Below are positions 1 through 64,000 of a stretch of DNA of 64,000 bases, piece by piece; the stretch's first letter is position 1; every line of letters begins with the position of its first letter. The stretch is from Rhodocyclales bacterium (GTDB lineage: Bacteria; Pseudomonadota; Gammaproteobacteria; Burkholderiales; Rhodocyclaceae), in the NCBI GenBank assembly GCA_016235805.1, contig JACRIY010000039.1:1-64000 (forward strand), written 5' to 3'. The notes below the pieces were generated by a model. It was not told the origin of the DNA, made no database searches, and was given only the letters and a program-made list of their open reading frames with translations. The position numbers and the translations under genes are program-made.

Positions 1-686
1 ACGTACTGCGTCGACGTGTCGGAAATCGCCTGGTTGCCGGCATCGAGCGCGGCCGTCATCAGTTCCGACATGTCGGCGCGCAACTGGCGCAGTTCCTCGA
101 CCACGCGTGCGCGCACCTGGTCGAAATCGAGGCCGAGGCAGTTCTGGTTCAGGTAGTTGGCGGCCTCGACCAGTTCCGACGGGCTGTAGTTGCGCTGGGT
201 GAACAGGATGCGGTTCTGCACGTCGCCGTCGGCGGTGACGATGATCAGCAGCACGCGCTTGTCGGACAGGCTGAGAAACTCGATCTGGCGGATGCGCGGC
301 TGCTGGCGGCGCGGAGCGACCACCACGCCGGCGAAGGCGGTGAGCTGCGACAGCAGTTGCGAGGCGTGGCTGATGACCAGTTGCGGCTGGTCCGGCTGCA
401 TCGCTTCCTTGATCTCGGAAAGCTCACTGCCCTGCAGCGGCTTCACCGTCAGCAGGGAATCGACAAACAGCCGGTAGCCCAGCGGCGTCGGCACGCGCCC
501 GGCCGAGGTGTGCGGGCTGGCGATGAAGCCCATTTCCTCGAGGTCGGACATCACATTGCGGATCGTCGCCGGCGAGAGTTCGAGGCCGGAATACCTGGAC
601 AAGGTGCGCGATCCGACGGGCTGGCCTTCCGCGATGTAGCGTTCGATCAGGGTCTTCAGCAGGGTTTGTGCGCGGTAGTCGAGCAT
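1..686 (-). CDS. hrcA: Heat-inducible transcription repressor HrcA (3' end outside window)
   Basis: HrcA represses heat-shock operons such as groESL and dnaKJ by binding the CIRCE operator. The minus-strand frame opens with ATG at 686 and reads [21 protein letters not shown], then a winged-helix region with [20 protein letters not shown] and [20 protein letters not shown], the family's DNA-binding signature. The frame stays open to base 1, so about 228 codons of the usual roughly 340 are present. It lies divergent to nadK, as is normal in betaproteobacteria. No CIRCE inverted repeat (TTAGCACTC-N9-GAGTGCTAA) is visible in the spacer. Identity is secure; only the C-terminal part is missing because the window ends. 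Confidence 0.95.
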
Positions 687-794
687 GTTGGCGATTCTAG
701 CCGTTTCGGCCGACGGCAGACCGCCGGCCGCGCAGGGCGAAAATCTGGCGGCGATCGCCTGCCGTCGGTCCGTTGATATGGTTTAATCGCCGGC

Positions 795-1673
795 ATGAAC
801 AACGCATTTCGCACCATCGCGCTGATCGGCAAGTACCAGAGCCGGGAGATCGCGGCATCCCTGCTCGAACTGGCCGGATTCCTCAGCCAGCGCGGCGTCG
901 AGGTGCTGCTGGAAGAGGCCACGGCGGGCGCGGTCGGCGCCAACGGCTACCTGGTGGCCGGCTACGAGAAGATCGGCGAGCGCGCCGAACTCGCGGTGAT
1001 CCTCGGCGGCGACGGCACCATGCTCAATGCGGCGCGGCAACTGGCACGCTTCGATGTGCCGCTGGTCGGCATCAACCAGGGCCGGCTCGGCTTCATGACG
1101 GACATCGCGCTGGATGCCATGATCGAAAGCATCGCCGCGTTGTTGGGGGGCAACTTTTCCCGCGAGAAAAGGTTTCTGCTCGACGCCGAGGTGAGGCGCG
1201 AAGACGAGCCGGCCTTCCAGACCCTGGCGCTGAACGACGTCGTGGTCAACAAGGGCGACATCGGGCGCATGATCGAACTCGAAGTCAAGGTCGATGGCGA
1301 ACTGATCCATGTCCTGCGCGCGGATGGCCTGATCGTGTCCACGCCGACCGGATCCACCGCCTACGCGCTGTCCGCCAATGGTCCGATCCTCCATCCCTCG
1401 GTGGCCGGCGTCGCCATCGTGCCGCTGTGTCCGCACGCGCTGTCGAATCGGCCGATTACCGTCAGCGACAGCAGCACCATCGACATTGCCCTGCTGCCGC
1501 CGCACGATGCGCGGGTCCATTTCGACGGCCAGAGGTACTTCGACGCCCGCGCCGGGGATGTCGTGCGCATGGCGCGTTCGCGCCACCACATCACCTTGCT
1601 GCATCCGCCCGGCTACAGCTATTTCGCGATGCTGCGGCAGAAGCTCCATTGGAGCGCGACTCCGCGCCACTAG
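795..1673 (+). CDS. nadK: NAD kinase
   Basis: Cytosolic enzyme that phosphorylates NAD to NADP with ATP or polyphosphate. The 292-residue product has the family motifs: [11 protein letters not shown] at about residues 71-81 (the GGDG phosphate-binding loop), [12 protein letters not shown] near 92-103, and [15 protein letters not shown] in the C-terminal half. Length matches E. coli NadK (292). There is no strong Shine-Dalgarno sequence before the ATG. It is divergent from hrcA and is followed 4 bp after its stop by recN, so the two are probably co-transcribed. Confidence 0.97.
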
Positions 1674-1677
1674 AACC

Positions 1678-3330
1678 ATGCTGCTGCGTCTGATCATCCG
1701 CGACTTCGTCATCGTCGACCGGCTCGAACTCGAATTCGGCGCCGGTTTCGGCGCCCTCACCGGCGAGACCGGCGCCGGCAAGTCGATCCTGGTCGATGCC
1801 CTGTCGCTGGCCCTGGGCGAGCGGGCCGACGCCGCCGTGGTCAGGAGCGGCGCCGAGCGCGCCGAGATCTCCGCCGAGTTCGACCTCGCGCCCGACGGTG
1901 CGCTGCAGGCCTGGCTGCAGGCCAACGATTACGACAGCGATGCCTGCCTGCTGCGCCGGGTGATCGACAGCGCCGGCCGCTCGCGTGCCTACATCAACGG
2001 CGCCGCGGCGACGCTCGGCCAGTTGCGCGAGGTGGCCGATTTCCTGGCCGACATCCACGGCCAGAATGCGCACCATTCGCTGTTGCGCGCCGACGCCCAG
2101 CGCAGCCTGCTCGACACCCACGCCGGGGCGCAGGCGCTGGCGAAGGACGTCGCCAGCGCCTGGTCCGCGTGGCGCGTGGCGCGCGAGGCGCGACAGGCGG
2201 CCGAAAAGGACGTCGAGGCGACGCAGCGCGAACGCGAATTGCTCGACTGGCAGGTGAAGGAGTTGCTCGCGCTGGCTTTCGATGCGGACGGCTGGCTGGA
2301 AACCGAACAGGAACAGCGCCGGCTGGGCAACGCCAAGGAACTGCTCGACGGTGTCGGCGCCGCCCTGGCGGGGCTGGAGGACGGCGAGGCGGCGAGCCTG
2401 CCGGCGTTGCAGCATGCCGGCGCCCGCCTGATGCAACTCACCGCCTTCGATTCCGCTCTGGGCGAGGCGGCCCAGTTGTTCGAAGGCGCGCTGATCCAGC
2501 TTGAAGAGTCGGCGCTGGCGCTACGGCGTTATCAGGACCGCCTGGAACTCGATCCGGCCCGCCTGGGCGAACTGGACAACCGGATCGATGCGGTGACGCA
2601 GATGGCGCGCAAGCACCGCGTCACGCCCGAGGAATTGCCCGAACTGCTGCAGCGATTGCAATCGCGGCTGGCCGAACTGACGCTGCGCGCCGATCCCGAG
2701 GCGCTGGCCGAGCGCGAGCGTCGCACCGAGGCGGCATTTCGCACGGTGGCGAAGCAGTTGTCTGCGCTGCGCGCCAAGACCGCCAAGTCGCTGGCCAAGG
2801 CCGTCACCGCCGGCATGCAGGAACTGGCGATGGCCGGCGGGCGTTTCGAGATCGCCCTGGAGTCGCTGCCGGAAGGCGCCTCAATCGGGCTGGAGAGTGT
2901 CGAATTCCTGGTCTCGGCCAATGCGGGGCAACCCTTGCGGGCGCTGGCCAAGGTCGCCTCGGGCGGCGAGTTGTCGCGCATCGGCCTCGCGCTGCAGGTG
3001 ATCGCCAGCCAGGCCAATCCGGCCGGCACGCTGATCTTCGACGAAGTCGATGTCGGCATCGGCGGCCGCGTCGCCGAGATCGTCGGCCGCATGTTGCGCG
3101 AACTGGGCAAGAGCCGCCAGGTGCTGTGCGTGACGCACCTGCCGCAGGTCGCGGCACAGGCCGACTGGCAATGGTCGATCGCCAAGCGTACGCGCGACGG
3201 CGCGACGACCTCCGCGGTGAATGTGCTCGACGCCGAAGCTCGCGTCGGCGAGATCGCCCGCATGCTCGGCGGCGAGAAGATCACCGAAACCACGCGCCGC
3301 CACGCGGCGGAAATGCTGGGGCTCGGCTAG
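1678..3330 (+). CDS. recN: DNA repair protein RecN
   Basis: SMC-like ATPase of recombinational repair, 550 residues. Walker A GETGAGKS is at residues 29-36, the ABC signature SGGELSRIGLAL near 430, and Walker B LIFDEVDVGIGGR near 455; the middle is the long coiled-coil region. I chose ATG 1678 because it gives the canonical N-terminus MLLRLIIRDFVIVD right after nadK; the frame is open further upstream but that stretch lies inside nadK. The 3' end overlaps the convergent UPF0016 gene by 4 bp. A copy of the dispersed 24-bp repeat lies inside the coding region at 2505-2528, encoding part of ESALALRRY in the coiled coil. Confidence 0.97.
   Translation: MLLRLIIRDFVIVDRLELEFGAGFGALTGETGAGKSILVDALSLALGERADAAVVRSGAERAEISAEFDLAPDGALQAWLQANDYDSDACLLRRVIDSAGRSRAYINGAAATLGQLREVADFLADIHGQNAHHSLLRADAQRSLLDTHAGAQALAKDVASAWSAWRVAREARQAAEKDVEATQRERELLDWQVKELLALAFDADGWLETEQEQRRLGNAKELLDGVGAALAGLEDGEAASLPALQHAGARLMQLTAFDSALGEAAQLFEGALIQLEESALALRRYQDRLELDPARLGELDNRIDAVTQMARKHRVTPEELPELLQRLQSRLAELTLRADPEALAERERRTEAAFRTVAKQLSALRAKTAKSLAKAVTAGMQELAMAGGRFEIALESLPEGASIGLESVEFLVSANAGQPLRALAKVASGGELSRIGLALQVIASQANPAGTLIFDEVDVGIGGRVAEIVGRMLRELGKSRQVLCVTHLPQVAAQADWQWSIAKRTRDGATTSAVNVLDAEARVGEIARMLGGEKITETTRRHAAEMLGLG
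2505..2528 (+). repeat. Dispersed 24-bp repeat, copy 1 (inside recN)
   Basis: Reads AGAGTCGGCGCTGGCG-CT-ACGGCG. It matches the window-wide core AGTCGGCGCTGGCG-NN-ACGGCG exactly, apart from the two variable bases. Here it is read in a different frame from the copies in nuoG, the DsbA-family gene and the quinone oxidoreductase gene. Confidence 0.85.
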
Positions 3331-3899
3331 TCCGGCAAGGCCGGCGCGCCGAGCATGGTCGCCACGCCGGTGGCGATGAACACGCCGGCGGCGATCCAGC
3401 GGATCAGGTTCAGTGGTAGCCGCTTGGCGAGCTTTTCGCCGATGATCACGGCCGGCACGTTGGCCAGCATCATGCCCAGCGTGGTGCCCAATACCACCGC
3501 GATCAAAGCGCCCTGGAACTGCGCGCCGAGTGCGATGGTGGCGAACTGCGTCTTGTCACCCATCTCGGCAATGAAGAAGGCGATGGTGGTGGTGACGAAG
3601 GCGCCGGCGGGATGGATTTTCGGGTCCTCGTCGAGTGAATCCGGATGCAGCGCCCACAAGCCGAAGGCGATGAAGACGGTGCCGGTGATCCAGGGCAGCC
3701 ATTGCGGCGCGATCAGTTGCGCCAGCCAGACGCCGACCGAACCCGCGAGGGCGTGATTGAGCACGGTCGCGACGAAGATGCCGGCGATGATGGCCCAGGG
3801 CTTGCGCAGGCGCGCGGCCAGCACGAAGGAAAGCAACTGGGTCTTGTCGCCGATCTCGGCGACGGCCACCAGCGTGGTGGAGGTGAGGAAGGCTTCCAT
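3327..3899 (-). CDS. UPF0016/TMEM165 (GDT1) family membrane protein, probable Mn2+ or Ca2+ exporter
   Basis: A 190-residue, six-helix inner-membrane protein. The two family motifs E-x-G-D-K-T are clear: EIGDKT at residues 15-20 and EMGDKT at 112-117, one in each half of the internally duplicated fold. Bacterial members such as Vibrio MneA export manganese, so metal efflux is the likely role (inference from family). It is convergent with recN (4-bp overlap) and lies downstream of fur on the same strand with a spacer of about 90 bp. I looked for a yybP-ykoY manganese riboswitch in that spacer and did not find a convincing one. Confidence 0.9.
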   Translation of the reverse strand: MEAFLTSTTLVAVAEIGDKTQLLSFVLAARLRKPWAIIAGIFVATVLNHALAGSVGVWLAQLIAPQWLPWITGTVFIAFGLWALHPDSLDEDPKIHPAGAFVTTTIAFFIAEMGDKTQFATIALGAQFQGALIAVVLGTTLGMMLANVPAVIIGEKLAKRLPLNLIRWIAAGVFIATGVATMLGAPALPD

Positions 3900-3989
3900 G
3901 GGGGCGTGAGTGTTAGAGGTGCAACGCGATGCGTGGATCGAATTACGCCGCGCATGCCACGCGGTCGTTCGGGGACTAACTGTCTGCGG

Positions 3990-4439
3990 TCAGGTGTTGG
4001 GTTTCCTGCGGTCGGGACAGTCGGGCTTGTTGCACTCGACGTAAAGGTAGAGCGCATGTTCGCGCATAATGAAACCTCGCTCCTCGGCAATCTTGTGCTG
4101 GCGCTTCTCGATCGCCGCGTCGAAGAATTCTTCCACGCGGCCGCACTGAAGGCAGACCAGATGGTCGTGGTGCTTGCCTTCGTTGAGTTCGAAGATCGAC
4201 TTGCCGGATTCGAAATGGTGTCGCTGCAGCAGGCCGGCCTGCTCGAACTGGGTGAGGACGCGGTAGACGGTGGCAAGGCCGATGTCGAGTCCGTCGGCCA
4301 GCAGGTGGCGGTAGACGTCCTCGGCCGTGACGTGGCGCGGCGAGCCTTCATCCTGCAGCTTGTGGAAGAGGTCGAGTATCTTCAGGCGCGGATAGGTTGC
4401 CTTGAGGCCGATGCTCTTGAGATCGTCGGGATGGGTCAT
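3990..4439 (-). CDS. fur: Ferric uptake regulator Fur
   Basis: Iron-responsive repressor of 149 residues. The winged helix is followed by the metal-binding HHDH at residues 90-93, a CxxC at 96-99 (VCLQC), and a C-terminal CxxxxC at 136-141 (CNKPDC). ATG 4439 gives the canonical start [15 protein letters not shown]. The frame is open far upstream but that stretch overlaps bamE and dapB on the other strand and is not coding. It is divergent from bamE across about 140 bp containing AT-rich -10-like elements (TATGAT 4475-4480, TATAGT 4480-4485, GATAAT 4503-4508); the fur-bamE divergent pair is conserved in betaproteobacteria. Confidence 0.97.
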
Positions 4440-4580
4440 TGGCGGGACGCGCAGCGCAGGGCCGAGTGGCCCGCTATGATATAGTTTTCGCCGCCTGATT
4501 GCGATAATGCCTCGGGCCGACATTGCGGCCAGCCAGCACCGATGGCCACCAACGACCCGCGGTTTTTCCGGATTCTCCCG

Positions 4581-5003
4581 ATGAAGCGAATTCTCCTGCT
4601 GCTGCCCTTTCTTGCTGCCTGCTCCAGTACGCCGCAGATCACCAACGTGCTCTCGCCCTATCGCATCGACGTGCGGCAGGGCAATCTGGTCACCCAGGAG
4701 ATGGTGGCGCAACTGAAGCCGGGCCTGACCCGCGAGCAGGTGCGCTTCATTCTCGGTTCGCCGCCGCTGGCCGACATGTTCCACGTCGACCGCTGGGACT
4801 ACGTGTATCGCCTGCGGCCCGGCCAGGGCGAGGTGCAGCAGCGCACGTTGACCGTGTTTTTCCAGAACAACAAGCTGACGCGCGTCACCGGCGACGTGGT
4901 CGCCGAAGATGGCGCGCAGGCCACGGCACCGAAGCCGGCGGCCCAGGTCATCGACATTCCCGCCCCGGCGGCCGCCAGCGCCACAGCGCCGGAGAAGAAA
5001 TAA
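4581..5003 (+). CDS. bamE: Outer membrane assembly lipoprotein BamE (OmlA)
   Basis: Small outer-membrane lipoprotein of the BAM complex. I chose ATG 4581 over the in-frame ATG at 4542 because it starts a compact lipoprotein signal, [14 protein letters not shown], with the lipobox cysteine at residue 14. The SmpA/OmlA domain follows, with [12 protein letters not shown] and [10 protein letters not shown]. The product is 140 residues, with a low-complexity Ala/Pro tail after about residue 110. It is followed 3 bp later by dapB, so the two probably share a transcript. Confidence 0.93.
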
Positions 5004-5006
5004 GCC

Positions 5007-5813
5007 ATGGAACAGATCCGCTATGCCATCGCCGGGAGTTCCGGACGCATGGGCCGTACCCTGATCGAAGCCGTCCAGCAGGATGCGGGTGCCACGCTCG
5101 CCGCTGCGCTGGAACATGCCAGCAGCCCCTTCATCGGCAAGGATGCCGGCGAGCTTGTCGGCGCGCCTTGCGGCGTCAGGATCACCGCCGATCTCGACGC
5201 CGCGCTGGCGGTATCCGATTGCCTGATCGATTTCACCCGACCGGAGGGCACCTTGCTGCACCTGGAGGCCTGCAAGCGCCACAAGGTCAGTCTGGTGATC
5301 GGCACCACGGGTTTTTCGGCGGAGGGCAAGGCGACGATAGCCGAGGCCTCGCGCAGCATTCCCGTCGTTTTCGCGCCGAATATGGCGGTGGGCGTCAATG
5401 CGGTGTTTCGCCTGCTCGATGTCGCGGCGCGCATCCTCAGCCAGGGTTATGACGTGGAGGTCATCGAGGCGCACCATCGGCACAAGATTGATGCGCCTTC
5501 CGGCACGGCGCTGCGCATGGGCGAAGTGGTCGCCGCGGCGCTCGGGCGTGATCTGGAACAGTGCGCGGTATACGGTCGCGAAGGACACACCGGGGAGCGT
5601 CCAGCGACGCAGATCGGTTTTTCGACCATACGCGGCGGCGACATCATCGGCGACCATACCGTACTCTTCGCCGGCGTCGGCGAACGCATAGAAATCACCC
5701 ACAAATCGGCCGGTCGCATGCCCTACGCGCAGGGCGCGCTGCGCGCCGGGCGATTCATGAGCGGACGCGAATATGGACTGTTCGACATGCAGGACGTGCT
5801 GGGCCTGAAGTAA
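5007..5813 (+). CDS. dapB: 4-hydroxy-tetrahydrodipicolinate reductase
   Basis: Lysine/diaminopimelate pathway enzyme, NAD(P)H-dependent, cytosolic, 268 residues. The N-terminal Rossmann motif reads [16 protein letters not shown], and the active-site segment [20 protein letters not shown] carries the catalytic His and Lys. Length and motifs are standard. It lies immediately downstream of bamE and about 140 bp upstream of carA, which has its own promoter. Confidence 0.97.
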
Positions 5814-5843
5814 GCCGGAGCGACTCGGGAAGTCGGCGTCGCG

Positions 5844-5873
5844 TTGCGACAAGTGGCGTAAAGGGGCTATAAT
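5844..5873 (+). promoter_or_regulatory. Sigma-70-type promoter of carAB
   Basis: A -35 element TTGCGA (5844-5849) is followed after 18 bp by a perfect -10 TATAAT (5868-5873), about 80 bp upstream of the carA start. It is one of the clearest promoters in the window. Confidence 0.7.
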
Positions 5874-5884
5874 TCGAAGGTTTG

Positions 5885-5915
5885 CCGGACGCCATGAGAA
5901 ACATGCGGTGTCCGG
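5885..5915 (+). promoter_or_regulatory. Leader hairpin upstream of carA
   Basis: CCGGACGCCATG (5885-5896), a 5-nt loop AGAAA, and CATGCGGTGTCCGG (5902-5915) pair over about 12 bp with a 2-nt bulge. The hairpin lies between the carAB promoter and the carA ribosome binding site, with no T-run after it. It could influence carAB expression; no leader peptide was identified. Confidence 0.4.
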
Positions 5916-5953
5916 TTCCGATCGCCGCATTGCCTTGCTCCGGGAGCCTCATC

Positions 5954-7096
5954 GTGCCTCACTTTCCGCCTGCCCTTCTTGCCCTGGCCGACGGAACGGT
6001 GTTTCACGGCAAAGGTATCGGCGCCAGTGGCAGCAGCGTTGGCGAAGTGGTGTTCAATACCGCGCTGACCGGCTACCAGGAGATCCTCACGGATCCGTCG
6101 TATGCGCGGCAGATCGTTACCCTGACCTATCCCCATATCGGCAACTATGGCGTCAATCGCGAAGATTGCGAAGCCTCGCGCATCCACGCCGCCGGCCTGG
6201 TGATTCGCGACCTGCCATTGCTGGCATCGAACTTCCGCAGCGAACAGACCCTGGATGCCTACCTGCGCGCGGAGAACGTGCTTGGCCTTGCCGATATCGA
6301 CACGCGAAAGCTGACGCGCATCCTGCGCGAAAAGGGTGCCCAGGCCGGTTGCCTCGTATCTGCCAATGCGGCCGGCGAAACGCTCGATGCCGATGCGGCC
6401 GTGGCCCAGGCGCGTGCTTTTCCCGGCCTGGCCGGCATGGACCTGGCGCAGGTCGTCAGCGTGGCGAAGCCCTATGCCTGGAGTGAAGGCGAATGGAAGC
6501 TAGGTGCCGGTTTCGGCGCCCAGGAACATCCCCGCTTCCATGTCGTAGCCTACGATTTCGGCGTCAAGCGCAACATCCTGCGCATGCTGGCCTCGCGTGG
6601 CTGCCGCCTGACCGTGGTGCCGGCGCGAACCTCTGCTGAAGAAGTCCTGGCGCTGCGGCCCGACGGCATCTTCCTTTCCAACGGTCCCGGCGACCCTGAG
6701 CCCTGCGATTACGCGATTGCGGCGATTCGCGTGTTTCTGGACAAAAAGCTGCCGACCTTCGGCATCTGCCTCGGCCACCAGTTGATGGCGCTCGCCTCCG
6801 GCGGCAAGACCATGAAGATGAAATTCGGCCATCACGGCGCGAACCATCCGGTGAAGGACCTCGAGTCCGGCCAGGTATTGATCACCAGCCAGAACCACGG
6901 CTTTGCCGCCGACCCGACGACCCTCCCGGCGAACGTGAAAATCACCCACGTCTCGCTGTTCGACGGCAGCCTGCAGGGCATGGCCTGGACCGACCGGCCG
7001 GCATTCTGTTTCCAGGGCCACCCGGAGGCCAGTCCGGGCCCGCACGACGTCGCCTACCTGTTCGACCGCTTCATCGGCATGATGGAGCAAAAATAA
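5954..7096 (+). CDS. carA: Carbamoyl-phosphate synthase small subunit
   Basis: Glutaminase subunit that feeds ammonia to CarB for arginine and pyrimidine synthesis. I chose GTG 5954 because GGGAG (5942-5946) sits 7 bp upstream and the product then has 380 residues, against 382 in E. coli; an upstream in-frame ATG at 5894 would add a non-conserved extension. The class I amidotransferase triad is visible: Cys and following motif in [12 protein letters not shown], and His/Glu in [13 protein letters not shown]. The N-terminal domain has [20 protein letters not shown]. It is followed 1 bp later by carB. Confidence 0.95.
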
Positions 7097-7097
7097 T

Positions 7098-10339
<3,242 letters not shown>

Positions 10340-10343
<4 letters not shown>

Positions 10344-10819
10344 GCGGAAAGTTCCCCATAACGCTGCGCGGTGCGGACCTGCTGCGCAAGGAATTGCAGC
10401 GTCTGAAATCGGTCGATCGTCCGGCGGTCATTGCGGCGATCGCTGAGGCGCGGTCCCACGGCGACCTCTCGGAAAACGCCGAATACGATGCCGCCAAGGA
10501 ACGCCAGGGCTTCATCGAAGGCCGCATCAAGGAGGTCGAAGGCAAGCTTGGCAACGCGCAGATCATCGATCCGGCATCGCTCGATGCCGATGGTCGCGTC
10601 GTCTTTGGCGCGACGGTCGAACTTGAGGACATGGACAGCGGCGATGTAGTCACCTACCAGATTGTCGGCGACGACGAGGCCGACATCAAGTCGGGCATGC
10701 TTTCGCTGAATTCTCCGGTAGCACGGGCGCTGATCGGCAAGTTCGCCGGCGACGTGGCCGAGGTGCAGACTCCCGGCGGACGCCGGGAATATGAAATTCT
10801 CGACGTCAAATACGTCTGA
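10340..10819 (+). CDS. greA: Transcription elongation factor GreA
   Basis: Rescues backtracked RNA polymerase by stimulating transcript cleavage. The 159-residue product has the coiled-coil tip signature [19 protein letters not shown] in the N-terminal half, with the acidic residues that enter the polymerase secondary channel, and the C-terminal FKBP-like domain. It overlaps carB by 4 bp and ends directly against the ATG of the next gene. Confidence 0.97.
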
Positions 10820-11284
10820 ATGAGGGGCTTCTTCTCCGCGCTGTACAGCATCGCGGTGACCGTCTGGGTCGGAAGCCTGCTGGCGATCGGTTACCTCGCC
10901 GCGCCGGTGCTGTTTTCCCAGTTGTCCGACCGCGGCGTGGCCGGCAACCTCGCCGGCGTGATGTTCACCTACACGGCCTGGATCGGATTGGGCTGCGGTG
11001 CCTATCTGGTCCTCTTCCTGCTGGTCGGCAAAGGCTGGCGGGCGATCCAGTCCGGAGTGTTCTGGATTGTGCTGCTGATGCTGGCGCTGACCGCCGCCGG
11101 CTACTTTGGCGTCCAGCCGATACTGGCCCAGCTGAAGGCCGATGCGCTGCCGCGCCAGGTCATGGAGAGCGCACTGCGAAGCCGCTTTGCGACCTGGCAC
11201 GGAGTTTCGAGCGTGCTATATCTGGTGCAATCCCTGCTGGGAGTCGCCCTGGTGGTGCTGCAGGAACGCGGCAGGAGCCGCTAG
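10820..11284 (+). CDS. DUF4149 membrane protein
   Basis: 154 residues with about four hydrophobic segments (near 7-29, 48-70, 78-100 and 132-146), so an integral inner-membrane protein. The sequence matches the DUF4149 family, which is commonly found between greA and yhbY in betaproteobacteria; its function is unknown. It starts immediately after the greA stop, so it is the last gene of the carAB-greA operon, and its end overlaps the convergent yhbY by 4 bp. Confidence 0.8.
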   Translation: MRGFFSALYSIAVTVWVGSLLAIGYLAAPVLFSQLSDRGVAGNLAGVMFTYTAWIGLGCGAYLVLFLLVGKGWRAIQSGVFWIVLLMLALTAAGYFGVQPILAQLKADALPRQVMESALRSRFATWHGVSSVLYLVQSLLGVALVVLQERGRSR

Positions 11285-11679
11285 CGCTTTTGGCTGCGCG
11301 TTTCGCTGCGTGCGGCAGCCTGCTTCTTGGTCGCCGGCTCCGCCTTGCGCCGTGCCGCCGGCGCCAGCGCTTTGCGTCCCTCCGGGAACTTTTGCGGCGT
11401 GGCATCCTTGGGATTCTCGCGCCACAACACCAGCAGGTTGCCGATGTGCTGAACCTCGGCGCAGTCGAGCGCCGTACATATTTCGAGGAACAGTGCCTCG
11501 CGCACTTCCCGCTCAATGCCGTAGAGTCGTAGCTTGATCAGTTCGTGGGCCTTGAGGCAACGGTCGATTTCGGCCAGCACGGAAGGCGTCAGGCCCTTCT
11601 GGCTGATCGAGACGACGGGTTTCAGATGGTGCGCGGCGGCCCGCAGGGCGCGGCGCTGGGTGGGGGAGATTTCAATCAT
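11281..11679 (-). CDS. yhbY: YhbY family RNA-binding protein (CRM domain)
   Basis: 132 residues. The N-terminal roughly 95 form a CRM domain with the typical [20 protein letters not shown] and a [11 protein letters not shown] strand near the end of the domain. E. coli YhbY associates with pre-50S ribosomal subunits. The C-terminal 35 residues are a lysine/arginine/alanine-rich tail. It is divergent from rlmE with only 14 bp between the two start codons. Confidence 0.9.
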
Positions 11680-11693
11680 GGCGGGATTGTAGC

Positions 11694-12335
11694 TTGAGCA
11701 GCAAGGTAGAAAGCAACAAGAAGAACAAGACCAACAAGGCCTGGATCCACGAACACGTCAACGATGCCTATGTGCAGCGCGCCCGTGCCGAGGGCTGGCG
11801 CTCGCGTGCCGCCTTCAAGCTTACCGAGATCGACGACAAGGACAAGCTGCTCAAGCCCGGCATGACGGTGGTCGACCTCGGGTCCGCGCCGGGCAGCTGG
11901 TCGCAGGTCGCGGCGCGGCGCGTGGCGCCCGGTGGTCGCTTGATCGCGCTCGATATCCTGCCTATGGATGCCATGCACGGGGTCGAATTCATCCAGGGAG
12001 ACTTTCGCGAGGATTCGGTCCTGCAGGCACTGTCCGCCGCCCTGGGAGGCCGCCAGGTCGATCTTGTATTGTCGGACATGGCCCCCAATATGTCGGGTAT
12101 CGCCGTCGTAGATCAGGCGCGGGTGATGCTTCTGGCAGAGCTGACGCTGGAATTTTGCACGCAGCACTTGAAACCCGGTGGCGACATGCTGGTCAAGGTG
12201 TTTCAGGGCGACGGTTTCATGGAATTGCGCAAGGCACTGCAGGAGCAGTTCGCCAACCTGCAGATGAGGAAGCCCGCGGCGTCGCGCAACCGCAGTGCGG
12301 AGATTTACCTGCTGGCGCGGGGGAAAAAGGCCTGA
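11694..12335 (+). CDS. rlmE: 23S rRNA (uridine2552-2'-O)-methyltransferase RlmE (FtsJ/RrmJ)
   Basis: SAM-dependent enzyme that 2'-O-methylates U2552 of the ribosomal A loop, 213 residues. The SAM site is [14 protein letters not shown], and the K-D-K-E catalytic tetrad is visible: Lys in SRAAFKL, Asp in LSDMAPN, Lys in MLVKVFQG, Glu in [10 protein letters not shown]. The start is a TTG (11694) giving [11 protein letters not shown], with GGGA (11683-11686) upstream; no in-frame ATG is better placed. It precedes ftsH, the conserved rlmE-ftsH pair. Confidence 0.95.
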
Positions 12336-12424
12336 CGGCCTGAAGCTTGCGGTTTGCAGGGCGGTGCATTCGGCACTACAATGATTTGATTCGTAATCCC
12401 GGTTGCGGGAAAGAGAGGCTCCAC

Positions 12425-14305
12425 TTGAATAACATGTTCAAAAGCATGGCGATCTGGTTGGTGATCGGCATCGTCCTGATGACCGTTTTCAACCAGTTCA
12501 ACACGCGCCAGGTCGCGCTCGGGTCGCTCGAGTACTCGCAGTTCCTCGAAGAGGTCAAGCAGGGCAGGATCACCAAGGTGGTGATCCAGGGCCGCACGCT
12601 CGAGGCGACCACCACCGACGGCAAGCGCATCACGACCTACGCGCCGCCCGACCTGTGGATGGTGTCCGACCTGCTCAAGAACAACGTCAAGGTGGTGGCC
12701 AAGCCGGAGGAGGAACAGTCCTTCCTCACCAGCATTTTCGTTTCGTGGTTCCCGATGCTGCTGCTGATCGGCGTCTGGGTGTTTTTCATGCGCCAGATGC
12801 AGGGCGGTGGCAAGGGCGGCGCGTTCTCCTTCGGCAAGAGCCGGGCGCGCATGATGGATGAATCGTCCAACAACATCACCTTCGCCGATGTCGCCGGCTG
12901 CGACGAGGCCAAGGAGGAAGTCTACGAGATGGTCGACTTCCTGCGCGATCCGTCCAAGTTCCAGAAGCTCGGCGGCCGCATTCCGCGCGGAGTATTGCTG
13001 GTCGGCTCGCCGGGTACCGGCAAGACCTTGCTGGCCAAGGCCATCGCCGGCGAGGCTAAGGTGCCCTTCTTCTCGATTTCCGGCTCCGACTTCGTCGAAA
13101 TGTTCGTCGGCGTCGGTGCCGCCCGCGTGCGCGACATGTTCGACCAGGCCAAGAAGGCCGCGCCCTGCATCATATTCATCGACGAACTCGATGCCGTCGG
13201 CCGCCAGCGCGGCGCCGGCCTCGGTGGCGGCAACGACGAGCGCGAGCAGACCCTGAACCAGATGCTCGTGGAAATGGACGGTTTCGAAGGCTCGGCCGGC
13301 GTCATCGTGGTTGCCGCCACCAACCGTCCCGACGTGCTCGATCCCGCGCTGTTGCGCCCCGGTCGTTTCGACCGCCAGGTCGTCGTGCCGCTGCCCGACA
13401 TCCGTGGCCGCGAGCAGATCCTCAAGGTGCATATGCGCAAGGTGCCGGTGGCACCCGATATCGATGCCTCGATCCTTGCTCGCGGTTGTCCCGGTTTTTC
13501 CGGCGCCGACCTTGCCAACCTGGTGAACGAAGCCGCACTGTTCGCCGCGCGCGGCAACAAGCGACTGGTAGACATGGAGGATTTCGAGCGCGCCAAGGAC
13601 AAGATCATGATGGGCGCCGAGCGGCGCTCCATGGTGATGCCTGAGGAGGAACGCAGGAACACGGCCTATCACGAGTCGGGCCACGCCGTGGTGGCGAAGT
13701 TGCTGCCCAAGACCGATCCGGTGCACAAGGTCACCATCATTCCTCGTGGCCGTGCCCTCGGCCTGACCATGCAGTTGCCCGACCAGGAGCGTTACAGCCA
13801 GGATCGTGATCGCTTGCTGAGCACCATCACGGTGTTGTTCGGCGGCCGCATCGCCGAGGAACTCTTCATGCAGCAGATGACCACCGGCGCTTCCAACGAC
13901 TTCCAGCGCGCAACCGACCTGGCGCGGCGCATGGTGACGCAGTGGGGCATGTCCGACAGCATGGGCCCGATGGTCTATGGCGAAGAGGAGGGCGAGATAT
14001 TCCTCGGCCGTTCGGTCACCACGCACAAGAACGTTTCCGAATCCACGATGCAGAAGGTCGATAACGAGATTCGTCGCATTCTCGACGAGCAGTATGCGCG
14101 TGCGCGCAAGCTGCTCGAAGACAATCGCGACAAGGTCGAGGCGATGACCGCTGCCCTGCTAGAAATGGAAACCATCGACGCCGACCAGATCAACGACATC
14201 ATGGCCGGCCTGCCGCCGCGTCCGCCCAAACCTTCCAGCGCGGCACCCACGCCCCGCGGCGACAACTCGCCGGGCCCGGAGCCGACGGCGCCGGCACCGG
14301 CCTGA
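12425..14305 (+). CDS. ftsH: ATP-dependent zinc metalloprotease FtsH
   Basis: Membrane-anchored AAA protease. Two membrane segments (about residues 8-22 and 104-121) flank a periplasmic domain. Then come Walker A GSPGTGKT, Walker [12 protein letters not shown], the arginine-finger region RPGRFDRQV, and the zinc motif HESGH in the protease domain. I chose TTG 12425 ([11 protein letters not shown]) because AGAGAGG (12412-12418) is correctly spaced before it, whereas ATG 12434 would be too far away; this gives 626 residues. A -10-like TACAAT is at 12377-12382. Residues after about 600 are a Pro/Ala-rich tail. Confidence 0.96.
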
Positions 14306-14322
14306 CCTCTTCGCCATGGAAC

Positions 14323-14362
14323 AAGCCGCCGAATAGTTCGAGATTCGGCGGCTTTCTCTTTT
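14323..14362 (+). terminator. Rho-independent terminator between ftsH and folP
   Basis: AGCCGCCGAAT (14324-14334) pairs perfectly with ATTCGGCGGCT (14343-14353), with an 8-nt loop, followed by TTCTCTTTT. It ends 1-2 bp before the folP ATG. Confidence 0.85.
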
Positions 14363-14363
14363 C

Positions 14364-15194
14364 ATGACCCAGCATTTTCATTGCGGCCGCCACGTCCTCA
14401 ACGCCGAGCGTCCGCTCATCATGGGCATCGTCAACCTGTCCGACGATTCCTTTTCCGGTGACGGACTGCACGGCAATGTCGCGGCCGCGATCGACCAGGG
14501 CCGGCGCCTGATCGAGGAGGGGGCGCACATTCTCGACCTGGGTGCCGAGTCCTCGCGTCCCGGCGCGGCGCCGGTGCCGGCCCGGGTGGAGATCGAGCGC
14601 CTGCTGCCGGTGATCGAGGCGCTGCACGATTGCGGAGTGGCGCTGTCGGTCGATACCGTCAAGCCCGAGGTGATGCGCGCGGTGCTCGCCGCAGGCGCCG
14701 ACATGATCAACGACATCAATGCCCTGCGTGCACCGGGCGCGATGGAGCTGGTCGCCGCCAGTCGCGCCGCAGTTGGCCTGATGCACATGCAGGGCGAGCC
14801 GCGCACAATGCAGGAGAATCCGCACTATGCGGATGTCGTCGGCGAAGTCGCCGCCTTTCTTGCCGAGCGCGTCGCCGCGGCCGAGGCGGCCGGCATCGCG
14901 CTGAACCGCATCGCCGTCGATCCGGGTTTCGGCTTCGGCAAGACTCTCGAGCACAACATCGAACTACTGCGTCGCCTGGATGAACTGGTGGTCCCCGGCT
15001 TGCCGCTGCTGGTCGGCATGTCGCGCAAGTCCATGCTGGGATTGATCACCGGGCGCGCGGCACCCGATCGCGTTCATGCCGGGATCGCCGCGCACGTGCT
15101 CGCCGTGTTGCGTGGCGCGCGGATTCTTCGGGTGCATGATGTCGCCGCGACGCGCGATGCCATTGCCGTATTGCAAGCTGTGGAGGATTACTGA
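14364..15194 (+). CDS. folP: Dihydropteroate synthase
   Basis: Joins para-aminobenzoate to the pterin diphosphate in folate synthesis; target of sulfonamides. The 276-residue TIM barrel has [15 protein letters not shown] near residue 20, [19 protein letters not shown], and the RVHDV C-terminal strand. Nothing resembling a Shine-Dalgarno sequence precedes the ATG: the terminator hairpin and its T-rich tail abut it directly. Overlaps glmM by 1 bp (TGATG). Confidence 0.96.
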
Positions 15195-16549
15195 TGGGAC
15201 GCAAATATTTTGGCACCGATGGTGTGCGCGGTCGTGTCGGCCAGGCGCCGATTACCCCCGATTTCGTCATGCGCCTGGGCTTTGCAGCCGGTGCGGCGCT
15301 GGTCGCGCGTGACGGCCTGCGGCCCCAGGACCGACCTGCCGTGCTGATCGGCAAGGACACGCGGATTTCCGGCTACATGCTCGAAGCGGCGCTGGAGTCG
15401 GGATTCGCAGCCGCCGGCGTCGACGTGATGCTGTGCGGGCCGATGCCGACGCCGGCGGTGGCCTACCTCACGCGCGCGTTGCGCCTGCAGGCGGGCGTGG
15501 TGATTTCCGCCTCGCACAATCCGTTTGACGACAATGGAATCAAGTTCTTTTCGGCCCAGGGCACCAAGCTGCCCGATGCGGTGGAGCTCGACATCGAGGC
15601 GCGACTCGAACAGCCGATGACCTGCATGGATTCAGCGCATTTGGGCAAGGCGCGCCGGGTCGACGACGCTGCCGGGCGCTACATCGAATTTTGCAAGAGC
15701 ACCTTCCCCAACGACCTCGACCTGCGCGGCCTCAAGGTAGTGGTCGATAGCGCACACGGCGCGGCCTACCATGTGGCGCCGAACGTGTTCCATGAGCTCG
15801 GCGCCGAGATAGTCGGCGTCGGCGACGCGCCCAATGGCCTCAACATCAACCACCAGGTCGGTGCCACGGCGCCTGCGGCGCTGCGCCAGGCGGTGCTCGA
15901 CCATCAGGCGGACTGTGGCATAGCGCTCGATGGCGACGGCGACCGGCTGGTGATGGTCGATGCCTCCGGCACCCTCTACGACGGCGATCAGCTGCTTTAC
16001 GTGATCGCCCGCCACCGTGCACGCAGCCAGCCGATGCCGGGAATCGCCGGTACCCTGATGAGCAACCTCGGCTTCGAGCACGCGCTGGGCCGCCTGGGAA
16101 TCGTGCTGGGCCGCGCCAAGGTCGGTGACCGCTACGTCCTCGAAATGATGCAGGACAAGGGCTGGATCCTCGGCGGCGAGAACTCGGGGCACATCATCTG
16201 CCTCGATCGCCACACCACCGGCGACGGCATCATCGCCGCCTTGCAGGTGCTGGCGGCACTTCGCGCGACGGGCGAGACGCTGGCGGAAGCGTGTGGCGAC
16301 CTGACGCTGTATCCGCAGAAGCTGATCAACGTGAAGATGCCGGCGGGCTTCGACTGGGCCGCCGACACAGGGATCAAGTCGGCGGTAAAGGCTGCCGAGG
16401 TCACGCTCGACGGCAACGGACGCGTGCTGCTGCGTCCATCCGGCACCGAGCCCCTGCTGCGGGTGATGGTGGAGGGGCGCGATGCCGGCATCGTCCTGAG
16501 CCAGGCGGAGGCCATCGCGGGTTCGGTGCGGCAGGCGTTCGGCGCCTGA
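15194..16549 (+). CDS. glmM: Phosphoglucosamine mutase
   Basis: Interconverts glucosamine-6-P and glucosamine-1-P for UDP-GlcNAc, peptidoglycan and LPS synthesis. 451 residues. The active-site serine loop is [12 protein letters not shown] (Ser about 107), the metal-binding loop [13 protein letters not shown], and the sugar loop GGENSGHI; the phosphate-binding loop [12 protein letters not shown] is near the C-terminus. Translationally coupled to folP, the usual ftsH-folP-glmM order. Confidence 0.97.
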
Positions 16550-16583
16550 TTCGAAACTCGCAGACTCGCGGCGGGCCCGCGCG

Positions 16584-17036
16584 TCAGGGATTTTGCACCG
16601 CCCGCAGCACCGTCTGCGTCTCGTCGTGGCGAACCCGGTTGGTGAACCACCACAGTCCGGCTTTCTTGATGGTCCAGTCGGCTTCCGTGCCTGCCAGCAG
16701 CAGGGATGCCAGCCGACCCAATGCCGGCTGGTGGCTGACCAGGATGATCGCACCGGGGTGGTCCGGCCAATCGGCGGCGCCGAGCAAGTCGGCGACGCTG
16801 GCGCCTATTCCGAGCTGAGCCTTCACCTTGATCGGCAGGCCGAGCGTCTGCGCGGTCTGCAGGGTTCGCCGCGTCGGGCTCGACAGCAGCGTGACTTTCG
16901 GCAGCTTCTGCCGGCGCAGCCATTCCGCCATTTCCTGTGCGTGCTTCAATCCGCGTGCGGTGAGCTCCCGGTCCGCATCGGCCACCGGGCCGTCGCCGTC
17001 TTTCGCTTCGCCATGGCGCCAGAGTATCAGGTCCAC
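16584..17036 (-). CDS. sixA: Phosphohistidine phosphatase SixA
   Basis: Histidine-phosphatase superfamily member of 150 residues with the catalytic RHGE at residues 7-10 and a second histidine in LVSHQP. SixA proteins dephosphorylate phosphohistidine (ArcB and the nitrogen PTS in E. coli). I chose GTG 17036, which gives MDLILWRHGEAKDGDGP, because AGGAGG lies 5 bp upstream; an ATG at 17069 would place the SD inside the gene. It is convergent with glmM. Confidence 0.88.
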   Translation of the reverse strand: MDLILWRHGEAKDGDGPVADADRELTARGLKHAQEMAEWLRRQKLPKVTLLSSPTRRTLQTAQTLGLPIKVKAQLGIGASVADLLGAADWPDHPGAIILVSHQPALGRLASLLLAGTEADWTIKKAGLWWFTNRVRHDETQTVLRAVQNP

Positions 17037-17139
17037 CCCATCCTCCTTTTTTGTCGAGGCCGGCAGCATATGCCCTCGGCGTGACAGGCGGATGACAGGT
17101 GCGGAGGCGGCGTCGCTGCGCTATCGGGTCGTCTGGCCA

Positions 17140-17163
17140 GGAGTCGGCGCTGGCGGCACGGCG
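17140..17163 (+). repeat. Dispersed 24-bp repeat, copy 2 (intergenic)
   Basis: Reads GGAGTCGGCGCTGGCG-GC-ACGGCG. It lies between sixA and the small reading frame at 17191-17313, outside any recognisable gene. Confidence 0.85.
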
Positions 17164-17190
17164 CGCGAAATCGAAACGTCGTTCGTCGCG

Positions 17191-17313
17191 CTAGTCGCGG
17201 AGCGTGGTGCGGGATTCCAATCGCCGCGAGCGCAGCAATGCCAGCACTTCGATCACTCCCCAAAGCAGCGTCCCCGCCAGTATCAGCGAGCGTTCGGCGA
17301 TCGGCTGGCGCAT
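17191..17313 (-). CDS. Small hypothetical protein, 40 residues
   Basis: ATG 17313 is preceded by AAGGAG with 6-nt spacing, a textbook ribosome binding site. The product reads MRQPIAERSLILAGTLLWG, then VIEVLALLRSRR and an arginine-rich end. Residues 9-27 are hydrophobic enough for one membrane segment, with positive charge after it. I do not recognise a family. It lies 54 bp downstream of another small frame on the same strand, so the pair may be one transcript. It could be spurious; the RBS is the main support. Confidence 0.5.
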   Translation of the reverse strand: MRQPIAERSLILAGTLLWGVIEVLALLRSRRLESRTTLRD

Positions 17314-17367
17314 GGTGTTCTCCTTGCGAACATGGAAGCGGCTGCGGGGGGCGCTGGCTGCGCCCGC

Positions 17368-17457
17368 TCAAAACTCGTCGAGTTGCCAGACGACAACCCA
17401 TGGCTCGTCGAACATGCGGTCAAGTTCTCCGAACAGACGGTCGATCAGGAATTTCAT
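17368..17457 (-). CDS. Small hypothetical protein, 29 residues
   Basis: ATG 17457 follows GGAG with 5-nt spacing. The product begins MKFLIDRLFGELDRMFDEP and ends WVVVWQLDEF: amphipathic, acidic, with two tryptophans. No family recognised. It is the upstream member of a pair with the 40-residue frame at 17191-17313, inside a 600-bp stretch that otherwise holds no gene. Confidence 0.45.
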   Translation of the reverse strand: MKFLIDRLFGELDRMFDEPWVVVWQLDEF

Positions 17458-17635
17458 GGCGATCTCCAGGGGCGCTTAGCGTGCGGACAGCATAGACAGC
17501 CGACGTTTCAGCGCGATTGCGCCTTGATGACGACTTGCTCCGCGGCACGCGATGGCGCGATCGGACGGCATGGCCGACTCCGCCTTGCGCTATGCTGTCG
17601 GCGGTATGTATCCGGTTCGAATCAGGGCAGTGGCG

Positions 17636-18661
17636 ATGACGTGGACAGATATTGACGAGCTCGAAGAACTGGAACAGATCGTGGCAGGTGGCGGCCCCGG
17701 GGTCGAGGTGCGAACCTTGTGCGAAGTCGATTGCGGTCCGCGACGCCTCCCTGTTCATGCGATATGCATCGGGAATCGTGATCCCGCCGCGCCGGCGATC
17801 GGCATCTTCGGCGGCGTGCATGGCTTGGAGCGGATAGGCGTGCAGGTGGTGCTGGCCTTCCTGCAGAGCATCATCAGCAGGCTGCGCTGGGACACCACGC
17901 TGCATCGCCAGCTCGATCAACTGCGTCTCGTATTCGTTCCCGCGTTGAATCCCGGTGGCATGTGGCGGCGCACGCGTGCCAACCCCAATGGCGTCGACCT
18001 GATGCGCAATGCGCCGCTGGAGGCGAAGGAAAAGACTCCGCTGCTGATCGGCGGACATCGACTGGGGCCGCGACTGCCCTGGTTTCGCGGGCCGGCCGGC
18101 GCCGCCCTGGAGATGGAAGCGCAAGCCCTGTGCCGCGTGGTTGACGACGAGTTGCTCAGCCACCATTTCAGCATGGCCGTCGATTGCCATTCCGGTTTCG
18201 GCCTCAGCGATCGACTCTGGTTTCCCTATGCGCATACCGCGCAGCCGATACCGCACCTCGCGGAAATGCATGCACTGCTGGAGATTCTTGACCAGACCCA
18301 CAACCACCATCGCTACGTGTTCGAGCCGCAGAGCCGGCAATATCTGGCGCACGGCGACCTGTGGGACCACCTGTACCTGCGCGCGCTGGATAATCCCGAA
18401 CGGCTGTTCCTGCCACTGACGCTTGAAATGGGTTCCTGGCTCTGGGTCAAGAAGAATCCGCGACAGTTGTTTTCCAGGCATGGCATGTTCAATCCGCAGA
18501 TCGAACACCGCCGGCAGCGGGTGCTGCGGCGGCATCTGGCGTGGCTGGATTTCATGACCCGCGCCGCCAGCGGCAGCGCTCTCTGGCTGCCGACCGGTGC
18601 TGCACGGGAGATGCATGGCCAGGCCGCGATGCGGCGTTGGTATGGCGGGCAGGCGGCATGA
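17636..18661 (+). CDS. M14-type zinc carboxypeptidase-like (succinylglutamate desuccinylase/aspartoacylase-like) protein
   Basis: Zinc ligands of the M14 fold are in place: H62 and E65 in GGVHGLERIG and H185 in VDCHSGFG. The substrate-binding NPGGMWRRTRANPNGVDLMRN follows the family NP(G)G..R..N..G.DLNR pattern, and E264 in LTLEMGS is the likely catalytic glutamate. So a hydrolase of C-terminal peptide or amide bonds is expected; the substrate is unknown. I placed the start at ATG 17636 (MTWTDIDELEELEQ; 341 residues) because a -10-like TATGCT at 17590-17595 makes the upstream ATGs at 17552 and 17606 unlikely; this is uncertain. Its stop overlaps the next gene's start (ATGA). Confidence 0.75.
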   Translation: MTWTDIDELEELEQIVAGGGPGVEVRTLCEVDCGPRRLPVHAICIGNRDPAAPAIGIFGGVHGLERIGVQVVLAFLQSIISRLRWDTTLHRQLDQLRLVFVPALNPGGMWRRTRANPNGVDLMRNAPLEAKEKTPLLIGGHRLGPRLPWFRGPAGAALEMEAQALCRVVDDELLSHHFSMAVDCHSGFGLSDRLWFPYAHTAQPIPHLAEMHALLEILDQTHNHHRYVFEPQSRQYLAHGDLWDHLYLRALDNPERLFLPLTLEMGSWLWVKKNPRQLFSRHGMFNPQIEHRRQRVLRRHLAWLDFMTRAASGSALWLPTGAAREMHGQAAMRRWYGGQAA

Positions 18662-19431
18662 AGGCTGCGCCACCCTGGATACTGCTGCGCGGCCTGACCC
18701 GCGAAGCGCGGCACTGGGGCGACTTTCCGCGGCAGCTCGGCGAAGTTTTTCCCGAGGCGCCGGTGATCTGTCTCGATCTGCCGGGCAATGGAAGGCTTAA
18801 TGGTCTGGCCAGTCCCGGTAGCGTCGAAGGTATGGCTGACTTCTGCCATGCCGAACTTGCGCGCCTCGGGATTGCAGCGCCATGCCGGGTACTGGCGATG
18901 TCGCTCGGCGCGATGGTCGCCGTCGCTTGGGCGCAGCGTCATCCGCAAGACCTAGCTGGCGTTGTGCTGATCAATACCAGTCTGCGACCGTTCAGTCCAT
19001 TTTTCCGGCGCCTGCGGCCGGCTAACTACCTGCGCCTGTGGCACCTGTTCGCCTTGCCTGCCAGCGAGCGCGAGATCGAGACGACGATTCTGCACATGAC
19101 CACTCGCCTCGTTCCCGATCCTGACACCGTGATCGCGCAATGGCTACAGTGGCGGCGCGAGAATCCGGTATCGCGGCAGAATGCCCTGACACAATTGCTG
19201 GCGGCGATGCGCTACCGTGCGACGCCAAAGCGCCCAAGTGAGCGGATCCTGCTACTTGCAGCTGCGCGCGATGAATTGGTCGATGCGCATTGCTCGCGGC
19301 AGATTGCAGCATTGTGGGAGATCGAGATCAACGTCCATATGGCAGCCGGACACGACCTTCCGCTCGATGATCCGGCTTGGGTCATCGAGCGGTTGCGTTG
19401 CTGGCTCGCGGACGATCAGAAAGCGACCTGA
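18658..19431 (+). CDS. Alpha/beta hydrolase
   Basis: 257 residues with a recognisable alpha/beta-hydrolase layout: nucleophile S82 in AMSLGAM (a variant of G-x-S-x-G with Ala first), acid D205 in AAARDELVD, and histidine H232 in AAGHDLPLDDP. Substrate unknown. It starts inside the stop codon of the M14-like peptidase, so the two are translationally coupled and may act in sequence. Its 3' end overlaps the convergent porin gene by 16 bp. Confidence 0.8.
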   Translation: MKAAPPWILLRGLTREARHWGDFPRQLGEVFPEAPVICLDLPGNGRLNGLASPGSVEGMADFCHAELARLGIAAPCRVLAMSLGAMVAVAWAQRHPQDLAGVVLINTSLRPFSPFFRRLRPANYLRLWHLFALPASEREIETTILHMTTRLVPDPDTVIAQWLQWRRENPVSRQNALTQLLAAMRYRATPKRPSERILLLAAARDELVDAHCSRQIAALWEIEINVHMAAGHDLPLDDPAWVIERLRCWLADDQKAT

Positions 19432-20999
19432 CCGCGAACGCTGAGAACTTTTTCGTCCATGGCGGTGTTGGTCTGGCCTGCCAGTAGGGTGACGTCGACC
19501 GGGGTGACCGCGGTGTTGAATCGGGTCCGGTCGTAATTGAGCATGATTCGCGTATTCGGATTCAGAATCCAATTCAAGCCGAGTGTAATCGTGTTGCCGA
19601 TGTCGGAGTTCTGCTCCCGGGCGGCACCGGCCGCCGCGGTACCGTTGCCGACACTTATGCCGGAGGCGTCATACTTTGCGTAGCGTAGGCCGAGCTGCCA
19701 GGCACCGATGCCGCTGCCGGGATTGAAGTTGTTCTTCGGGGCAATGCCGCCGAAAGCGCCCGCCCGGTAGGCATTAGACCAGCTTTCTCCCGTGATATTC
19801 CATACCGCCTGCGCGTAATAGGCGCGCAGGTCGCCTTGGACGAAGGATCCGGTCGCAGCATGCCGCCCATCGATTTTCGCCTTTACCCATTCGCCCTGAA
19901 ACTTGACCGGACCATAGGCGGCCGCGAGTTCCATGCCTTGCAGCTTTCGATTCACTTCGGCATCGGTATTGGAGGCGCCGCCGTAGGTAGCCGTGGTCAG
20001 CGCATCGCCGGCAAGTTGCGCCCGGTAAATATTGGTCAGCCCGCGCGCGGCGGAGCGGAAGCCGACAACCGTGCCGCGTGTGGTCGTGCTGGCGGCGGCC
20101 GAAGTCTGGGAGGATGTTGTCGGAGTGAGGTTATAGTCGCCCGACGTCCCCGCAAGTCCAAGGTGCATGACACTGTCTTTCCATCCGGCCAGATCGGCAA
20201 TGTTAACTGCGGCGCGGCCCGCCACCTGCTTCCCCCTGGCGGTCTCGTTGGTGGTTTCGTTGAAGCCTTCCTGGAAAACCGAAATCCCGTAGTTCACTCC
20301 CTTTGCCGGCTGGCCATGCAGCATGGCGCCAAGCTTCTTGGCCGGACTGAGTTGGTTGGCGTAGGAAGCCTCGAGGAAGTCGGACGCATTGGATCCGCTG
20401 ATTTCCTCGAGGTTGAACGGTTGCGTAAACCGACCGACGCGCAACTGCACCGGCTTGAAGTAGCCCAGATTCATCAATGCTGTGTCGATGGTATTCGTAT
20501 TGGAACCGACAAAGCTGCCGACGACTTCATAGCCGATGTCCTTGTAGAAGTATCCCTTCACGCCCAGTTGGGCACGGCGCAGCTCGTAATTGTTGGCAAG
20601 CGACGAGGTATCGCGATCGTAGTTCTTGGCAAAACTGTTGCTGTTGTCACGATAGTCGAAATGCATGCGGCCGGTCAGGCCAACGGCATGCTGACCATCA
20701 CCGGACTCCCAGGTCAAGGCGTTCTTCCACTTGCTGACAACCGCGTCTTTGCTCGCCGCCTGTGTGCTCTCCGCCGCCTGCGCTGCAAGGGCCTTGTCTC
20801 GTGCCGCCTGCCCGCGCTCCGCACGGGCCATCTCGCGCATTTCGTTGTATTCCTCGGTCGTTAGTACGCCTTTCTTGTGCAGGCGTTCGAGCAGGACTTC
20901 CATGTTTGACGCATTCGCGGGAGCTGTGATTGCCAGGAGCAAGGCCGCCAGCGACGCCGCCGCAGCTGGAAGTTTGGTGCAGGAAGATTGTGAGGTCAT
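19416..20999 (-). CDS. Phosphate-selective porin O/P (OprP/OprO) family porin
   Basis: 527-residue outer-membrane porin. A signal peptide (about residues 1-30, ending APANAS) is followed by a short helical/coiled segment (NMEVLLERLHKKGVLTTEEYNEM, then an Ala/Gln-rich stretch to about 85), then beta-strand-rich sequence ending in the aromatic LSVRGQVAF typical of a porin terminus. The N-terminal coiled coil followed by a barrel (LRRAQLGVKGYFYKDIGYEV; LRVGRFTQPF) is characteristic of OprP/OprO proteins, which take up phosphate or polyphosphate. A Pho-box-like site upstream supports phosphate regulation. It is the distal gene of a minus-strand run ending the lipid-remodelling island. Confidence 0.85.
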   Translation of the reverse strand: MTSQSSCTKLPAAAASLAALLLAITAPANASNMEVLLERLHKKGVLTTEEYNEMREMARAERGQAARDKALAAQAAESTQAASKDAVVSKWKNALTWESGDGQHAVGLTGRMHFDYRDNSNSFAKNYDRDTSSLANNYELRRAQLGVKGYFYKDIGYEVVGSFVGSNTNTIDTALMNLGYFKPVQLRVGRFTQPFNLEEISGSNASDFLEASYANQLSPAKKLGAMLHGQPAKGVNYGISVFQEGFNETTNETARGKQVAGRAAVNIADLAGWKDSVMHLGLAGTSGDYNLTPTTSSQTSAAASTTTRGTVVGFRSAARGLTNIYRAQLAGDALTTATYGGASNTDAEVNRKLQGMELAAAYGPVKFQGEWVKAKIDGRHAATGSFVQGDLRAYYAQAVWNITGESWSNAYRAGAFGGIAPKNNFNPGSGIGAWQLGLRYAKYDASGISVGNGTAAAGAAREQNSDIGNTITLGLNWILNPNTRIMLNYDRTRFNTAVTPVDVTLLAGQTNTAMDEKVLSVRGQVAF

Positions 21000-21055
21000 G
21001 ATCGGATTCCCAAGTGATTAGGTAATTTGTGGGCTGCCAATGGCAGACCGATCAC

Positions 21056-21089
21056 ATGCTAGGGTTGCAGGATTACGATGCCATGAAAG
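21056..21089 (-). promoter_or_regulatory. Candidate Pho box and -10 of the porin gene
   Basis: On the minus strand CTTTCAT (21089-21083), 4 bp, TCGTAAT (21078-21072), then exactly 10 bp and TAGCAT (21061-21056). Half-sites are 11 bp apart in register, as in PhoB sites (consensus CTGTCAT-N4-CTGTCAT); the second half-site is weak. Same geometry as at pstS and olsB. Confidence 0.45.
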
Positions 21090-21152
21090 GAGTATTACAA
21101 AGCGTCGTTCCGGTGGCGATTGCTGTCTCGAAGCCGGCAATCGGGTCGCCGG

Positions 21153-22670
21153 TCAGGCAAGGCGCGGCAGCGTCAGATCGCTGACCCGTTTCAATTTCTC
21201 TGGAATATCGTCGAGCAGCGCCGCGTGGCGCGGACCGTGCCAGCCGCCCACCAGCGTCACCGCTTCGCGCAGTTGCGTATCACGTCCCGCACAGATCATC
21301 AGCAGCGTGCCGGCGCTGGCAAGGTCGTTGAGCTGTCCCAGTTCGTCCTGCAGCGCGGCGAGGCGCTTGACCGCCGTGGTACCGGATTTGCCAGGAATCA
21401 TTGCGTCGAAAAACTCGATGGCATAGCGCAGGCGCTTGATGGCGATGCGCAGTGCGTGCAGCGATGGCGGGCTTTCGGGACGCGCGGCGGCGGCGAGCCG
21501 ATGTATCGATTCGAGCAGGCGTCGCAGTCGGCGGTCGGCAAACTGGAGCAGCGACGGCCCGGCGGGTTCCCCGGCGGGCGGCGCGATGAACGGAGCCTGG
21601 TGGAACAGCCTGGATGCCGTCAGCAGGAACTGGCTGTAGGCCGGTCGGCGCAGCACATGGCGGATCTCGGTGCGGGCGGCATACAGGCGGTTGGTGATCG
21701 CGCCTGCCAGGTCGGCCAGGCGTGGCTCGTCGGGCAGGGCGGCGGCAACGGGGGCCACGATTTCACCCATCAGCACGTCGAGGTCGCGGGCCTGCCCGAG
21801 CGCCGCCATCAGCTCCCGCATCGGTGGCGCCAGTTGTTCGGCGAAGCCCTCCGGCAGCACCGGGCGGAACATGCGCAGCGCGGCGCGCAGGCGGCGCATG
21901 GCCACCCGCATCTGGTGCACGTATTCGGGATCATCGATACGTACCGCGCCGTCGTGATTCAACTGGAGATGGGTCAGGCAATCCAGCCCGATCAGGCGAA
22001 AGGCGGCCAGCGGGGTATCGGTAGCGTCGATCGCGACATCGCCGGCCTTTACCGGAGCCGGCACGGTGCCGCGAAACAGCCGGTAGCCGCGCTCCGCCTT
22101 GGACAGCAGCAGCGGCGGCAGGGCTTCGCGCTGCGCCAGTTGCAGGGCGATCTGGTAGAGGCTGTCGATGCTGCCGGTGACGAGTTGCAGTTCCAGTTCG
22201 GAGATCGCTTCGCGGCGCCCGTTGGAAGCGATCCAGCCACGGTCGAGCTTGACCTGGATGCGGGTGTTCGGCGTCGGGTCCAGTTCCCAGACGGTGCGGC
22301 GCAGGTTCGTCTCGAACACGGCGGCGAGGCGGCCGTCGATCTTGTCGCGCTGCAGCCACTCGCGCAGTTCGACATCATCGACGTGCGTGAAATCGAAGTG
22401 GTTGAGGTAGGGCGCCTGCCACTCCGGCCGCATCGTCAACCCGCCGCCGGACGGCTCCTGGCGCTTGACCATCTGTTGCCAGGATGCGCCATGCTTGCGC
22501 AGGCGCAACAGTACGCCGGCGCGGCGCAGCGCCAGACGCCCGGTGTCGTAATAGATGCTGACGAGCGGTTGTTGCGCGCGGCTGGTGGCGGCGGCAAGAA
22601 CCGGGTGCCTGAGCAGTCCGCCGTGGCGGTCTTCGGCGACTGCCAGTTTCAGTACGACTTGCTGGTTCAT
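21153..22670 (-). CDS. CYTH-CHAD domain protein (triphosphatase-like, polyphosphate-associated)
   Basis: 505 residues: an N-terminal CYTH (triphosphate tunnel) domain to about residue 205 and a C-terminal CHAD domain. CHAD is histidine- and arginine-rich (YVHQMRVAMRRLRAALRMF; LHALRIAIKRLRYAIEFF) and binds polyphosphate. The CYTH core has LRLRKHGASWQQMVKRQ and ELELQLVTG, but the family's opening ExExK reads QVVLK, so both glutamates are replaced and triphosphatase activity is doubtful. ATG 22670 is chosen as giving MNQQVVLKLAV; upstream codons lack similarity. It lies 58 bp after the PlcP-like gene on the same strand, in phosphate-related company. Confidence 0.85.
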   Translation of the reverse strand: MNQQVVLKLAVAEDRHGGLLRHPVLAAATSRAQQPLVSIYYDTGRLALRRAGVLLRLRKHGASWQQMVKRQEPSGGGLTMRPEWQAPYLNHFDFTHVDDVELREWLQRDKIDGRLAAVFETNLRRTVWELDPTPNTRIQVKLDRGWIASNGRREAISELELQLVTGSIDSLYQIALQLAQREALPPLLLSKAERGYRLFRGTVPAPVKAGDVAIDATDTPLAAFRLIGLDCLTHLQLNHDGAVRIDDPEYVHQMRVAMRRLRAALRMFRPVLPEGFAEQLAPPMRELMAALGQARDLDVLMGEIVAPVAAALPDEPRLADLAGAITNRLYAARTEIRHVLRRPAYSQFLLTASRLFHQAPFIAPPAGEPAGPSLLQFADRRLRRLLESIHRLAAAARPESPPSLHALRIAIKRLRYAIEFFDAMIPGKSGTTAVKRLAALQDELGQLNDLASAGTLLMICAGRDTQLREAVTLVGGWHGPRHAALLDDIPEKLKRVSDLTLPRLA

Positions 22671-22728
22671 CCGTGGAGGTGGCGGCAGGAAATGGTTGCC
22701 AGTGTAGCCACGGCTACGGTCTGGATCA

Positions 22729-23541
22729 TTACGATTTTGTTGCAAGTTCTTTACAGGCCAGCCCCACCTCCGGCACGGGTTCAAGAGTCGGCGCTGGTGC
22801 TACGGCGACCGGTTGCCAGGCGCGAACCAGTTCGAGTCGTCCATCGTGGTGTTCGACGATGGCGGTGCAGCTATCGACCCAGTCGCCGCAATTGACATAC
22901 ACCACGCCATCCACGGCGCGGATCGCGGCGCAGTGGATATGGCCGCAGATCACGCCGTCCAGCCCGCGTTCGCGCACGGCATGGATCAGCGAGTCCTCGA
23001 AATCGAAGACGAAGGACACCGCGCGCTTGACACGGTTCTTGGCATAGCCCGCCAGCGACCAGTAGCCCGGGCGGCGCAGCAGGCGACGCAGGCGGGAGAG
23101 CGATGCATTGATCCGCACCAGCAGGTTGTAGCCGACGTCGCCGATTACCGCCAGCCAGCGGTGGTAGCGCGTCACCTGGTCGTATTCGTCACCGTGCAGC
23201 AGCAGGTAGCGGCGGCCGTCGGCGGTATCGTGGATGTGCTCGCGCTTGACGACGATGTCGCCGAAGGAGAGCCCGTCGTATTCGCGCATGGCTTCGTCGT
23301 GGTTGCCGGGGATCAGCATGACCTGCTCGCCGTGGCGGGCACGGCGCAGGATCTTCTGCACCACGGTGTTCTGTGCCGGTGTCCAGTGTATGGATCGATT
23401 CATGGCCCAGAAGTCGATGATGTCGCCGATCAGGAACAGGTTCTCGCTTTCATAGTCGCGCAGGAAATCAAGCAGGCGATCTGCCTGGCAGCCGCGGGTG
23501 CCGAGATGGACATCTGAAATGAATATGGAGCGGACCTTCAT
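22729..23541 (-). CDS. plcP: PlcP-like metallophosphoesterase (COG2908; LpxH relative)
   Basis: 270-residue calcineurin-like phosphoesterase with a full set of metal ligands: D10 and H12 (FISDVHLG), D40 (LIGDIID), N80-H81 (PGNHDE), H116 (LLHGDE), H201/H203 (CGHIH). It opens MKVRSIFISDVHLGTRGCQA and ends the core with NCGDWVDSCTAI, features I recall from Sinorhizobium PlcP (SMc00171), which cleaves phospholipid head groups to diacylglycerol in phosphate starvation. Automatic annotation would call it LpxH. The choice of PlcP rests on its 4-bp overlap with a GT4 gene and on the island around it, so it is inference. The last 25 residues are a Pro-rich tail partly encoded by repeat copy 3. Confidence 0.7.
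   Translation of the reverse strand: MKVRSIFISDVHLGTRGCQADRLLDFLRDYESENLFLIGDIIDFWAMNRSIHWTPAQNTVVQKILRRARHGEQVMLIPGNHDEAMREYDGLSFGDIVVKREHIHDTADGRRYLLLHGDEYDQVTRYHRWLAVIGDVGYNLLVRINASLSRLRRLLRRPGYWSLAGYAKNRVKRAVSFVFDFEDSLIHAVRERGLDGVICGHIHCAAIRAVDGVVYVNCGDWVDSCTAIVEHHDGRLELVRAWQPVAVAPAPTLEPVPEVGLACKELATKS
22784..22807 (+). repeat. Dispersed 24-bp repeat, copy 3 (antisense within the plcP 3' end)
   Basis: Reads AGAGTCGGCGCTGGTG-CT-ACGGCG, one mismatch (C to T) to the core. It lies in the poorly conserved C-terminal tail of the metallophosphoesterase, where the opposite strand encodes VAPAPTL. Confidence 0.8.
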
Positions 23542-24731
23542 CGGCCGGCGAGCACGTGGAGCGTGGAGCCGCCATCCGCTTGCAGCGTCGCGCCGGCGAT
23601 CGCCTCGCGCAAGGCCGACTCGAGCTGGTCGTGGATGCTGTCCCAGTCGAGCATGGCGACGCTGTAGGGCGCGGCGATGGCGGCGCGGCGGCGGGCACCG
23701 GGGCGGGTCACCAGATCGAGGGCGGCGCGCTCGAACTGGTCGCTGGCGCCCGGTTCGGCCAGCATGCCGTTGCTGCCGTGACGGACCAGTTCGGCCGCCG
23801 CGGCCATGCGGTAGGCGACTACCGGCAGGCCGCTGGCCAGCGCTTCGAGCGTGACGTTGCCATAGGTATCCGTCATGCTTGGAAACAGGAACAGGTCGGC
23901 CGAGGCGTAGTGGCGGGCGAGGTCCTCGCCATGGCGCATTCCGGCAAAGATGTGTTGCGGATGCTCCGCCTGCAGCTGGGCCCGCGCCGGGCCGTCGCCG
24001 ACGAACAACAGGCGCGCGCCCGGAGCGTGGCGGCGGATCGCCGTGAAGGTGCTGAGTTCCAGCGGGAGGTTCTTCTCCGGAGCCAGGCGGCCGACGTGGG
24101 CCACGACCAGGTCCTTTTCACCGACGTTCCAGACGGCGCGCAGGCCGGGATTGCGTCGTGAAGGATTGAACAGGTCGGTATCGACGCCGCGCGCGACCAC
24201 GCGCAGATTGCGGTAACCCTTCTGTCGCAGGTCGACGCCGAGCTGCTGCGAGGGCACCAGGGTAAGCCGCCCGCGGTTGTGCAGGCGACGCAAGTGGATC
24301 GCCACCAGGCCTTCCAGCCAGGCGAAGCCGTAGTGCCTGCTATAGCTGTGAAAATTGGTATGGAACTCGGAAACCACCGGGATCCCCAACTCGCGTGCGG
24401 CACTTACCGCCGATGCACCGAGCGGGCCTTCGGTGACGACCTGAATCACATCGGGCCGTTCCGCCTTCCATTGGCGCAGCAACAATCTCCGCGCGGGCAA
24501 TCCGAAGCGCAGTCCGGCATATCCGGGAATCGGCAACCCGCGCACCAGCGTGGTCGGAGGCCGCGCCGGAGTCGTTACGTCTTCTTCGCCGGCCTGGCGC
24601 GGCCGCGTCAGGCTGACGTGATGCCCGCGTGCCAGCAATCCCTTCACCATGCGCCCGATGGTCATGGCGACGCCGTTGACTTCCGGCGGGAAGGTTTCCG
24701 TGACGACCGCGACATGCAAGGGCGTACTCAT
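23538..24731 (-). CDS. GT4 glycosyltransferase, probable diacylglycerol glycosyltransferase (Agt-like)
   Basis: 397 residues, GT-B fold. The N-terminus VAVVTETFPPEVNGVAMTIG and FHTNFHSYSRHYGF contact the acceptor side; VVARGVDTDLFNP, GRLAPEKNL, VGDGPAR and FLFPSMTDTYGNVTLEAL form the donor-binding half with the E-x7-E-type motif. Start ATG 24731 gives the canonical N-terminus. It overlaps plcP by 4 bp and starts 2 bp after the diacylglycerol kinase stop. Metallophosphoesterase followed by GT4 is the plcP-agt arrangement known from phosphate-limited alphaproteobacteria and marine heterotrophs, so glycosylation of PlcP-derived diacylglycerol is the likely job (inference). Confidence 0.75.
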   Translation of the reverse strand: MSTPLHVAVVTETFPPEVNGVAMTIGRMVKGLLARGHHVSLTRPRQAGEEDVTTPARPPTTLVRGLPIPGYAGLRFGLPARRLLLRQWKAERPDVIQVVTEGPLGASAVSAARELGIPVVSEFHTNFHSYSRHYGFAWLEGLVAIHLRRLHNRGRLTLVPSQQLGVDLRQKGYRNLRVVARGVDTDLFNPSRRNPGLRAVWNVGEKDLVVAHVGRLAPEKNLPLELSTFTAIRRHAPGARLLFVGDGPARAQLQAEHPQHIFAGMRHGEDLARHYASADLFLFPSMTDTYGNVTLEALASGLPVVAYRMAAAAELVRHGSNGMLAEPGASDQFERAALDLVTRPGARRRAAIAAPYSVAMLDWDSIHDQLESALREAIAGATLQADGGSTLHVLAGR

Positions 24732-24733
24732 GT

Positions 24734-25123
24734 TCAGTTCAGCAGGATCAGCGACCAGGTCGCCACGACATTGATCAGCGCGATCAGTACCGCCGCGCTG
24801 CCGATGTCCTTGGCGCGCTTCGAGAGCCGGTGCCGATCCAGCGAAATGCGATCGATGGCCGCTTCGACCGCCGAGTTGAGGAGTTCGACGATCAGCACCA
24901 GCAGCACGCTGGCCACCATCAGGGCGCGGGCCAGGCTCGGCAGGGGCAGCAGCACGGCGAAGGGAATCAAGATCGCGGCGAGCAGGCATTCCTGGCGAAA
25001 GGCATCCTCGTTGAGGTAGGCGGCACGCAATCCCGACAAGGAATAGTTGAAGGCGTTCCAGATGCGGCGCAGGCCGGTTTGCCCCTTGTAGGGACTTTCC
25101 TCGACGACCGGTTCGGTACTCAT
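24734..25123 (-). CDS. dgkA: Diacylglycerol kinase (prokaryotic DagK family)
   Basis: 129-residue integral membrane kinase that returns diacylglycerol to phosphatidate. Three hydrophobic helices follow an amphipathic N-terminus (RRIWNAFNYSLSGLRAAYLNEDAFRQE), with the family signature VELLNSAVEAAIDR carrying the catalytic glutamate and asparagine. ATG 25123 overlaps the stop of the upstream glycosyltransferase (ATGA). In this setting it would set the balance between recycling diacylglycerol and glycosylating it. Confidence 0.93.
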   Translation of the reverse strand: MSTEPVVEESPYKGQTGLRRIWNAFNYSLSGLRAAYLNEDAFRQECLLAAILIPFAVLLPLPSLARALMVASVLLVLIVELLNSAVEAAIDRISLDRHRLSKRAKDIGSAAVLIALINVVATWSLILLN

Positions 25124-26376
25124 CGCGATGCGACCTGGGGGTTGGCGGCATCCAGCGCCGGCGCAGGGCGCAGCAGTTCTCGGTACAGCCCTGCCAGGCG
25201 CGCGCCCTGGGCGTCGGCATCCCATTCGCGGGCGAAGGCGATGCCCTCCCTGGCCATCGACGCGAGCTTCGCCGGGCGGTCGAGCAGGCCGAGCAGTTGC
25301 ACGGCGAACTCCTCGGCGCCATCCGCTGCCGCCATCGCGCCGCGCCCGGGCGAAACGATATCGGCTGTGCCGAGCGCGGGAATCGCCAGCACCGGCAGGC
25401 CGACCGCCATGGCTTCGAGCAGTACCAGTCCCTGCGTTTCGGTACGCGAGGCAAAGGTGAACACGTCGGCCGCCGCATAACAGTCACGCAGGCCGGCGGC
25501 GCGAGGCAGGTAGCCGACGAAGCGGACGTGGTCTTCAAGGTGCAAGGCGGCCGCCTGCCGCCGCAAGGCGGGGAGTGCCGGCCCTTCGCCGGCAACCACC
25601 AGCATCAATTGCGGTTGCAGCCGGCAGGCGATCGCGGTCATTTCGAGTAGGAAGCCGATGTTCTTCTCGAAGGCCGCACGGCCGACGAACAGGGCCAGCT
25701 TGCGGGAGGCGGCGATGCCCCACTGCTGGCGAAAGCGAAAGCCGTTGCCGCGCACGAACTGGCTCTCGGGCATGCCCGTGGGAATCACCTGCAGCGGCCT
25801 GTGGATGCCATAGTCGCGCAGCGTGTCCGCCATTGCCCGCGAGGGTACGACGACGGCATCGAGGCTGTTGCATTGCTGCCGGGCCAATGCGCGCGCCGCC
25901 AGTCGCAATGCGCTCCTGGGCAGGAAGCGTATGTAATGGAACAGATATTCCTCGAAGTGCGTGTGGTAGGTCGCGATGCAGGGGATGCGCCGCTTGCGCG
26001 CAAAGCGCAGTCCGGCGTAGTGCGCTGCGAACGGCGTCTGGACGTGCACCAGGTCGAAGTCGGCGCCCGCCAGGCGGCGATCGAGTTCGGCGAGCGGTTT
26101 CCAGCGCATCAGCCGATCTTCCGGATCAAGCGGAACCGCCCGCGACGGCAGGCGGATGATGTCCACCCGCGGATTCTGGGATAGCGTGCCCGCGGCACCT
26201 GCCTCGGGAATCCCGTCATGCGAAGCATCGGCCACGGGTTTGGTTGCGGGATAGTCGGGCGCGACCAGCGTGATGTGCACACCGAGGCGGGCGAGGGCGT
26301 CGCCGAAGGTTTCTATCGAGGTCGAGACGCCGTTGACGCGGGGATGGCAGACGTCGCTAAGCATCAGGATGCGCAT
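25120..26376 (-). CDS. GT4 glycosyltransferase similar to alpha-monoglucosyl-diacylglycerol synthases
   Basis: 418 residues, GT-B fold. MRILMLSDVCHPRVNGVSTS at the N-terminus and ATYHTHFEEYLFHY (an H-T-x(2)-E-x(2-3)-Y pattern) resemble bacterial glucosyl-diacylglycerol synthases and SqdX-type enzymes. The donor half has GRAAFEKNIGFLL, VVAGEGPALP and TFASRTETQGLVLLEAMAVG. Start ATG 26376 is chosen because the upstream open frame overlaps olsB without similarity. Second GT4 in the same operon, so mono- and diglycosyl lipids, or two different head groups, are possible. The lipid acceptor is inferred, not shown. Confidence 0.72.
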   Translation of the reverse strand: MRILMLSDVCHPRVNGVSTSIETFGDALARLGVHITLVAPDYPATKPVADASHDGIPEAGAAGTLSQNPRVDIIRLPSRAVPLDPEDRLMRWKPLAELDRRLAGADFDLVHVQTPFAAHYAGLRFARKRRIPCIATYHTHFEEYLFHYIRFLPRSALRLAARALARQQCNSLDAVVVPSRAMADTLRDYGIHRPLQVIPTGMPESQFVRGNGFRFRQQWGIAASRKLALFVGRAAFEKNIGFLLEMTAIACRLQPQLMLVVAGEGPALPALRRQAAALHLEDHVRFVGYLPRAAGLRDCYAAADVFTFASRTETQGLVLLEAMAVGLPVLAIPALGTADIVSPGRGAMAAADGAEEFAVQLLGLLDRPAKLASMAREGIAFAREWDADAQGARLAGLYRELLRPAPALDAANPQVASR

Positions 26377-26450
26377 TGCGCAACCATTGGCCTGCGTGCG
26401 GCCGCGATCGGCGGTCGACCTCGAATCGCCGGGGGGCACCGCGATTCCCG

Positions 26451-27224
26451 TCACGGGGCGACCGATGCCGTCGGTTTGACGAAGTGGCGAAGGTAGCGCG
26501 GGTTCATGCGCGACATGGGCAGCAGCAGGAGCAAGTCGGCGGTATTGAAGTCCGGATCCCAGGCGGGTTCGCCGCAGACCCAGGCCCCGACGCGCAGGTA
26601 GCCCTTGATCAGGGGCGGGACCAGCGCGGTCTGTCCGTTGGCAAGGCGTTCGAAAGGCAGGCCATGCTGAGGGAATACGCGGTATTCGGCCGGAGCCATG
26701 TGCTCCTGTGCCAGTTGGCTGAAGAGGTTGGCGGCGTTGTGGCCGCCATCGGCCATGCCGATCGAGGCGCAACCGATCAGGTAGTCGTAGTTGTTGCGCA
26801 CCATGTAGTCCGCCAGGCCGGCCCAGAGCAGGGTAATCACGCCTCCGCTGCGATGGTCGCGGTGGATGCATGAGCGGCCGACCTCCACCATGCGATTGCG
26901 CAGGTTCTGCAGCCGGTTGATGTAGAACTCGTTTTCTGAGTAATAGTTGCCCACGCGCCGCGCCGCCGCCGGCGACAGGATGCGGTAGGTTCCGACGATG
27001 CGGTCGTTCTGGTTTTCGCGCACGATCAGGTGCTCGCAGAACGGATCGTAGAGGTCGCTGTCATGGCCCGGAATCCGGGCCTGGATGCGGGCGCCGAGTT
27101 CTTCGACGAAGACCTTGTAGCGCAGGCGTTGCGCTTCGCGGACTTCTTCCTCGCTGCGCGCCAGCGTCACGCTGTAGCCGACTTTCTCGTGGGGGGCGGG
27201 GATTTCGCTCAGGTGCTTGTGCAT
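26451..27224 (-). CDS. olsB: L-ornithine N(alpha)-acyltransferase OlsB
   Basis: 257-residue GNAT-fold enzyme that transfers a 3-hydroxyacyl group from ACP to ornithine, first step of ornithine-lipid synthesis. Matching features are RLRYKVFVEELGA near residue 48, DPFCEHLIVRE, VGTYRILSP, VEVGRSCIHRDHRSGGVI, the GCASIGM segment and a C-terminal VPPLIKGYLRVGAWVCGEPAWDPDFNTAD, the last typical of OlsB. ATG 27224 follows AAGGAG with good spacing. Candidate triple Pho half-sites lie upstream. OlsA is the neighbour, giving the complete two-gene pathway. Ornithine lipids replace phospholipids when phosphate is scarce in many proteobacteria. Confidence 0.88.
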   Translation of the reverse strand: MHKHLSEIPAPHEKVGYSVTLARSEEEVREAQRLRYKVFVEELGARIQARIPGHDSDLYDPFCEHLIVRENQNDRIVGTYRILSPAAARRVGNYYSENEFYINRLQNLRNRMVEVGRSCIHRDHRSGGVITLLWAGLADYMVRNNYDYLIGCASIGMADGGHNAANLFSQLAQEHMAPAEYRVFPQHGLPFERLANGQTALVPPLIKGYLRVGAWVCGEPAWDPDFNTADLLLLLPMSRMNPRYLRHFVKPTASVAP

Positions 27225-27261
27225 GGTTTTCTCCTTGTTCGCGCTCTCTGGGTTCGGTGCC

Positions 27262-27306
27262 ATTCTCCAGAGGCCGCGTTACCACCTGATTGCCGCCTGG
27301 TTACCG
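27262..27306 (-). promoter_or_regulatory. Candidate triple Pho half-site and -10 of olsB
   Basis: On the minus strand three 7-mers spaced exactly 11 bp apart: CGGTAAC (27306-27300), CGGCAAT (27295-27289), TGGTAAC (27284-27278), each pair separated by the same CAGG. Ten bp further is GAGAAT (27267-27262), 4/6 to a -10. The half-sites resemble CTGTAAC at pstS. The start codon is about 38 bp downstream of the -10. Confidence 0.55.
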
Positions 27307-27383
27307 GGATGTTGCATGCGGGGCGCGGCTGCGGTCCTCCGCGGGGCGGCGTATCGCTTGCGGCCGATCGCCAATCTGCGGGG

Positions 27384-28139
27384 CTAGCGGGCGCCGGCCA
27401 GAGCCGTGGCGACTGCCTGGTGGGCGCTATGGGCCAGATGGCGCCGATCCGGCAATGGAGGCTGGAAGCGGGCGGCGATGGAAAGGCGGGCGACCAGACC
27501 CCGTGTTTGCAGGATTCGCTTCAGGCAATCCATAACGCTGAGGTCGTCGATATAGGCGGGTGCCGAGGAACGCGAGCCGTCGGCGTGGTGGTAGCTCAGG
27601 GCGAGCGCGTGCACGCTGGCCCCGGCGTCTATCGCGCCCTGGAAAAGTGCGCCGTGAAATGGCAGGACACGATCACCTGCCGTCGTGGTGCCTTCGGGGA
27701 AGATCGCCAGGCGCTCGCCGCGACCCAGCGCCTCCAGCATGGCGTGCCGCGCGCCATGGGCCGCTAGCCGGTTTCCGCGCTCTATGAACACGGTGCCATT
27801 GCGCCCGGCCAGCCAGCCGATCAGGGGCCAGCCGGCGACATCGCTCTTGGCGACGAAGGCGGAAGGCGACACGGCGTTGATGACGAAGATGTCGAGGAAG
27901 GAGATGTGGTTGGCCACCAGGAGGCCGGCTTCGAGGCCTGATTCGATGCCGGCGCTGGCTTCGATGCGAACCTCCAGAATTCCCAGGAGCTGGCGCGACC
28001 AGATACTCCTGAGCCGCATCCGTCCGGATTCCGAGGCGACGGGAAACATTAGCAGAGTCAGCGCTGCGCCCCATAGCAGGTGCGATCCGACCCGCAGCAG
28101 TCGCAGCCTGGTCCGGATCGAGTGATGAATGGATGGCAT
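27384..28139 (-). CDS. olsA: Lyso-ornithine lipid O-acyltransferase OlsA (PlsC family)
   Basis: 251-residue membrane-associated acyltransferase. The PlsC motifs are NHISFLD (N-H-x4-D, catalytic His/Asp) and IFPEGTTTAGD. An N-terminal hydrophobic segment (about residues 17-32) anchors it. Next to olsB it is best read as OlsA, which esterifies lyso-ornithine lipid; without olsB it would be a generic 1-acylglycerol-3-phosphate acyltransferase. ATG 28139 gives MPSIHHSIRTRLRLLRV. It is divergent from pstS across about 140 bp; its own promoter is not obvious. Confidence 0.82.
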   Translation of the reverse strand: MPSIHHSIRTRLRLLRVGSHLLWGAALTLLMFPVASESGRMRLRSIWSRQLLGILEVRIEASAGIESGLEAGLLVANHISFLDIFVINAVSPSAFVAKSDVAGWPLIGWLAGRNGTVFIERGNRLAAHGARHAMLEALGRGERLAIFPEGTTTAGDRVLPFHGALFQGAIDAGASVHALALSYHHADGSRSSAPAYIDDLSVMDCLKRILQTRGLVARLSIAARFQPPLPDRRHLAHSAHQAVATALAGAR

Positions 28140-28159
28140 CGGCGGAAGGTATCCCGCTG

Positions 28160-28177
28160 CTGTTACAGAGGCATTAA
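28160..28177. promoter_or_regulatory. Possible second Pho site in the olsA-pstS spacer
   Basis: Reading plus, CTGTTAC-AGAG-GCATTAA; reading minus the first part is GTAACAG within CTCTGTAACAG. It has half-site spacing of 11 bp but a weak second half, and its CTGTTACAG is near-palindromic, so it could serve pstS, olsA or neither. Confidence 0.25.
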
Positions 28178-28208
28178 GCACAGGTCCGGCCGCGATCGCG
28201 TTGGGCGG

Positions 28209-28242
28209 GTTTCACGGATCTGTAACATTCGGCACCTAGACT
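28209..28242 (+). promoter_or_regulatory. Pho box and -10 of pstS
   Basis: GTTTCAC (28209-28215), GGAT, CTGTAAC (28220-28226), then 10 bp and TAGACT (28237-28242). The half-sites score 5/7 and 6/7 to CTGTCAC and sit in place of a -35 hexamer, the usual PhoB-activated architecture. AAAGGAG precedes the pstS ATG. Confidence 0.7.
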
Positions 28243-28280
28243 GCGGGCTTCCGTTATCGCAAGTACAAAGGAGTCACCTG

Positions 28281-29267
28281 ATGAAAGCCCTGAAAATTGC
28301 CGCAGTCGTAGCCGGCGTGTTCGCTTCTGCCGTTGTTCACGCGCAGACACTGATCAAGATCGATGGATCCTCGACGGTGTTTCCGGTCACCGAGGCAGTG
28401 GCCGAGGATTTCCAGAAAACCAAGAAGGGCAGCGTCCGCGTCACCGTGGGCATTTCGGGCACTGGCGGCGGCTTCAAGAAGTTCTGCCGCGGCGAGACCG
28501 ACATTTCCGACGCATCGCGTCCCATCCTCAAGAAGGAAATGGAAGAGTGCGCCAAGGCCGGCATCAAGTATGTCGAACTGCCGGTGGCTTTCGACGCACT
28601 GACCGTCGTCGTCAATCCCAAGAACAGCTTCATCAACCAGCTGACGGTGGCCGAACTGAAGAAGATGTGGGAACCGACCGCGCAGGGCAAGGTGATGAAG
28701 TGGAAAGATGTCAATCCGGCCTGGCCGGACGCGCCGCTGAAGCTGTTCGGGCCGGGCGCCGATTCCGGCACCTTCGACTACTTCACCGAAGCCGTGAATG
28801 GCAAATCGAAGTCCAGCCGCGGCGATTTTACCGCCTCGGAAGACGACAACGTGCTGGTGCAGGGCGTCTCGCGCGACAACAATGCGCTGGGCTTTTTCGG
28901 CTTCGCCTACTATGACGAGAACAAGGGCAAGCTGAAGGCGGTGCCGATCGTCAATCCCAAGGGCAAGGCCGTGACGCCGTCGATCGATGCCGTGATGGCA
29001 GGCGAGTACGAACCCCTGGCGCGTCCGATCTTCATCTATGTCAGCGCCAAGTCGATGGATCGCCCCGAGGTCAAGGAATTTGTCGAGTTCTATCTCAAGG
29101 AAGGCGGCAAGCTGGCCAAGGAAGTCAAGTACGTGCCGCTGGGCGCAGCCGATTACAAGCATGCCTTGGACAACTTCAGCAAGAAGAAGACCGGCACGGC
29201 TTTCGGCGGCGAGGCCGAAGTCGGGGTCAAGGTGTCCGACCTGCTCAAGCGCAACCCTAAAGAGTAA
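28281..29267 (+). CDS. pstS: Phosphate ABC transporter substrate-binding protein PstS
   Basis: Periplasmic phosphate-binding protein, 328 residues. The signal peptide is MKALKIAAVVAGVFASAVVHAQ. Phosphate-contacting motifs are IDGSSTVFPV near the mature N-terminus, ISGTGGGFKKFCRGETDISDASRPI, and GADSGTFDYF. The start is fixed by the signal peptide and by AAAGGAG upstream; upstream in-frame codons are not coding. It heads pstSCAB behind a Pho box and is separated from pstC by a strong stem-loop, which would let it be made in excess of the membrane subunits. Confidence 0.96.
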   Translation: MKALKIAAVVAGVFASAVVHAQTLIKIDGSSTVFPVTEAVAEDFQKTKKGSVRVTVGISGTGGGFKKFCRGETDISDASRPILKKEMEECAKAGIKYVELPVAFDALTVVVNPKNSFINQLTVAELKKMWEPTAQGKVMKWKDVNPAWPDAPLKLFGPGADSGTFDYFTEAVNGKSKSSRGDFTASEDDNVLVQGVSRDNNALGFFGFAYYDENKGKLKAVPIVNPKGKAVTPSIDAVMAGEYEPLARPIFIYVSAKSMDRPEVKEFVEFYLKEGGKLAKEVKYVPLGAADYKHALDNFSKKKTGTAFGGEAEVGVKVSDLLKRNPKE

Positions 29268-29281
29268 GAATCGGTGATCGG

Positions 29282-29317
29282 CGAAACGGACGCCGCCATG
29301 AGCTGGCGTCCGTTTCG
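29282..29317 (+). terminator. Stem-loop between pstS and pstC
   Basis: CGAAACGGACGCC (29282-29294) pairs perfectly over 13 bp with GGCGTCCGTTTCG (29305-29317) around a 10-nt loop. No T-run follows, so it is more likely a partial terminator or a 3'-end stabiliser of pstS mRNA than a complete stop. A TATAAT at 29333-29338 downstream may be a secondary promoter for pstC. Confidence 0.6.
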
Positions 29318-29377
29318 GTCGTACCGCGCTCCTATAATGACGCAATGTCCCGAATTCAATAGTTCCGGAACTCCGCA

Positions 29378-30331
29378 ATGACCGCCAGCGCATCCATGCC
29401 TTCCGACCCTCTGCCGCTTGGCAGCGGCATCAGCGACCGGCTGAGCAAGAAGGCGTCGCGCCACATCAAGGAGCGCATCATCGAGGCCCTGCTGTTTGCC
29501 GCAGCGGCGTTCTCGGTATTCGTCACGATCGCCATCGTCTATGTGCTGGTCAAGGAATCCTGGGTGTTCTTCGAAACCGTCCCGCTCTCGGATTTCCTGT
29601 TCGACACGCAATGGACGCCGCTGTTCGACGACGCCCACTACGGCATCATGGTGCTGCTATCGGGCACCCTGACCAGTTCCGGCGTAGCCCTGCTGGTGGC
29701 CATCCCGCTGGGCACCATCATCGCGATCTACCTGTCCGAATTCGCCGGCTTCAAGGTGCGCGAGATCGCCAAGCCCTTCCTCGAACTGCTCGGCGGCGTG
29801 CCGACCATCGTCTATGGCTACTTTGCCCTGACCTTCCTGACGCCGATCCTGCAAAAAATCTATCCCGACCTGCCCGGCTTCAACCTGCTGTCGGCCGGGC
29901 TCGTCATGGGCATCATGATCATCCCCTACGTCGCCTCGCTGTCCGAAGATGCCATGCGTGCGGTGCCCATGTCGCTGCGCGAAGGCTCCTACGCGATGGG
30001 CGCGACCCGCCTGCAGACGGCGCTGTGGGTGGTGACGCCGGCGGCGACGTCGGGCATCGCCTCGGCCTACATCTTGGGTATTTCGCGCGCGGTGGGCGAG
30101 ACCATGATCCTCGCCGTGGCGGCCGGCATGCAGCCGAACCTGACTTTCAACCCGACCGAACCCGGCGCCACCATCACCTCCTACATCGTGCAGGTGGCGC
30201 TGGGCGACCTGCCGCACGGATCGATCGGCTACCAGACCATCTTCGCCGCCGGGCTGACCCTGCTGCTGATGACGCTGGCATTCAACCTGCTTGGCTACTG
30301 GTTACGCAAGCGCTTCCGCGAGGTGTATTGA
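29378..30331 (+). CDS. pstC: Phosphate ABC transporter permease PstC
   Basis: 317-residue inner-membrane permease with about six helices. The N-terminal cytoplasmic stretch is followed by a first helix at about 36-60. The transmembrane domain has the ABC-permease EAA-type loop SEDAMRAVPMSLREGSYAMGATRLQT and GISRAVGETMILAVAAG, both characteristic of PstC. It ends 1 bp before the pstA start, so is co-translated with it. Confidence 0.95.
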   Translation: MTASASMPSDPLPLGSGISDRLSKKASRHIKERIIEALLFAAAAFSVFVTIAIVYVLVKESWVFFETVPLSDFLFDTQWTPLFDDAHYGIMVLLSGTLTSSGVALLVAIPLGTIIAIYLSEFAGFKVREIAKPFLELLGGVPTIVYGYFALTFLTPILQKIYPDLPGFNLLSAGLVMGIMIIPYVASLSEDAMRAVPMSLREGSYAMGATRLQTALWVVTPAATSGIASAYILGISRAVGETMILAVAAGMQPNLTFNPTEPGATITSYIVQVALGDLPHGSIGYQTIFAAGLTLLLMTLAFNLLGYWLRKRFREVY

Positions 30332-30332
30332 A

Positions 30333-31259
30333 ATGCTGAAAGCCGCCGACCTCGAAGCCATTCGCGCGATCATTGCCCGCGCCAAACGCTGGGACCTGTT
30401 CTTCTCGCTGCTGGGCATTCTGTCGCTGATGGTGGGCGTGCTGACCTTCACCGTGCTGTTTGTCGACATGGCGATTCAGGGCGTGCCGCGACTGAGCCTG
30501 GATTTCTTTACCTCCTTTCCCTCGCGCCGAGCCGAAAATGCCGGCATCCTCTCGGCCTGGGTCGGCACCGTGCTGGTCATGATGGTGACAGCGTTGTCCG
30601 CCGTGCCGCTGGGCGTGGCGGCCGGCGTCTACCTCGAGGAATACGCGCCAAAGAACTGGATGACCGACATCATCGAGATCAACATCAGCAACCTGGCCGG
30701 CATCCCGTCCATCGTCTATGGCCTGCTGGCGCTCGGATTGTTCGTGTATTACTTCGGTTTCGGCCAGAGCATCCTTTCCGCCGGCCTGACGCTGGCGCTG
30801 CTGATCCTGCCGGTGATCATCGTCGCCACGCGGGAGGCGATCCGCGCCATTCCGCAGTCGATCCACGAGGGTTCCTACGCCTGCGGCGCGACCACCTGGC
30901 AGACGGTCAGCGACCACATCCTGCCGTATTCCAGCGCCGGCATCCTCACCGGCGTGATCATCGGCATGGCGCGCGCGATCGGCGAGACGGCGCCCATCAT
31001 CACCATCGGCGCGCTGACCTTCATCGCCTTCCTGCCGACCGCGCCCTTTGCCGGCGATCCTCCGGCCGGGTTGTTCGAGTGGATCTTCGCGCCATTCACG
31101 GTGATGCCGATCCAGATGTTCAACTGGACCTCGCGTCCCGAGGCGGCATTTACCGTCAATGCCGCCGCCGCCGGTTTCGTCCTCGTCTTCATGACCCTGG
31201 CCATGAACGGCCTGGCCATCTACGTGCGCTATCGTCTGCGCAAAAACATCAAGTGGTGA
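30333..31259 (+). CDS. pstA: Phosphate ABC transporter permease PstA
   Basis: 308-residue permease partner of PstC. It has the EAA-type loop [25 protein letters not shown] and [17 protein letters not shown], plus six predicted helices. I chose ATG 30333 ([13 protein letters not shown]) right after the pstC stop rather than an upstream codon inside pstC. The pstB start follows 5 bp after its stop. Confidence 0.95.
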
Positions 31260-31264
31260 ACAGC

Positions 31265-32068
31265 ATGCAAATTCAGACCGGGTTGGAGGCGGGAGTCGAA
31301 GGCGCCCTGCTCAAGGCCGATGTGCGCGAACTGGACTTCTATTACGGTGCATTCCACGCCCTGAAGCGGGTGTCGATGCCGATCTACGATCACAAGGTAA
31401 CCGCGCTGATCGGTCCCTCGGGCTGTGGCAAGTCCACCCTGCTGCGCTGCTTCAATCGCATGCACGACCTGTATCCCGGCAACCGCTATGCCGGCGGCGG
31501 CATCGTGCTGTTTCCGGACGACACGAATCTGCTGGCGCCCGGGGTCGACCCGATCGAAGTGCGCATGCGCATCAGCATGGTTTTTCAAAAGCCCAATCCC
31601 TTTCCCAAGTCGATCTACGAGAACGTCGCCTACAGCCTGCGCGTGCGCGGCATGAGCAACAAGAACGAACTCGACGACCGCGTCGAATCGGCGCTGAAGG
31701 GCGCGGCCCTGTGGAACGAGGTCAGCAACCGCCTCAAGGAACTCGGTGCCAATCTCTCCGGCGGCCAGCAGCAGCGCCTGTGCATCGCACGCGCGCTGGC
31801 TTCCGATCCTGAGATCATCCTGTTCGATGAACCGACCTCGGCGCTGGATCCGATCGCCACGGCCAGCATCGAGGAACTGATCACCGAACTCAAGGAAAAG
31901 GTCACCATCCTGATCGTCACCCACAACATGCAGCAGGCGGCGCGGATTTCGGATTACACCGGCTACATGTACCTGGGCGAGATGGTCGAGTTCGGCGTCA
32001 CCGACCAGATCTTCATCAAGCCGCAGAAGAAGGCGACCGAGGACTACATCACTGGAAGGTTCGGCTGA
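31265..32068 (+). CDS. pstB: Phosphate ABC transporter ATP-binding protein PstB
   Basis: 267-residue ATPase of the Pst system. Walker A GPSGCGKS is at residues 50-57, then the Q-loop [20 protein letters not shown] typical of PstB, signature [15 protein letters not shown], Walker [13 protein letters not shown] and H-loop THNMQQA. Start ATG 31265 (MQIQTGL) is likely; GTG 31256 is a possible alternative overlapping the pstA stop. It is the last gene of the operon: no phoU or phoBR follows. Confidence 0.96.
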
Positions 32069-32076
32069 GCCTTCCA

Positions 32077-32224
32077 GCGATTCAGCGGCACAGGCTAACT
32101 TGAGCGCAGCGAACGTTAAGGCGCGCAGCGCCGGCCGAAGCCATTACGCGGAAGGCCGTTTCGGCTAAGCGCAAGAAGTCGGCGCCCTACAGGGACTTCC
32201 TTCGGTCGCTGGCGCTACGGCGGT
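32077..32224. repeat. Rearranged spacer with an interrupted copy of the 24-bp repeat (copy 4)
   Basis: GAAGTCGGCGC (32177-32187) and GCTGGCGCTACGGCG (32210-32224) are the left and right parts of the repeat, split by 22 bp that contain the small hairpin CCCT-AC-AGGG. The spacer also begins and ends with near-copies of GCGATTCAGCGGCA (about 32078 and 32221). No gene is visible between pstB and the peroxidase gene; the spacer looks like accumulated repeat debris. Confidence 0.5.
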
Positions 32225-33430
32225 TCAGCGGCAGGCCGCGACGGCTGGCGGCTTGGCCGGTGCTGGCGGCGCAGCATCCGGCGACAGCGATTCCAGGAAG
32301 GCCACAAGGTCCGCACTTTCCGCTTCGCTCAGATTAAGCGGCTTGAGGATGCGTTCGCCGTCGGCATGCAGGCGATCTTCATCGAGTTCGGAATAGTGGC
32401 GCACCACGTCGCGCAAGGTGGCGAGGGTGCCGTTGTGCATGTAGGGCGCGGTGAGCGTCAAATTGCGCAGCGTCGGCACCTTGAATTCGCCGAAATTTCG
32501 ATGCTCCGGCCGCAGGTATTGGGTTCCCGTGGCATTGCGCCGGGTGGCGTCGTCGTTGTGGGTGCCAAGCAGGTTGTAGGGACTCGCCAGCAGGCGCTTG
32601 ACGCCGCCCTGGCGACCCGGATCGACTCCCGTGGGCTTGATGAAGAAGGGCACGCCGATGTCGCCGAATTCGCCGTTGGTGAACAGCGGCCCGGCATGAC
32701 AGGTCGAGCATTGTCCCCGACCCAGGAAGATTTTCAGGCCGCGTTGCGCCGCCGCCGGATACAGAGCGGCAGCCGCGAGATCCTTGCGTTCCAACGCGTC
32801 GCGAAAGCGGTCGAAAGGTGTCGGCGGGGAAACCAGAGTTTCCTGCCAGGCAGCGATGGCCTTGGCGACATTGACCAGCAGTTCCGGGTCGGTGGCGGCC
32901 GGCGCCTTGCCGAAGGCTTTCCGGTACTGGCAGGCCAGTGTTGCGGACCCACGCAACAGCGTCGCGGTTCGCGCGGCGCTGCCGCTCATTTCGCCGCGAT
33001 CGAGGATCGGCCGCAGGCTGGCGGACCACAGGTTGTCGTGGCCGCCGTCCCAGCCGAACCAGCGCTGGTGGCGCACATTGAGCAGGCCGGGCGTGTTGCG
33101 CGTGCCATCGACCAGCCCGCGCGCGGTGGTGCGTCCGTCCTGGAAGCCGCGTGCCGGGTCGTGGCAGGTGGCGCAGGCGACGCGACCGTTCGCTGACAGT
33201 CGCGGCTCGAAGAACAGCCGTTGGCCGAGGTGAATCGCCGCCGGGTTGGCGGAAACCCGGTTTCCCGCATCGCGCAGCCATTCCGTCGGCCACGGGCCAT
33301 GCGAGGCAATGCGCTCGAGTTCGCTGGCGCTGAATCCGTCGGGCTCTGCGGCGGCGGCAGGCGCAACCAGGAAAAGCAGTGTCGCGAGAACGCGCCGGCT
33401 GCGGTGGTGCTCAGTCCGCCTGAACGTCAT
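32225..33430 (-). CDS. Di-heme cytochrome c peroxidase (MauG/CcpA family)
   Basis: 401 residues with an N-terminal signal peptide (about 1-26, ending PAAAAEP) and two c-type heme sites, CATCH and CSTCH, so a periplasmic di-heme protein. YMHNGTLATLRDVVRHYSE near the C-terminus is typical of the family. These proteins reduce hydrogen peroxide or oxidise cofactors and substrates. ATG 33430 is chosen because it precedes the signal peptide directly. It overlaps the upstream YtkA-like gene by 20 bp, in an operon with an amidohydrolase, so a substrate-specific MauG-like role is as plausible as peroxide defence. Confidence 0.85.
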   Translation of the reverse strand: MTFRRTEHHRSRRVLATLLFLVAPAAAAEPDGFSASELERIASHGPWPTEWLRDAGNRVSANPAAIHLGQRLFFEPRLSANGRVACATCHDPARGFQDGRTTARGLVDGTRNTPGLLNVRHQRWFGWDGGHDNLWSASLRPILDRGEMSGSAARTATLLRGSATLACQYRKAFGKAPAATDPELLVNVAKAIAAWQETLVSPPTPFDRFRDALERKDLAAAALYPAAAQRGLKIFLGRGQCSTCHAGPLFTNGEFGDIGVPFFIKPTGVDPGRQGGVKRLLASPYNLLGTHNDDATRRNATGTQYLRPEHRNFGEFKVPTLRNLTLTAPYMHNGTLATLRDVVRHYSELDEDRLHADGERILKPLNLSEAESADLVAFLESLSPDAAPPAPAKPPAVAACR

Positions 33431-33887
33431 GGGTGAGTCGGGTGATTTCCTTGCCGGCCTGCACTTCGAAGGCAAGCTGCCATTGGCCCGCCATGTGAAA
33501 CATCATGCCGTCGACGCGAAAGCGCCCGTTACCGAGCGGCTTGATCGTCGGTCGATAGTTCATGCCATGCTTGTGCGCCGGCATGCTGGCATCGGCCTTC
33601 ACCAATTGCGCGGTCGAGACGCCATTCTTGTCGCACAACTGAACTTCCAGCGCGAAATGTCGGGCCATGGGAATCCGGCCGCTTTTCAGGAAAGCGTCCA
33701 CTTGAAGCGGGCGCCAGGCGAGGGTGATTTCGCCCCGGGTGATCGTGGTGCCGTCGGTCGTGGCGGGCGGGCAGGCGGCGTTCGCCGCGCCGGTGATGGC
33801 TCCCAATGCCGTCAGAAACAGGGCGCGGCGCAGGAAATCGCCGTAGCGCCAGCGCCGACTTTTGATGGGTTGCGAGCCCGGGTTCAT
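33411..33887 (-). CDS. YtkA-like (FixH-fold) periplasmic protein
   Basis: 158 residues. After a signal/anchor (FLRRALFLTALGAITGAANA, about residues 20-40) comes one beta-rich domain with the YtkA-like motif MPAHKHGMNYRPTI, which often binds copper through His and Met; MMFHMAGQWQLAFEV follows. The start ATG 33887 overlaps the amidohydrolase stop (ATGA). Residues about 9-16 (KSRRWRYG), just before the signal peptide, are encoded by repeat copy 5, so the repeat has extended or remodelled the n-region. Confidence 0.75.
   Translation of the reverse strand: MNPGSQPIKSRRWRYGDFLRRALFLTALGAITGAANAACPPATTDGTTITRGEITLAWRPLQVDAFLKSGRIPMARHFALEVQLCDKNGVSTAQLVKADASMPAHKHGMNYRPTIKPLGNGRFRVDGMMFHMAGQWQLAFEVQAGKEITRLTHDVQAD
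33839..33862 (-). repeat. Dispersed 24-bp repeat, copy 5 (5' end of the YtkA-like gene)
   Basis: On the minus strand AAAGTCGGCGCTGGCG-CT-ACGGCG, exact to the core. It is translated as SRRWRYG at the n-region of a signal peptide. Confidence 0.85.
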
Positions 33888-34765
33888 TTGGTCGCCATCA
33901 TCGACGCGAACAGGGTTTCGCCGTTGCGCCAGCCGATGCGCTCGGCGATGTCCTTCGGCAGGTCGGCGAGCCACGCGCGCGACCAGTCGGCGTGCTCGGC
34001 GATGTAGTACCAGCGCTCCGGGGTAAACGTGTCGGTACCGACCAGGAAGCGGTCGGGGAACTCGATGAATGCCTCGCGCCAGGCGGGATCGACCTTGCCG
34101 CCGGTGGCGTGGTCGTTGCGGAAGGCCAGGTCCGCATACAGCCTGCGGTGCTTTTTCAGCATCGCGCGCACCGCCTCCGGCCGGTCGAAGCCGGAGTGCG
34201 CCCAGAGGATGCGTGCCTCGGGATCCTGGACCAGCACGCGCTCGATGGCGTCACTGTCGCCATGCAGGTGCAGCCAGAGCTTGTACTGCTTCGCCAGTTG
34301 CACCATGCGCCGCACCACCGGCAGGTCGGCATCCGAGCCATAGACGTGGAACTCGCCGATCGCCGCGTAGCGATACTTCTTCAGGCGCTCTTCAAGGTGC
34401 GGGATGACCGTCTCGTCGCGCACCCAGGTCGAGATCTCGCCGCGCTTGCGGTAGGGCCGCAGCGACGGCACAACGAGGTCCGGCGCTTCGGCGTAAAGCT
34501 TCTGCGTGCCATCGTCGCTGGAACTGGAGACCATGGCCCGCTTCAGCCCGGCCTTGCGCAGTATGGCGATGGCTTCCTTCGGCGGCGTGCGGTCCCAGGC
34601 ATCGTGGCTGTAATGCACGTGGGCGTCGAATATCGGCAGCCTCGGTTCCGCCGCCGCGGCAGGCAGCATCGCCAGTGCGCCGGACAGGGCGACCAGGACA
34701 GTGAGCATGGCGGCCATCGGCTGCGCGCAGGCACCGGCCATCGGTGCGTGTGGGTGAAGCTTCAT
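33884..34765 (-). CDS. Amidohydrolase-family (TIM-barrel) protein, exported
   Basis: 293 residues with a signal peptide (about 1-35, ending LPAAAAEP). The metal-dependent hydrolase start is LPIFDAHVHYSHDAW (H-x-H), with further histidines in EFHVYG, WLHLHGD and WAHSGFD and an Asp in VGTDTF, the amidohydrolase_2 pattern. AAGGAG precedes ATG 34765. It heads a tightly overlapping operon with the YtkA-like protein and di-heme peroxidase. Substrate unknown. Confidence 0.8.
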   Translation of the reverse strand: MKLHPHAPMAGACAQPMAAMLTVLVALSGALAMLPAAAAEPRLPIFDAHVHYSHDAWDRTPPKEAIAILRKAGLKRAMVSSSSDDGTQKLYAEAPDLVVPSLRPYRKRGEISTWVRDETVIPHLEERLKKYRYAAIGEFHVYGSDADLPVVRRMVQLAKQYKLWLHLHGDSDAIERVLVQDPEARILWAHSGFDRPEAVRAMLKKHRRLYADLAFRNDHATGGKVDPAWREAFIEFPDRFLVGTDTFTPERWYYIAEHADWSRAWLADLPKDIAERIGWRNGETLFASMMATK

Positions 34766-34848
34766 GCGTCGCTCCTTCGGATGATGCTTCGGGAAAATTG
34801 AAGTTTGACCGAACCCGATGCAAGTATCCATCGCCACCATGCAGGGCG

Positions 34849-35511
34849 TCAATCGGGTTTCGGGTCTCCGGGCGACGCCGATGGCGGGCAGGATGCGGCG
34901 GCAATTTCTTTCGCCAGCGACCAGGCGACGCGCAGCATGACGTTGAGCAGTTCCTGGGCAATGAGTTCGCGCAGCGGCACCAGGGGCCGCGGAAGTCTCA
35001 CCGAGCGGCTCAGTGATCGCGTTTCCTCGGCATACAGCCGGAACAATTCGTAGAGCAGTTGCGCGAACTCGTCGCGCGAGTAGCTGGCCTGCAGCGCGCC
35101 GCGCAATCGGAGGGGGGCCTCTCCCGCCGCAAAGACCCTCAGCGCGGCGTCGTGCAGCAGCTTGATGCGGCGGGCGCGGATCGGAACGATCTCGTCGTAA
35201 CGAACCACGATCTCGATCGGGAAGTTGCCGACACGGGCCAGGAACTGGCGGTCGATTTCCTTGGTGGCCAGCATCAATTGGGTCAGTGTCGCTTCCCGGT
35301 CCCTTGCTTCCCCGACGGTCGGTTCGCCGGCGCGCAATATGACCAGCGTGTCCTTTTCGACTTCCTTGCCGACATTCAATGCCAGTACCGGCTCGAGATG
35401 GGGCAGCGCAAGTCTTAACGGCAACGCTGCACGCAGCGCCGCCGTGGTGCGCCGGCTATAGGCGTGGAGCATCCGGCCGTTGAGCCGGGCGAGCGCTTTC
35501 GCCCGCTTCAC
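34849..35511 (-). CDS. Hypothetical protein, 220 residues
   Basis: I do not recognise a family. The protein is arginine- and leucine-rich, predicted mostly helical, without a signal peptide or clear membrane segment. It has regions such as KEVEKDTLVILRAGEP, IEIVVRYDEIVPIRARR and YSRDEFAQLLYELFRLYAEE. The start is a GTG at 35511; an internal ATG at 35472 is also possible. It lies between the methyltransferase gene and the amidohydrolase operon, same strand as both, 24 bp after the methyltransferase stop. Codon use is like the neighbours, so it is probably a real, lineage-specific gene. Confidence 0.6.
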   Translation of the reverse strand: MKRAKALARLNGRMLHAYSRRTTAALRAALPLRLALPHLEPVLALNVGKEVEKDTLVILRAGEPTVGEARDREATLTQLMLATKEIDRQFLARVGNFPIEIVVRYDEIVPIRARRIKLLHDAALRVFAAGEAPLRLRGALQASYSRDEFAQLLYELFRLYAEETRSLSRSVRLPRPLVPLRELIAQELLNVMLRVAWSLAKEIAAASCPPSASPGDPKPD

Positions 35512-35535
35512 TTCGCCTGCATTCCCGTCGGTTGA

Positions 35536-36300
35536 TCAGGAACCGGCAGCAGGTTTGACCGCCCGATGAAACCCCAGCATGCCGTGGAACACCGTGTCGA
35601 CAGTCACTTCGACGTAGCCAAGCTCGCGCAGCAGTATCGACAGTTCCTCGGCGGTATAGAAGAGCTCAAGTGCGTCGAGGAAATATTGCTTGGCTTTTAC
35701 CGCCGCCGGGCCGCTGCCGACGATCAGGCCGGTAATGCCGAGGCAGCTGCGCAGGTAAGTGTAGTAGAGCTGCTTCACGATCGGATTGCGCGGGCGCAGC
35801 ATGTCCGAGTGGTGGAAGTGTCCTCCGGGCTTGAGCACCCGCAGGATTTCGGTGAATACCTCGCGCACGCGCAGGTGGCGCGAGGCGAACTGCAGCGTGA
35901 CGACGTCGAAGTGGTTGTCCGGGAAGGGCAGCACATGCACGTCGCCGATCGTGCTCTTGATCTGGAACCCCTGCGCCGCGGCGCGCTGCTGACCTACGGT
36001 TTGCATGGCCACGCTGCGGTCCATCGCGTGCACGTCCAGCGTCGGCTCGCGCTGGAGCAGGGCGATGCCGATCGCGTTGGTTCCGGCGCATACGTCCAGC
36101 ACCTTCTGTTGCGGCTTGAGGTCGACCAGCAGCATGAAGCGGCGCAGGAAGTTGCCGAACTGGCCGAGTGCGGCGATGTTGTTGGCCCGGTCGTAGTAAG
36201 GGGCGACGTCGGCAAAGACGTCGTTGAGGTCGTTGCTCCAGACGTCGCCGAGCCTTTGTTCGCGTACCGCCTCGCGCGAGGCCAGTGGGGGAGGTGCCAT
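35536..36300 (-). CDS. UbiE/COQ5-like SAM-dependent methyltransferase
   Basis: 254 residues with UbiE-type landmarks: VAPYYDRANNIAALGQ near the N-terminus, VLPFPDNHFDVVTLQFASRHL, EILRVLKPGGHFHHSD, and a UbiE-like C-terminal region. SAM motif I reads LDVCAGTNAIG, where UbiE has a second glycine in place of Asn. It lies 31 bp downstream of frdD on the same strand, so quinone (ubi-, mena- or rhodoquinone-type) methylation for the fumarate reductase is a reasonable guess, but it may be a paralog with another substrate. ATG 36300 was chosen as the family-like start. Confidence 0.7.
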   Translation of the reverse strand: MAPPPLASREAVREQRLGDVWSNDLNDVFADVAPYYDRANNIAALGQFGNFLRRFMLLVDLKPQQKVLDVCAGTNAIGIALLQREPTLDVHAMDRSVAMQTVGQQRAAAQGFQIKSTIGDVHVLPFPDNHFDVVTLQFASRHLRVREVFTEILRVLKPGGHFHHSDMLRPRNPIVKQLYYTYLRSCLGITGLIVGSGPAAVKAKQYFLDALELFYTAEELSILLRELGYVEVTVDTVFHGMLGFHRAVKPAAGS

Positions 36301-36331
36301 CGGTCTTGGTCTTTTTCGGGAGTGTGGTGGG

Positions 36332-36673
36332 TCAGATTCGCAGAAGGAACAATGCGGCCGCAATACTACCAACGATTGCGGCGACATAAAGTACCGTTGC
36401 GACCAATGTATCGGCGCGCAGGCCGAAGTCGTAGCAGGTGCAGCGCAGGCGATGCGCCGAACTCCAGGCCGACAGGGCAATCACGCCGAACAGGACCAGT
36501 TTGCCGATTCCGCCGGCGGCGAAGGCATGCAGCTTTTCGTAGCTCAGGCCGGCCGGAACATGGCCGAGCGCGGCGAGGAAGGTGAGGAGGACGATCACCG
36601 GGATGCAGAAGGCGATGACCGTGCCGCCTGCGGCGAAGGGAAACCAGACGACAGGTTTGTGCGATTTGGCCAT
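36332..36673 (-). CDS. frdD: Fumarate reductase membrane subunit D
   Basis: 113-residue membrane anchor with three helices. Sequence features match FrdD rather than SdhD: VVWFPFAAGGTVIAFCIPV and LSYEKLHAFAAGGIGKLVLFG, then WSSAHRLRCTCYDFGL, where the histidine is a conserved quinol-site neighbour. ATG 36673 lies 2 bp after the frdC stop. Confidence 0.88.
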   Translation of the reverse strand: MAKSHKPVVWFPFAAGGTVIAFCIPVIVLLTFLAALGHVPAGLSYEKLHAFAAGGIGKLVLFGVIALSAWSSAHRLRCTCYDFGLRADTLVATVLYVAAIVGSIAAALFLLRI

Positions 36674-36675
36674 GG

Positions 36676-37068
36676 TCAGAACACTCCCGCAAAAAACATC
36701 ACGACCAGCGACAGCAGGATCCAGACGGCGTAATGCGCGCCCGAGATCACGTTGCCGGGCACGAAATCTTCGCCGATCTGCAGCGGCATGGCCTTCTGCG
36801 TGGCATTGAACCAGGTGGCTGCGTGATACACCGCCGCGATCAGGCAAAGGAACTGGAAGACGATCGAAGCCGGACTGCGCAGCGCGAGCAAGAAGCCTTC
36901 CCAGGCCGCCGGACCGGCAGCAAGTCGTTGCAGGCCGACGACCAGCAGCACGCAGTAGGCGCCGACGAAGATGCTGGTGATCTCGCGCGACATGTAGCGC
37001 AGGTAACGCGGCTGGCGGAAATACCAGGTGGTCGGTGGGCATTCGCGAACCAGGGGTTTGCGGCTCAT
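36676..37068 (-). CDS. frdC: Fumarate reductase membrane subunit C
   Basis: 130-residue anchor subunit (E. coli FrdC is 131). The opening KPLVRECPPTTWYFRQPRYLRYMSREITS-type stretch, ending in three membrane helices with YHAATWFNATQKAMPLQIGED, is characteristic of FrdC. It overlaps frdB by 4 bp. Confidence 0.9.
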   Translation of the reverse strand: MSRKPLVRECPPTTWYFRQPRYLRYMSREITSIFVGAYCVLLVVGLQRLAAGPAAWEGFLLALRSPASIVFQFLCLIAAVYHAATWFNATQKAMPLQIGEDFVPGNVISGAHYAVWILLSLVVMFFAGVF

Positions 37069-37817
37069 GACTTTCCTCCCGGAATCAGGTGTTCGACGAT
37101 CCAGTCGATCGAGCCCACGATCTTCAGCTGTTGCAGGGCGCTGGCCGGGTCGACGTGGGCGGGGCAGACCTCCGAACAGGCACCGACGAAGGTGCACTCC
37201 CACACTCCCTCTTTTGTCGCGACCACCTCCATCCGCTCCTTGCGACCGCCGTCGCGTGAATCCAGGTTGTAGCGGTGGGCCAGGGTCAGGGCCGCCGGAC
37301 CGATGAAGCTCGGCGTCAAGCCGTACTGCGGGCAGGCCGCATAGCACAGCATGCAGTTGATGCACATCGAATACTGGCGGAACTTCATCAGCTGCGCCGG
37401 TGTCTGCTTGTATTCGCCCTCGCTGATCGGCTTCTCTTCCTTCGGGATGACGTAGGGCTTGACGCGCTTGAGCTTCTCCATGAAGTCGTCGGGTGCCGTC
37501 ACCAGATCGCGCTCGATCGGGAAATGCGCCAGCGGCTCGACCCGGATCACGCCTTCGTAGCTGCGTAGGAAGGCGTGGCAGGACAGTTTCGGTTCGCCGT
37601 TGATCATCATGCCGCAGCTGCCGCAAACGGCCATGTGGCATGACCAGCGGTAGTTGAGCGTCGGGTCGATGTCGGCCTTGATCTTGTTGAGGGCGTCAAG
37701 CACCACCCACTCCTCCTGGCACATCACTTCGTAGCGCTGGAAGTGGGCTTCGGTATCGGTGTCCGGGTTGTAGCGCAGGACTTCGAGCTGGACCAGGCGC
37801 TCTTTGAGTGGCGTCAT
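37065..37817 (-). CDS. frdB: Fumarate reductase iron-sulfur subunit
   Basis: 250 residues with all three cluster sites: [2Fe-2S] in CHMAVCGSCGMM plus LSCH, then CINCMLCYAACP and CTFVGACSEVCP for [4Fe-4S] and [3Fe-4S]. FIGPAALTLAHRYN-DSRD is the FrdB signature. ATG 37817 gives MTPLKERLVQLEVLRYNP; it overlaps frdA by 4 bp. Electrons pass from quinol in FrdCD through these clusters to FrdA. Confidence 0.93.
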   Translation of the reverse strand: MTPLKERLVQLEVLRYNPDTDTEAHFQRYEVMCQEEWVVLDALNKIKADIDPTLNYRWSCHMAVCGSCGMMINGEPKLSCHAFLRSYEGVIRVEPLAHFPIERDLVTAPDDFMEKLKRVKPYVIPKEEKPISEGEYKQTPAQLMKFRQYSMCINCMLCYAACPQYGLTPSFIGPAALTLAHRYNLDSRDGGRKERMEVVATKEGVWECTFVGACSEVCPAHVDPASALQQLKIVGSIDWIVEHLIPGGKS

Positions 37818-39571
37818 TTGTGGTCTCCCGAATAGTCGCGCACGCCAGGTGGTGATTTGGTGATCACCACATCGAGGTAATCGACGCGGGGGACGTCCAG
37901 CCCCTGGTGATAGACCATGGTGTGGCACAGGAAATTCTTGTCGTCGCGTTCGACGTAGTCGAGACGCTGGTGCGCGCCGCGCGATTCCTTGCGGGCCAGC
38001 GCGCCGACCGTCACGGCTTCGGCGCAGTCGAGCATGGACCCGAGTTCAAGCAACTGGAACAGGTCGGTGTTGAAGACGCTGCTCTTGTCGGTGAGCCTCA
38101 CCCGCTGGTAGCGTTGGCGCAGTTCGTGAATCTTGTTCACGCCCTCCTGCAGGCCTTCCTCGGAGCGATAAATGCCGACGTTCTTCTCCATGGTGTCCAT
38201 CATTTCGCGGCGCAGCCCGGACATCGACTCGGTGCCGTCGGTCCGGCTCATGAGGTCATCGATACGCGATTGCGTCTGTTCGGCGCAGGCGTTCAGCGCG
38301 GCGGCGTTCGGTGTCGGCGCGCCCTGGACGTGCTCGATGGCCGAAAGCGCGGCGCGGCGGCCGAAGACCAGAAGTTCGACCAGCGAATTCGACCCGAGGC
38401 GATTGGCGCCGTTGAGGCTGACGCAGGCACATTCGCCGGCGGCGAACAGCCCGGGCAGGGGAGTCGCGGCTTTCGTATTGGTCGAAATGCCGCCCATCAT
38501 GTAATGCACCACGGGACGGATCGGCACCGCGTCCTTGACGATGTCGACGCCGAGGTAGGCCTCGGCCAGTTCGCGCACCAGCGGCAGGCGTTCGTTGATC
38601 TTCTTTTCGCCGAGGTGGCGCATGTCGAGCAGCACGCATTCGCCCCACTGGGTCGTCACGGTGTTGCCTTTCTGCAATTCGTGCCAGTAGGCCTGGCTGA
38701 CCCGGTCGCGCGGCCCCAGTTCCATGGTCTTGAGTTGCGGCTGGCCGACCGGAGTTTCCGGGCCCATGCCGTAGTCCTGCAGGTAGCGGCGGCCGTGCTT
38801 GTTGACCAGGATGCCGCCTTCGCCGCGACAGGCTTCGGTCAACAGGCTGCCGGTGTTGGGCAGGCCGGTCGGGTGGTACTGGACGAACTCCATGTCCTTT
38901 AGCGGCGCACCGGCGCGGTAGGCCATGGCCATGCCGTCGCCGGTCTTGATCGCGCCATTGGTGGAGAAGGGGAACATCCGGCCGGCGCCACCACCGGCGA
39001 TGATGACCGCCCTGGCATGGAACTGATGCAGCTCGCCGCTGCGCATTTCGAGTGCGGTGACACCCTGGCAGCGGCCGTCGTCGACCAGCAGGTCGAGCGC
39101 GTAGAACTCGTCATGGCGGGTGATCGAGGGAAATTGCAGGGATGTCTGGAACAGGGTGTGCAGGATGTGGAAACCGGACTTGTCGGCGGCGAACCAGGTG
39201 CGCTTCTTCTTCATGCCGCCGAAGGGACGCACCGCCACCGATCCGTCCGCTTCGCGGTTCCAGGGGCAACCCCAGTGCTCCAGTTGCAGCAGTTCCTTGG
39301 GGGCCTCGTGGATGAAGTATTCGACGCAATCCTGGTCGGAAAGCCAGTCGCCGCCACCGACGGTATCGTCGAAATGCAGGTCGAAGCTGTCGTCCGGCTT
39401 GATCACCCCGGCGGCGCCACCTTCGGCAGCGCAGGTATGGCTGCGCATGGGGTAGACCTTTGAGACCAGGGCAATGCGCAGCTTCGGATCCGCTTCCGCC
39501 AGCGCGATCGCAGCGCGCAGACCGGCGCCTCCAGCTCCTATGATGACGACGTCGGTCGATATGCTTCTCAT
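37814..39571 (-). CDS. frdA: Fumarate reductase flavoprotein subunit
   Basis: 585-residue catalytic subunit. The dinucleotide motif is VVIIGAGGAGLRAAIA; FAD-linking H45 sits in YPMRSHTCAAEGG, equivalent to H44 of E. coli FrdA. The active-site segments are FVQYHPTGL, GANRLGSNSLVELLVFG and the C-terminal half of the substrate domain. I chose ATG 39571 (MRSISTDVVIIG); the upstream open frame has no similarity. It heads frdABCD, and an FNR-type palindrome lies 67 bp upstream, so anaerobic induction and fumarate reduction in vivo are likely; a succinate dehydrogenase role cannot be excluded. Confidence 0.94.
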   Translation of the reverse strand: MRSISTDVVIIGAGGAGLRAAIALAEADPKLRIALVSKVYPMRSHTCAAEGGAAGVIKPDDSFDLHFDDTVGGGDWLSDQDCVEYFIHEAPKELLQLEHWGCPWNREADGSVAVRPFGGMKKKRTWFAADKSGFHILHTLFQTSLQFPSITRHDEFYALDLLVDDGRCQGVTALEMRSGELHQFHARAVIIAGGGAGRMFPFSTNGAIKTGDGMAMAYRAGAPLKDMEFVQYHPTGLPNTGSLLTEACRGEGGILVNKHGRRYLQDYGMGPETPVGQPQLKTMELGPRDRVSQAYWHELQKGNTVTTQWGECVLLDMRHLGEKKINERLPLVRELAEAYLGVDIVKDAVPIRPVVHYMMGGISTNTKAATPLPGLFAAGECACVSLNGANRLGSNSLVELLVFGRRAALSAIEHVQGAPTPNAAALNACAEQTQSRIDDLMSRTDGTESMSGLRREMMDTMEKNVGIYRSEEGLQEGVNKIHELRQRYQRVRLTDKSSVFNTDLFQLLELGSMLDCAEAVTVGALARKESRGAHQRLDYVERDDKNFLCHTMVYHQGLDVPRVDYLDVVITKSPPGVRDYSGDHK

Positions 39572-39610
39572 TGCGCTCACCTTGGCGGTATTCGTGGTTC
39601 TTGGGCCGAC

Positions 39611-39651
39611 AGTATCGGCGCTTTGCCGGCAGTTCTGTTGACTTGAGTCAA
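39611..39651 (-). promoter_or_regulatory. FNR-type site and -10 of frdABCD
   Basis: TTGAC-TTGA-GTCAA (39638-39651) is a perfect inverted repeat and matches the FNR/ANR/DNR consensus TTGAT-N4-ATCAA at 8 of 10 arm positions. On the minus strand GATACT (39616-39611) is a 4/6 -10 placed so that the site centre is about -41 from transcription start, class II activator geometry. Confidence 0.55.
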
Positions 39652-39743
39652 GTTGGATAGATGGCACGGGTGATGCGTCGGCATCGGGGCACGGTGTCTC
39701 GTCCGTATCCGCTTGTGGTCTGGCGTTTGGCCGGCCCTGCCGC

Positions 39744-39749
39744 TATAAT
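39744..39749 (+). promoter_or_regulatory. -10 element of the tpiA promoter
   Basis: A perfect TATAAT about 30 bp upstream of the tpiA start. No good -35 hexamer is visible at standard spacing. Confidence 0.45.
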
Positions 39750-39780
39750 GGCGGGCTTACCAAGGATGCTGGCTTTCATG

Positions 39781-40527
39781 ATGCGTACCAAACTCGTTGC
39801 CGGAAACTGGAAAATGCATGGCAGTCTCGCCGCCAATCTGGGGCTGCTGCACGCAGTACGTGACGGTGCCAAAGGCGGCGCGGAAGTCGCGCTATGCGTT
39901 CCTTATCCTTATCTTGCGCAGGCTAAAGCGGTGCTTGATGGTAGCAGCGTAGCATTGGGTGCCCAGGACGTTTCGGAGCACGCACAGGGAGCATGGACCG
40001 GCGAGGTCAGCGCAGCGATGCTCGCCGATTTCGCCTGTCGTTATGTTCTCGTCGGTCATTCCGAGCGCCGGTCCTTTTTCGGCGACACCGATGCCGTGGT
40101 TGCTGCCAAGTTCGTCGCCGCGCAAAAAGGCGGGCTGGTGCCGATTCTTTGCGTCGGTGAGTCGCTCGCGGAGCGCGAGGCCGGAATTACCGGCGACGTC
40201 GTGACGCGCCAGATTGATGCCGTCCTTGCCAAGTGCGGCATCGCAGACTTTGCTCGGGCCATTGTTGCCTACGAGCCTGTCTGGGCAATCGGTACCGGGC
40301 GCACCGCATCCCCCGATCAGGCGCAGGAAGTTCACGCACTGATTCGCAACCGCTTTGCGCGGGAAGACGCAGATGTGGCCGGTGGCCTGCGCATCCTTTA
40401 TGGTGGCAGCGTCAAGGCCGGCAATGCGGCAGAACTGTTTGGCCGGCCCGATATCGATGGCGGCCTGATCGGCGGCGCATCCCTGGTGGCGACGGATTTC
40501 CTCGCGATTTGCGCAGCCGCCGCCTGA
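39781..40527 (+). CDS. tpiA: Triosephosphate isomerase
   Basis: 248-residue TIM barrel interconverting DHAP and GAP. Catalytic residues are visible: K11 in GNWKMH, His in VGHSERR, Glu in AYEPVWAIGTG, and the phosphate loop LYGGSVKAGN. The start may be ATG 39778 or 39781 (MMRTKLVAG), one codon apart; AAGGA lies upstream. It precedes secG, the conserved tpiA-secG pair. Confidence 0.96.
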   Translation: MRTKLVAGNWKMHGSLAANLGLLHAVRDGAKGGAEVALCVPYPYLAQAKAVLDGSSVALGAQDVSEHAQGAWTGEVSAAMLADFACRYVLVGHSERRSFFGDTDAVVAAKFVAAQKGGLVPILCVGESLAEREAGITGDVVTRQIDAVLAKCGIADFARAIVAYEPVWAIGTGRTASPDQAQEVHALIRNRFAREDADVAGGLRILYGGSVKAGNAAELFGRPDIDGGLIGGASLVATDFLAICAAAA

Positions 40528-40549
40528 GTACTGATTTGAAGAGGTTTTC

Positions 40550-40900
40550 ATGGATATAGTGCATACCCTGCTGCTGACCGTGCATATCATTGCCGGGGTC
40601 AGCGTCATCGGCCTGGTGCTTTTGCAGCATGGAAAGGGCGCCGACATGGGCGCGGCCTTCGGCAGCGGAGCGTCGGGCAGCCTTTTCGGTGCTACGGGCT
40701 CGGCGAATTTTCTTTCGCGCGCAACCGCGGTTCTGGCGGCCGTCTTCTTTTTGACGAGCCTCGGACTCTCCTATATCGCCAATTCGGCGCCGCGGGCGTC
40801 GGGCAGCGTGATGGATTCGGCGCCCGTGCAGGCCGTGCCGGCTGCGCCCGATTCGACATCGACGGCACCGGATTCGAAAGCCAAGGAAATTCCGAAGTAG
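40550..40900 (+). CDS. secG: Protein translocase subunit SecG
   Basis: 116-residue accessory subunit of SecYEG. Two membrane helices (about 3-22 and 55-75) flank the conserved QHGKGADMGAAFGSGASGSLFG loop. The C-terminal 30 residues are Pro/Ala/Ser-rich. GAAGAGG-type RBS precedes the ATG. It lies between tpiA and tRNA-Leu. Confidence 0.95.
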   Translation: MDIVHTLLLTVHIIAGVSVIGLVLLQHGKGADMGAAFGSGASGSLFGATGSANFLSRATAVLAAVFFLTSLGLSYIANSAPRASGSVMDSAPVQAVPAAPDSTSTAPDSKAKEIPK

Positions 40901-40965
40901 GCGTCAGCGCCTCGAAACGAATAGATTTTTTTGTTGCGGTGCATGAGCGGCTCAATGCCTTGTTA

Positions 40966-40971
40966 TATAAT
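40966..40971 (+). promoter_or_regulatory. -10 element upstream of tRNA-Leu
   Basis: TATAAT 26 bp before the mature tRNA 5' end, followed by a GC-rich discriminator (TCGCGCCGC) typical of stable RNA promoters. No consensus -35 at 17 bp. Confidence 0.45.
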
Positions 40972-40997
40972 TCGCGCCGCTCGCGCTTAGCGCAATT

Positions 40998-41082
40998 GCC
41001 GACGTGGTGAAATTGGTAGACACGCTATCTTGAGGGGGTAGTGGCGAAAGCTGTGTGAGTTCGAGTCTCACCGTCGGCACCA
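40998..41082 (+). tRNA. tRNA-Leu (anticodon GAG)
   Basis: An 85-nt tRNA with encoded CCA. The acceptor stem GCCGACG (40998-41004) pairs with CGTCGGC (41072-41078), discriminator A, then CCA. The anticodon stem CTATC/GGTAG holds loop TTGAGGG with anticodon GAG. GTTCGAGTC is the T-loop, and the short variable arm fits a class II leucine tRNA. Same position, upstream of nuoA, as in other betaproteobacteria. Confidence 0.95.
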
Positions 41083-41196
41083 GGTAATTTGTCGGGTAGT
41101 GGGTAGTAAAAGGGTGGTCGAGTTCCGGTACTTCTGTGCGATTTCGCAGTCTGGCCGGTCATGTACAACTTGTGAAGAAGTGGCCGTGCCACCAAA

Positions 41197-41571
41197 ATGC
41201 TGGATAACTACTTTCCTGTCCTAGTCTTCATCCTGGTTGGCCTGGCTTTCGGCTGTGCACCCATACTCCTGGGTTGGTTGATCGCGCCAAACCGCCCCGA
41301 CAGCGAAAAGCTTTCGGCATTCGAATGCGGCTTTGCGCCGTTCGAAGATGCGCGCATGAAGTTCGACGTGCGCTACTACCTGATCGCAATTCTCTTCATT
41401 CTGTTCGACCTTGAAATCGCCTTCCTGTTTCCCTGGGCCTCGATCTTCAAGGAAATCGTCAATACCGAATCGGTAAAGCTGTTCGGTTTCGTCGAAATGT
41501 TCGTGTTTATCGGCATCCTGGTGGTTGGCTATATCTACGCCTGGGCCAAGGGCGCGCTGGACTGGGAATGA
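41197..41571 (+). CDS. nuoA: NADH-quinone oxidoreductase subunit A
   Basis: 124-residue membrane subunit of complex I with three helices. The conserved loop is [43 protein letters not shown], whose Cys and acidic residues lie at the quinone-site interface. First gene of nuoA-N, 114 bp after the tRNA; I see no convincing promoter in that gap, so transcription may continue from upstream. Confidence 0.96.
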
Positions 41572-41593
41572 AAGAGACTAAGGACATCCTCGC

Positions 41594-42070
41594 ATGAGCA
41601 TCGAAGGCGTTCTGCAGGAAGGCTTCGTCACCACTTCGCTGGACAAGATCATCAACTGGACTCGCACCGGTTCGATGTGGCCAATGACTTTCGGCCTGGC
41701 CTGTTGCGCCATCGAAATGATTCACGCCGGATGCTCGCGCTACGACCTCGATCGCTTTGGTATCGTGTTCCGGCCGAGTCCCCGCCAGTCGGATGTCATG
41801 ATCGTCGCCGGTACGCTGACCAACAAGATGGCGCCCGCGTTGCGCAAGGTTTACGACCAGATGGCGGAGCCGCGCTGGGTGTTGTCCATGGGTTCCTGCG
41901 CCAATGGCGGGGGTTACTACCACTATTCCTATTCGGTGGTGCGCGGCGTCGATCGCATCGTGCCCGTCGATGTTTATGTGCCTGGCTGCCCTCCGACGGC
42001 CGAAGCCCTGCTTTACGGCCTGATCCAGCTGCAGAGCAAGATCCGCCGCACTACCACCATTGCCCGCTGA
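41594..42070 (+). CDS. nuoB: NADH-quinone oxidoreductase subunit B
   Basis: 158 residues. Carries the terminal N2 [4Fe-4S] cluster: tandem cysteines in [10 protein letters not shown], then [14 protein letters not shown] and [12 protein letters not shown]-terminus binds the membrane arm. Follows nuoA by 22 bp. Confidence 0.97.
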
Positions 42071-42079
42071 CCCGAACTC

Positions 42080-42682
42080 ATGAGCGAGAAACTGGAACGT
42101 CTTGGCCGGCTGCTGAAGGAAAGCTTCGGCGATCGCATCGGCGAACCCTTGCTGGCACTGGGTGAGTTGACCGTTGTCGTTCCATCGGAAAACTACGCCG
42201 AAGTGATGCTGCAACTGCGTGACGATCCCGCTTTTCGTTTCGAGCAACTGATGGATCTTTCCGGTATCGATTACTCCGAATACACCGGTTACCAAGGCCG
42301 GCGGTTCGCGGCGGTCAGTCAGCTGCTTTCTCTGACCCACAACTGGCGCCTGCGCGTCAGGGTGTTTGCGCCGGACGATGATTTTCCCGTCGTGGCGTCC
42401 GTGATGGACATCTGGAGCTGCGCCAACTGGTACGAGCGCGAGGCATTCGACCTTTTTGGCATTCACTTCGAGGGTCACGTCGATCTGCGCCGCATTCTCA
42501 CCGACTACGGTTTTGTTGGCCATCCCTTCCGCAAGGATTTTCCGATTTCGGGTTATGTCGAGATGCGCTATGACCCGGAACAGAAGCGGGTGATATACCA
42601 GCCGGTGACCATCGAACCGCGTGAAGTGACGCCGCGCATCGTGCGCGAAGACTCGTACGGAAAAGGCAGCGGCCGTGGCTGA
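42080..42682 (+). CDS. nuoC: NADH-quinone oxidoreductase subunit C
   Basis: 200-residue hydrophilic subunit of the connecting module. Hallmark [18 protein letters not shown] followed by [30 protein letters not shown]. Separate from NuoD here (fused as NuoCD in enterobacteria). Overlaps nuoD by 8 bp. Confidence 0.96.
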
Positions 42683-43928
42683 CATCAAGAACTACACGCT
42701 CAATTTCGGTCCCCAGCATCCGGCCGCGCACGGTGTGCTGCGCCTGGTCCTTGAGCTCGACGGTGAAGTCGTGGTGCGTGCCGATCCGCACATCGGCCTG
42801 TTGCATCGCGGCACCGAGAAACTGGCGGAGACCCGCACCTGGCTGCAAACGCTGCCCTACATGGACCGCCTCGATTACACGTCGATGATTCCCAGCGAGC
42901 ATGCCTACTGCCTGGCGGTCGAACGCCTGCTTGGAATCGAGGTCCCGATTCGGGCACAGTACATTCGCGTCATGTTCGACGAAATCGCGCGAATCAAGAA
43001 CCACCTGCTGAACATCGGAACGCATGCGCTGGACATCGGCGCCATGACCATGGTGCTCTATACCTTCCGCGAGCGCGAGGACCTCTTCGACATTCTCGAA
43101 GCCACCTGCGGCATCCGCATGCACCAGGCGTACTTCCGGCCGGGCGGTGTCTATCGAGATCTGCCCGACCAGATGCCGAAGTACCAGGAAAACCGTTTCA
43201 AGAACGCGCAAACGGTTAAAGAACTGAACGAGGCGCGCAACGGCACGCTGCTCGATTTCCTTGAAGATTTCACGAATCGCTTTCCGGTCTACCTCAGCGA
43301 GTACCACACCCTGCTGACCGACAACCGGATCTGGAAGCAGCGTACCGTAGGCATCGGCGTGGTCAGTCCCGAGCGCGCTCTGCAACTCGGCTTCAGCGGC
43401 GCGATGCTGCGTGGTTCCGGCATAGAGTGGGATTTGCGCAAGAAGCAGCCTTACGAAGTTTATGATCGGATGGATTTCGACATTCCGGTGGGCGTCAATG
43501 GCGATACCTATGATCGCTATCTGGTGCGCATGGAAGAAATGGCCCAGGCCAATCGCATCATCAAGCAGTGCATAGACTGGCTGCGCAAGAATCCGGGGCC
43601 CGTCATCAGCGACGACCACAAGGTGGCGCCGCCCTCGCGGGAGAAGATGAAGGGCAGCATGGAGGAGTTGATCCACCATTTCAAGCTGTTCTCGGAGGGC
43701 ATGCACGTACCGCCGGGCGAAGCTTATGTCGCGATCGAGCACCCGAAGGGCGAGATGGGCGTGTGGGCGGTTTCCGACGGCGCCAACAAGCCCTACCGAA
43801 TCAAGCTGCATACGGCGGGGATTCCCCATCTGGCTGCAACCGATGAAATGTGCCGTGGCCACATGCTGGCCGATGCCACCGCCGTGATCGGGACCATCGA
43901 CCTGGTCCTTGGCGACGTTGATAGATAG
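42675..43928 (+). CDS. nuoD: NADH-quinone oxidoreductase subunit D
   Basis: 417-residue 49-kDa subunit that forms the quinone site with NuoB. Conserved [36 protein letters not shown], and the C-terminal [12 protein letters not shown] start at 42675 inside nuoC. Length is normal for a non-fused NuoD. Confidence 0.97.
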
Positions 43929-43933
43929 ACCGC

Positions 43934-44437
43934 ATGAATACGCCGAACACCATGTTGAGTCCCGAGTTGAGCCCCGAGTCCCTGAAAAAGATCGATCGGG
44001 AGGTGGCCAAGTATCCCGCCGACCAAAAGCAATCCGCTGTCATGGCGGCGCTGGTCATCGCCCAGGACGAAAAGGGCTGGCTGCCCAAGGAAACCATCGC
44101 CGCCGTTGCGACCTATCTCGGCATGGCGCCCATGGCGGCCTACGAGGTGGCGAGCTTCTACAACATGTACGACCTGCATCCGGTCGGCAAGTACAAGATT
44201 ACGGTTTGCACGAACCTGCCCTGCGCACTGTCGGGTGGCGTCCATGCCGCCGACTACATCAAGCAGAAATTGGGCATCGACTTCAACGAGACCACGCCGG
44301 ATGGCATGGTTACCTTGAAGGAAGGCGAGTGCATGGGAGCTTGCGGCGATGCGCCGGTGATGCTGGTGAACAACAAGCGCATGTGCAGCTTCATGCTCCC
44401 CGAACAGATCGACAAGCTGCTGGCGGAGTGCAAATAA
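43934..44437 (+). CDS. nuoE: NADH-quinone oxidoreductase subunit E
   Basis: 167 residues, thioredoxin-like [2Fe-2S] subunit (N1a). Cluster cysteines are in [11 protein letters not shown] and [11 protein letters not shown]. Together with NuoF and NuoG it forms the NADH dehydrogenase module. Spaced 1 bp from nuoF. Confidence 0.96.
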
Positions 44438-44438
44438 G

Positions 44439-45770
44439 ATGGCCCTGATCGACACCATCAATCCGCTGCTGACCACCGGCTGGACCAAAGGCGATGCCGG
44501 CTGGAGCCTCAAGGACTATGAGGCGCGTGGCGGCTACAAGCAGTGGCGCCGCGTGCTCGAAAGCAAGATGAGCCAGGACGATCTGATCGCGGAGGTCAAG
44601 AAATCCGTACTGCGCGGCCGTGGCGGCGCAGGCTTTCCGACCGGCCTGAAGTGGAGCTTCATGCCCAAGGCGGCGCCGGTGAAGTACGTCGTCTGCAACA
44701 CCGACGAAGGCGAACCGGGTACCTTCAAGGACCGTGACCTGATGCGCTTCGATCCGCATTCCGTGATCGAGGGCATGATCATCGCCGGCTATGCGGTCGG
44801 CGCCAAGGCCGGCTACAACTACATCCACGGCGAAATCTTCGAGGCCTACCAGCGTTTCGAGGAAGCCCTGGACCAGGCGCGTGCCGCCGGCTATCTGGGC
44901 GACAACATTCTCGGTTCCGGTTTCAGCTTCGACCTCTTCGCGCACCACGGCTGGGGCGCCTACATCTGCGGCGAGGAAACCGGCCTGCTCGAATCCATCG
45001 AAGGCAAGAAGGGGCAGCCGCGTTTCAAGCCGCCCTTCCCGGCGAACTTCGGCCTCTACGGCAAGCCGACCACCATCAACAATACCGAAACCTTCGCTGC
45101 GATTCCCTTCATTCTCGGCATGGGCGGTGAGGCCTACCTGAACCTGGGCAAGCCGAACAACGGCGGCACCAAGCTGTTCTCCGTTTCCGGTCACGTCAAT
45201 CGCCCCGGCAACTTCGAAGTGCCGATGGGTACGCCGTTTTCCAAGCTGCTCGAGATGGCCGGCGGCATGCGTGGCGGTCGCAAGCTCAAGGCGGTGATCC
45301 CTGGCGGTTCGTCTGCTCCGGTATTGCCCGGCGAGGTCATCATGGACTGCACCATGGACTACGACTCGATTGCCAAGGCCGGCTCGATGCTCGGTTCCGG
45401 CGCGGTCATCGTCATGGACGAGACGGTCTGCATGGTCAAGGCGCTGGAGCGCCTGTCCTACTTCTACTATGAGGAATCCTGCGGCCAATGCACGCCCTGC
45501 CGCGAAGGCAGCGGCTGGCTCTACCGCGTCGTGCATCGCATCGAACATGGCGAAGGCCGTCCCGAGGACCTCGACCTGCTGAATCGTGTCACCGACAACA
45601 TGATGGGCAAGACCATTTGTGCGCTCGCCGATGCCGCCGCCTTCCCCGTGCGCAGCTTCATCAAGCATTTCAAGAGCGAGTTCGAGTACCACATCGAAAA
45701 CAAGAAGTGCCTGGTCGATCCCGAGATCCAGCGCATGGGTAGCGGCTTCTTCAAGGCAGGGGCAGCGTAA
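44439..45770 (+). CDS. nuoF: NADH-quinone oxidoreductase subunit F
   Basis: 443-residue subunit binding NADH, FMN and cluster N3. NADH/FMN loops are [14 protein letters not shown] and [18 protein letters not shown]; the [4Fe-4S] ligands are in [12 protein letters not shown] plus a distal Cys. Its stop overlaps nuoG by 1 bp. Confidence 0.97.
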
Positions 45771-48106
45771 TGGTCGAAATCGAAATCGACGGCAAGACCC
45801 TGCAGGTCGAAGACGGCAGCACCGTCATCGAGGCGGCGCACAAGCTGGGCACCTACATTCCGCATTTCTGCTACCACAAGAAGCTGTCCATCGCGGCCAA
45901 CTGCCGCATGTGCCTGGTGCAGGTGGAAAAGGCGCCGAAGCCGATGCCGGCCTGCGCCACCATCGTTGCGAACGGCATGAAGGTGTTCACTCATTCCGAC
46001 CTGGCCGTGAAGGCACAGAAGGCGGTGATGGAGTTCCTGCTGATCAACCATCCGCTGGATTGCCCGATCTGCGACCAGGGCGGGGAGTGCCAATTGCAGG
46101 ATCTCGCCGTCGGTTACGGTGAGTCCGCCTCGAAGTACGAGGAAGAAAAGCGCGTCGTACCCGACAAGGACCTCGGTCCGCTGGTGTCGACCGACATGAC
46201 CCGCTGCATCAACTGCACGCGCTGTGTCCGCTTCACCGCAGAGATTGCCGGCTTCATGGAACTCGGCCAGTCCTATCGCGGCGAGCGCGCCGAAGTCATG
46301 CCTTTCATCGGCAAGACCGTGGATACCGAACTCTCGGGCAACATCATCGACCTCTGCCCGGTCGGTGCGCTGACATCCAAGCCCTTCCGCTTCTCGGCCC
46401 GCACCTGGGAACTCTCTCGCCGCAAGTCGGTGAGCCCCCACGATGCGCTGGGCAGCAACCTGATCGTGCAGACCAAGCACGACAAAGTGCTCCGCGTGTT
46501 GCCTCTGGAGAACGACGACATCAACGAGTGTTGGCTGTCGGACAAGGAGCGTTTCTCCTACCAGGGCCTGAGTTCCGCCGACCGACTGACCAAACCGATG
46601 GTGAAGCAGGGCGGCGAATGGAAGGAGGTCGACTGGAACGTCGCCCTCGATTACGCTGCGCACGCGCTACGCGACGTGGCCAAGACTCATGGCGGGGCGG
46701 CGATCGGTGGCCTGCTCAGCCCGCATTCGACGGTGGAAGAACTTTATCTGGCGCAGAAGCTGTTGCGCGGACTTGGCACCGAGAACGTCGATTTCCGTCT
46801 GCGCCAGAGCGATTTTTCGGCCGATGGCAAACGCGCCGGTACGCCGTGGCTGGGCATGAAGATCGCCGACATCAGCCGCCTTGACCGCGTTCTGGTAGTC
46901 GGGTCCTTCCTGCGCAAGGACCATCCGCTGATCGCCCAGCGCCTGCGCCAGTCGGCAAAGAAAGGCGCGCAGGTCAGCATCCTGCACAGCGCCAACGACG
47001 AACTTCTGATCAACCTGACGGCGCGCGCCATCGCTGCGCCGTCGCAACTGCCCGCCTTGCTCGCGCAGGTCGTCAAGGCCGTGTGCGCCCTCAAGGGCGC
47101 AACTGCCGACGCCGCTTTGTCCGCCCTCACGGTATCCGCCGAGGCGCAGGCGATCGCCCAGAGCCTGGCTTCGGGCAGCAATACGGGCGTCCTGCTGGGC
47201 AACTTCGCTCAGCAGCATCCGCAGGCGTCCACCCTGCAGGCGCTGGCCGGCCAACTGGCAAAGGCGCTGGGCGGCAAATTCGGCTTCCTCGGCGAGGCCG
47301 CGAACAGCGTTGGCGGCTATGCGGCCAAGGCCGTTCCCGGTGCCGGCGGACTCAATGCCGTGGCGATGATCAAGGATCCGCGCCAGGCCTACGTGGTTCT
47401 CGGCGCAGAACCCGAACTCGACTGCGCCGATGGTGCCCAGGCATTGGCTGCGCTGCAAAAGTCTGCCGTCACCGTCCTCCTGACGCCATTCAAGTCGCAG
47501 GCCATGCTCGATTACGCCGCCGTACTGCTGCCGGTTACGCCCTTTGCTGAAACCTCGGGCAGCTTTGTCAATACCGAAGGCCGCGTGCAAAGCTTCTATG
47601 CCGCCGCTAAGCCACTGGGCGAAGCCCGTCCGGCATGGAAGGTTCTGCGCGTGCTGGGCAACCTGCTGGCCCTCAACGGATTCGAGTTCAACAGCAGCGA
47701 GGATGTGCGCAGCGAAGCGCTTGGCAGCCAGACCGAGTTCGTCTCCGGCCTCGACAACGGACTTTCGCCGGGTGCCCTGAACCTGTCTGCGAGCGCTGCA
47801 GGCATCGAGCGCGTAACCGACGTACCGATTCATTTTGCCGATGCCCTGGTGCGTCGTGCTCCGGCTTTGCAGCGGGCGGCCGATTCCGCCGCGCCCTCCG
47901 CGCGCATGAATGCTGCGATGTTGTCCAGGCTCGGACTCGCTGCAGGCGATCTTGTGAAAGTCGGCGCTGGCGGCACGGCGAACGCAAGCCTCGTGGCACA
48001 ACTCGACGCCGGGTTGCCCGATGGGGTAGTGCGTGTGGCCGCGGCGCACGCCACCACCGTCGCGGTGGGTCCGATGTCTGCCGTTCTGAGCGTGGAGAAG
48101 GCGTGA
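45770..48106 (+). CDS. nuoG: NADH-quinone oxidoreductase subunit G
   Basis: 778-residue largest subunit. N-terminal ferredoxin domain ([20 protein letters not shown]), then [14 protein letters not shown] and [13 protein letters not shown], followed by a molybdopterin-oxidoreductase-like domain. Repeat copy 6 lies inside it at about residue 730, encoding KVGAGGTA, near the poorly conserved C-terminus. Its stop overlaps the nuoH start. Confidence 0.96.
47957..47980 (+). repeat. Dispersed 24-bp repeat, copy 6 (inside nuoG)
   Basis: Reads AAAGTCGGCGCTGGCG-GC-ACGGCG, identical over all 24 bp to copy 9 on the other strand. Read in-frame as KVGAGGTA. Confidence 0.85.
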
Positions 48107-49191
48107 TGGAAGCCACCGTCCTCAACCTTCTCGCCTCGGTCCTCGGCTCACTTTGGGCTCCGCTATGGAACCTGATCAAGCCGGTGTGGCCGCTGCTCTG
48201 GACCCTGGCCAAGATTGTCCTGATCATGGCGCCGCTGTTGCTGTCGGTTGCGTACCTGACCTTCGTCGAGCGCAAGGTCATTGGCTGGATGCAGGTTCGC
48301 ATCGGTCCAAATCGCGTTGGCCCCTGGGGCCTGCTGCAACCGATCGCCGACGGCCTCAAGCTGTTCTTCAAGGAAGTCCTGTTCCCGGCCGCCGCGGACA
48401 AGAAACTGTTTGTGCTCGGTCCGATCATGGCCATCGCGCCCGCCCTTGCACTCTGGGCGGTGATCCCGTTTTCGTCAGGCTGGGTGCTGGCCAACGTCGA
48501 TGCGGGCGTACTCTACCTGCTGGCGGTTGGTTCGATCGGCGTCTACGGCATCATCATCGCGGGCTGGGCGTCGAACTCCAAGTACCCGTTCTTCGGTGCC
48601 ATGCGTGCTTCGGCCCAGATGATTTCCTACGAAGTCTCGATGGGCCTTGCTCTGATCACAGTGCTGATGGTGTCGAACAGCCTCAACCTGAGCGACATCG
48701 TGATGGCGCAGGACAAGGGCCGCGGAGCGAGCATGGGCCTCGGATTCCTGTCGTGGAACTGGCTGCCGCTGCTGCCGATGTTCGGTGTCTATTTGATTTC
48801 AGGAGTTGCTGAAACCAATCGCGCCCCGTTCGACGTGGTCGAGGGCGAATCGGAAATCGTCGCCGGACACATGGTCGAGTATTCCGGCATGGCTTTCGCG
48901 ATGTTCTTCCTCGCCGAATACGCCAACATGATCCTGATATCGGCGATGACTTCGATTTTCTTCCTCGGCGGCTGGCTGTCTCCCGTCGGTTTCATTCCGG
49001 ACGGATTCCACTGGATGGCTGCGAAGATGTCGGCGATCCTGTTCTTCTTCCTCTGGATTCGCGCCACCTTCCCGCGCTATCGCTATGACCAGCTCATGCG
49101 CCTGGGCTGGAAGGTCTTCGTGCCGCTGACGCTGGTCTGGATCCTGGTGGTCGGGGTCTGGATGATGTCGCCGCTGACGATCTGGAAATAG
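48106..49191 (+). CDS. nuoH: NADH-quinone oxidoreductase subunit H
   Basis: 361-residue membrane subunit that links quinone site to proton channels; eight helices expected. Signature segments: [22 protein letters not shown]-type loop, [23 protein letters not shown] and [21 protein letters not shown] 48106 overlaps the nuoG stop; earlier in-frame codons lie within nuoG. Confidence 0.97.
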
Positions 49192-49208
49192 GGCCGGGAG
49201 AACTCGAC

Positions 49209-49694
49209 ATGGGTGCAAAAGACATCATCGGCAGCTTGTTCCTCAAGGAACTGTTCAAGGGCATGGCGGTCACCGGCCGCTACATGTTCGCGCGCAAGAT
49301 CACCGTGCAGTATCCGGAAGAGAAGACGCCGCAAAGCAATCGCTTCCGCGGCCTGCACGCGCTGCGCCGCTATCCGAACGGCGAAGAGCGCTGCATCGCC
49401 TGCAAGCTGTGCGAGGCCGTCTGTCCCGCACTGGCGATCACCATCGAGTCGGCCGAGCGCGACGACGGCAGCCGGCGTACCACTCGCTACGACATTGACC
49501 TGACCAAGTGCATTTTCTGCGGGTTCTGCGAGGAAGCCTGCCCGGTCGACGCCATCGTCCAGACCCGAATCTTCGAATACCACGGCGAAGCGCGCGGCGA
49601 TCTCTATTACACCAAGCAGATGCTGCTGGCCGTGGGCGACAAGAACGAAGCGCAGATCGCCGCCGATCGCGCGCAAGACGCTCCCTACCGCTGA
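49209..49694 (+). CDS. nuoI: NADH-quinone oxidoreductase subunit I
   Basis: 161-residue ferredoxin-like subunit with two [4Fe-4S] sites, [12 protein letters not shown] and [12 protein letters not shown] (clusters N6a/N6b). The amphipathic N-terminus ([18 protein letters not shown]) docks on NuoH. AGGGCCGGGAG-like RBS region upstream. Confidence 0.97.
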
Positions 49695-49701
49695 TCCCGC
49701 C

Positions 49702-50331
49702 ATGGAATTCAAGAGCATACTTTTTTATATCTTCTCCACCGTGACGGTTCTCGCCTCGCTGCGAGTGATCACCGCGCGCAATCCGGTGCATGCGGCCCTG
49801 TTCCTGGTGCTGGCCTTCTTCAACGTGTCCGGGTTGTGGATGCTGCTGCAGGCGGAGTTCCTCTCCCTGGTGCTGATCATGGTCTATGTCGGCGCGGTGA
49901 TGGTGCTGTTCCTTTTCGTGGTGATGATGCTGGACATCAACATCGAGCGTGTTCGCCAGGGCTTCTGGAAGAACCTGCCGATCGGCGCGTTGGTGGGCGC
50001 CCTGTTGATCGCCGAAATGGCGGCGGTGCTTTCCAGCCGCTATTTCGGTCTCACCAACCTTCCGGCGCAGAACATGCCGGCGAATTACAGCAATACCAAG
50101 GAACTGGCCCGCGTTCTCTATACCGACTACGCCTACCCGTTTGAAATCGCGTCCGTCATCCTGCTGGTGGCGATCATCGTCGCCGTGATGCTGACGCTGC
50201 GCCGACGCAAGGACAACAAGGCGATGCAGGCCTCCGACCAGATCGCGGTTAAGGCGAAAGACCGCATGCGTCTGGTCAAGATGGCACCCGAAATCGATCT
50301 GCCCGCGGCGAAGCAAGGGGAGAAGGCATGA
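49702..50331 (+). CDS. nuoJ: NADH-quinone oxidoreductase subunit J
   Basis: 209-residue, five-helix proton-pumping-arm subunit. The hallmark third helix region is [24 protein letters not shown]. Its charged C-terminal tail (about 170-209) is longer than in E. coli. Overlaps nuoK by 4 bp. Confidence 0.95.
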
Positions 50332-50633
50332 TCTCGCTGTCGCACTACCTTATCCTCGCGGCGATCCTCTTTGCCATCGGCGTCGTCGGCATCTTCCTCA
50401 ACCGCAAGAACCTGATCGTGCTGCTGATGGCCATCGAACTGATGCTGCTGGCCGTGAATCTGAATTTTGTCGCGTTCTCGCATTACCTCAACGATCTTTC
50501 GGGCCAGCTCTTCGTGTTTTTCATCCTCGTCGTGGCGGCCGCCGAGTCGGGTATCGGTCTCGCCATCCTGGTGGTGCTGTTCCGCAACCTGTCCTCCATC
50601 GATGTCGAGGATCTCGACAGTCTGAAGGGCTAA
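50328..50633 (+). CDS. nuoK: NADH-quinone oxidoreductase subunit K
   Basis: 101-residue, three-helix subunit. Conserved glutamates lie in [16 protein letters not shown] and [13 protein letters not shown], both needed for coupled proton transfer in other complex I enzymes. Confidence 0.97.
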
Positions 50634-50645
50634 GGGGCAAACGGA

Positions 50646-52676
50646 ATGAAGACACTTTATCTGATGGTCCCCCTGGCGCCGCTGGTCGGTGCCATCCTGG
50701 CGGGCTTCTTCAGCAGCCTGCTGGGTCGCGCCGGCGCCCACACCGTCACCTCGATCGGCGTCGCGATCTCCTTCGTCCTTTCCGTGATCATCTTCCAGGA
50801 CGTTCAGGCCGGCCACACCTTCAACGGCACGGTGTATCAGTGGATGGAGTCGGGCGGCCTCAAGCTCGAAGTCGGCTTCCTGATCGACCAGCTGACCGTG
50901 CTAATGATGCTGGTGGTGACTTTCGTTTCCCTGATGGTGCACATCTACACCATAGGCTACATGGCGCACGACGAGGAAAACTGGCCGGAGGGAAGCAAGG
51001 CCGGGACCAACAGCTACCAGCGTTTCTTCAGCTACATCTCGCTGTTCACCTTCTCGATGCTGATGCTCGTCATGAGCAACAACTTCGTCCAGCTCTTCTT
51101 CGGCTGGGAAGCGGTGGGCCTCGTGTCCTACCTGCTGATCGGTTTCTGGTCGGTGCGTCCGACGGCGATCTACGCCAACCTCAAGGCCTTCCTGGTCAAT
51201 CGTGTCGGCGACTTCGGCTTCCTGCTCGGCATCGGCCTGATCGCCGCCTATGCGGGCACCCTCGATTACGCCCAGGTCTTCGCCAAGCGCAACGAATTGG
51301 CTGCGCTCACCGAAGCCGTCACCGGCTGGCCGCTGATCACCGCCATCTGCATCTGCCTGTTCATCGGCGCCATGGGCAAGTCGGCACAGTTCCCGCTGCA
51401 CGTCTGGCTGCCCGACTCGATGGAAGGCCCGACCCCGATCTCCGCGCTGATCCATGCCGCGACCATGGTCACGGCCGGCATCTTCATGGTTTCGCGCATG
51501 TCGCCGCTGTTCGAGCTGTCGGACACCGCACTGTCCTTCGTCATCGTCATCGGCGCCATCACCACGCTGTTCATGGCCCTGATCGCCATCGTCCAGACCG
51601 ACGTCAAGCGCGTCGTCGCCTACTCGACGCTGTCGCAGCTCGGCTACATGACCATGGCGCTGGGCGCATCGGCCTACTCGGTGGCGATCTTCCACCTGAT
51701 GACCCACGCCTTCTTCAAGGCTGTGCTGTTCCTCGGCGCCGGCTCGGTAATCATCGCCATGCACCACGAACAGGACATGCGCAAGATGGGCGGCCTGCGC
51801 AAGTACATGCCGATCACCTACGCCACCATGCTGATCGGCGCCATCGCCAATGCAGGCCTGCCGCCCTTTGCCGGATTCTTCTCCAAGGACTCCATCATCG
51901 AGGCTGTGCATCTTGCCAACGTGCCGGGCGCCGGATTCGCCTACTTCTGCGCCCTGGCGGCGGTATTCGTCGGCGGTTTGTATTCCTTCCGCCTGATCTT
52001 CTTCACCTTCCATGGCGAAGAGCGCTTCCGCAAGGCACATGACGACCACGGTCACGGGCACGATGCCCACCACGACGCGCATGACGATCACGGCCACCAC
52101 GGCCCGGTCGAGCCGCACGAGTCGCCCAAGGTCGTCACGCTGCCGTTGATCCTGCTGGCGATTCCCGCGATCGCCTCGGGCTGGCTGATCGGCACCATCC
52201 TCTACGGCAACTGGTTCGGCGGTGCGATCACCATTTCCGAGGTGCACAAGGGCATGGCCACCATGGCCCACGAATTTCACGGCATATTCGGCATGATGAC
52301 CCACGGCGTAACCACGCTGCCGTTCTGGCTTGCCATCGGCGGTGCCGCCACGGCCTGGTACCTCTACATCGCGCGTCCCGACCTGCCGGCGGTGATCAAG
52401 CAGAAGCTCGCCTTCCCGGCCATGATCCTCGAAGAGAAGTACGGCTTCGACCGCTTCAACGACTGGTTCTTCGCCGGCGGTTCGCGCCTGCTTGGCCGCG
52501 GCCTGTGGAAGGCCGGCGACCAGGTCCTGATCGACGGCGTCATGGTGAATGGCTCGGCTGGCGCCGTGGGCTGGTTCTCCTCGCTGGTCGGCCTGATCCA
52601 GTCCGGTCGCATCTATCGCTATGCCCTGGGCATGATCTTTGGCGTGGTCGCACTCCTGTCGCTTTGGAGGGCCTGA
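50646..52676 (+). CDS. nuoL: NADH-quinone oxidoreductase subunit L
   Basis: 676-residue antiporter-like subunit with the lateral helix. Conserved features: NNFVQLFFGWEAVGLVSYLLIGFW, the Lys helix MGKSAQFPLHVWLPDSMEGPT and HAFFKAVLFLGAGSVI. A His/Asp-rich cytoplasm- or periplasm-facing loop (about residues 463-490) has 13 or so histidines. Longer than E. coli NuoL (613), the difference being partly this loop. Confidence 0.96.
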   Translation: MKTLYLMVPLAPLVGAILAGFFSSLLGRAGAHTVTSIGVAISFVLSVIIFQDVQAGHTFNGTVYQWMESGGLKLEVGFLIDQLTVLMMLVVTFVSLMVHIYTIGYMAHDEENWPEGSKAGTNSYQRFFSYISLFTFSMLMLVMSNNFVQLFFGWEAVGLVSYLLIGFWSVRPTAIYANLKAFLVNRVGDFGFLLGIGLIAAYAGTLDYAQVFAKRNELAALTEAVTGWPLITAICICLFIGAMGKSAQFPLHVWLPDSMEGPTPISALIHAATMVTAGIFMVSRMSPLFELSDTALSFVIVIGAITTLFMALIAIVQTDVKRVVAYSTLSQLGYMTMALGASAYSVAIFHLMTHAFFKAVLFLGAGSVIIAMHHEQDMRKMGGLRKYMPITYATMLIGAIANAGLPPFAGFFSKDSIIEAVHLANVPGAGFAYFCALAAVFVGGLYSFRLIFFTFHGEERFRKAHDDHGHGHDAHHDAHDDHGHHGPVEPHESPKVVTLPLILLAIPAIASGWLIGTILYGNWFGGAITISEVHKGMATMAHEFHGIFGMMTHGVTTLPFWLAIGGAATAWYLYIARPDLPAVIKQKLAFPAMILEEKYGFDRFNDWFFAGGSRLLGRGLWKAGDQVLIDGVMVNGSAGAVGWFSSLVGLIQSGRIYRYALGMIFGVVALLSLWRA

Positions 52677-52721
52677 CGCAAGAGCGTGCTCGAGCCTACG
52701 GCCTGATGGAATAAATATCCG

Positions 52722-54197
52722 ATGAATTCGCAACTTCTGAGTCTCGCAATCTGGGTCCCCATCCTCGGCGCACTGCCGGTGTTCTGGATCGGCTCGGAAC
52801 GTCGCGCGCTGGTGCGCTGGCTGTCGCTGCTGGTGGCGGTTGCCGGTTTCCTGGTGACCATTCCGCTCTACACCGGCTTCGATGTAAGCCAGGCCGGCAT
52901 GCAGTTCGTCGAAAAGACGCCCTGGATCACCCGTTTCAATGTCCAGTACTTCCTCGGTGTTGACGGTATTTCGATGCCCTTCATCCTGCTCAACAGCCTG
53001 ATCACGATCTTCGTGGTGCTGGCCGGCTGGGAAGTCATCGAGGAAAAGCAGGCCCAGTACATGGGCGCCTTCCTGGTCATGTCGGGCCTCATGAACGGCA
53101 TTTTCAGCGCGCTCGACGGCATTCTGTTCTACGTATTCTTCGAAGCGTCGCTGATCCCGATGTACATCATCATCGGCGTCTGGGGCGGCCCCAACCGCGT
53201 CTATGCGGCCATCAAGTTCTTCCTCTACACGCTGCTCGGCTCGCTGCTGATGCTGGTCGCCCTGATCTGGCTGTTCCTCGAGGCCGGCGGCAGCTTCAGC
53301 ATTCTCGACTGGCACAAGATGCATATCGGCATGGCGCCGCAGATCCTGATATTCATCGCCTTCCTGGTCTCCTTTGCCGTCAAGGTGCCGATGTGGCCGG
53401 TGCATACCTGGTTGCCTGATGCGCACGTCGAGGCACCAACCGGCGGCTCGGTGGTGCTGGCGGCCATCGCGCTGAAACTGGGTGCCTACGGTTTCGTCCG
53501 GTTCTCGCTGCCGATCGTGCCCGACGCGAGCCACCATCTGGCACCGATGATGATCGCGCTGTCGCTGATCGCCGTGGTCTACATCGGCTTCGTCGCGCTG
53601 GTGCAGACCGACATGAAGAAGCTGATCGCCTATTCCTCGATCTCGCACATGGGCTTCGTCACCCTCGGCTTCTTCATCTTCAACGCCATCGGCGTCGAGG
53701 GCGCGCTGGTGCAGATGATTTCCCACGGCTTCATCTCGGCGGCGATGTTCCTTTGCGTCGGCGTCATGTACGACCGCATGCATTCGCGCCAGATCGCCGA
53801 TTACGGCGGCGTGGTGCACACCATGCCCAAGTTCGCCGCGTTGTTCGTCTTCTTCGCCATGTCCAATTCCGGCCTGCCGGCGACTTCCGGCTTCGTCGGC
53901 GAGTTCATGGTCATCCTCGGCGCCATCAAGGCCAATTTCTGGATGGGCTTCGCCGCCGCAACGACCCTGATCCTCGGCGCCGCCTACACGCTGTGGATGA
54001 TCAAGCGTGTGGTCTTCGGCCCGGTCGGCAATTCGCACGTCGCCGAACTCACCGACATCAACGGACGCGAATTCCTGGTACTCGGCCTGCTCGCCGTCTG
54101 CGTGCTGGCCATGGGTCTCTATCCCTTCCCCTTCACCGAGGTGATGCACGCTTCGGTGGATAACCTGCTCAAGCACGTTGCGGCGAGCAAGCTTTGA
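52722..54197 (+). CDS. nuoM: NADH-quinone oxidoreductase subunit M
   Basis: 491-residue antiporter-like subunit. Characteristic FYVFFEASLIPMYIIIGVWGG, the pumping Lys/His region VKVPMWPVHTWLPDAHVEAPT, and AYSSISHMGFVTLG. 45 bp after nuoL. Confidence 0.97.
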   Translation: MNSQLLSLAIWVPILGALPVFWIGSERRALVRWLSLLVAVAGFLVTIPLYTGFDVSQAGMQFVEKTPWITRFNVQYFLGVDGISMPFILLNSLITIFVVLAGWEVIEEKQAQYMGAFLVMSGLMNGIFSALDGILFYVFFEASLIPMYIIIGVWGGPNRVYAAIKFFLYTLLGSLLMLVALIWLFLEAGGSFSILDWHKMHIGMAPQILIFIAFLVSFAVKVPMWPVHTWLPDAHVEAPTGGSVVLAAIALKLGAYGFVRFSLPIVPDASHHLAPMMIALSLIAVVYIGFVALVQTDMKKLIAYSSISHMGFVTLGFFIFNAIGVEGALVQMISHGFISAAMFLCVGVMYDRMHSRQIADYGGVVHTMPKFAALFVFFAMSNSGLPATSGFVGEFMVILGAIKANFWMGFAAATTLILGAAYTLWMIKRVVFGPVGNSHVAELTDINGREFLVLGLLAVCVLAMGLYPFPFTEVMHASVDNLLKHVAASKL

Positions 54198-54234
54198 GCC
54201 CAAGGCACACGACTAGAAAGACACGAGAGAAGCG

Positions 54235-55716
54235 ATGCTGAACAATTTCGTGATGCCCGACCTGTACCCGGCAGCTCCGGAGATATTTCTCCTGCTGATG
54301 TCGTTCCTGGTGCTGTTCGTGGACCTGTTCTTTGGCGCCACCCACCGCTGGATGGCCGCCATGCTGACGGCGATCACCCTGCTGGGATGCGCCGCGCTGA
54401 CGTTGGTGACGTCCGACGGACAGACCACGCTGACCTTCAGCAACATGTTCGTCGACGACCTGTTGTCGGACTTCCTCAAGCTGATGACCTACCTCGCCGT
54501 GCTGATGATGCTGGTCTACAGCCGGCAGTACCTGGCCGATCGCGGGCTGGACAAGGGCGAGTTCTATGTCCTGGTGCTCTACGCGACGCTGGGCATGATG
54601 GTGATGATCTCGGCCGCCAGCCTGCTGACGATGTACCTCGGCCTCGAACTGATGTCGCTGTCGCTGTATGGCCTGGTCGCCATCGACCGCGACTCGACCC
54701 GCGGTACCGAGGCGGCGATGAAGTATTTCGTGCTCGGCGCGCTGGCGTCGGGCCTGCTGCTCTACGGCATGTCGATGATCTACGGCGCCACCGGCAGCCT
54801 GGAACTGGGCGGCATCGCGCAGGCGATGTACCAGGGCCACGGCGAAAAGACGGTGCTGATCTTCGGACTGGTGTTCCTCGTCGCCGGCGTCGCCTTCAAG
54901 CTCGGCCTGGTACCCTTCCACATGTGGATCCCGGACGTCTATCACGGCGCACCGACCGCGGTGACCATGTTCGTCGGCTCCGCACCCAAGCTGGCCGCCT
55001 TCGCCATGGCGCTGCGCCTGCTGGTCTACGGCATGTTCGGGCTCGCCGGCGACTGGCAGAAGATGCTGCTGGTGATGGCCGTGCTCTCGATCGGTCTGGG
55101 CAATCTGGCCGCCATCGCGCAGACCAACATCAAGCGCATGCTGGCCTACTCGGCGATCTCGCACATGGGCTACATGGTGCTCGGCCTCATGTCCGGCGTG
55201 GTCGGCGGGCAGGTCGACGCCTTCACCGCCGTCAATGCCTACAGTTCCGCGCTCTACTACAGCGTTGCCTACGTGCTGATGACGCTCGGCGCCTTCGGCA
55301 CGGTCCTGCTGCTGTCGCGCGCCGGCTACGAGGCGGAGAACCTCGAAGACTTCAAGGGCCTCAACAAGCGCAGCCCGTGGTTCGCCGCGATGATGCTGAT
55401 CTTCATGTTCTCCATGGCCGGCATCCCCTTCTTCATCGGCTTCTTCGCCAAGTTCGCCGTCCTGCTGGCTGCCATCAAGGCCGGCTACACCACGGTGGCC
55501 GTGATCGCCGTGATGTTCTCCCTGATCGGCGCCTTCTACTACCTGCGCGTGGTCAAGCTGATGTACTTCGATGCGCCGGCCGATTCGGCCCCCATTTCGG
55601 CCGGGCTCGACCTGCGCGTGCTGCTGTCGCTCAACGGCCTCGCGGTCGCCGGCTTCGGTCTCTTCCCCGATGCATTGATGCTGGTCTGCACCACGACCCT
55701 GATGCGCTCGCTCTGA
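54235..55716 (+). CDS. nuoN: NADH-quinone oxidoreductase subunit N
   Basis: 493-residue third antiporter-like subunit and last nuo gene. [41 protein letters not shown] and [15 protein letters not shown] are typical. A strong terminator follows 33 bp after the stop, so nuoA-N ends here. Confidence 0.97.
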
Positions 55717-55746
55717 CGCTCGCCGCGCTCCGGCGCGTATCGAAGA

Positions 55747-55782
55747 AGGCCGTCCTGCAGGCAACGCAGGGCGGCTTTTTTT
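55747..55782 (+). terminator. Rho-independent terminator of the nuo operon
   Basis: GCCGTCCTGC (55749-55758) pairs with GCAGGGCGGC (55766-55775) through ten base pairs including one G-U, loop of 7, followed by seven T. Confidence 0.88.
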
Positions 55783-55926
55783 CGCCCTGCGCACGGGCCG
55801 ACTTCGACGCCGCCGGTTCGCTGCAGGACGCTTTTCCCTGCGGCGCGGGCGGAGTTTCGGCGCCGGCCTGATATAAGATAGTCCGTTGCGAAGCCGCGCA
55901 AATTTCCATCATTTTTCGACGACCTC

Positions 55927-56490
55927 ATGGACGATTCCGAGCTGATCGAGCACACGATCACCAGCGAGCCGGTATATGACGGCAAGCTGCTGCACGTCCG
56001 GCGCGACGTGGCGCGCCTGCCCAATGGCGACGAGGCAGTTCGCGAGTGGATCACCCATCCCGGGGCGGTAGTCGTGATCCCGGTGCTGGACAACGGCAAG
56101 CTGCTGTTCGAGCGCCAGTTCCGCTACCCCCTGCGGCGCATCTTCATCGAGCTTCCCGCCGGCAAGATCGATACCGGCGAGCACCCGCTGGATACCGCCA
56201 AACGCGAACTACGTGAGGAGACCGGCCACCAGGCGAAGCACTGGCGCCACCTGGCGACCATGCATCCCTGCATCGGCTACGCCGACGAGCGCATCGAAAT
56301 CTTCTGGGCGCAGGGCCTGATCTACGTCGGCCACCAGCGCGACCACGGCGAGTTCCTCGAAGTGATCGAAATGAGCGTGGCCGATGCCATGCTCGCCGTT
56401 CAGGACGGCGAAATCACCGACGGCAAGACCCTCAGCGCGCTGTTGTGGGCCGACAAGATCACCAGCGGCGCATGGCAGATGCCCGAATGA
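55927..56490 (+). CDS. nudF: ADP-ribose pyrophosphatase (Nudix hydrolase, NudF type)
   Basis: 187 residues. A complete Nudix box runs from G79 to H101 (GKIDTGEHPLDTAK then RELREETGH). VIPVLDNGKLLFERQFRYPL before it and MHPCIGYADERIEIFWA after it are typical of ADP-ribose pyrophosphatases, which hydrolyse ADP-ribose to AMP and ribose-5-P. Its stop overlaps the histidine kinase start (ATGA), an unusual coupling between a Nudix enzyme and a two-component system. Confidence 0.88.
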   Translation: MDDSELIEHTITSEPVYDGKLLHVRRDVARLPNGDEAVREWITHPGAVVVIPVLDNGKLLFERQFRYPLRRIFIELPAGKIDTGEHPLDTAKRELREETGHQAKHWRHLATMHPCIGYADERIEIFWAQGLIYVGHQRDHGEFLEVIEMSVADAMLAVQDGEITDGKTLSALLWADKITSGAWQMPE

Positions 56491-57719
56491 GCAAGCCCGA
56501 CGCCGCCGCCGCGCTGGAGCATCTGGACCTCGATCCGTCCGGCGGCCACACGCTGGAAGCGCTGCACGTCCTGTCGGAAATCGCCAGCAACCTCGCCGAC
56601 GAAGACGACCTCGACGAACTGCTGGGCCGCTTCCTCGGCACCATGATCCGCCTCGCCAAGGCCGATGCCGGCGTGGTACGGGTACTGACCAGCGACGGCA
56701 AACACCTGCGCATGGTCGCCTCGCGCGGCCTGCCGCCGGCGGTGGTCGAGAAGGAGCGGCTGGTCTCCCGTGATTGCGGCGTCTGCGGAATCGCCATCGG
56801 GCAGAACCGCCCGCTGTTCGAAATCGAGCTGAAAGGCTGTGCGGAGCGCACCGGCGGAAATTTCTTTGCCACCGGCTGCCAGGCCATGGTGGTGGTGCCC
56901 CTGTCGAATGGCGGCCGCCTGCTCGGCACCTACAACCTGTTCCTGCCGGAAGCCTTCGAGCTGCCCGAGGAAGTCGCGCTGCTGTTCCGTTCCATCGGCG
57001 AGCATCTCGGCATGGCGCTGGAAAACGCGCGGCTGAAGCGCGAGAACCTGCGCATCGTGCTGACCAGCGAGCGCCAGATGATGGCTGCCGAAATCCACGA
57101 CTCGCTGGCGCAGACCCTGGCCTACATGAAGATGCGCATGGCGATGCTCAACGATGCGTTGGCGGACCAGTCCCTGGAGAAGAGCGCCAAATACGCCGGC
57201 GACGTCAGCCAGGCGCTGGACGACGCCTACGGCCACCTGCGCGAGCTGCTGGTGCAGTTTCGCAGCCGGATGGACCCGATGGGCCTCCACCATGCGCTGC
57301 AGGGCCTGGCCTGCGGCTTCCAGGAGCGCACCGGGATCGTCCTCCACTATGACAACAAGCTGACCGACCTGCGCCTGGAGCCGGAAAAGGAAAGCCAAGT
57401 CTTTCACATCCTGCAGGAAGCACTGGCCAATGTCGCGCGCCATTCCGGCGCCACCGAGGCGCGCATGACGCTGGAGGCCGCCGGCGACTACTACGACGCC
57501 ACGGTGGAAGACAACGGCAAGGGCGGCCAGGGCTTCTTCGCCATCGCCAATCGCGTCGACGGCTTCCAGGAACATGCGGGGCTGCGCGACCATTTCGGCC
57601 TGGCCATCATGCGCGAGCGCGCTGAAAAAATTGGCGGCCACCTCGAGGTCGCCAACCTGGCCAGTGGTGGCTTCCGCGTCAGGCTCAGCTTTCCCCCGGG
57701 CGGAGGCATCTCGGGATGA
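56487..57719 (+). CDS. GAF-domain sensor histidine kinase, NarX/NreB-like
   Basis: 410 residues, no signal peptide or membrane segment, so a cytosolic sensor. A GAF domain (about 38-182) contains four cysteines C97, C100, C118, C131 that could hold an iron-sulfur cluster or act as thiol switches, as proposed for cysteine-cluster NarX-type sensors. The HisKA_3 motif AAEIHDSLAQTLAYMKMRM places the phosphorylated histidine at H204; the HATPase domain has ILQEALANVARHSGA and GLAIMRERAEKIGG. Start ATG 56487 overlaps nudF. The response regulator gene begins 4 bp before its stop. Confidence 0.82.
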   Translation: MSKPDAAAALEHLDLDPSGGHTLEALHVLSEIASNLADEDDLDELLGRFLGTMIRLAKADAGVVRVLTSDGKHLRMVASRGLPPAVVEKERLVSRDCGVCGIAIGQNRPLFEIELKGCAERTGGNFFATGCQAMVVVPLSNGGRLLGTYNLFLPEAFELPEEVALLFRSIGEHLGMALENARLKRENLRIVLTSERQMMAAEIHDSLAQTLAYMKMRMAMLNDALADQSLEKSAKYAGDVSQALDDAYGHLRELLVQFRSRMDPMGLHHALQGLACGFQERTGIVLHYDNKLTDLRLEPEKESQVFHILQEALANVARHSGATEARMTLEAAGDYYDATVEDNGKGGQGFFAIANRVDGFQEHAGLRDHFGLAIMRERAEKIGGHLEVANLASGGFRVRLSFPPGGGISG

Positions 57720-58402
57720 GCCTGCTGGTTGCCACCGATCCGATCCGCGTCATGCTGGTCGACGACCACACGCTGTTCCGCAAGGGCCTCGCGGAACTGC
57801 TCGAACAGCGCGGCACGATCAAGGTCGCCGCCATCGCCAGCAATGGCGATGACGCGCTGCGCCGGCTTGCCGACGCCCGCCCGGATGTCATCATCACCGA
57901 CCTCAACATGCCGCCCAACGGCGGCCTGAGCCTGCTGCGGCAACTGGTGGCCGGCGGCTGGCTCGGCCCGGTGCTGGTGCTCACCGTGAGCGACGCCGAG
58001 GACGACCTCGCCGCCGCGATGCAGGCCGGCGCCAAAGGTTATCTCTTGAAGGACATGGAGCCCGAAGACGTGGTCGATGCCGTGCAACGGGCCGTGCGCG
58101 GCGAAACCGTGGTCGCCCCGGCCATGACGCTGAAGCTGGTGAACCTCCTGCAGGGCGGCAACGCCGCCAATGCCAAGGCCGACACGCTCAAGCTGCTCAC
58201 CGCGCGCGAGCGGGAAATCCTGCAGCACCTGTCGCAGGGCCTCTCGAACAAGGCCATCGCCCGCGTGCTCGACATCAGTCATGACACCGTCAAGCTGCAC
58301 GTCAAGCACATCCTGGCCAAGCTCAACCTGAGTTCCCGCGTCGAGGCCGCCGTCTTCGCCGTCGAGCAGAAGGCGGCGGAGCAGGGCCGACGCAGCAACT
58401 GA
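57716..58402 (+). CDS. NarL/FixJ-family response regulator
   Basis: 228 residues. Receiver domain with acidic pocket D16-D17 and phosphoacceptor D62 in IITDLNMPPNGG, conserved Lys in GYLLKDMEPED, then a LuxR-type HTH (LTAREREILQHLSQGLSNKAIARVLDISHDTVKLHVKHI-type, about 160-205). Overlaps the kinase gene by 4 bp, so the two are cognate. Targets are not evident; the nearest promoters are those of nuo/nudF and the downstream GST. Confidence 0.88.
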   Translation: MSLLVATDPIRVMLVDDHTLFRKGLAELLEQRGTIKVAAIASNGDDALRRLADARPDVIITDLNMPPNGGLSLLRQLVAGGWLGPVLVLTVSDAEDDLAAAMQAGAKGYLLKDMEPEDVVDAVQRAVRGETVVAPAMTLKLVNLLQGGNAANAKADTLKLLTAREREILQHLSQGLSNKAIARVLDISHDTVKLHVKHILAKLNLSSRVEAAVFAVEQKAAEQGRRSN

Positions 58403-58437
58403 TTCCCCCCGCAGACAAAAACCCAAAGGAGATATGC

Positions 58438-59046
58438 ATGAAGCTCTATTACAGCCCCGGCGCCTGCTCGCTCTCGCCCCACATCGTGCTGGCCGAGGCC
58501 GGCCTCGCCTACAGCATCGAGAAGGTCGACCTGAAGGCCAAGAAGACCGAAACCGGCGCCGACTTCTTCGCCGTCAATGCGGCCGGCTACGTGCCGGCGC
58601 TGGTGCTGGACAACGGCGAAGTGCTGACCGAAGGCCCGGCCATCGTGCAGTACCTCGCCGACCAGGCGCCGGCCAAAAAGCTGGCGCCGCCCGCCGCCAG
58701 CTTCGAGCGCGTGCGCCTGCAGGAAATGCTCAACTTCATTTCCACCGAGGTGCACAAGTCATTCAGCCCGCTGTTCAATCCCGCCACGCCGGAGGAATCG
58801 AAAACCGCCGCGCGCGCGCTGATCGGTCGCCGTCTCGACGTGCTGGAGAAAAAGCTGGCGGGGCGCGACTACCTGCTCGGCGACTTCTCGGTGGCCGACG
58901 CCTACCTGTTCACCGTGCTTAGCTGGGGCCGCATGGTCGGCGTCGATATCAAGGAAGGCCGCCCGCGCCTTGGCGACTACTGGTCGCGCGTCAAGGAACG
59001 GCCCGCCGTGCAGCAGGCCATGAAGGAAGAAGGCCTGATCAAGTAG
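58438..59046 (+). CDS. gst: Glutathione S-transferase, GstA-like (beta class)
   Basis: 202 residues. The beta-class start MKLYYSPGACSLSPHIVLAE includes the active-site Cys10, and GYVPALVLDNGEVLTEGPAIVQYLAD forms the rest of the glutathione site. AAGGAGA precedes the ATG. Its end overlaps the convergent DsbA-family gene by 8 bp. Confidence 0.92.
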   Translation: MKLYYSPGACSLSPHIVLAEAGLAYSIEKVDLKAKKTETGADFFAVNAAGYVPALVLDNGEVLTEGPAIVQYLADQAPAKKLAPPAASFERVRLQEMLNFISTEVHKSFSPLFNPATPEESKTAARALIGRRLDVLEKKLAGRDYLLGDFSVADAYLFTVLSWGRMVGVDIKEGRPRLGDYWSRVKERPAVQQAMKEEGLIK

Positions 59047-59701
59047 CGCCGTCGCCGGCCGCCTGGCGCATCACGCCCAGCAGCGCCTCGGGCGGCTGCG
59101 CCCCGGAGGCCGCCAGCTTCTGGTTGAAGACGAAGAAGGGCACGCCGCTGATGCCCATGCGCCGCGACTGGTCGGCGTCCGCCTTTACCGCTTCGGCATC
59201 TTCGTCACCATCGAGGTAGGCCTTCACCGCCGCGGCGTCGAAGCCGCAGGCGCCGGCCACCTCGGCCAGAACCGCGCGGTCGCCGACGAAGCGGCCGTCG
59301 AGGAACTGCGCGGCGAACAGCGCCTCGACCAGCTTCGCCGTATCGCCAGCGCCGACTCTCTGCGCGTAGTGGATCAGCCGGTGCGCCGCCAGCGTGTTGG
59401 CGCGCAGTTCGATCTTTTCGAAAGCGAAATCCACCCCGGCCGGCTTGCCCGCCTCGCGCACGCGTTGCCAGATTTCGGCCAGGCCCTGCGGCCCGCCGAA
59501 CTTCTTTTCCAGGAAAGGCCGGTAAGGCTCGCCGGCATCGGGCGTATCCGGGTTGAGGAAGAAGGGGTGCCAGTTCACCGTGATTTCACTGTCCGGGTGC
59601 TCCGCGCGCCATTGCGCGAGGGCCTTGTCGAGGTGGCGCTTGCCGATGAAGCACCAGGGGCAGACTACGTCGGATACGACGTCGATTTGCAGTGCGCTCA
59701 T
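59039..59701 (-). CDS. DsbA-family oxidoreductase (FrnE-like)
   Basis: 220 residues without signal peptide, so probably cytosolic. The thioredoxin-fold motif is VVCPWCFIGKRHL near residue 14, and the cis-proline side reads GISGVPFFVFNQK. FrnE-type proteins act as thiol oxidoreductases in oxidative stress. Repeat copy 7 lies inside (encoding RVGAGDTA near residue 115). Overlaps the quinone oxidoreductase gene by 4 bp. Confidence 0.85.
   Translation of the reverse strand: MSALQIDVVSDVVCPWCFIGKRHLDKALAQWRAEHPDSEITVNWHPFFLNPDTPDAGEPYRPFLEKKFGGPQGLAEIWQRVREAGKPAGVDFAFEKIELRANTLAAHRLIHYAQRVGAGDTAKLVEALFAAQFLDGRFVGDRAVLAEVAGACGFDAAAVKAYLDGDEDAEAVKADADQSRRMGISGVPFFVFNQKLAASGAQPPEALLGVMRQAAGDGAT
59336..59359 (-). 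repeat. Dispersed 24-bp repeat, copy 7 (inside the DsbA-family gene)
   Basis: On the minus strand AGAGTCGGCGCTGGCG-AT-ACGGCG, exact to the core. Encodes RVGAGDTA in the same frame as copies 6 and 8. Confidence 0.85.
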
Positions 59702-60684
59702 GCCTTGCCTACCTCCAGAACGATCTTGCCGATATGCTTGCTGGATTCCATTAGTCGGTGCGCTTCCGCCGTCTGCGCCAGCGGGAAGCGGGCGTAGAGG
59801 TGCGGCAGCAGTTCGCCGCGTGACAGCGCGGGCCAGATGTTCGCCACCAGCGCGTCGCGGATCGCCGCCTTCTCGGCCAGCGTCCGCGGCCGCATGGTCG
59901 AGCCGGTGATGGTAAGGCGCTTGATCATCACCGGCATCAGGTCGGCCTCGCCTTTGCTGCCTTCGAGGAAGGCCACATATACCAGCCGTCCGTCGCGGCG
60001 CAGGCTGGCGAGGTTGCGTTGCAGGTAGGGAGCGCCCACCATGTCCAGCACCACGTCCACGCCGCTGCCGCCGGTGATGCGCTTCACCTCCTCGGCAAAT
60101 TCCTGCGTGCGGTAGTTGATCGCATGAGCGGCGCCCGCCGCGCGGCAGAAGGCGGCCTTCTCGTCGTTGCCCACGGTGACCAAGCACTCCACGCCGAGGT
60201 GCTTCGCCAACTGGATGGCGACGAGGCCGATGCCGCTGGAGCCGCCATGCACCAGCAGGCGCTCGTCCTTCTTCAGGTGGCCGAGATCGACCAGGTTGGC
60301 CCAGACGGTGAACCAGGTCTCCGGCAGCGCCGCCGCCGTGGCGTAGTCCATGCCGTCCGGAATCGGCAGCGCGTGGGCGGCGGGGGCCACGCAGTACTCC
60401 GCATAGCCTCCGCCGGGGGTGAGCGCCGTGACGCCAGCGCCGACTTTCCATTGCGTAACTCCTTCGCCGACGGCAGCAACGCGGCCGGCGACTTCGAGGC
60501 CGAGCACGGGCGAGGCATCGGGCGGGGGCGGGTACTTGCCCGAGCGTTGCAGGCAGTCAGGCCGATTCACGCCGGCGCAGACGACTTCGATCAGGATCTG
60601 GCCGGGCGCGGGGCTGGGCGCCGGGCCGTCGGCCAGCGCCATGCACTCCGGGCCGCCGCCCGTGCCGTGTTCGATGAATTTCAT
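59698..60684 (-). CDS. Zinc-less quinone oxidoreductase (MDR family, QOR/PIG3-like)
   Basis: 328 residues. GroES-like N-domain (CAGVNRPDCLQRSGKYPPPP, VLGLEVAGRVAAVG) and Rossmann domain (VHGGSSGIGLVAIQLAKHLG) for NADPH; no structural zinc lobe. I prefer ATG 60684 because GGAG lies 6 bp upstream; ATG 60696 has no RBS. Repeat copy 8 lies inside near residue 82 (KVGAGVTA), in the surface loop between the catalytic strands. Confidence 0.87.
   Translation of the reverse strand: MKFIEHGTGGGPECMALADGPAPSPAPGQILIEVVCAGVNRPDCLQRSGKYPPPPDASPVLGLEVAGRVAAVGEGVTQWKVGAGVTALTPGGGYAEYCVAPAAHALPIPDGMDYATAAALPETWFTVWANLVDLGHLKKDERLLVHGGSSGIGLVAIQLAKHLGVECLVTVGNDEKAAFCRAAGAAHAINYRTQEFAEEVKRITGGSGVDVVLDMVGAPYLQRNLASLRRDGRLVYVAFLEGSKGEADLMPVMIKRLTITGSTMRPRTLAEKAAIRDALVANIWPALSRGELLPHLYARFPLAQTAEAHRLMESSKHIGKIVLEVGKA
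60424..60447 (-). repeat. Dispersed 24-bp repeat, copy 8 (inside the quinone oxidoreductase gene)
   Basis: On the minus strand AAAGTCGGCGCTGGCG-TC-ACGGCG, exact to the core. Encodes KVGAGVTA. Confidence 0.85.
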
Positions 60685-60696
60685 TGAATGCTCCAT

Positions 60697-61030
60697 GGTG
60701 GGGTGGCGTGAGTCTAGCAGGGGGGGCAGTCCTACGGCGCCGCCGATCCGGCCGCATCAGCGGCACTGGCCGTGGCGTTTGGGGCGGACCGTGGCGCAGG
60801 GGTTCCGGGCTGGACGTCGGTTTGCCAATGGCGTATTCTGAATGGGAAGTTGTGGCGGTCGGGACGCCAGCGCGTTTCTTGCTGAGCCGCAAGTTTTCAC
60901 GCCGGTGTCAGCGTGTGTTTTTAGGCCCCCCCTAAATCGGAGCAGTGCATTGACAAGCATGTGTTTTTCGATTTTCCGAAAGTTTTGTCCGGCCCAACTG
61001 ATGGAAAGTTTCCCATCTTTTCGGCAGCCG
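60697..61030. other. Non-coding spacer with AT-rich stretch
   Basis: About 330 bp without a convincing gene. It starts at normal GC and turns AT-rich after about 60890. It holds a small hairpin (TTTAGG-CCCCC-CCTAAA type, about 60920-60936) and an isolated TTGACA at 60950-60955 with no matching -10. It leads into the attC-like palindrome. Confidence 0.5.
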
Positions 61031-61162
61031 ACTTAACGAATGAAAGGGACTTCCCCGTCCCGAGGCTGCGGCGGAAGCCGCAAACGGCAACGAGTGCCAA
61101 GATGAGATTTCGCGATCACATCAAAACCACGAAAGGGGGAAGTCCCTTTCATTCGTTAGCCC
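61031..61162 (+). repeat. attC-like palindrome upstream of a cassette-like gene
   Basis: Two perfect 23-bp arms, 61034-61056 (starting TAACGAATGAAAGG, ending ACTTCCCC) and 61136-61158, surround 79 bp. The outer ends read ACTTAAC (fits RYYYAAC of integron attC R'') and GTTAGCC (one off GTTRRRY of R'), 131 bp apart, a normal attC length. Unlike most attC sites the arms pair without bulges, so another kind of palindrome is possible. Confidence 0.4.
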
Positions 61163-61176
61163 CATTGAAAGCCGCT

Positions 61177-61821
61177 ATGACGTTGTCCGATCCTGAAAAG
61201 CTGGTTCGTTACGTCCGGTCACTCCCGGGCTTCGAGGTTTACGAGACCATTGACGGCAACTACGACCACATCGGTGCAACTGTCGCTGACGCTATTCTTC
61301 AGGCAAACAATAAGTACTCGACCCACGTAAAGCCGAGAGTGAATCGAATCCTTGCCCAGTATCCTGAAGCGCGATCAACAAGTTTTGTGCTGCGCTTGCT
61401 GAAAGTAATTCCGGCAACGGAATTACTCGACTGGCGCGGCGAAGACCGCGCTGAACGCTTCAGACAAGTTCTTGAACTGTTCGCGGCCGAGGGAATAGAA
61501 GTCGAAACAGACCTACGAGCTTGGTTGGCGAAAGAAGAGAACTTGCCGAAACTGCGCTCCATAAAAGGAATCGGCCCCAAGACCATCGACTATTTCAAAA
61601 TCCTGGTTGGCGTATCCACCAGTGCTATCGACAGGCATCTCCTTAACTTCCTTGGGTTGGCTGGTATAGCACCCTGTGGCTATCTCGATGCTCAAACCAT
61701 CATTAACGCGGCTGCTGACATCCTTTCAATTGATCGAGCCTACTTCGATCACAGCATTTGGCAGTTCATGAGCAAGAGAGCAGCGTCGCAAACGGGGGAG
61801 TGTCATGGCTATGTGGGCTAA
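61177..61821 (+). CDS. HhH-GPD-like (endonuclease III/DNA glycosylase fold) protein, cassette-like
   Basis: 214 residues from ATG 61177 (MTLSDPEKLVRYVRSLPGF). A helix-hairpin-helix LRSIKGIGPKTIDYFKIL lies at about 127-143 and AIDRHLLNFLG follows, with D152 where HhH-GPD glycosylases have the catalytic Asp; there is no [4Fe-4S] cysteine set. Base composition is visibly less GC-rich than the surroundings. The stop TAA is embedded in GGGCTAAC (61815-61822), the exact reverse complement of GTTAGCCC (61155-61162) before the gene, as in integron cassettes. The frame extends upstream to 60961 through the palindrome but that part has no protein-like character. Function unknown; DNA repair or defence are guesses. 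Confidence 0.65.
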   Translation: MTLSDPEKLVRYVRSLPGFEVYETIDGNYDHIGATVADAILQANNKYSTHVKPRVNRILAQYPEARSTSFVLRLLKVIPATELLDWRGEDRAERFRQVLELFAAEGIEVETDLRAWLAKEENLPKLRSIKGIGPKTIDYFKILVGVSTSAIDRHLLNFLGLAGIAPCGYLDAQTIINAAADILSIDRAYFDHSIWQFMSKRAASQTGECHGYVG

Positions 61822-61822
61822 C
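61815..61822 (+). repeat. Cassette-end-like GGGCTAAC
   Basis: Reverse complement of GTTAGCCC at 61155-61162 and overlapping the stop codon of the HhH-GPD-like gene. I find no partner GTTAG downstream, so if it is the start of an attC the rest has been lost. Confidence 0.3.
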
Positions 61823-61874
61823 CCGGAAGCATAAAAAGGGTCATCTTCGGATTTTCTTCCATCGCACAGATTCT

Positions 61875-61898
61875 CGCCGTGCCGCCAGCGCCGACTTT
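61875..61898 (-). repeat. Dispersed 24-bp repeat, copy 9 (intergenic)
   Basis: On the minus strand AAAGTCGGCGCTGGCG-GC-ACGGCG, identical to copy 6 in nuoG. Lies 53 bp after the cassette-like gene. Confidence 0.85.
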
Positions 61899-61985
61899 TT
61901 GACCAGCGAAACGAACTTGAATCCGGTTCGAATCCGATCGGCTTCCTCCTAGATTTTCCGCCAGGGAATCCGCCTTGATCTGGCG

Positions 61986-62003
61986 CCGATGTCATAACAT
62001 CGG
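61986..62003 (+). other. Hairpin upstream of the 103-residue gene
   Basis: CCGATGT-CATA-ACATCGG, a perfect 7-bp stem, followed by GCTTTCATTC. It may be a weak terminator or a leader structure 27 bp before the start codon at 62030. Confidence 0.4.
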
Positions 62004-62029
62004 GCTTTCATTCACATCCGGGGTTGCTC

Positions 62030-62341
62030 ATGGAAAACGTTTACCTGCCCATGCAATTGGCGCCAAACAATTTGAACCAGCCGATCCTGCCGAACTGGTC
62101 GTTCAGCCTGTTCAACGTCAACCTCGGCGCGTCGTCGAATGCGGCGATCGAACAGGAAACACTCCAGTCCGTTGGCAGCTACGGCAAGCAGATCGGTCAT
62201 CTGGCCGAGGCGCTGGAACTCGTGATCGGCAAGCTGAACCTGCTCGAAAGCAAGGAATTGTCGCAGTCGGAAAAGGACACCCTTCGGGTCTTCTTGGGCG
62301 ACGTATCGGCCGTCCGCAAGATCAAGGATTCACACGCATAG
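62030..62341 (+). CDS. Hypothetical protein, 103 residues
   Basis: No family recognised. MENVYLPMQLAPNNLNQPILPN is followed by WSFSLFNVNLG and a helical C-terminal half (QIGHLAEALELVIGKLNLLE, LSQSEKDTLRVFLGDVSAVRKI). ATG 62030 is favoured over TTG 62024. It ends 2 bp before the next gene, so the two form a unit. Confidence 0.6.
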   Translation: MENVYLPMQLAPNNLNQPILPNWSFSLFNVNLGASSNAAIEQETLQSVGSYGKQIGHLAEALELVIGKLNLLESKELSQSEKDTLRVFLGDVSAVRKIKDSHA

Positions 62342-62343
62342 GC

Positions 62344-62754
62344 ATGACTACCCCATCCCGACGCGCGCCGGCGCCGAAACCCGAGCCGGCTCCCCGGCGG
62401 TCCGCGCACTCCGACCCGGCGGGCGCCGGGCCCTTCCTTCGCTTCCATCACTCCGCGGCGCTGCGCAAGAAGACGCTGGCGCTGCTCGCTGCCATCGAGC
62501 AGGCCGACGACGCCACGGTGCATCGCGATGCCCTCGCTGAACTGGTGGTGGAACTGACCGGCAGCGGCCTCGATGCCTTTTTCCTCAAGCCGCTCAAGGC
62601 CGCCCGGGCCGGCTTCATCGTCGAACAGTCGGCGGCGCTCGGCATGAAGGGCGTGCAGCAGGTCATGGCTTCGGTCATCCGCCAGATCATCGGGCGCATG
62701 GGCAACCCGCAACTGCTGTCCGTGTCCGGCTCGATCCGGCAGTTCATGCTCTGA
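62344..62754 (+). CDS. Hypothetical protein, 136 residues
   Basis: No family recognised. A Pro/Arg/Ala-rich disordered N-terminus (about 1-30) precedes a helical domain (LRKKTLALLAAIEQADDATVHRDALAELVVELTGSG-type, then FFLKPLKAARAGFIVEQSAALGMKGVQQVMASVIRQII). Start ATG 62344 lies 2 bp after the stop of the 103-residue gene. The pair sits between the cassette-like segment and glpD. Confidence 0.6.
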   Translation: MTTPSRRAPAPKPEPAPRRSAHSDPAGAGPFLRFHHSAALRKKTLALLAAIEQADDATVHRDALAELVVELTGSGLDAFFLKPLKAARAGFIVEQSAALGMKGVQQVMASVIRQIIGRMGNPQLLSVSGSIRQFML

Positions 62755-62805
62755 AGCGCCAGCGGCGGGCTTTCCCGGCGGGCTGGGCGGCGCTGGCCCC
62801 CTGCA

Positions 62806-62829
62806 AAAGTCGGCGCCCGCGCGACGGCG
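62806..62829 (+). repeat. Dispersed 24-bp repeat, copy 10 (diverged, intergenic)
   Basis: Reads AAAGTCGGCGCCCGCG-CG-ACGGCG; 20 of 24 bases match copies 6 and 9. It ends 4 bp before the first possible glpD start codon. Confidence 0.55.
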
Positions 62830-62842
62830 TAATATGGTTTCC

Positions 62843-64000
62843 ATGCCCGCCGACACCCTGCAAACCGGATCCGTGCCGCCCATCGACCTGCTGGTGATCG
62901 GCGGCGGCATCAATGGCGCGGGGATCGCGCGCGATGCGGCGGGGCGTGGCTTTTCGGTGGTGCTGGTGGAGCGTGGAGACCTCGCCGGGGCGACCTCGTC
63001 GGCGTCCTCCAAGCTGGTGCATGGCGGCTTGCGTTACCTGGAACAGTTCGAGTTTCGCCTCGTGGCGGAGGCGCTGGCGGAACGCGAGACGCTGCTGCGC
63101 ATGGCGCCGCACCTGGTCTGGCCGGCGCGCTTCGTCATGCCGCACGTGCCCTCGCTGCGGCCGCGCTGGATGATCCGCGCCGGGCTGTTCCTCTACGACC
63201 ACCTCGGCGGCCACCATGCCGGATCATTGCTGCCCGGGTCCGGTTCGGTAAGGCTGGACCGGCCGCCCTATGACGCCGGCCTGCAGGCGCGCTACCGCCA
63301 CGGCTTCATCTATTCCGATTGCCGTACAGACGACGCGCGGCTGGTGGTGGCCAACGCGCGCGACGCGGCGCGGCTGGGTGCGCGCATCCTGCCGCGCACC
63401 GAATTGCTGGGCGCCGAACGCGTGGACGGACTGTGGAAGGTGGAACTGGCGGGTGGCGAAATCCTGAGCGCGAGGGCCATCGCCAACGTCGCCGGGCCCT
63501 GGGTCAAGGAGGTGCTGAACGGTCGCCTGGGCGTGCCCTCGGCCGACTCGGTGCGCCTGGTGCGCGGCAGCCACCTGGTGCTGCCGCGGCTGTATGCGGG
63601 CGAGCATGCCTTCATCCTGCAGAACGACGACCGCCGCGTGGTGTTCATGATTCCCTGGGAGGAGCGCTTCACGCTGCTGGGCACCACCGACGTGGTGGAA
63701 GCCGGCGATCCGCTGCACCCGCAGGCCACGGACGCGGAAGCCGAGTACCTGTGCGCCGCCGCCGGGCGCTACCTGAGGCAGGCGCCGCGACCGCAGGATG
63801 CGGTGTGGCGCTACGCCGGGGTGCGCCCGCTCTACGACGACGGCTCGGGCGATCCCTCCGCCATCACCCGCGACTACACGCTGCGCCTCGACGGCGACGG
63901 CGACGGCAAGGCGCCGGTGTTGTCGGTGTTCGGCGGCAAGCTGACCACCTACCGGCGGCTGGCCGAGCAGGTGGTGGATCGCCTCGCGGCGGCGCTGGGC
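62843..64000 (+). CDS. glpD: Aerobic glycerol-3-phosphate dehydrogenase (3' end outside window)
   Basis: FAD-dependent membrane-associated enzyme that oxidises glycerol-3-P to DHAP and feeds the quinone pool. 386 codons are present of about 500. The FAD-binding start is LLVIGGGINGAGIARDAAGRG, then SSASSKLVHGGLRYLEQFEF, and later WRYAGVRPLYDDGSGDP and VFGGKLTTYRRLAEQ are typical. ATG 62843 (MPADTLQ) or 62834 (MVSMPAD) are both possible; no RBS decides. The frame is open to the right edge. Confidence 0.93.
   Translation, partial: MPADTLQTGSVPPIDLLVIGGGINGAGIARDAAGRGFSVVLVERGDLAGATSSASSKLVHGGLRYLEQFEFRLVAEALAERETLLRMAPHLVWPARFVMPHVPSLRPRWMIRAGLFLYDHLGGHHAGSLLPGSGSVRLDRPPYDAGLQARYRHGFIYSDCRTDDARLVVANARDAARLGARILPRTELLGAERVDGLWKVELAGGEILSARAIANVAGPWVKEVLNGRLGVPSADSVRLVRGSHLVLPRLYAGEHAFILQNDDRRVVFMIPWEERFTLLGTTDVVEAGDPLHPQATDAEAEYLCAAAGRYLRQAPRPQDAVWRYAGVRPLYDDGSGDPSAITRDYTLRLDGDGDGKAPVLSVFGGKLTTYRRLAEQVVDRLAAALG

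What the first reader, a model, noticed from the sequence alone, without database searches (positions are those of the whole stretch)
2505..62829. Dispersed 24-bp repeat, about ten copies, in genes and spacers
A 24-bp sequence with core AGTCGGCGCTGGCG-NN-ACGGCG occurs at 2505, 17140, 22784, 33839, 47957, 59336, 60424 and 61875, plus a split copy at 32177-32224 and a diverged one at 62806. Seven copies match the 20 core bases exactly and the one at 22784 has one mismatch. Copies occur on both strands and inside unrelated genes. It is not an obvious palindrome, so it is unlike REP elements. Possibilities: a site for a nucleoid or segregation protein, a DNA uptake signal, or a small mobile repeat.
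Basis: seen in the sequence. Interest (0 to 1): 0.85.

Follow-up and report, generated by a model that had tools for sequence, protein, structure and literature searches.

The report
Likely DNA uptake tag in Sulfuritalea
A 25-letter DNA word repeated hundreds of times through the genomes of one group of environmental bacteria behaves like the tags that two families of host-associated bacteria use to recognise and take up DNA of their own kind, which would make it a third, independently evolved example.

Summary
Seven exact copies, one with one mismatch and one with two lie at the stated places (0.03 expected), plus one split by 24 bp. The motif is genome-wide: 583 copies with at most 2 mismatches in the own assembly, reversed-pattern control 2. 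It is in 31 of 31 genus genomes searched (46 to 732 copies); 30 other genera have 0 to 4. Named loci point to Sulfuritalea, Rhodocyclales.

It behaves like a DNA uptake sequence. It shows no strong strand bias, spacer enrichment of 2.8-fold, frame bias in genes, mostly in-place origin, conserved synonymous sites in recN, and erosion in three lineages nested in the genus. No copy lies in a 118-kb stretch with conjugation genes or in 60 kb of a second island, while phage contigs and integron-like cassettes carry it. Papers seen report such words only from Neisseriaceae and Pasteurellaceae.

Best reading: a third, independently evolved uptake signal, RRRAGTCGGCGCTGGCGRNACGGCG. Uptake is untested and no receptor was found. 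comEC and dprA persist in the eroded genomes, so their loss does not explain the erosion.

The parts
2507..2528 (+). motif copy, exact, inside recN (1378-3330 +; RecF/RecN/SMC domain; codons E S A L A L R R)
   Evidence: site occupied (0-3 mismatches) in 29 of 29 genus recN genes found, 21 exact
17142..17163 (+). motif copy, exact; overlaps an ORF (16828-17655) without Pfam match
22786..22807 (+). motif copy, one mismatch (C13 to T), near the 3' end of a metallophosphoesterase gene (22729-23541 -), antisense to it
32177..32222 (+). motif copy split by a 24-bp insertion that contains a short inverted repeat (CCCT-ACA-GGG)
33839..33860 (-). motif copy, exact, just downstream of an amidohydrolase gene (33884-34852 -), at the presumed start of the next gene (SRRWRYG in a likely signal peptide; my reading of the sequence)
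47959..47980 (+). motif copy, exact, in the 3' part of a nuoG-type gene (45770-48106 +), read as VGAGGTA
59336..59357 (-). motif copy, exact, in a DsbA/FrnE-like gene (about 59039-59698 -), read as VGAGDTA
60424..60445 (-). motif copy, exact, in a quinone oxidoreductase gene (59698-60696 -), read as VGAGVTA; no gap against 4dup here
61875..61896 (-). motif copy, exact, probably in a spacer
62808..62829 (+). diverged motif copy (two mismatches), probably in a spacer in front of a gene

Best explanation
The repeat is a DNA uptake sequence of the genus Sulfuritalea. It is a non-palindromic word of about 25 bp, RRRAGTCGGCGCTGGCGRNACGGCG, scattered in both orientations at about one per 6 kb in copy-rich genomes. 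Proposed mechanism: a DNA receptor of the natural-transformation machinery, most likely a minor type IV pilin working with ComEC, prefers DNA carrying the word. Incoming fragments with a better copy replace resident alleles more often, so copies arise and are kept by biased uptake plus homologous recombination wherever the protein or spacer tolerates them. Shown here: abundance, confinement to the genus, sharp consensus, no strong polarity, mostly in-place origin, synonymous-site conservation in recN, absence from two acquired stretches of one genome, presence on phage contigs and integron-like cassettes, erosion in three lineages nested in the genus on a one-gene tree, and presence of comEC and dprA. 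Inferred: that the word acts at uptake, the pilin receptor, and the drive.
For: (1) 583 copies in the own assembly against 2 for the reversed control. 31 of 31 genus genomes searched are positive, controls 0-3; 30 other genera have 0-4. In 100 kb of G002 it is the top over-represented word; 80-100 kb each of three other genera shows no such word. (2) Exact copies in complete genome G002: 148 forward, 154 reverse, interleaved; 82:70 in 0-1.9 Mb, 18:16 in 1.9-2.44 Mb, 48:68 in the rest by subtraction. (3) Of 99 copies in 594 kb of G002, 30 lie outside or across the edge of genes as predicted by my own script, where 10.9% of bases are outside (p 1e-7); frames are uneven (p 1e-6). USS: about 65% in ORFs of an 86% coding genome (PMC2346458, passages). 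(4) In the ferrochelatase gene (PF00762) the motif is present in 3 of 20 genomes (one exact, two with one mismatch); the other 17 have no net length change there. No gap against 4dup. Of 176 coding copies, 12 had a spanning outgroup homologue (8 gap-free) and 18 one in G016 (13 gap-free). A gap test gave 'not insertions' for USS (PMC1626085, passages). (5) recN: 29 of 29 occupied, 21 exact; the 8-codon window covering the motif has the lowest third-codon diversity of 529. (6) 0 copies at <=3 mismatches in 117.9 kb with TraC, TraN and TraI_2 genes and in 60 kb of a second island; 19.6 and 10.0 expected at <=2 mismatches, or 10.0 and 5.1 counting only non-exact copies, since the stretches were chosen for lacking exact ones. 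DUS density drops sharply in Neisseria islands (PMC7371117, passages). (7) Viral contigs carry it with the extended consensus; Pasteurellaceae phages accumulate USS (PMC6776037, passages). (8) G016, G021 and G025 sit inside the genus in a recN tree with eroded copies. (9) comEC in 30 of 31 genomes, dprA above cut-off in 28 of 31.
Against: No uptake or transformation data exist here. No receptor was identified; the pilin comparison was inconclusive. The three eroded genomes keep comEC (partial at a contig end in G021) and dprA, so the loss of competence expected to accompany erosion was not found. G005, 99% complete with 732 copies, has only a weak dprA match. ComEA was not established. The strand ratio differs slightly along G002 (0-2.44 Mb against the rest p 0.04; 0-1.9 against 1.9-3.8 Mb p 0.08), so a weak polarity is not excluded. 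In recN, 22% of conserved synonymous columns outside the motif are as invariant as the mean inside it. Several comparisons are of low identity or repeat one gene; one of 18 against G016 has an 8-residue gap in an Ala/Pro linker. The word is longer than DUS or the USS core, and its density (1 per 6 kb) is lower than the 1 per 400-1100 bp quoted for Neisseria (PMC7371117). comEC is also found in 25 of 30 other genera, so it does not discriminate.
Confidence: 0.72

Rival explanations
1. An intracellular self-DNA mark: a recombinase, nuclease or defence complex inside the cell reads the motif and spares or recombines marked DNA, as Chi does with RecBCD. Phages and cassettes would carry it to pass as self.
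For: Phage contigs and integron-like cassettes carry exact copies, while a stretch with conjugation genes does not. The core contains GCTGGCG, close to E. coli Chi (recalled). The strand ratio differs weakly along G002.
Against: No strong strand polarity, unlike Chi (recalled). About 25 specified bases is far beyond known Chi words (recalled). Prophages are also known to accumulate uptake sequences (PMC6776037, passages), so phage copies do not favour this over uptake.
Confidence: 0.15
2. A binding site for a nucleoid, condensation or segregation protein spread over the chromosome.
For: Spread along the chromosome, with somewhat regular spacing in one 200-kb region (38 gaps, coefficient of variation 0.77); confined to one genus.
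Against: The motif carries about 38-40 bits, about three times the 13-14 bits needed to find 600 sites in 4 Mb (my estimate). There is no strong polarity. It occurs on phage contigs and in integron-like cassettes. It eroded in three lineages, which would be odd for a chromosome-maintenance site.
Confidence: 0.08
3. A very small mobile repeat that copies itself into new sites.
For: A very strong consensus like that of young transposons; a few sites show hairpin insertions; one 8-residue gap in a linker.
Against: No net length change at the newly occupied ferrochelatase site, no gap against 4dup and mostly none. Empty ferrochelatase sites already share parts of the motif. No conserved ends beyond the 25 bp. 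The insertions seen split the motif rather than consisting of it.
Confidence: 0.03
4. An effect of shared protein motifs, codon use and high G+C content.
For: The word is GC-rich, and in genes two frames (VGAGxTA, AVxPAPT) are the commonest.
Against: Reversed-pattern controls in the genus are 0-3 against 46-732; other genera lack it; it is enriched in spacers; at the recN site the Leu codon CTA is kept in 26 of 29 genomes.
Confidence: 0.01

Closest known systems
DNA uptake sequence (DUS) of Neisseriaceae, 12-mer ATGCCGTCTGAA and dialects, receptor ComP
   Same: Many copies in both orientations, in genes and spacers, over-represented in core DNA and reduced in islands (PMC3630211, PMC7371117, PMC2397512, PMC5031613, passages read). 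Also in a betaproteobacterium (recalled for Neisseria).
   Different: Different and longer sequence (about 25 against 12 bp), lower density, another order (Rhodocyclales), no receptor identified. Inverted pairs forming hairpins are described for uptake sequences (PMC2346458, passages); here only one pair of copies in the G002 sample lies within 400 bp.
Uptake signal sequence (USS) of Pasteurellaceae, AAGTGCGGT or ACAAGCGGT with AT-rich flanks
   Same: Anomalously strong consensus, in-place origin, spacer enrichment, intragenic orientation bias, accumulation in phages (PMC1626085, PMC2346458, PMC6776037, passages read). A-rich stretch beside a GC core.
   Different: No sequence similarity seen, longer fully specified core, another class of bacteria (recalled).
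Chi sites (RecBCD/AddAB)
   Same: Over-represented word; overlap of GCTGG.G with E. coli Chi (recalled).
   Different: No strong strand polarity; about 25 bp instead of 5-8 (recalled).
REP/BIME and other short palindromic repeats
   Same: Hundreds of dispersed copies.
   Different: Not palindromic, present inside conserved genes, no consistent insertion signature.

Membership tests
DNA uptake sequences as a kind (DUS/USS-like) | hundreds to thousands of copies of a short word, far above expectation, throughout the chromosome | tested here: met
   583 vs 2 in G000; 683 at <=2 mismatches in G002, control 0; spread along the chromosome
DNA uptake sequences as a kind (DUS/USS-like) | both orientations, no general bias | tested here: met
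   148 vs 154 exact in G002; 82:70, 18:16 and 48:68 by region, the last by subtraction because only 100 sites per strand are listed; a weak difference (p 0.04-0.08) is not excluded. Origin and terminus were not mapped
DNA uptake sequences as a kind (DUS/USS-like) | arise in place, not by insertion | tested here: met
   exceptions, mostly in linkers or distant homologues, are told in the report
DNA uptake sequences as a kind (DUS/USS-like) | spacer enrichment and intragenic bias | tested here: met
   30 of 99 copies outside or across the edge of predicted genes vs 10.9% of bases; frame chi-square p 1e-6 for G002
DNA uptake sequences as a kind (DUS/USS-like) | reduced in recently acquired DNA | tested here: met
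   0 copies in about 178 kb of two low-GC stretches of one genome
DNA uptake sequences as a kind (DUS/USS-like) | natural-transformation genes present | tested here: met
   comEC in 30 of 31, dprA above cut-off in 28 of 31, pilin N-terminal motif in 31 of 31; not specific, and ComEA was not established
DNA uptake sequences as a kind (DUS/USS-like) | the word raises DNA uptake or transformation | not testable with these tools
   needs an experiment
DNA uptake sequences as a kind (DUS/USS-like) | cognate receptor (minor pilin) | tested here: inconclusive
   PF11773 proved to be ComGE, no match above cut-off in 61 genomes; pilin genes compared only in part
Neisseriaceae DUS dialects | 10-mer GCCGTCTGAA or a dialect of it | tested here: not met
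   consensus compared by eye with the 10-mer quoted in PMC3630211; the dialects were not listed in the passages seen
Pasteurellaceae USS | AAGTGCGGT or ACAAGCGGT core | tested here: not met
   consensus compared by eye with the cores quoted in PMC3630211
Chi / KOPS (polar words) | strong orientation bias from origin to terminus | tested here: not met
   at most a weak difference
small mobile repeats (REP, RPE, MITE) | copies are insertions relative to empty sites | tested here: not met

The most novel reading that the evidence does not exclude
A third, independently evolved self-DNA recognition system for natural transformation, in an environmental betaproteobacterial genus known mostly from metagenomes. 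It would use the most fully specified uptake word known, and mobile passengers would exploit it: integron cassettes carry their own copies as an entry pass, temperate phages accumulate it, and conjugative elements, which do not need it, lack it.
Probability: 0.5. Interest if true: 0.9.

Novelty: new variant of a known kind. Interest (0 to 1): 0.82.

Why it matters
[quoted passage not shown] PMC5031613: two distinct families). A third origin outside host-associated bacteria would show that uptake specificity evolves repeatedly and does not depend on a mucosal life. It would give an independent replicate, with three natural erosions, for the open question of whether uptake words are kept by molecular drive or by selection for recombination. 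It would predict that Sulfuritalea is naturally transformable and supply a tag for transforming it. It would also link integron cassette exchange to a sequence-specific uptake system.

Tried and rejected
Chance, codon use and GC content: rejected by reversed-pattern and shuffle controls. Chi/KOPS-like strong polarity: rejected; a weak difference in strand ratio remains. An apparent one-sided distribution in G002 was an artefact of the truncated listing, which showed + strand sites only; searches removed it. Mobile repeat: disfavoured by the gap tests. Motif pairs as terminators: no close inverted pairs in the G002 sample. Dialects in other genera: no comparable word in 80-100 kb each of G032, G034, G036, or in 104 kb (partly N) of G016. 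Loss of competence genes as cause of erosion: comEC and dprA are present in G016, G021 and G025; HHH_3 found mainly one protein of about 800 aa per genome (Tex-like, recalled), so ComEA stayed undecided. Receptor: I recalled PF11773 as the ComP family; the library calls it ComGE, and nothing passed its cut-off. Pilin genes were compared in 13 fetched stretches plus three of G002; relatives of the G002 FimT-like and PilE-like pilins were found in G000 and G017, a PilE-like one also in G011, and nothing was settled for the eroded genomes. Hairpin insertions into the motif: real but rare; 13 split candidates, several of which are an intact copy next to a partial one, against 0-2 in seven control patterns. 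One search ended with an error after printing; one search repeated the scan with a laxer attC rule. My notebook's first figures of 22 exact recN copies and 74 phage copies are wrong: recounted they are 21 and 77.
Full report
WHAT WAS CHECKED. The pattern AGTCGGCGCTGGCGNNACGGCG occurs 9 times in the window with at most 3 mismatches (7 exact, one with 1, one with 2) against 0.03 in shuffles. The split copy at 32177-32222 is the same word with 24 bp inserted. The word is genome-wide: 305 forward and 278 reverse copies with up to 2 mismatches in the 3.83-Mb assembly, reversed-pattern control 1 and 1.

WHERE IT OCCURS. Of 61 genomes, the 31 of the window's genus all have it: 28 carry 340-732 copies, G025 205, G021 143, G016 46; controls there are 0-3. 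Six other genera of the family have 0-2, and 24 other genera of the order have 0-4, controls 0-4. Three of the six family genera hold one exact copy each (G032, G033, G035), which I did not explain. I did not test those labels. The genus is therefore most likely Sulfuritalea.

THE WORD. From 268 copies and 108 spacer copies the consensus is RRR-AGTCGGCGCTGGCG-RN-ACGGCG, with weak A and C/T after it, about 38-40 bits. Further out little is conserved. These loci were partly chosen for exact matches, which sharpens the core; the flanking positions are not affected by that choice. In an unselected 400 kb of G002 the numbers with 0, 1, 2, 3 and 4 mismatches are 35, 21, 13, 6 and 10, against 0, 0, 0, 0 and 11 for the reversed control. 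In 100 kb of G002 it is the top over-represented word; none like it was seen in 80-100 kb each of three other genera.

HOW IT LIES. In complete genome G002 there are 148 exact copies forward and 154 reverse, interleaved (100 listed per strand). Forward:reverse is 82:70 in 0-1.9 Mb, 18:16 in 1.9-2.44 Mb and, by subtraction, 48:68 in the rest. 0-2.44 Mb against the rest gives p 0.04, and 0-1.9 against 1.9-3.8 Mb p 0.08, so there is no strong polarity, but a weak one is not excluded. Among copies at <=2 mismatches in 400 kb the ratios are 19:20, 6:8 and 8:8. Using a simple gene finder of my own, 69 of 99 copies in 594 kb of G002 lie in genes and 30 outside them or across an edge; 10.9% of bases are outside (p 1e-7). 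That sample leaves out the two islands below, and about 114 kb of it had been chosen for lacking exact copies. Inside genes the frames reading VGAGxTA and AVxPAPT are the commonest, and the frame with SRRWR is nearly absent (1 of 69). In 38 intervals of one 200-kb region the spacing has a coefficient of variation of 0.77, slightly more even than random.

ORIGIN OF COPIES. recN was found in 29 of 31 genus genomes. All 29 carry the site, 21 exact and 8 with 1-3 mismatches; the outgroup G046 has the same length and 5 mismatches. The Leu codon CTA inside the site is kept in 26 of 29. Third-codon diversity is lowest of 529 eight-codon windows at the window covering the motif; by single columns the contrast is weaker (mean 0.16 in 7 conserved synonymous columns inside, one of which lies just past the motif, against 0.36 in 242 outside, 22% of which are as low). 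In the ferrochelatase gene (PF00762) the motif is present in G002 (exact) and in G014 and G023 (one mismatch each), and absent without net length change from 17 others, which already show partial matches. The quinone oxidoreductase copy at 60424 aligns without a gap to 4dup, with a one-residue gap shortly before it against 2j8z; the DsbA copy at 59336 has a two-residue difference nearby. Of 176 coding copies, 12 had a spanning homologue in 323 kb of outgroup DNA (8 gap-free, the rest with gaps of 1-5 residues) and 18 one in G016 (13 gap-free, one 8-residue gap in an Ala/Pro linker); recN and one other gene occur twice, and several pairs are of low identity. In two further sites, both near gene ends, alignments are irregular, and some genomes have hairpin-forming insertions inside the motif.

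EROSION. G016, G021 and G025 lie inside the genus in a recN tree, a single gene with several open forks. Their copies are eroded: G021 25 exact, 51 with one, 67 with two and 87 with three mismatches; G025 38 exact of 205 at <=2 and 305 at <=3; G016 46 at <=2 and 95 at <=3, controls at <=3 being 3, 4 and 8 (exact and one-mismatch numbers counted from the list). G002 has 302 exact of 683. This looks like loss of the maintaining force, apparently three times.

FOREIGN DNA. In the two longest gaps between listed exact copies of G002 (0-2.44 Mb) no copy at <=3 mismatches was found: 1.896-2.014 Mb (117.9 kb, GC mostly 52-61%; among 9 proteins scanned TraC, TraN and TraI_2, so conjugation genes; limits of the element not mapped) and 460-520 kb (60 kb, GC 56-64%; among 8 proteins a Mu-type transposase, an E2/ThiF/JAB protein and two sulfatases). 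Expected at <=2 mismatches are 19.6 and 10.0; counting only non-exact copies, because the gaps were chosen for lacking exact ones, 10.0 and 5.1. The next two gaps, of mostly normal GC, held near-copies.

PHAGES AND CASSETTES. An IMG/VR scan returned 120 stretches and stopped at its limit. Most matches carry the A-rich prefix and R at the first N, and the contigs share almost no homology with the chromosomal DNA held. Whole-record counts for 27 chosen contigs of 20 kb or more: 77 copies at <=2 mismatches in 931 kb, controls 0; each was chosen for having one, so the 50 others make about 1 per 19 kb. Their hosts are not shown. Two dense arrays are integron-like. In L063, 9 copies at <=1 mismatch in 6.1 kb lie among attC-like sites, in 5 of about 10 units that share little but attC and the motif. 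In L359/L453, 5 copies, in near-identical units, each lie 57 bp before an attC-like site, on a contig that also has phage tail genes. My attC detector found 35 sites in 4.0 Mb, with three or more only in L063 and in L359/L453, which overlap.

READING. Papers (passages read) give the same list for DUS and USS: strong consensus that is not insertion (PMC1626085), no orientation bias in the genome, spacer enrichment and intragenic bias (PMC2346458), depletion in islands (PMC7371117, PMC2397512), accumulation in phages (PMC6776037), confinement to two families (PMC5031613, PMC1626085). PMC2397512 argues that new DUS arrive largely by recombination rather than point mutation, which would also fit the multi-difference gain in the ferrochelatase gene. 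I found no print record of this word: the 14-base string is in 0 papers, and searches with Sulfuritalea, Rhodocyclales or Rhodocyclaceae and uptake terms gave nothing to the point in the listings seen. The library lacks most subscription papers and preprints.

LIMITS. Uptake is inferred, no receptor is shown, the eroded genomes keep comEC and dprA, G005 has many copies but no strong dprA match, island and position data come from one genome, and most genomes used are unnamed drafts.

Noticed in passing
L063 (JALHPU010000019.1:80001-86122), L453 (IMGVR_UViG_3300009945_000063, first 14 kb): Integron-like cassette arrays in which several near-geneless cassettes carry copies of the motif in the same orientation as the attC-like sites.
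   Followed up: partly
window 32177-32222; L073 about 3914; sites in L275, L271, L277, L289: Small insertions of 21-39 bp (multiples of three), some with inverted repeats, sit inside motif copies, as if the motif or its permissive surroundings were a target.
   Followed up: partly
L144 about 4034-4110: A hairpin of about 60 bp (AGGAAAAGGGGCC...GGCCCCTTTTCC), MITE-like, interrupts a motif copy.
   Followed up: no
G002:C1 1.896-2.014 Mb (L311-L316): 118-kb low-GC stretch with F-type T4SS genes, an OLD-like nuclease, UvrD-like helicases and a 1666-aa protein without Pfam match.
   Followed up: partly
G002:C1 460-520 kb (L317-L319): Island with a Mu-type transposase, an E2/ThiF/JAB fusion protein (a known defence-type architecture, recalled), sulfatases and an outer membrane efflux protein.
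   Followed up: partly
many viral loci, e.g. L344, L357, L375, L402, L441: Phage genes, methylase-like by my reading, repeatedly carry the motif at their 3' end, followed by an AVQGDMLLPAN-like tail.
   Followed up: no
L034, L035, L036 (G035, G033, G032): Single exact copies in three other genera of the family; transfer from Sulfuritalea or an early stage is possible.
   Followed up: no
G005: A 99% complete genome with 732 motif copies has no strong dprA match.
   Followed up: no
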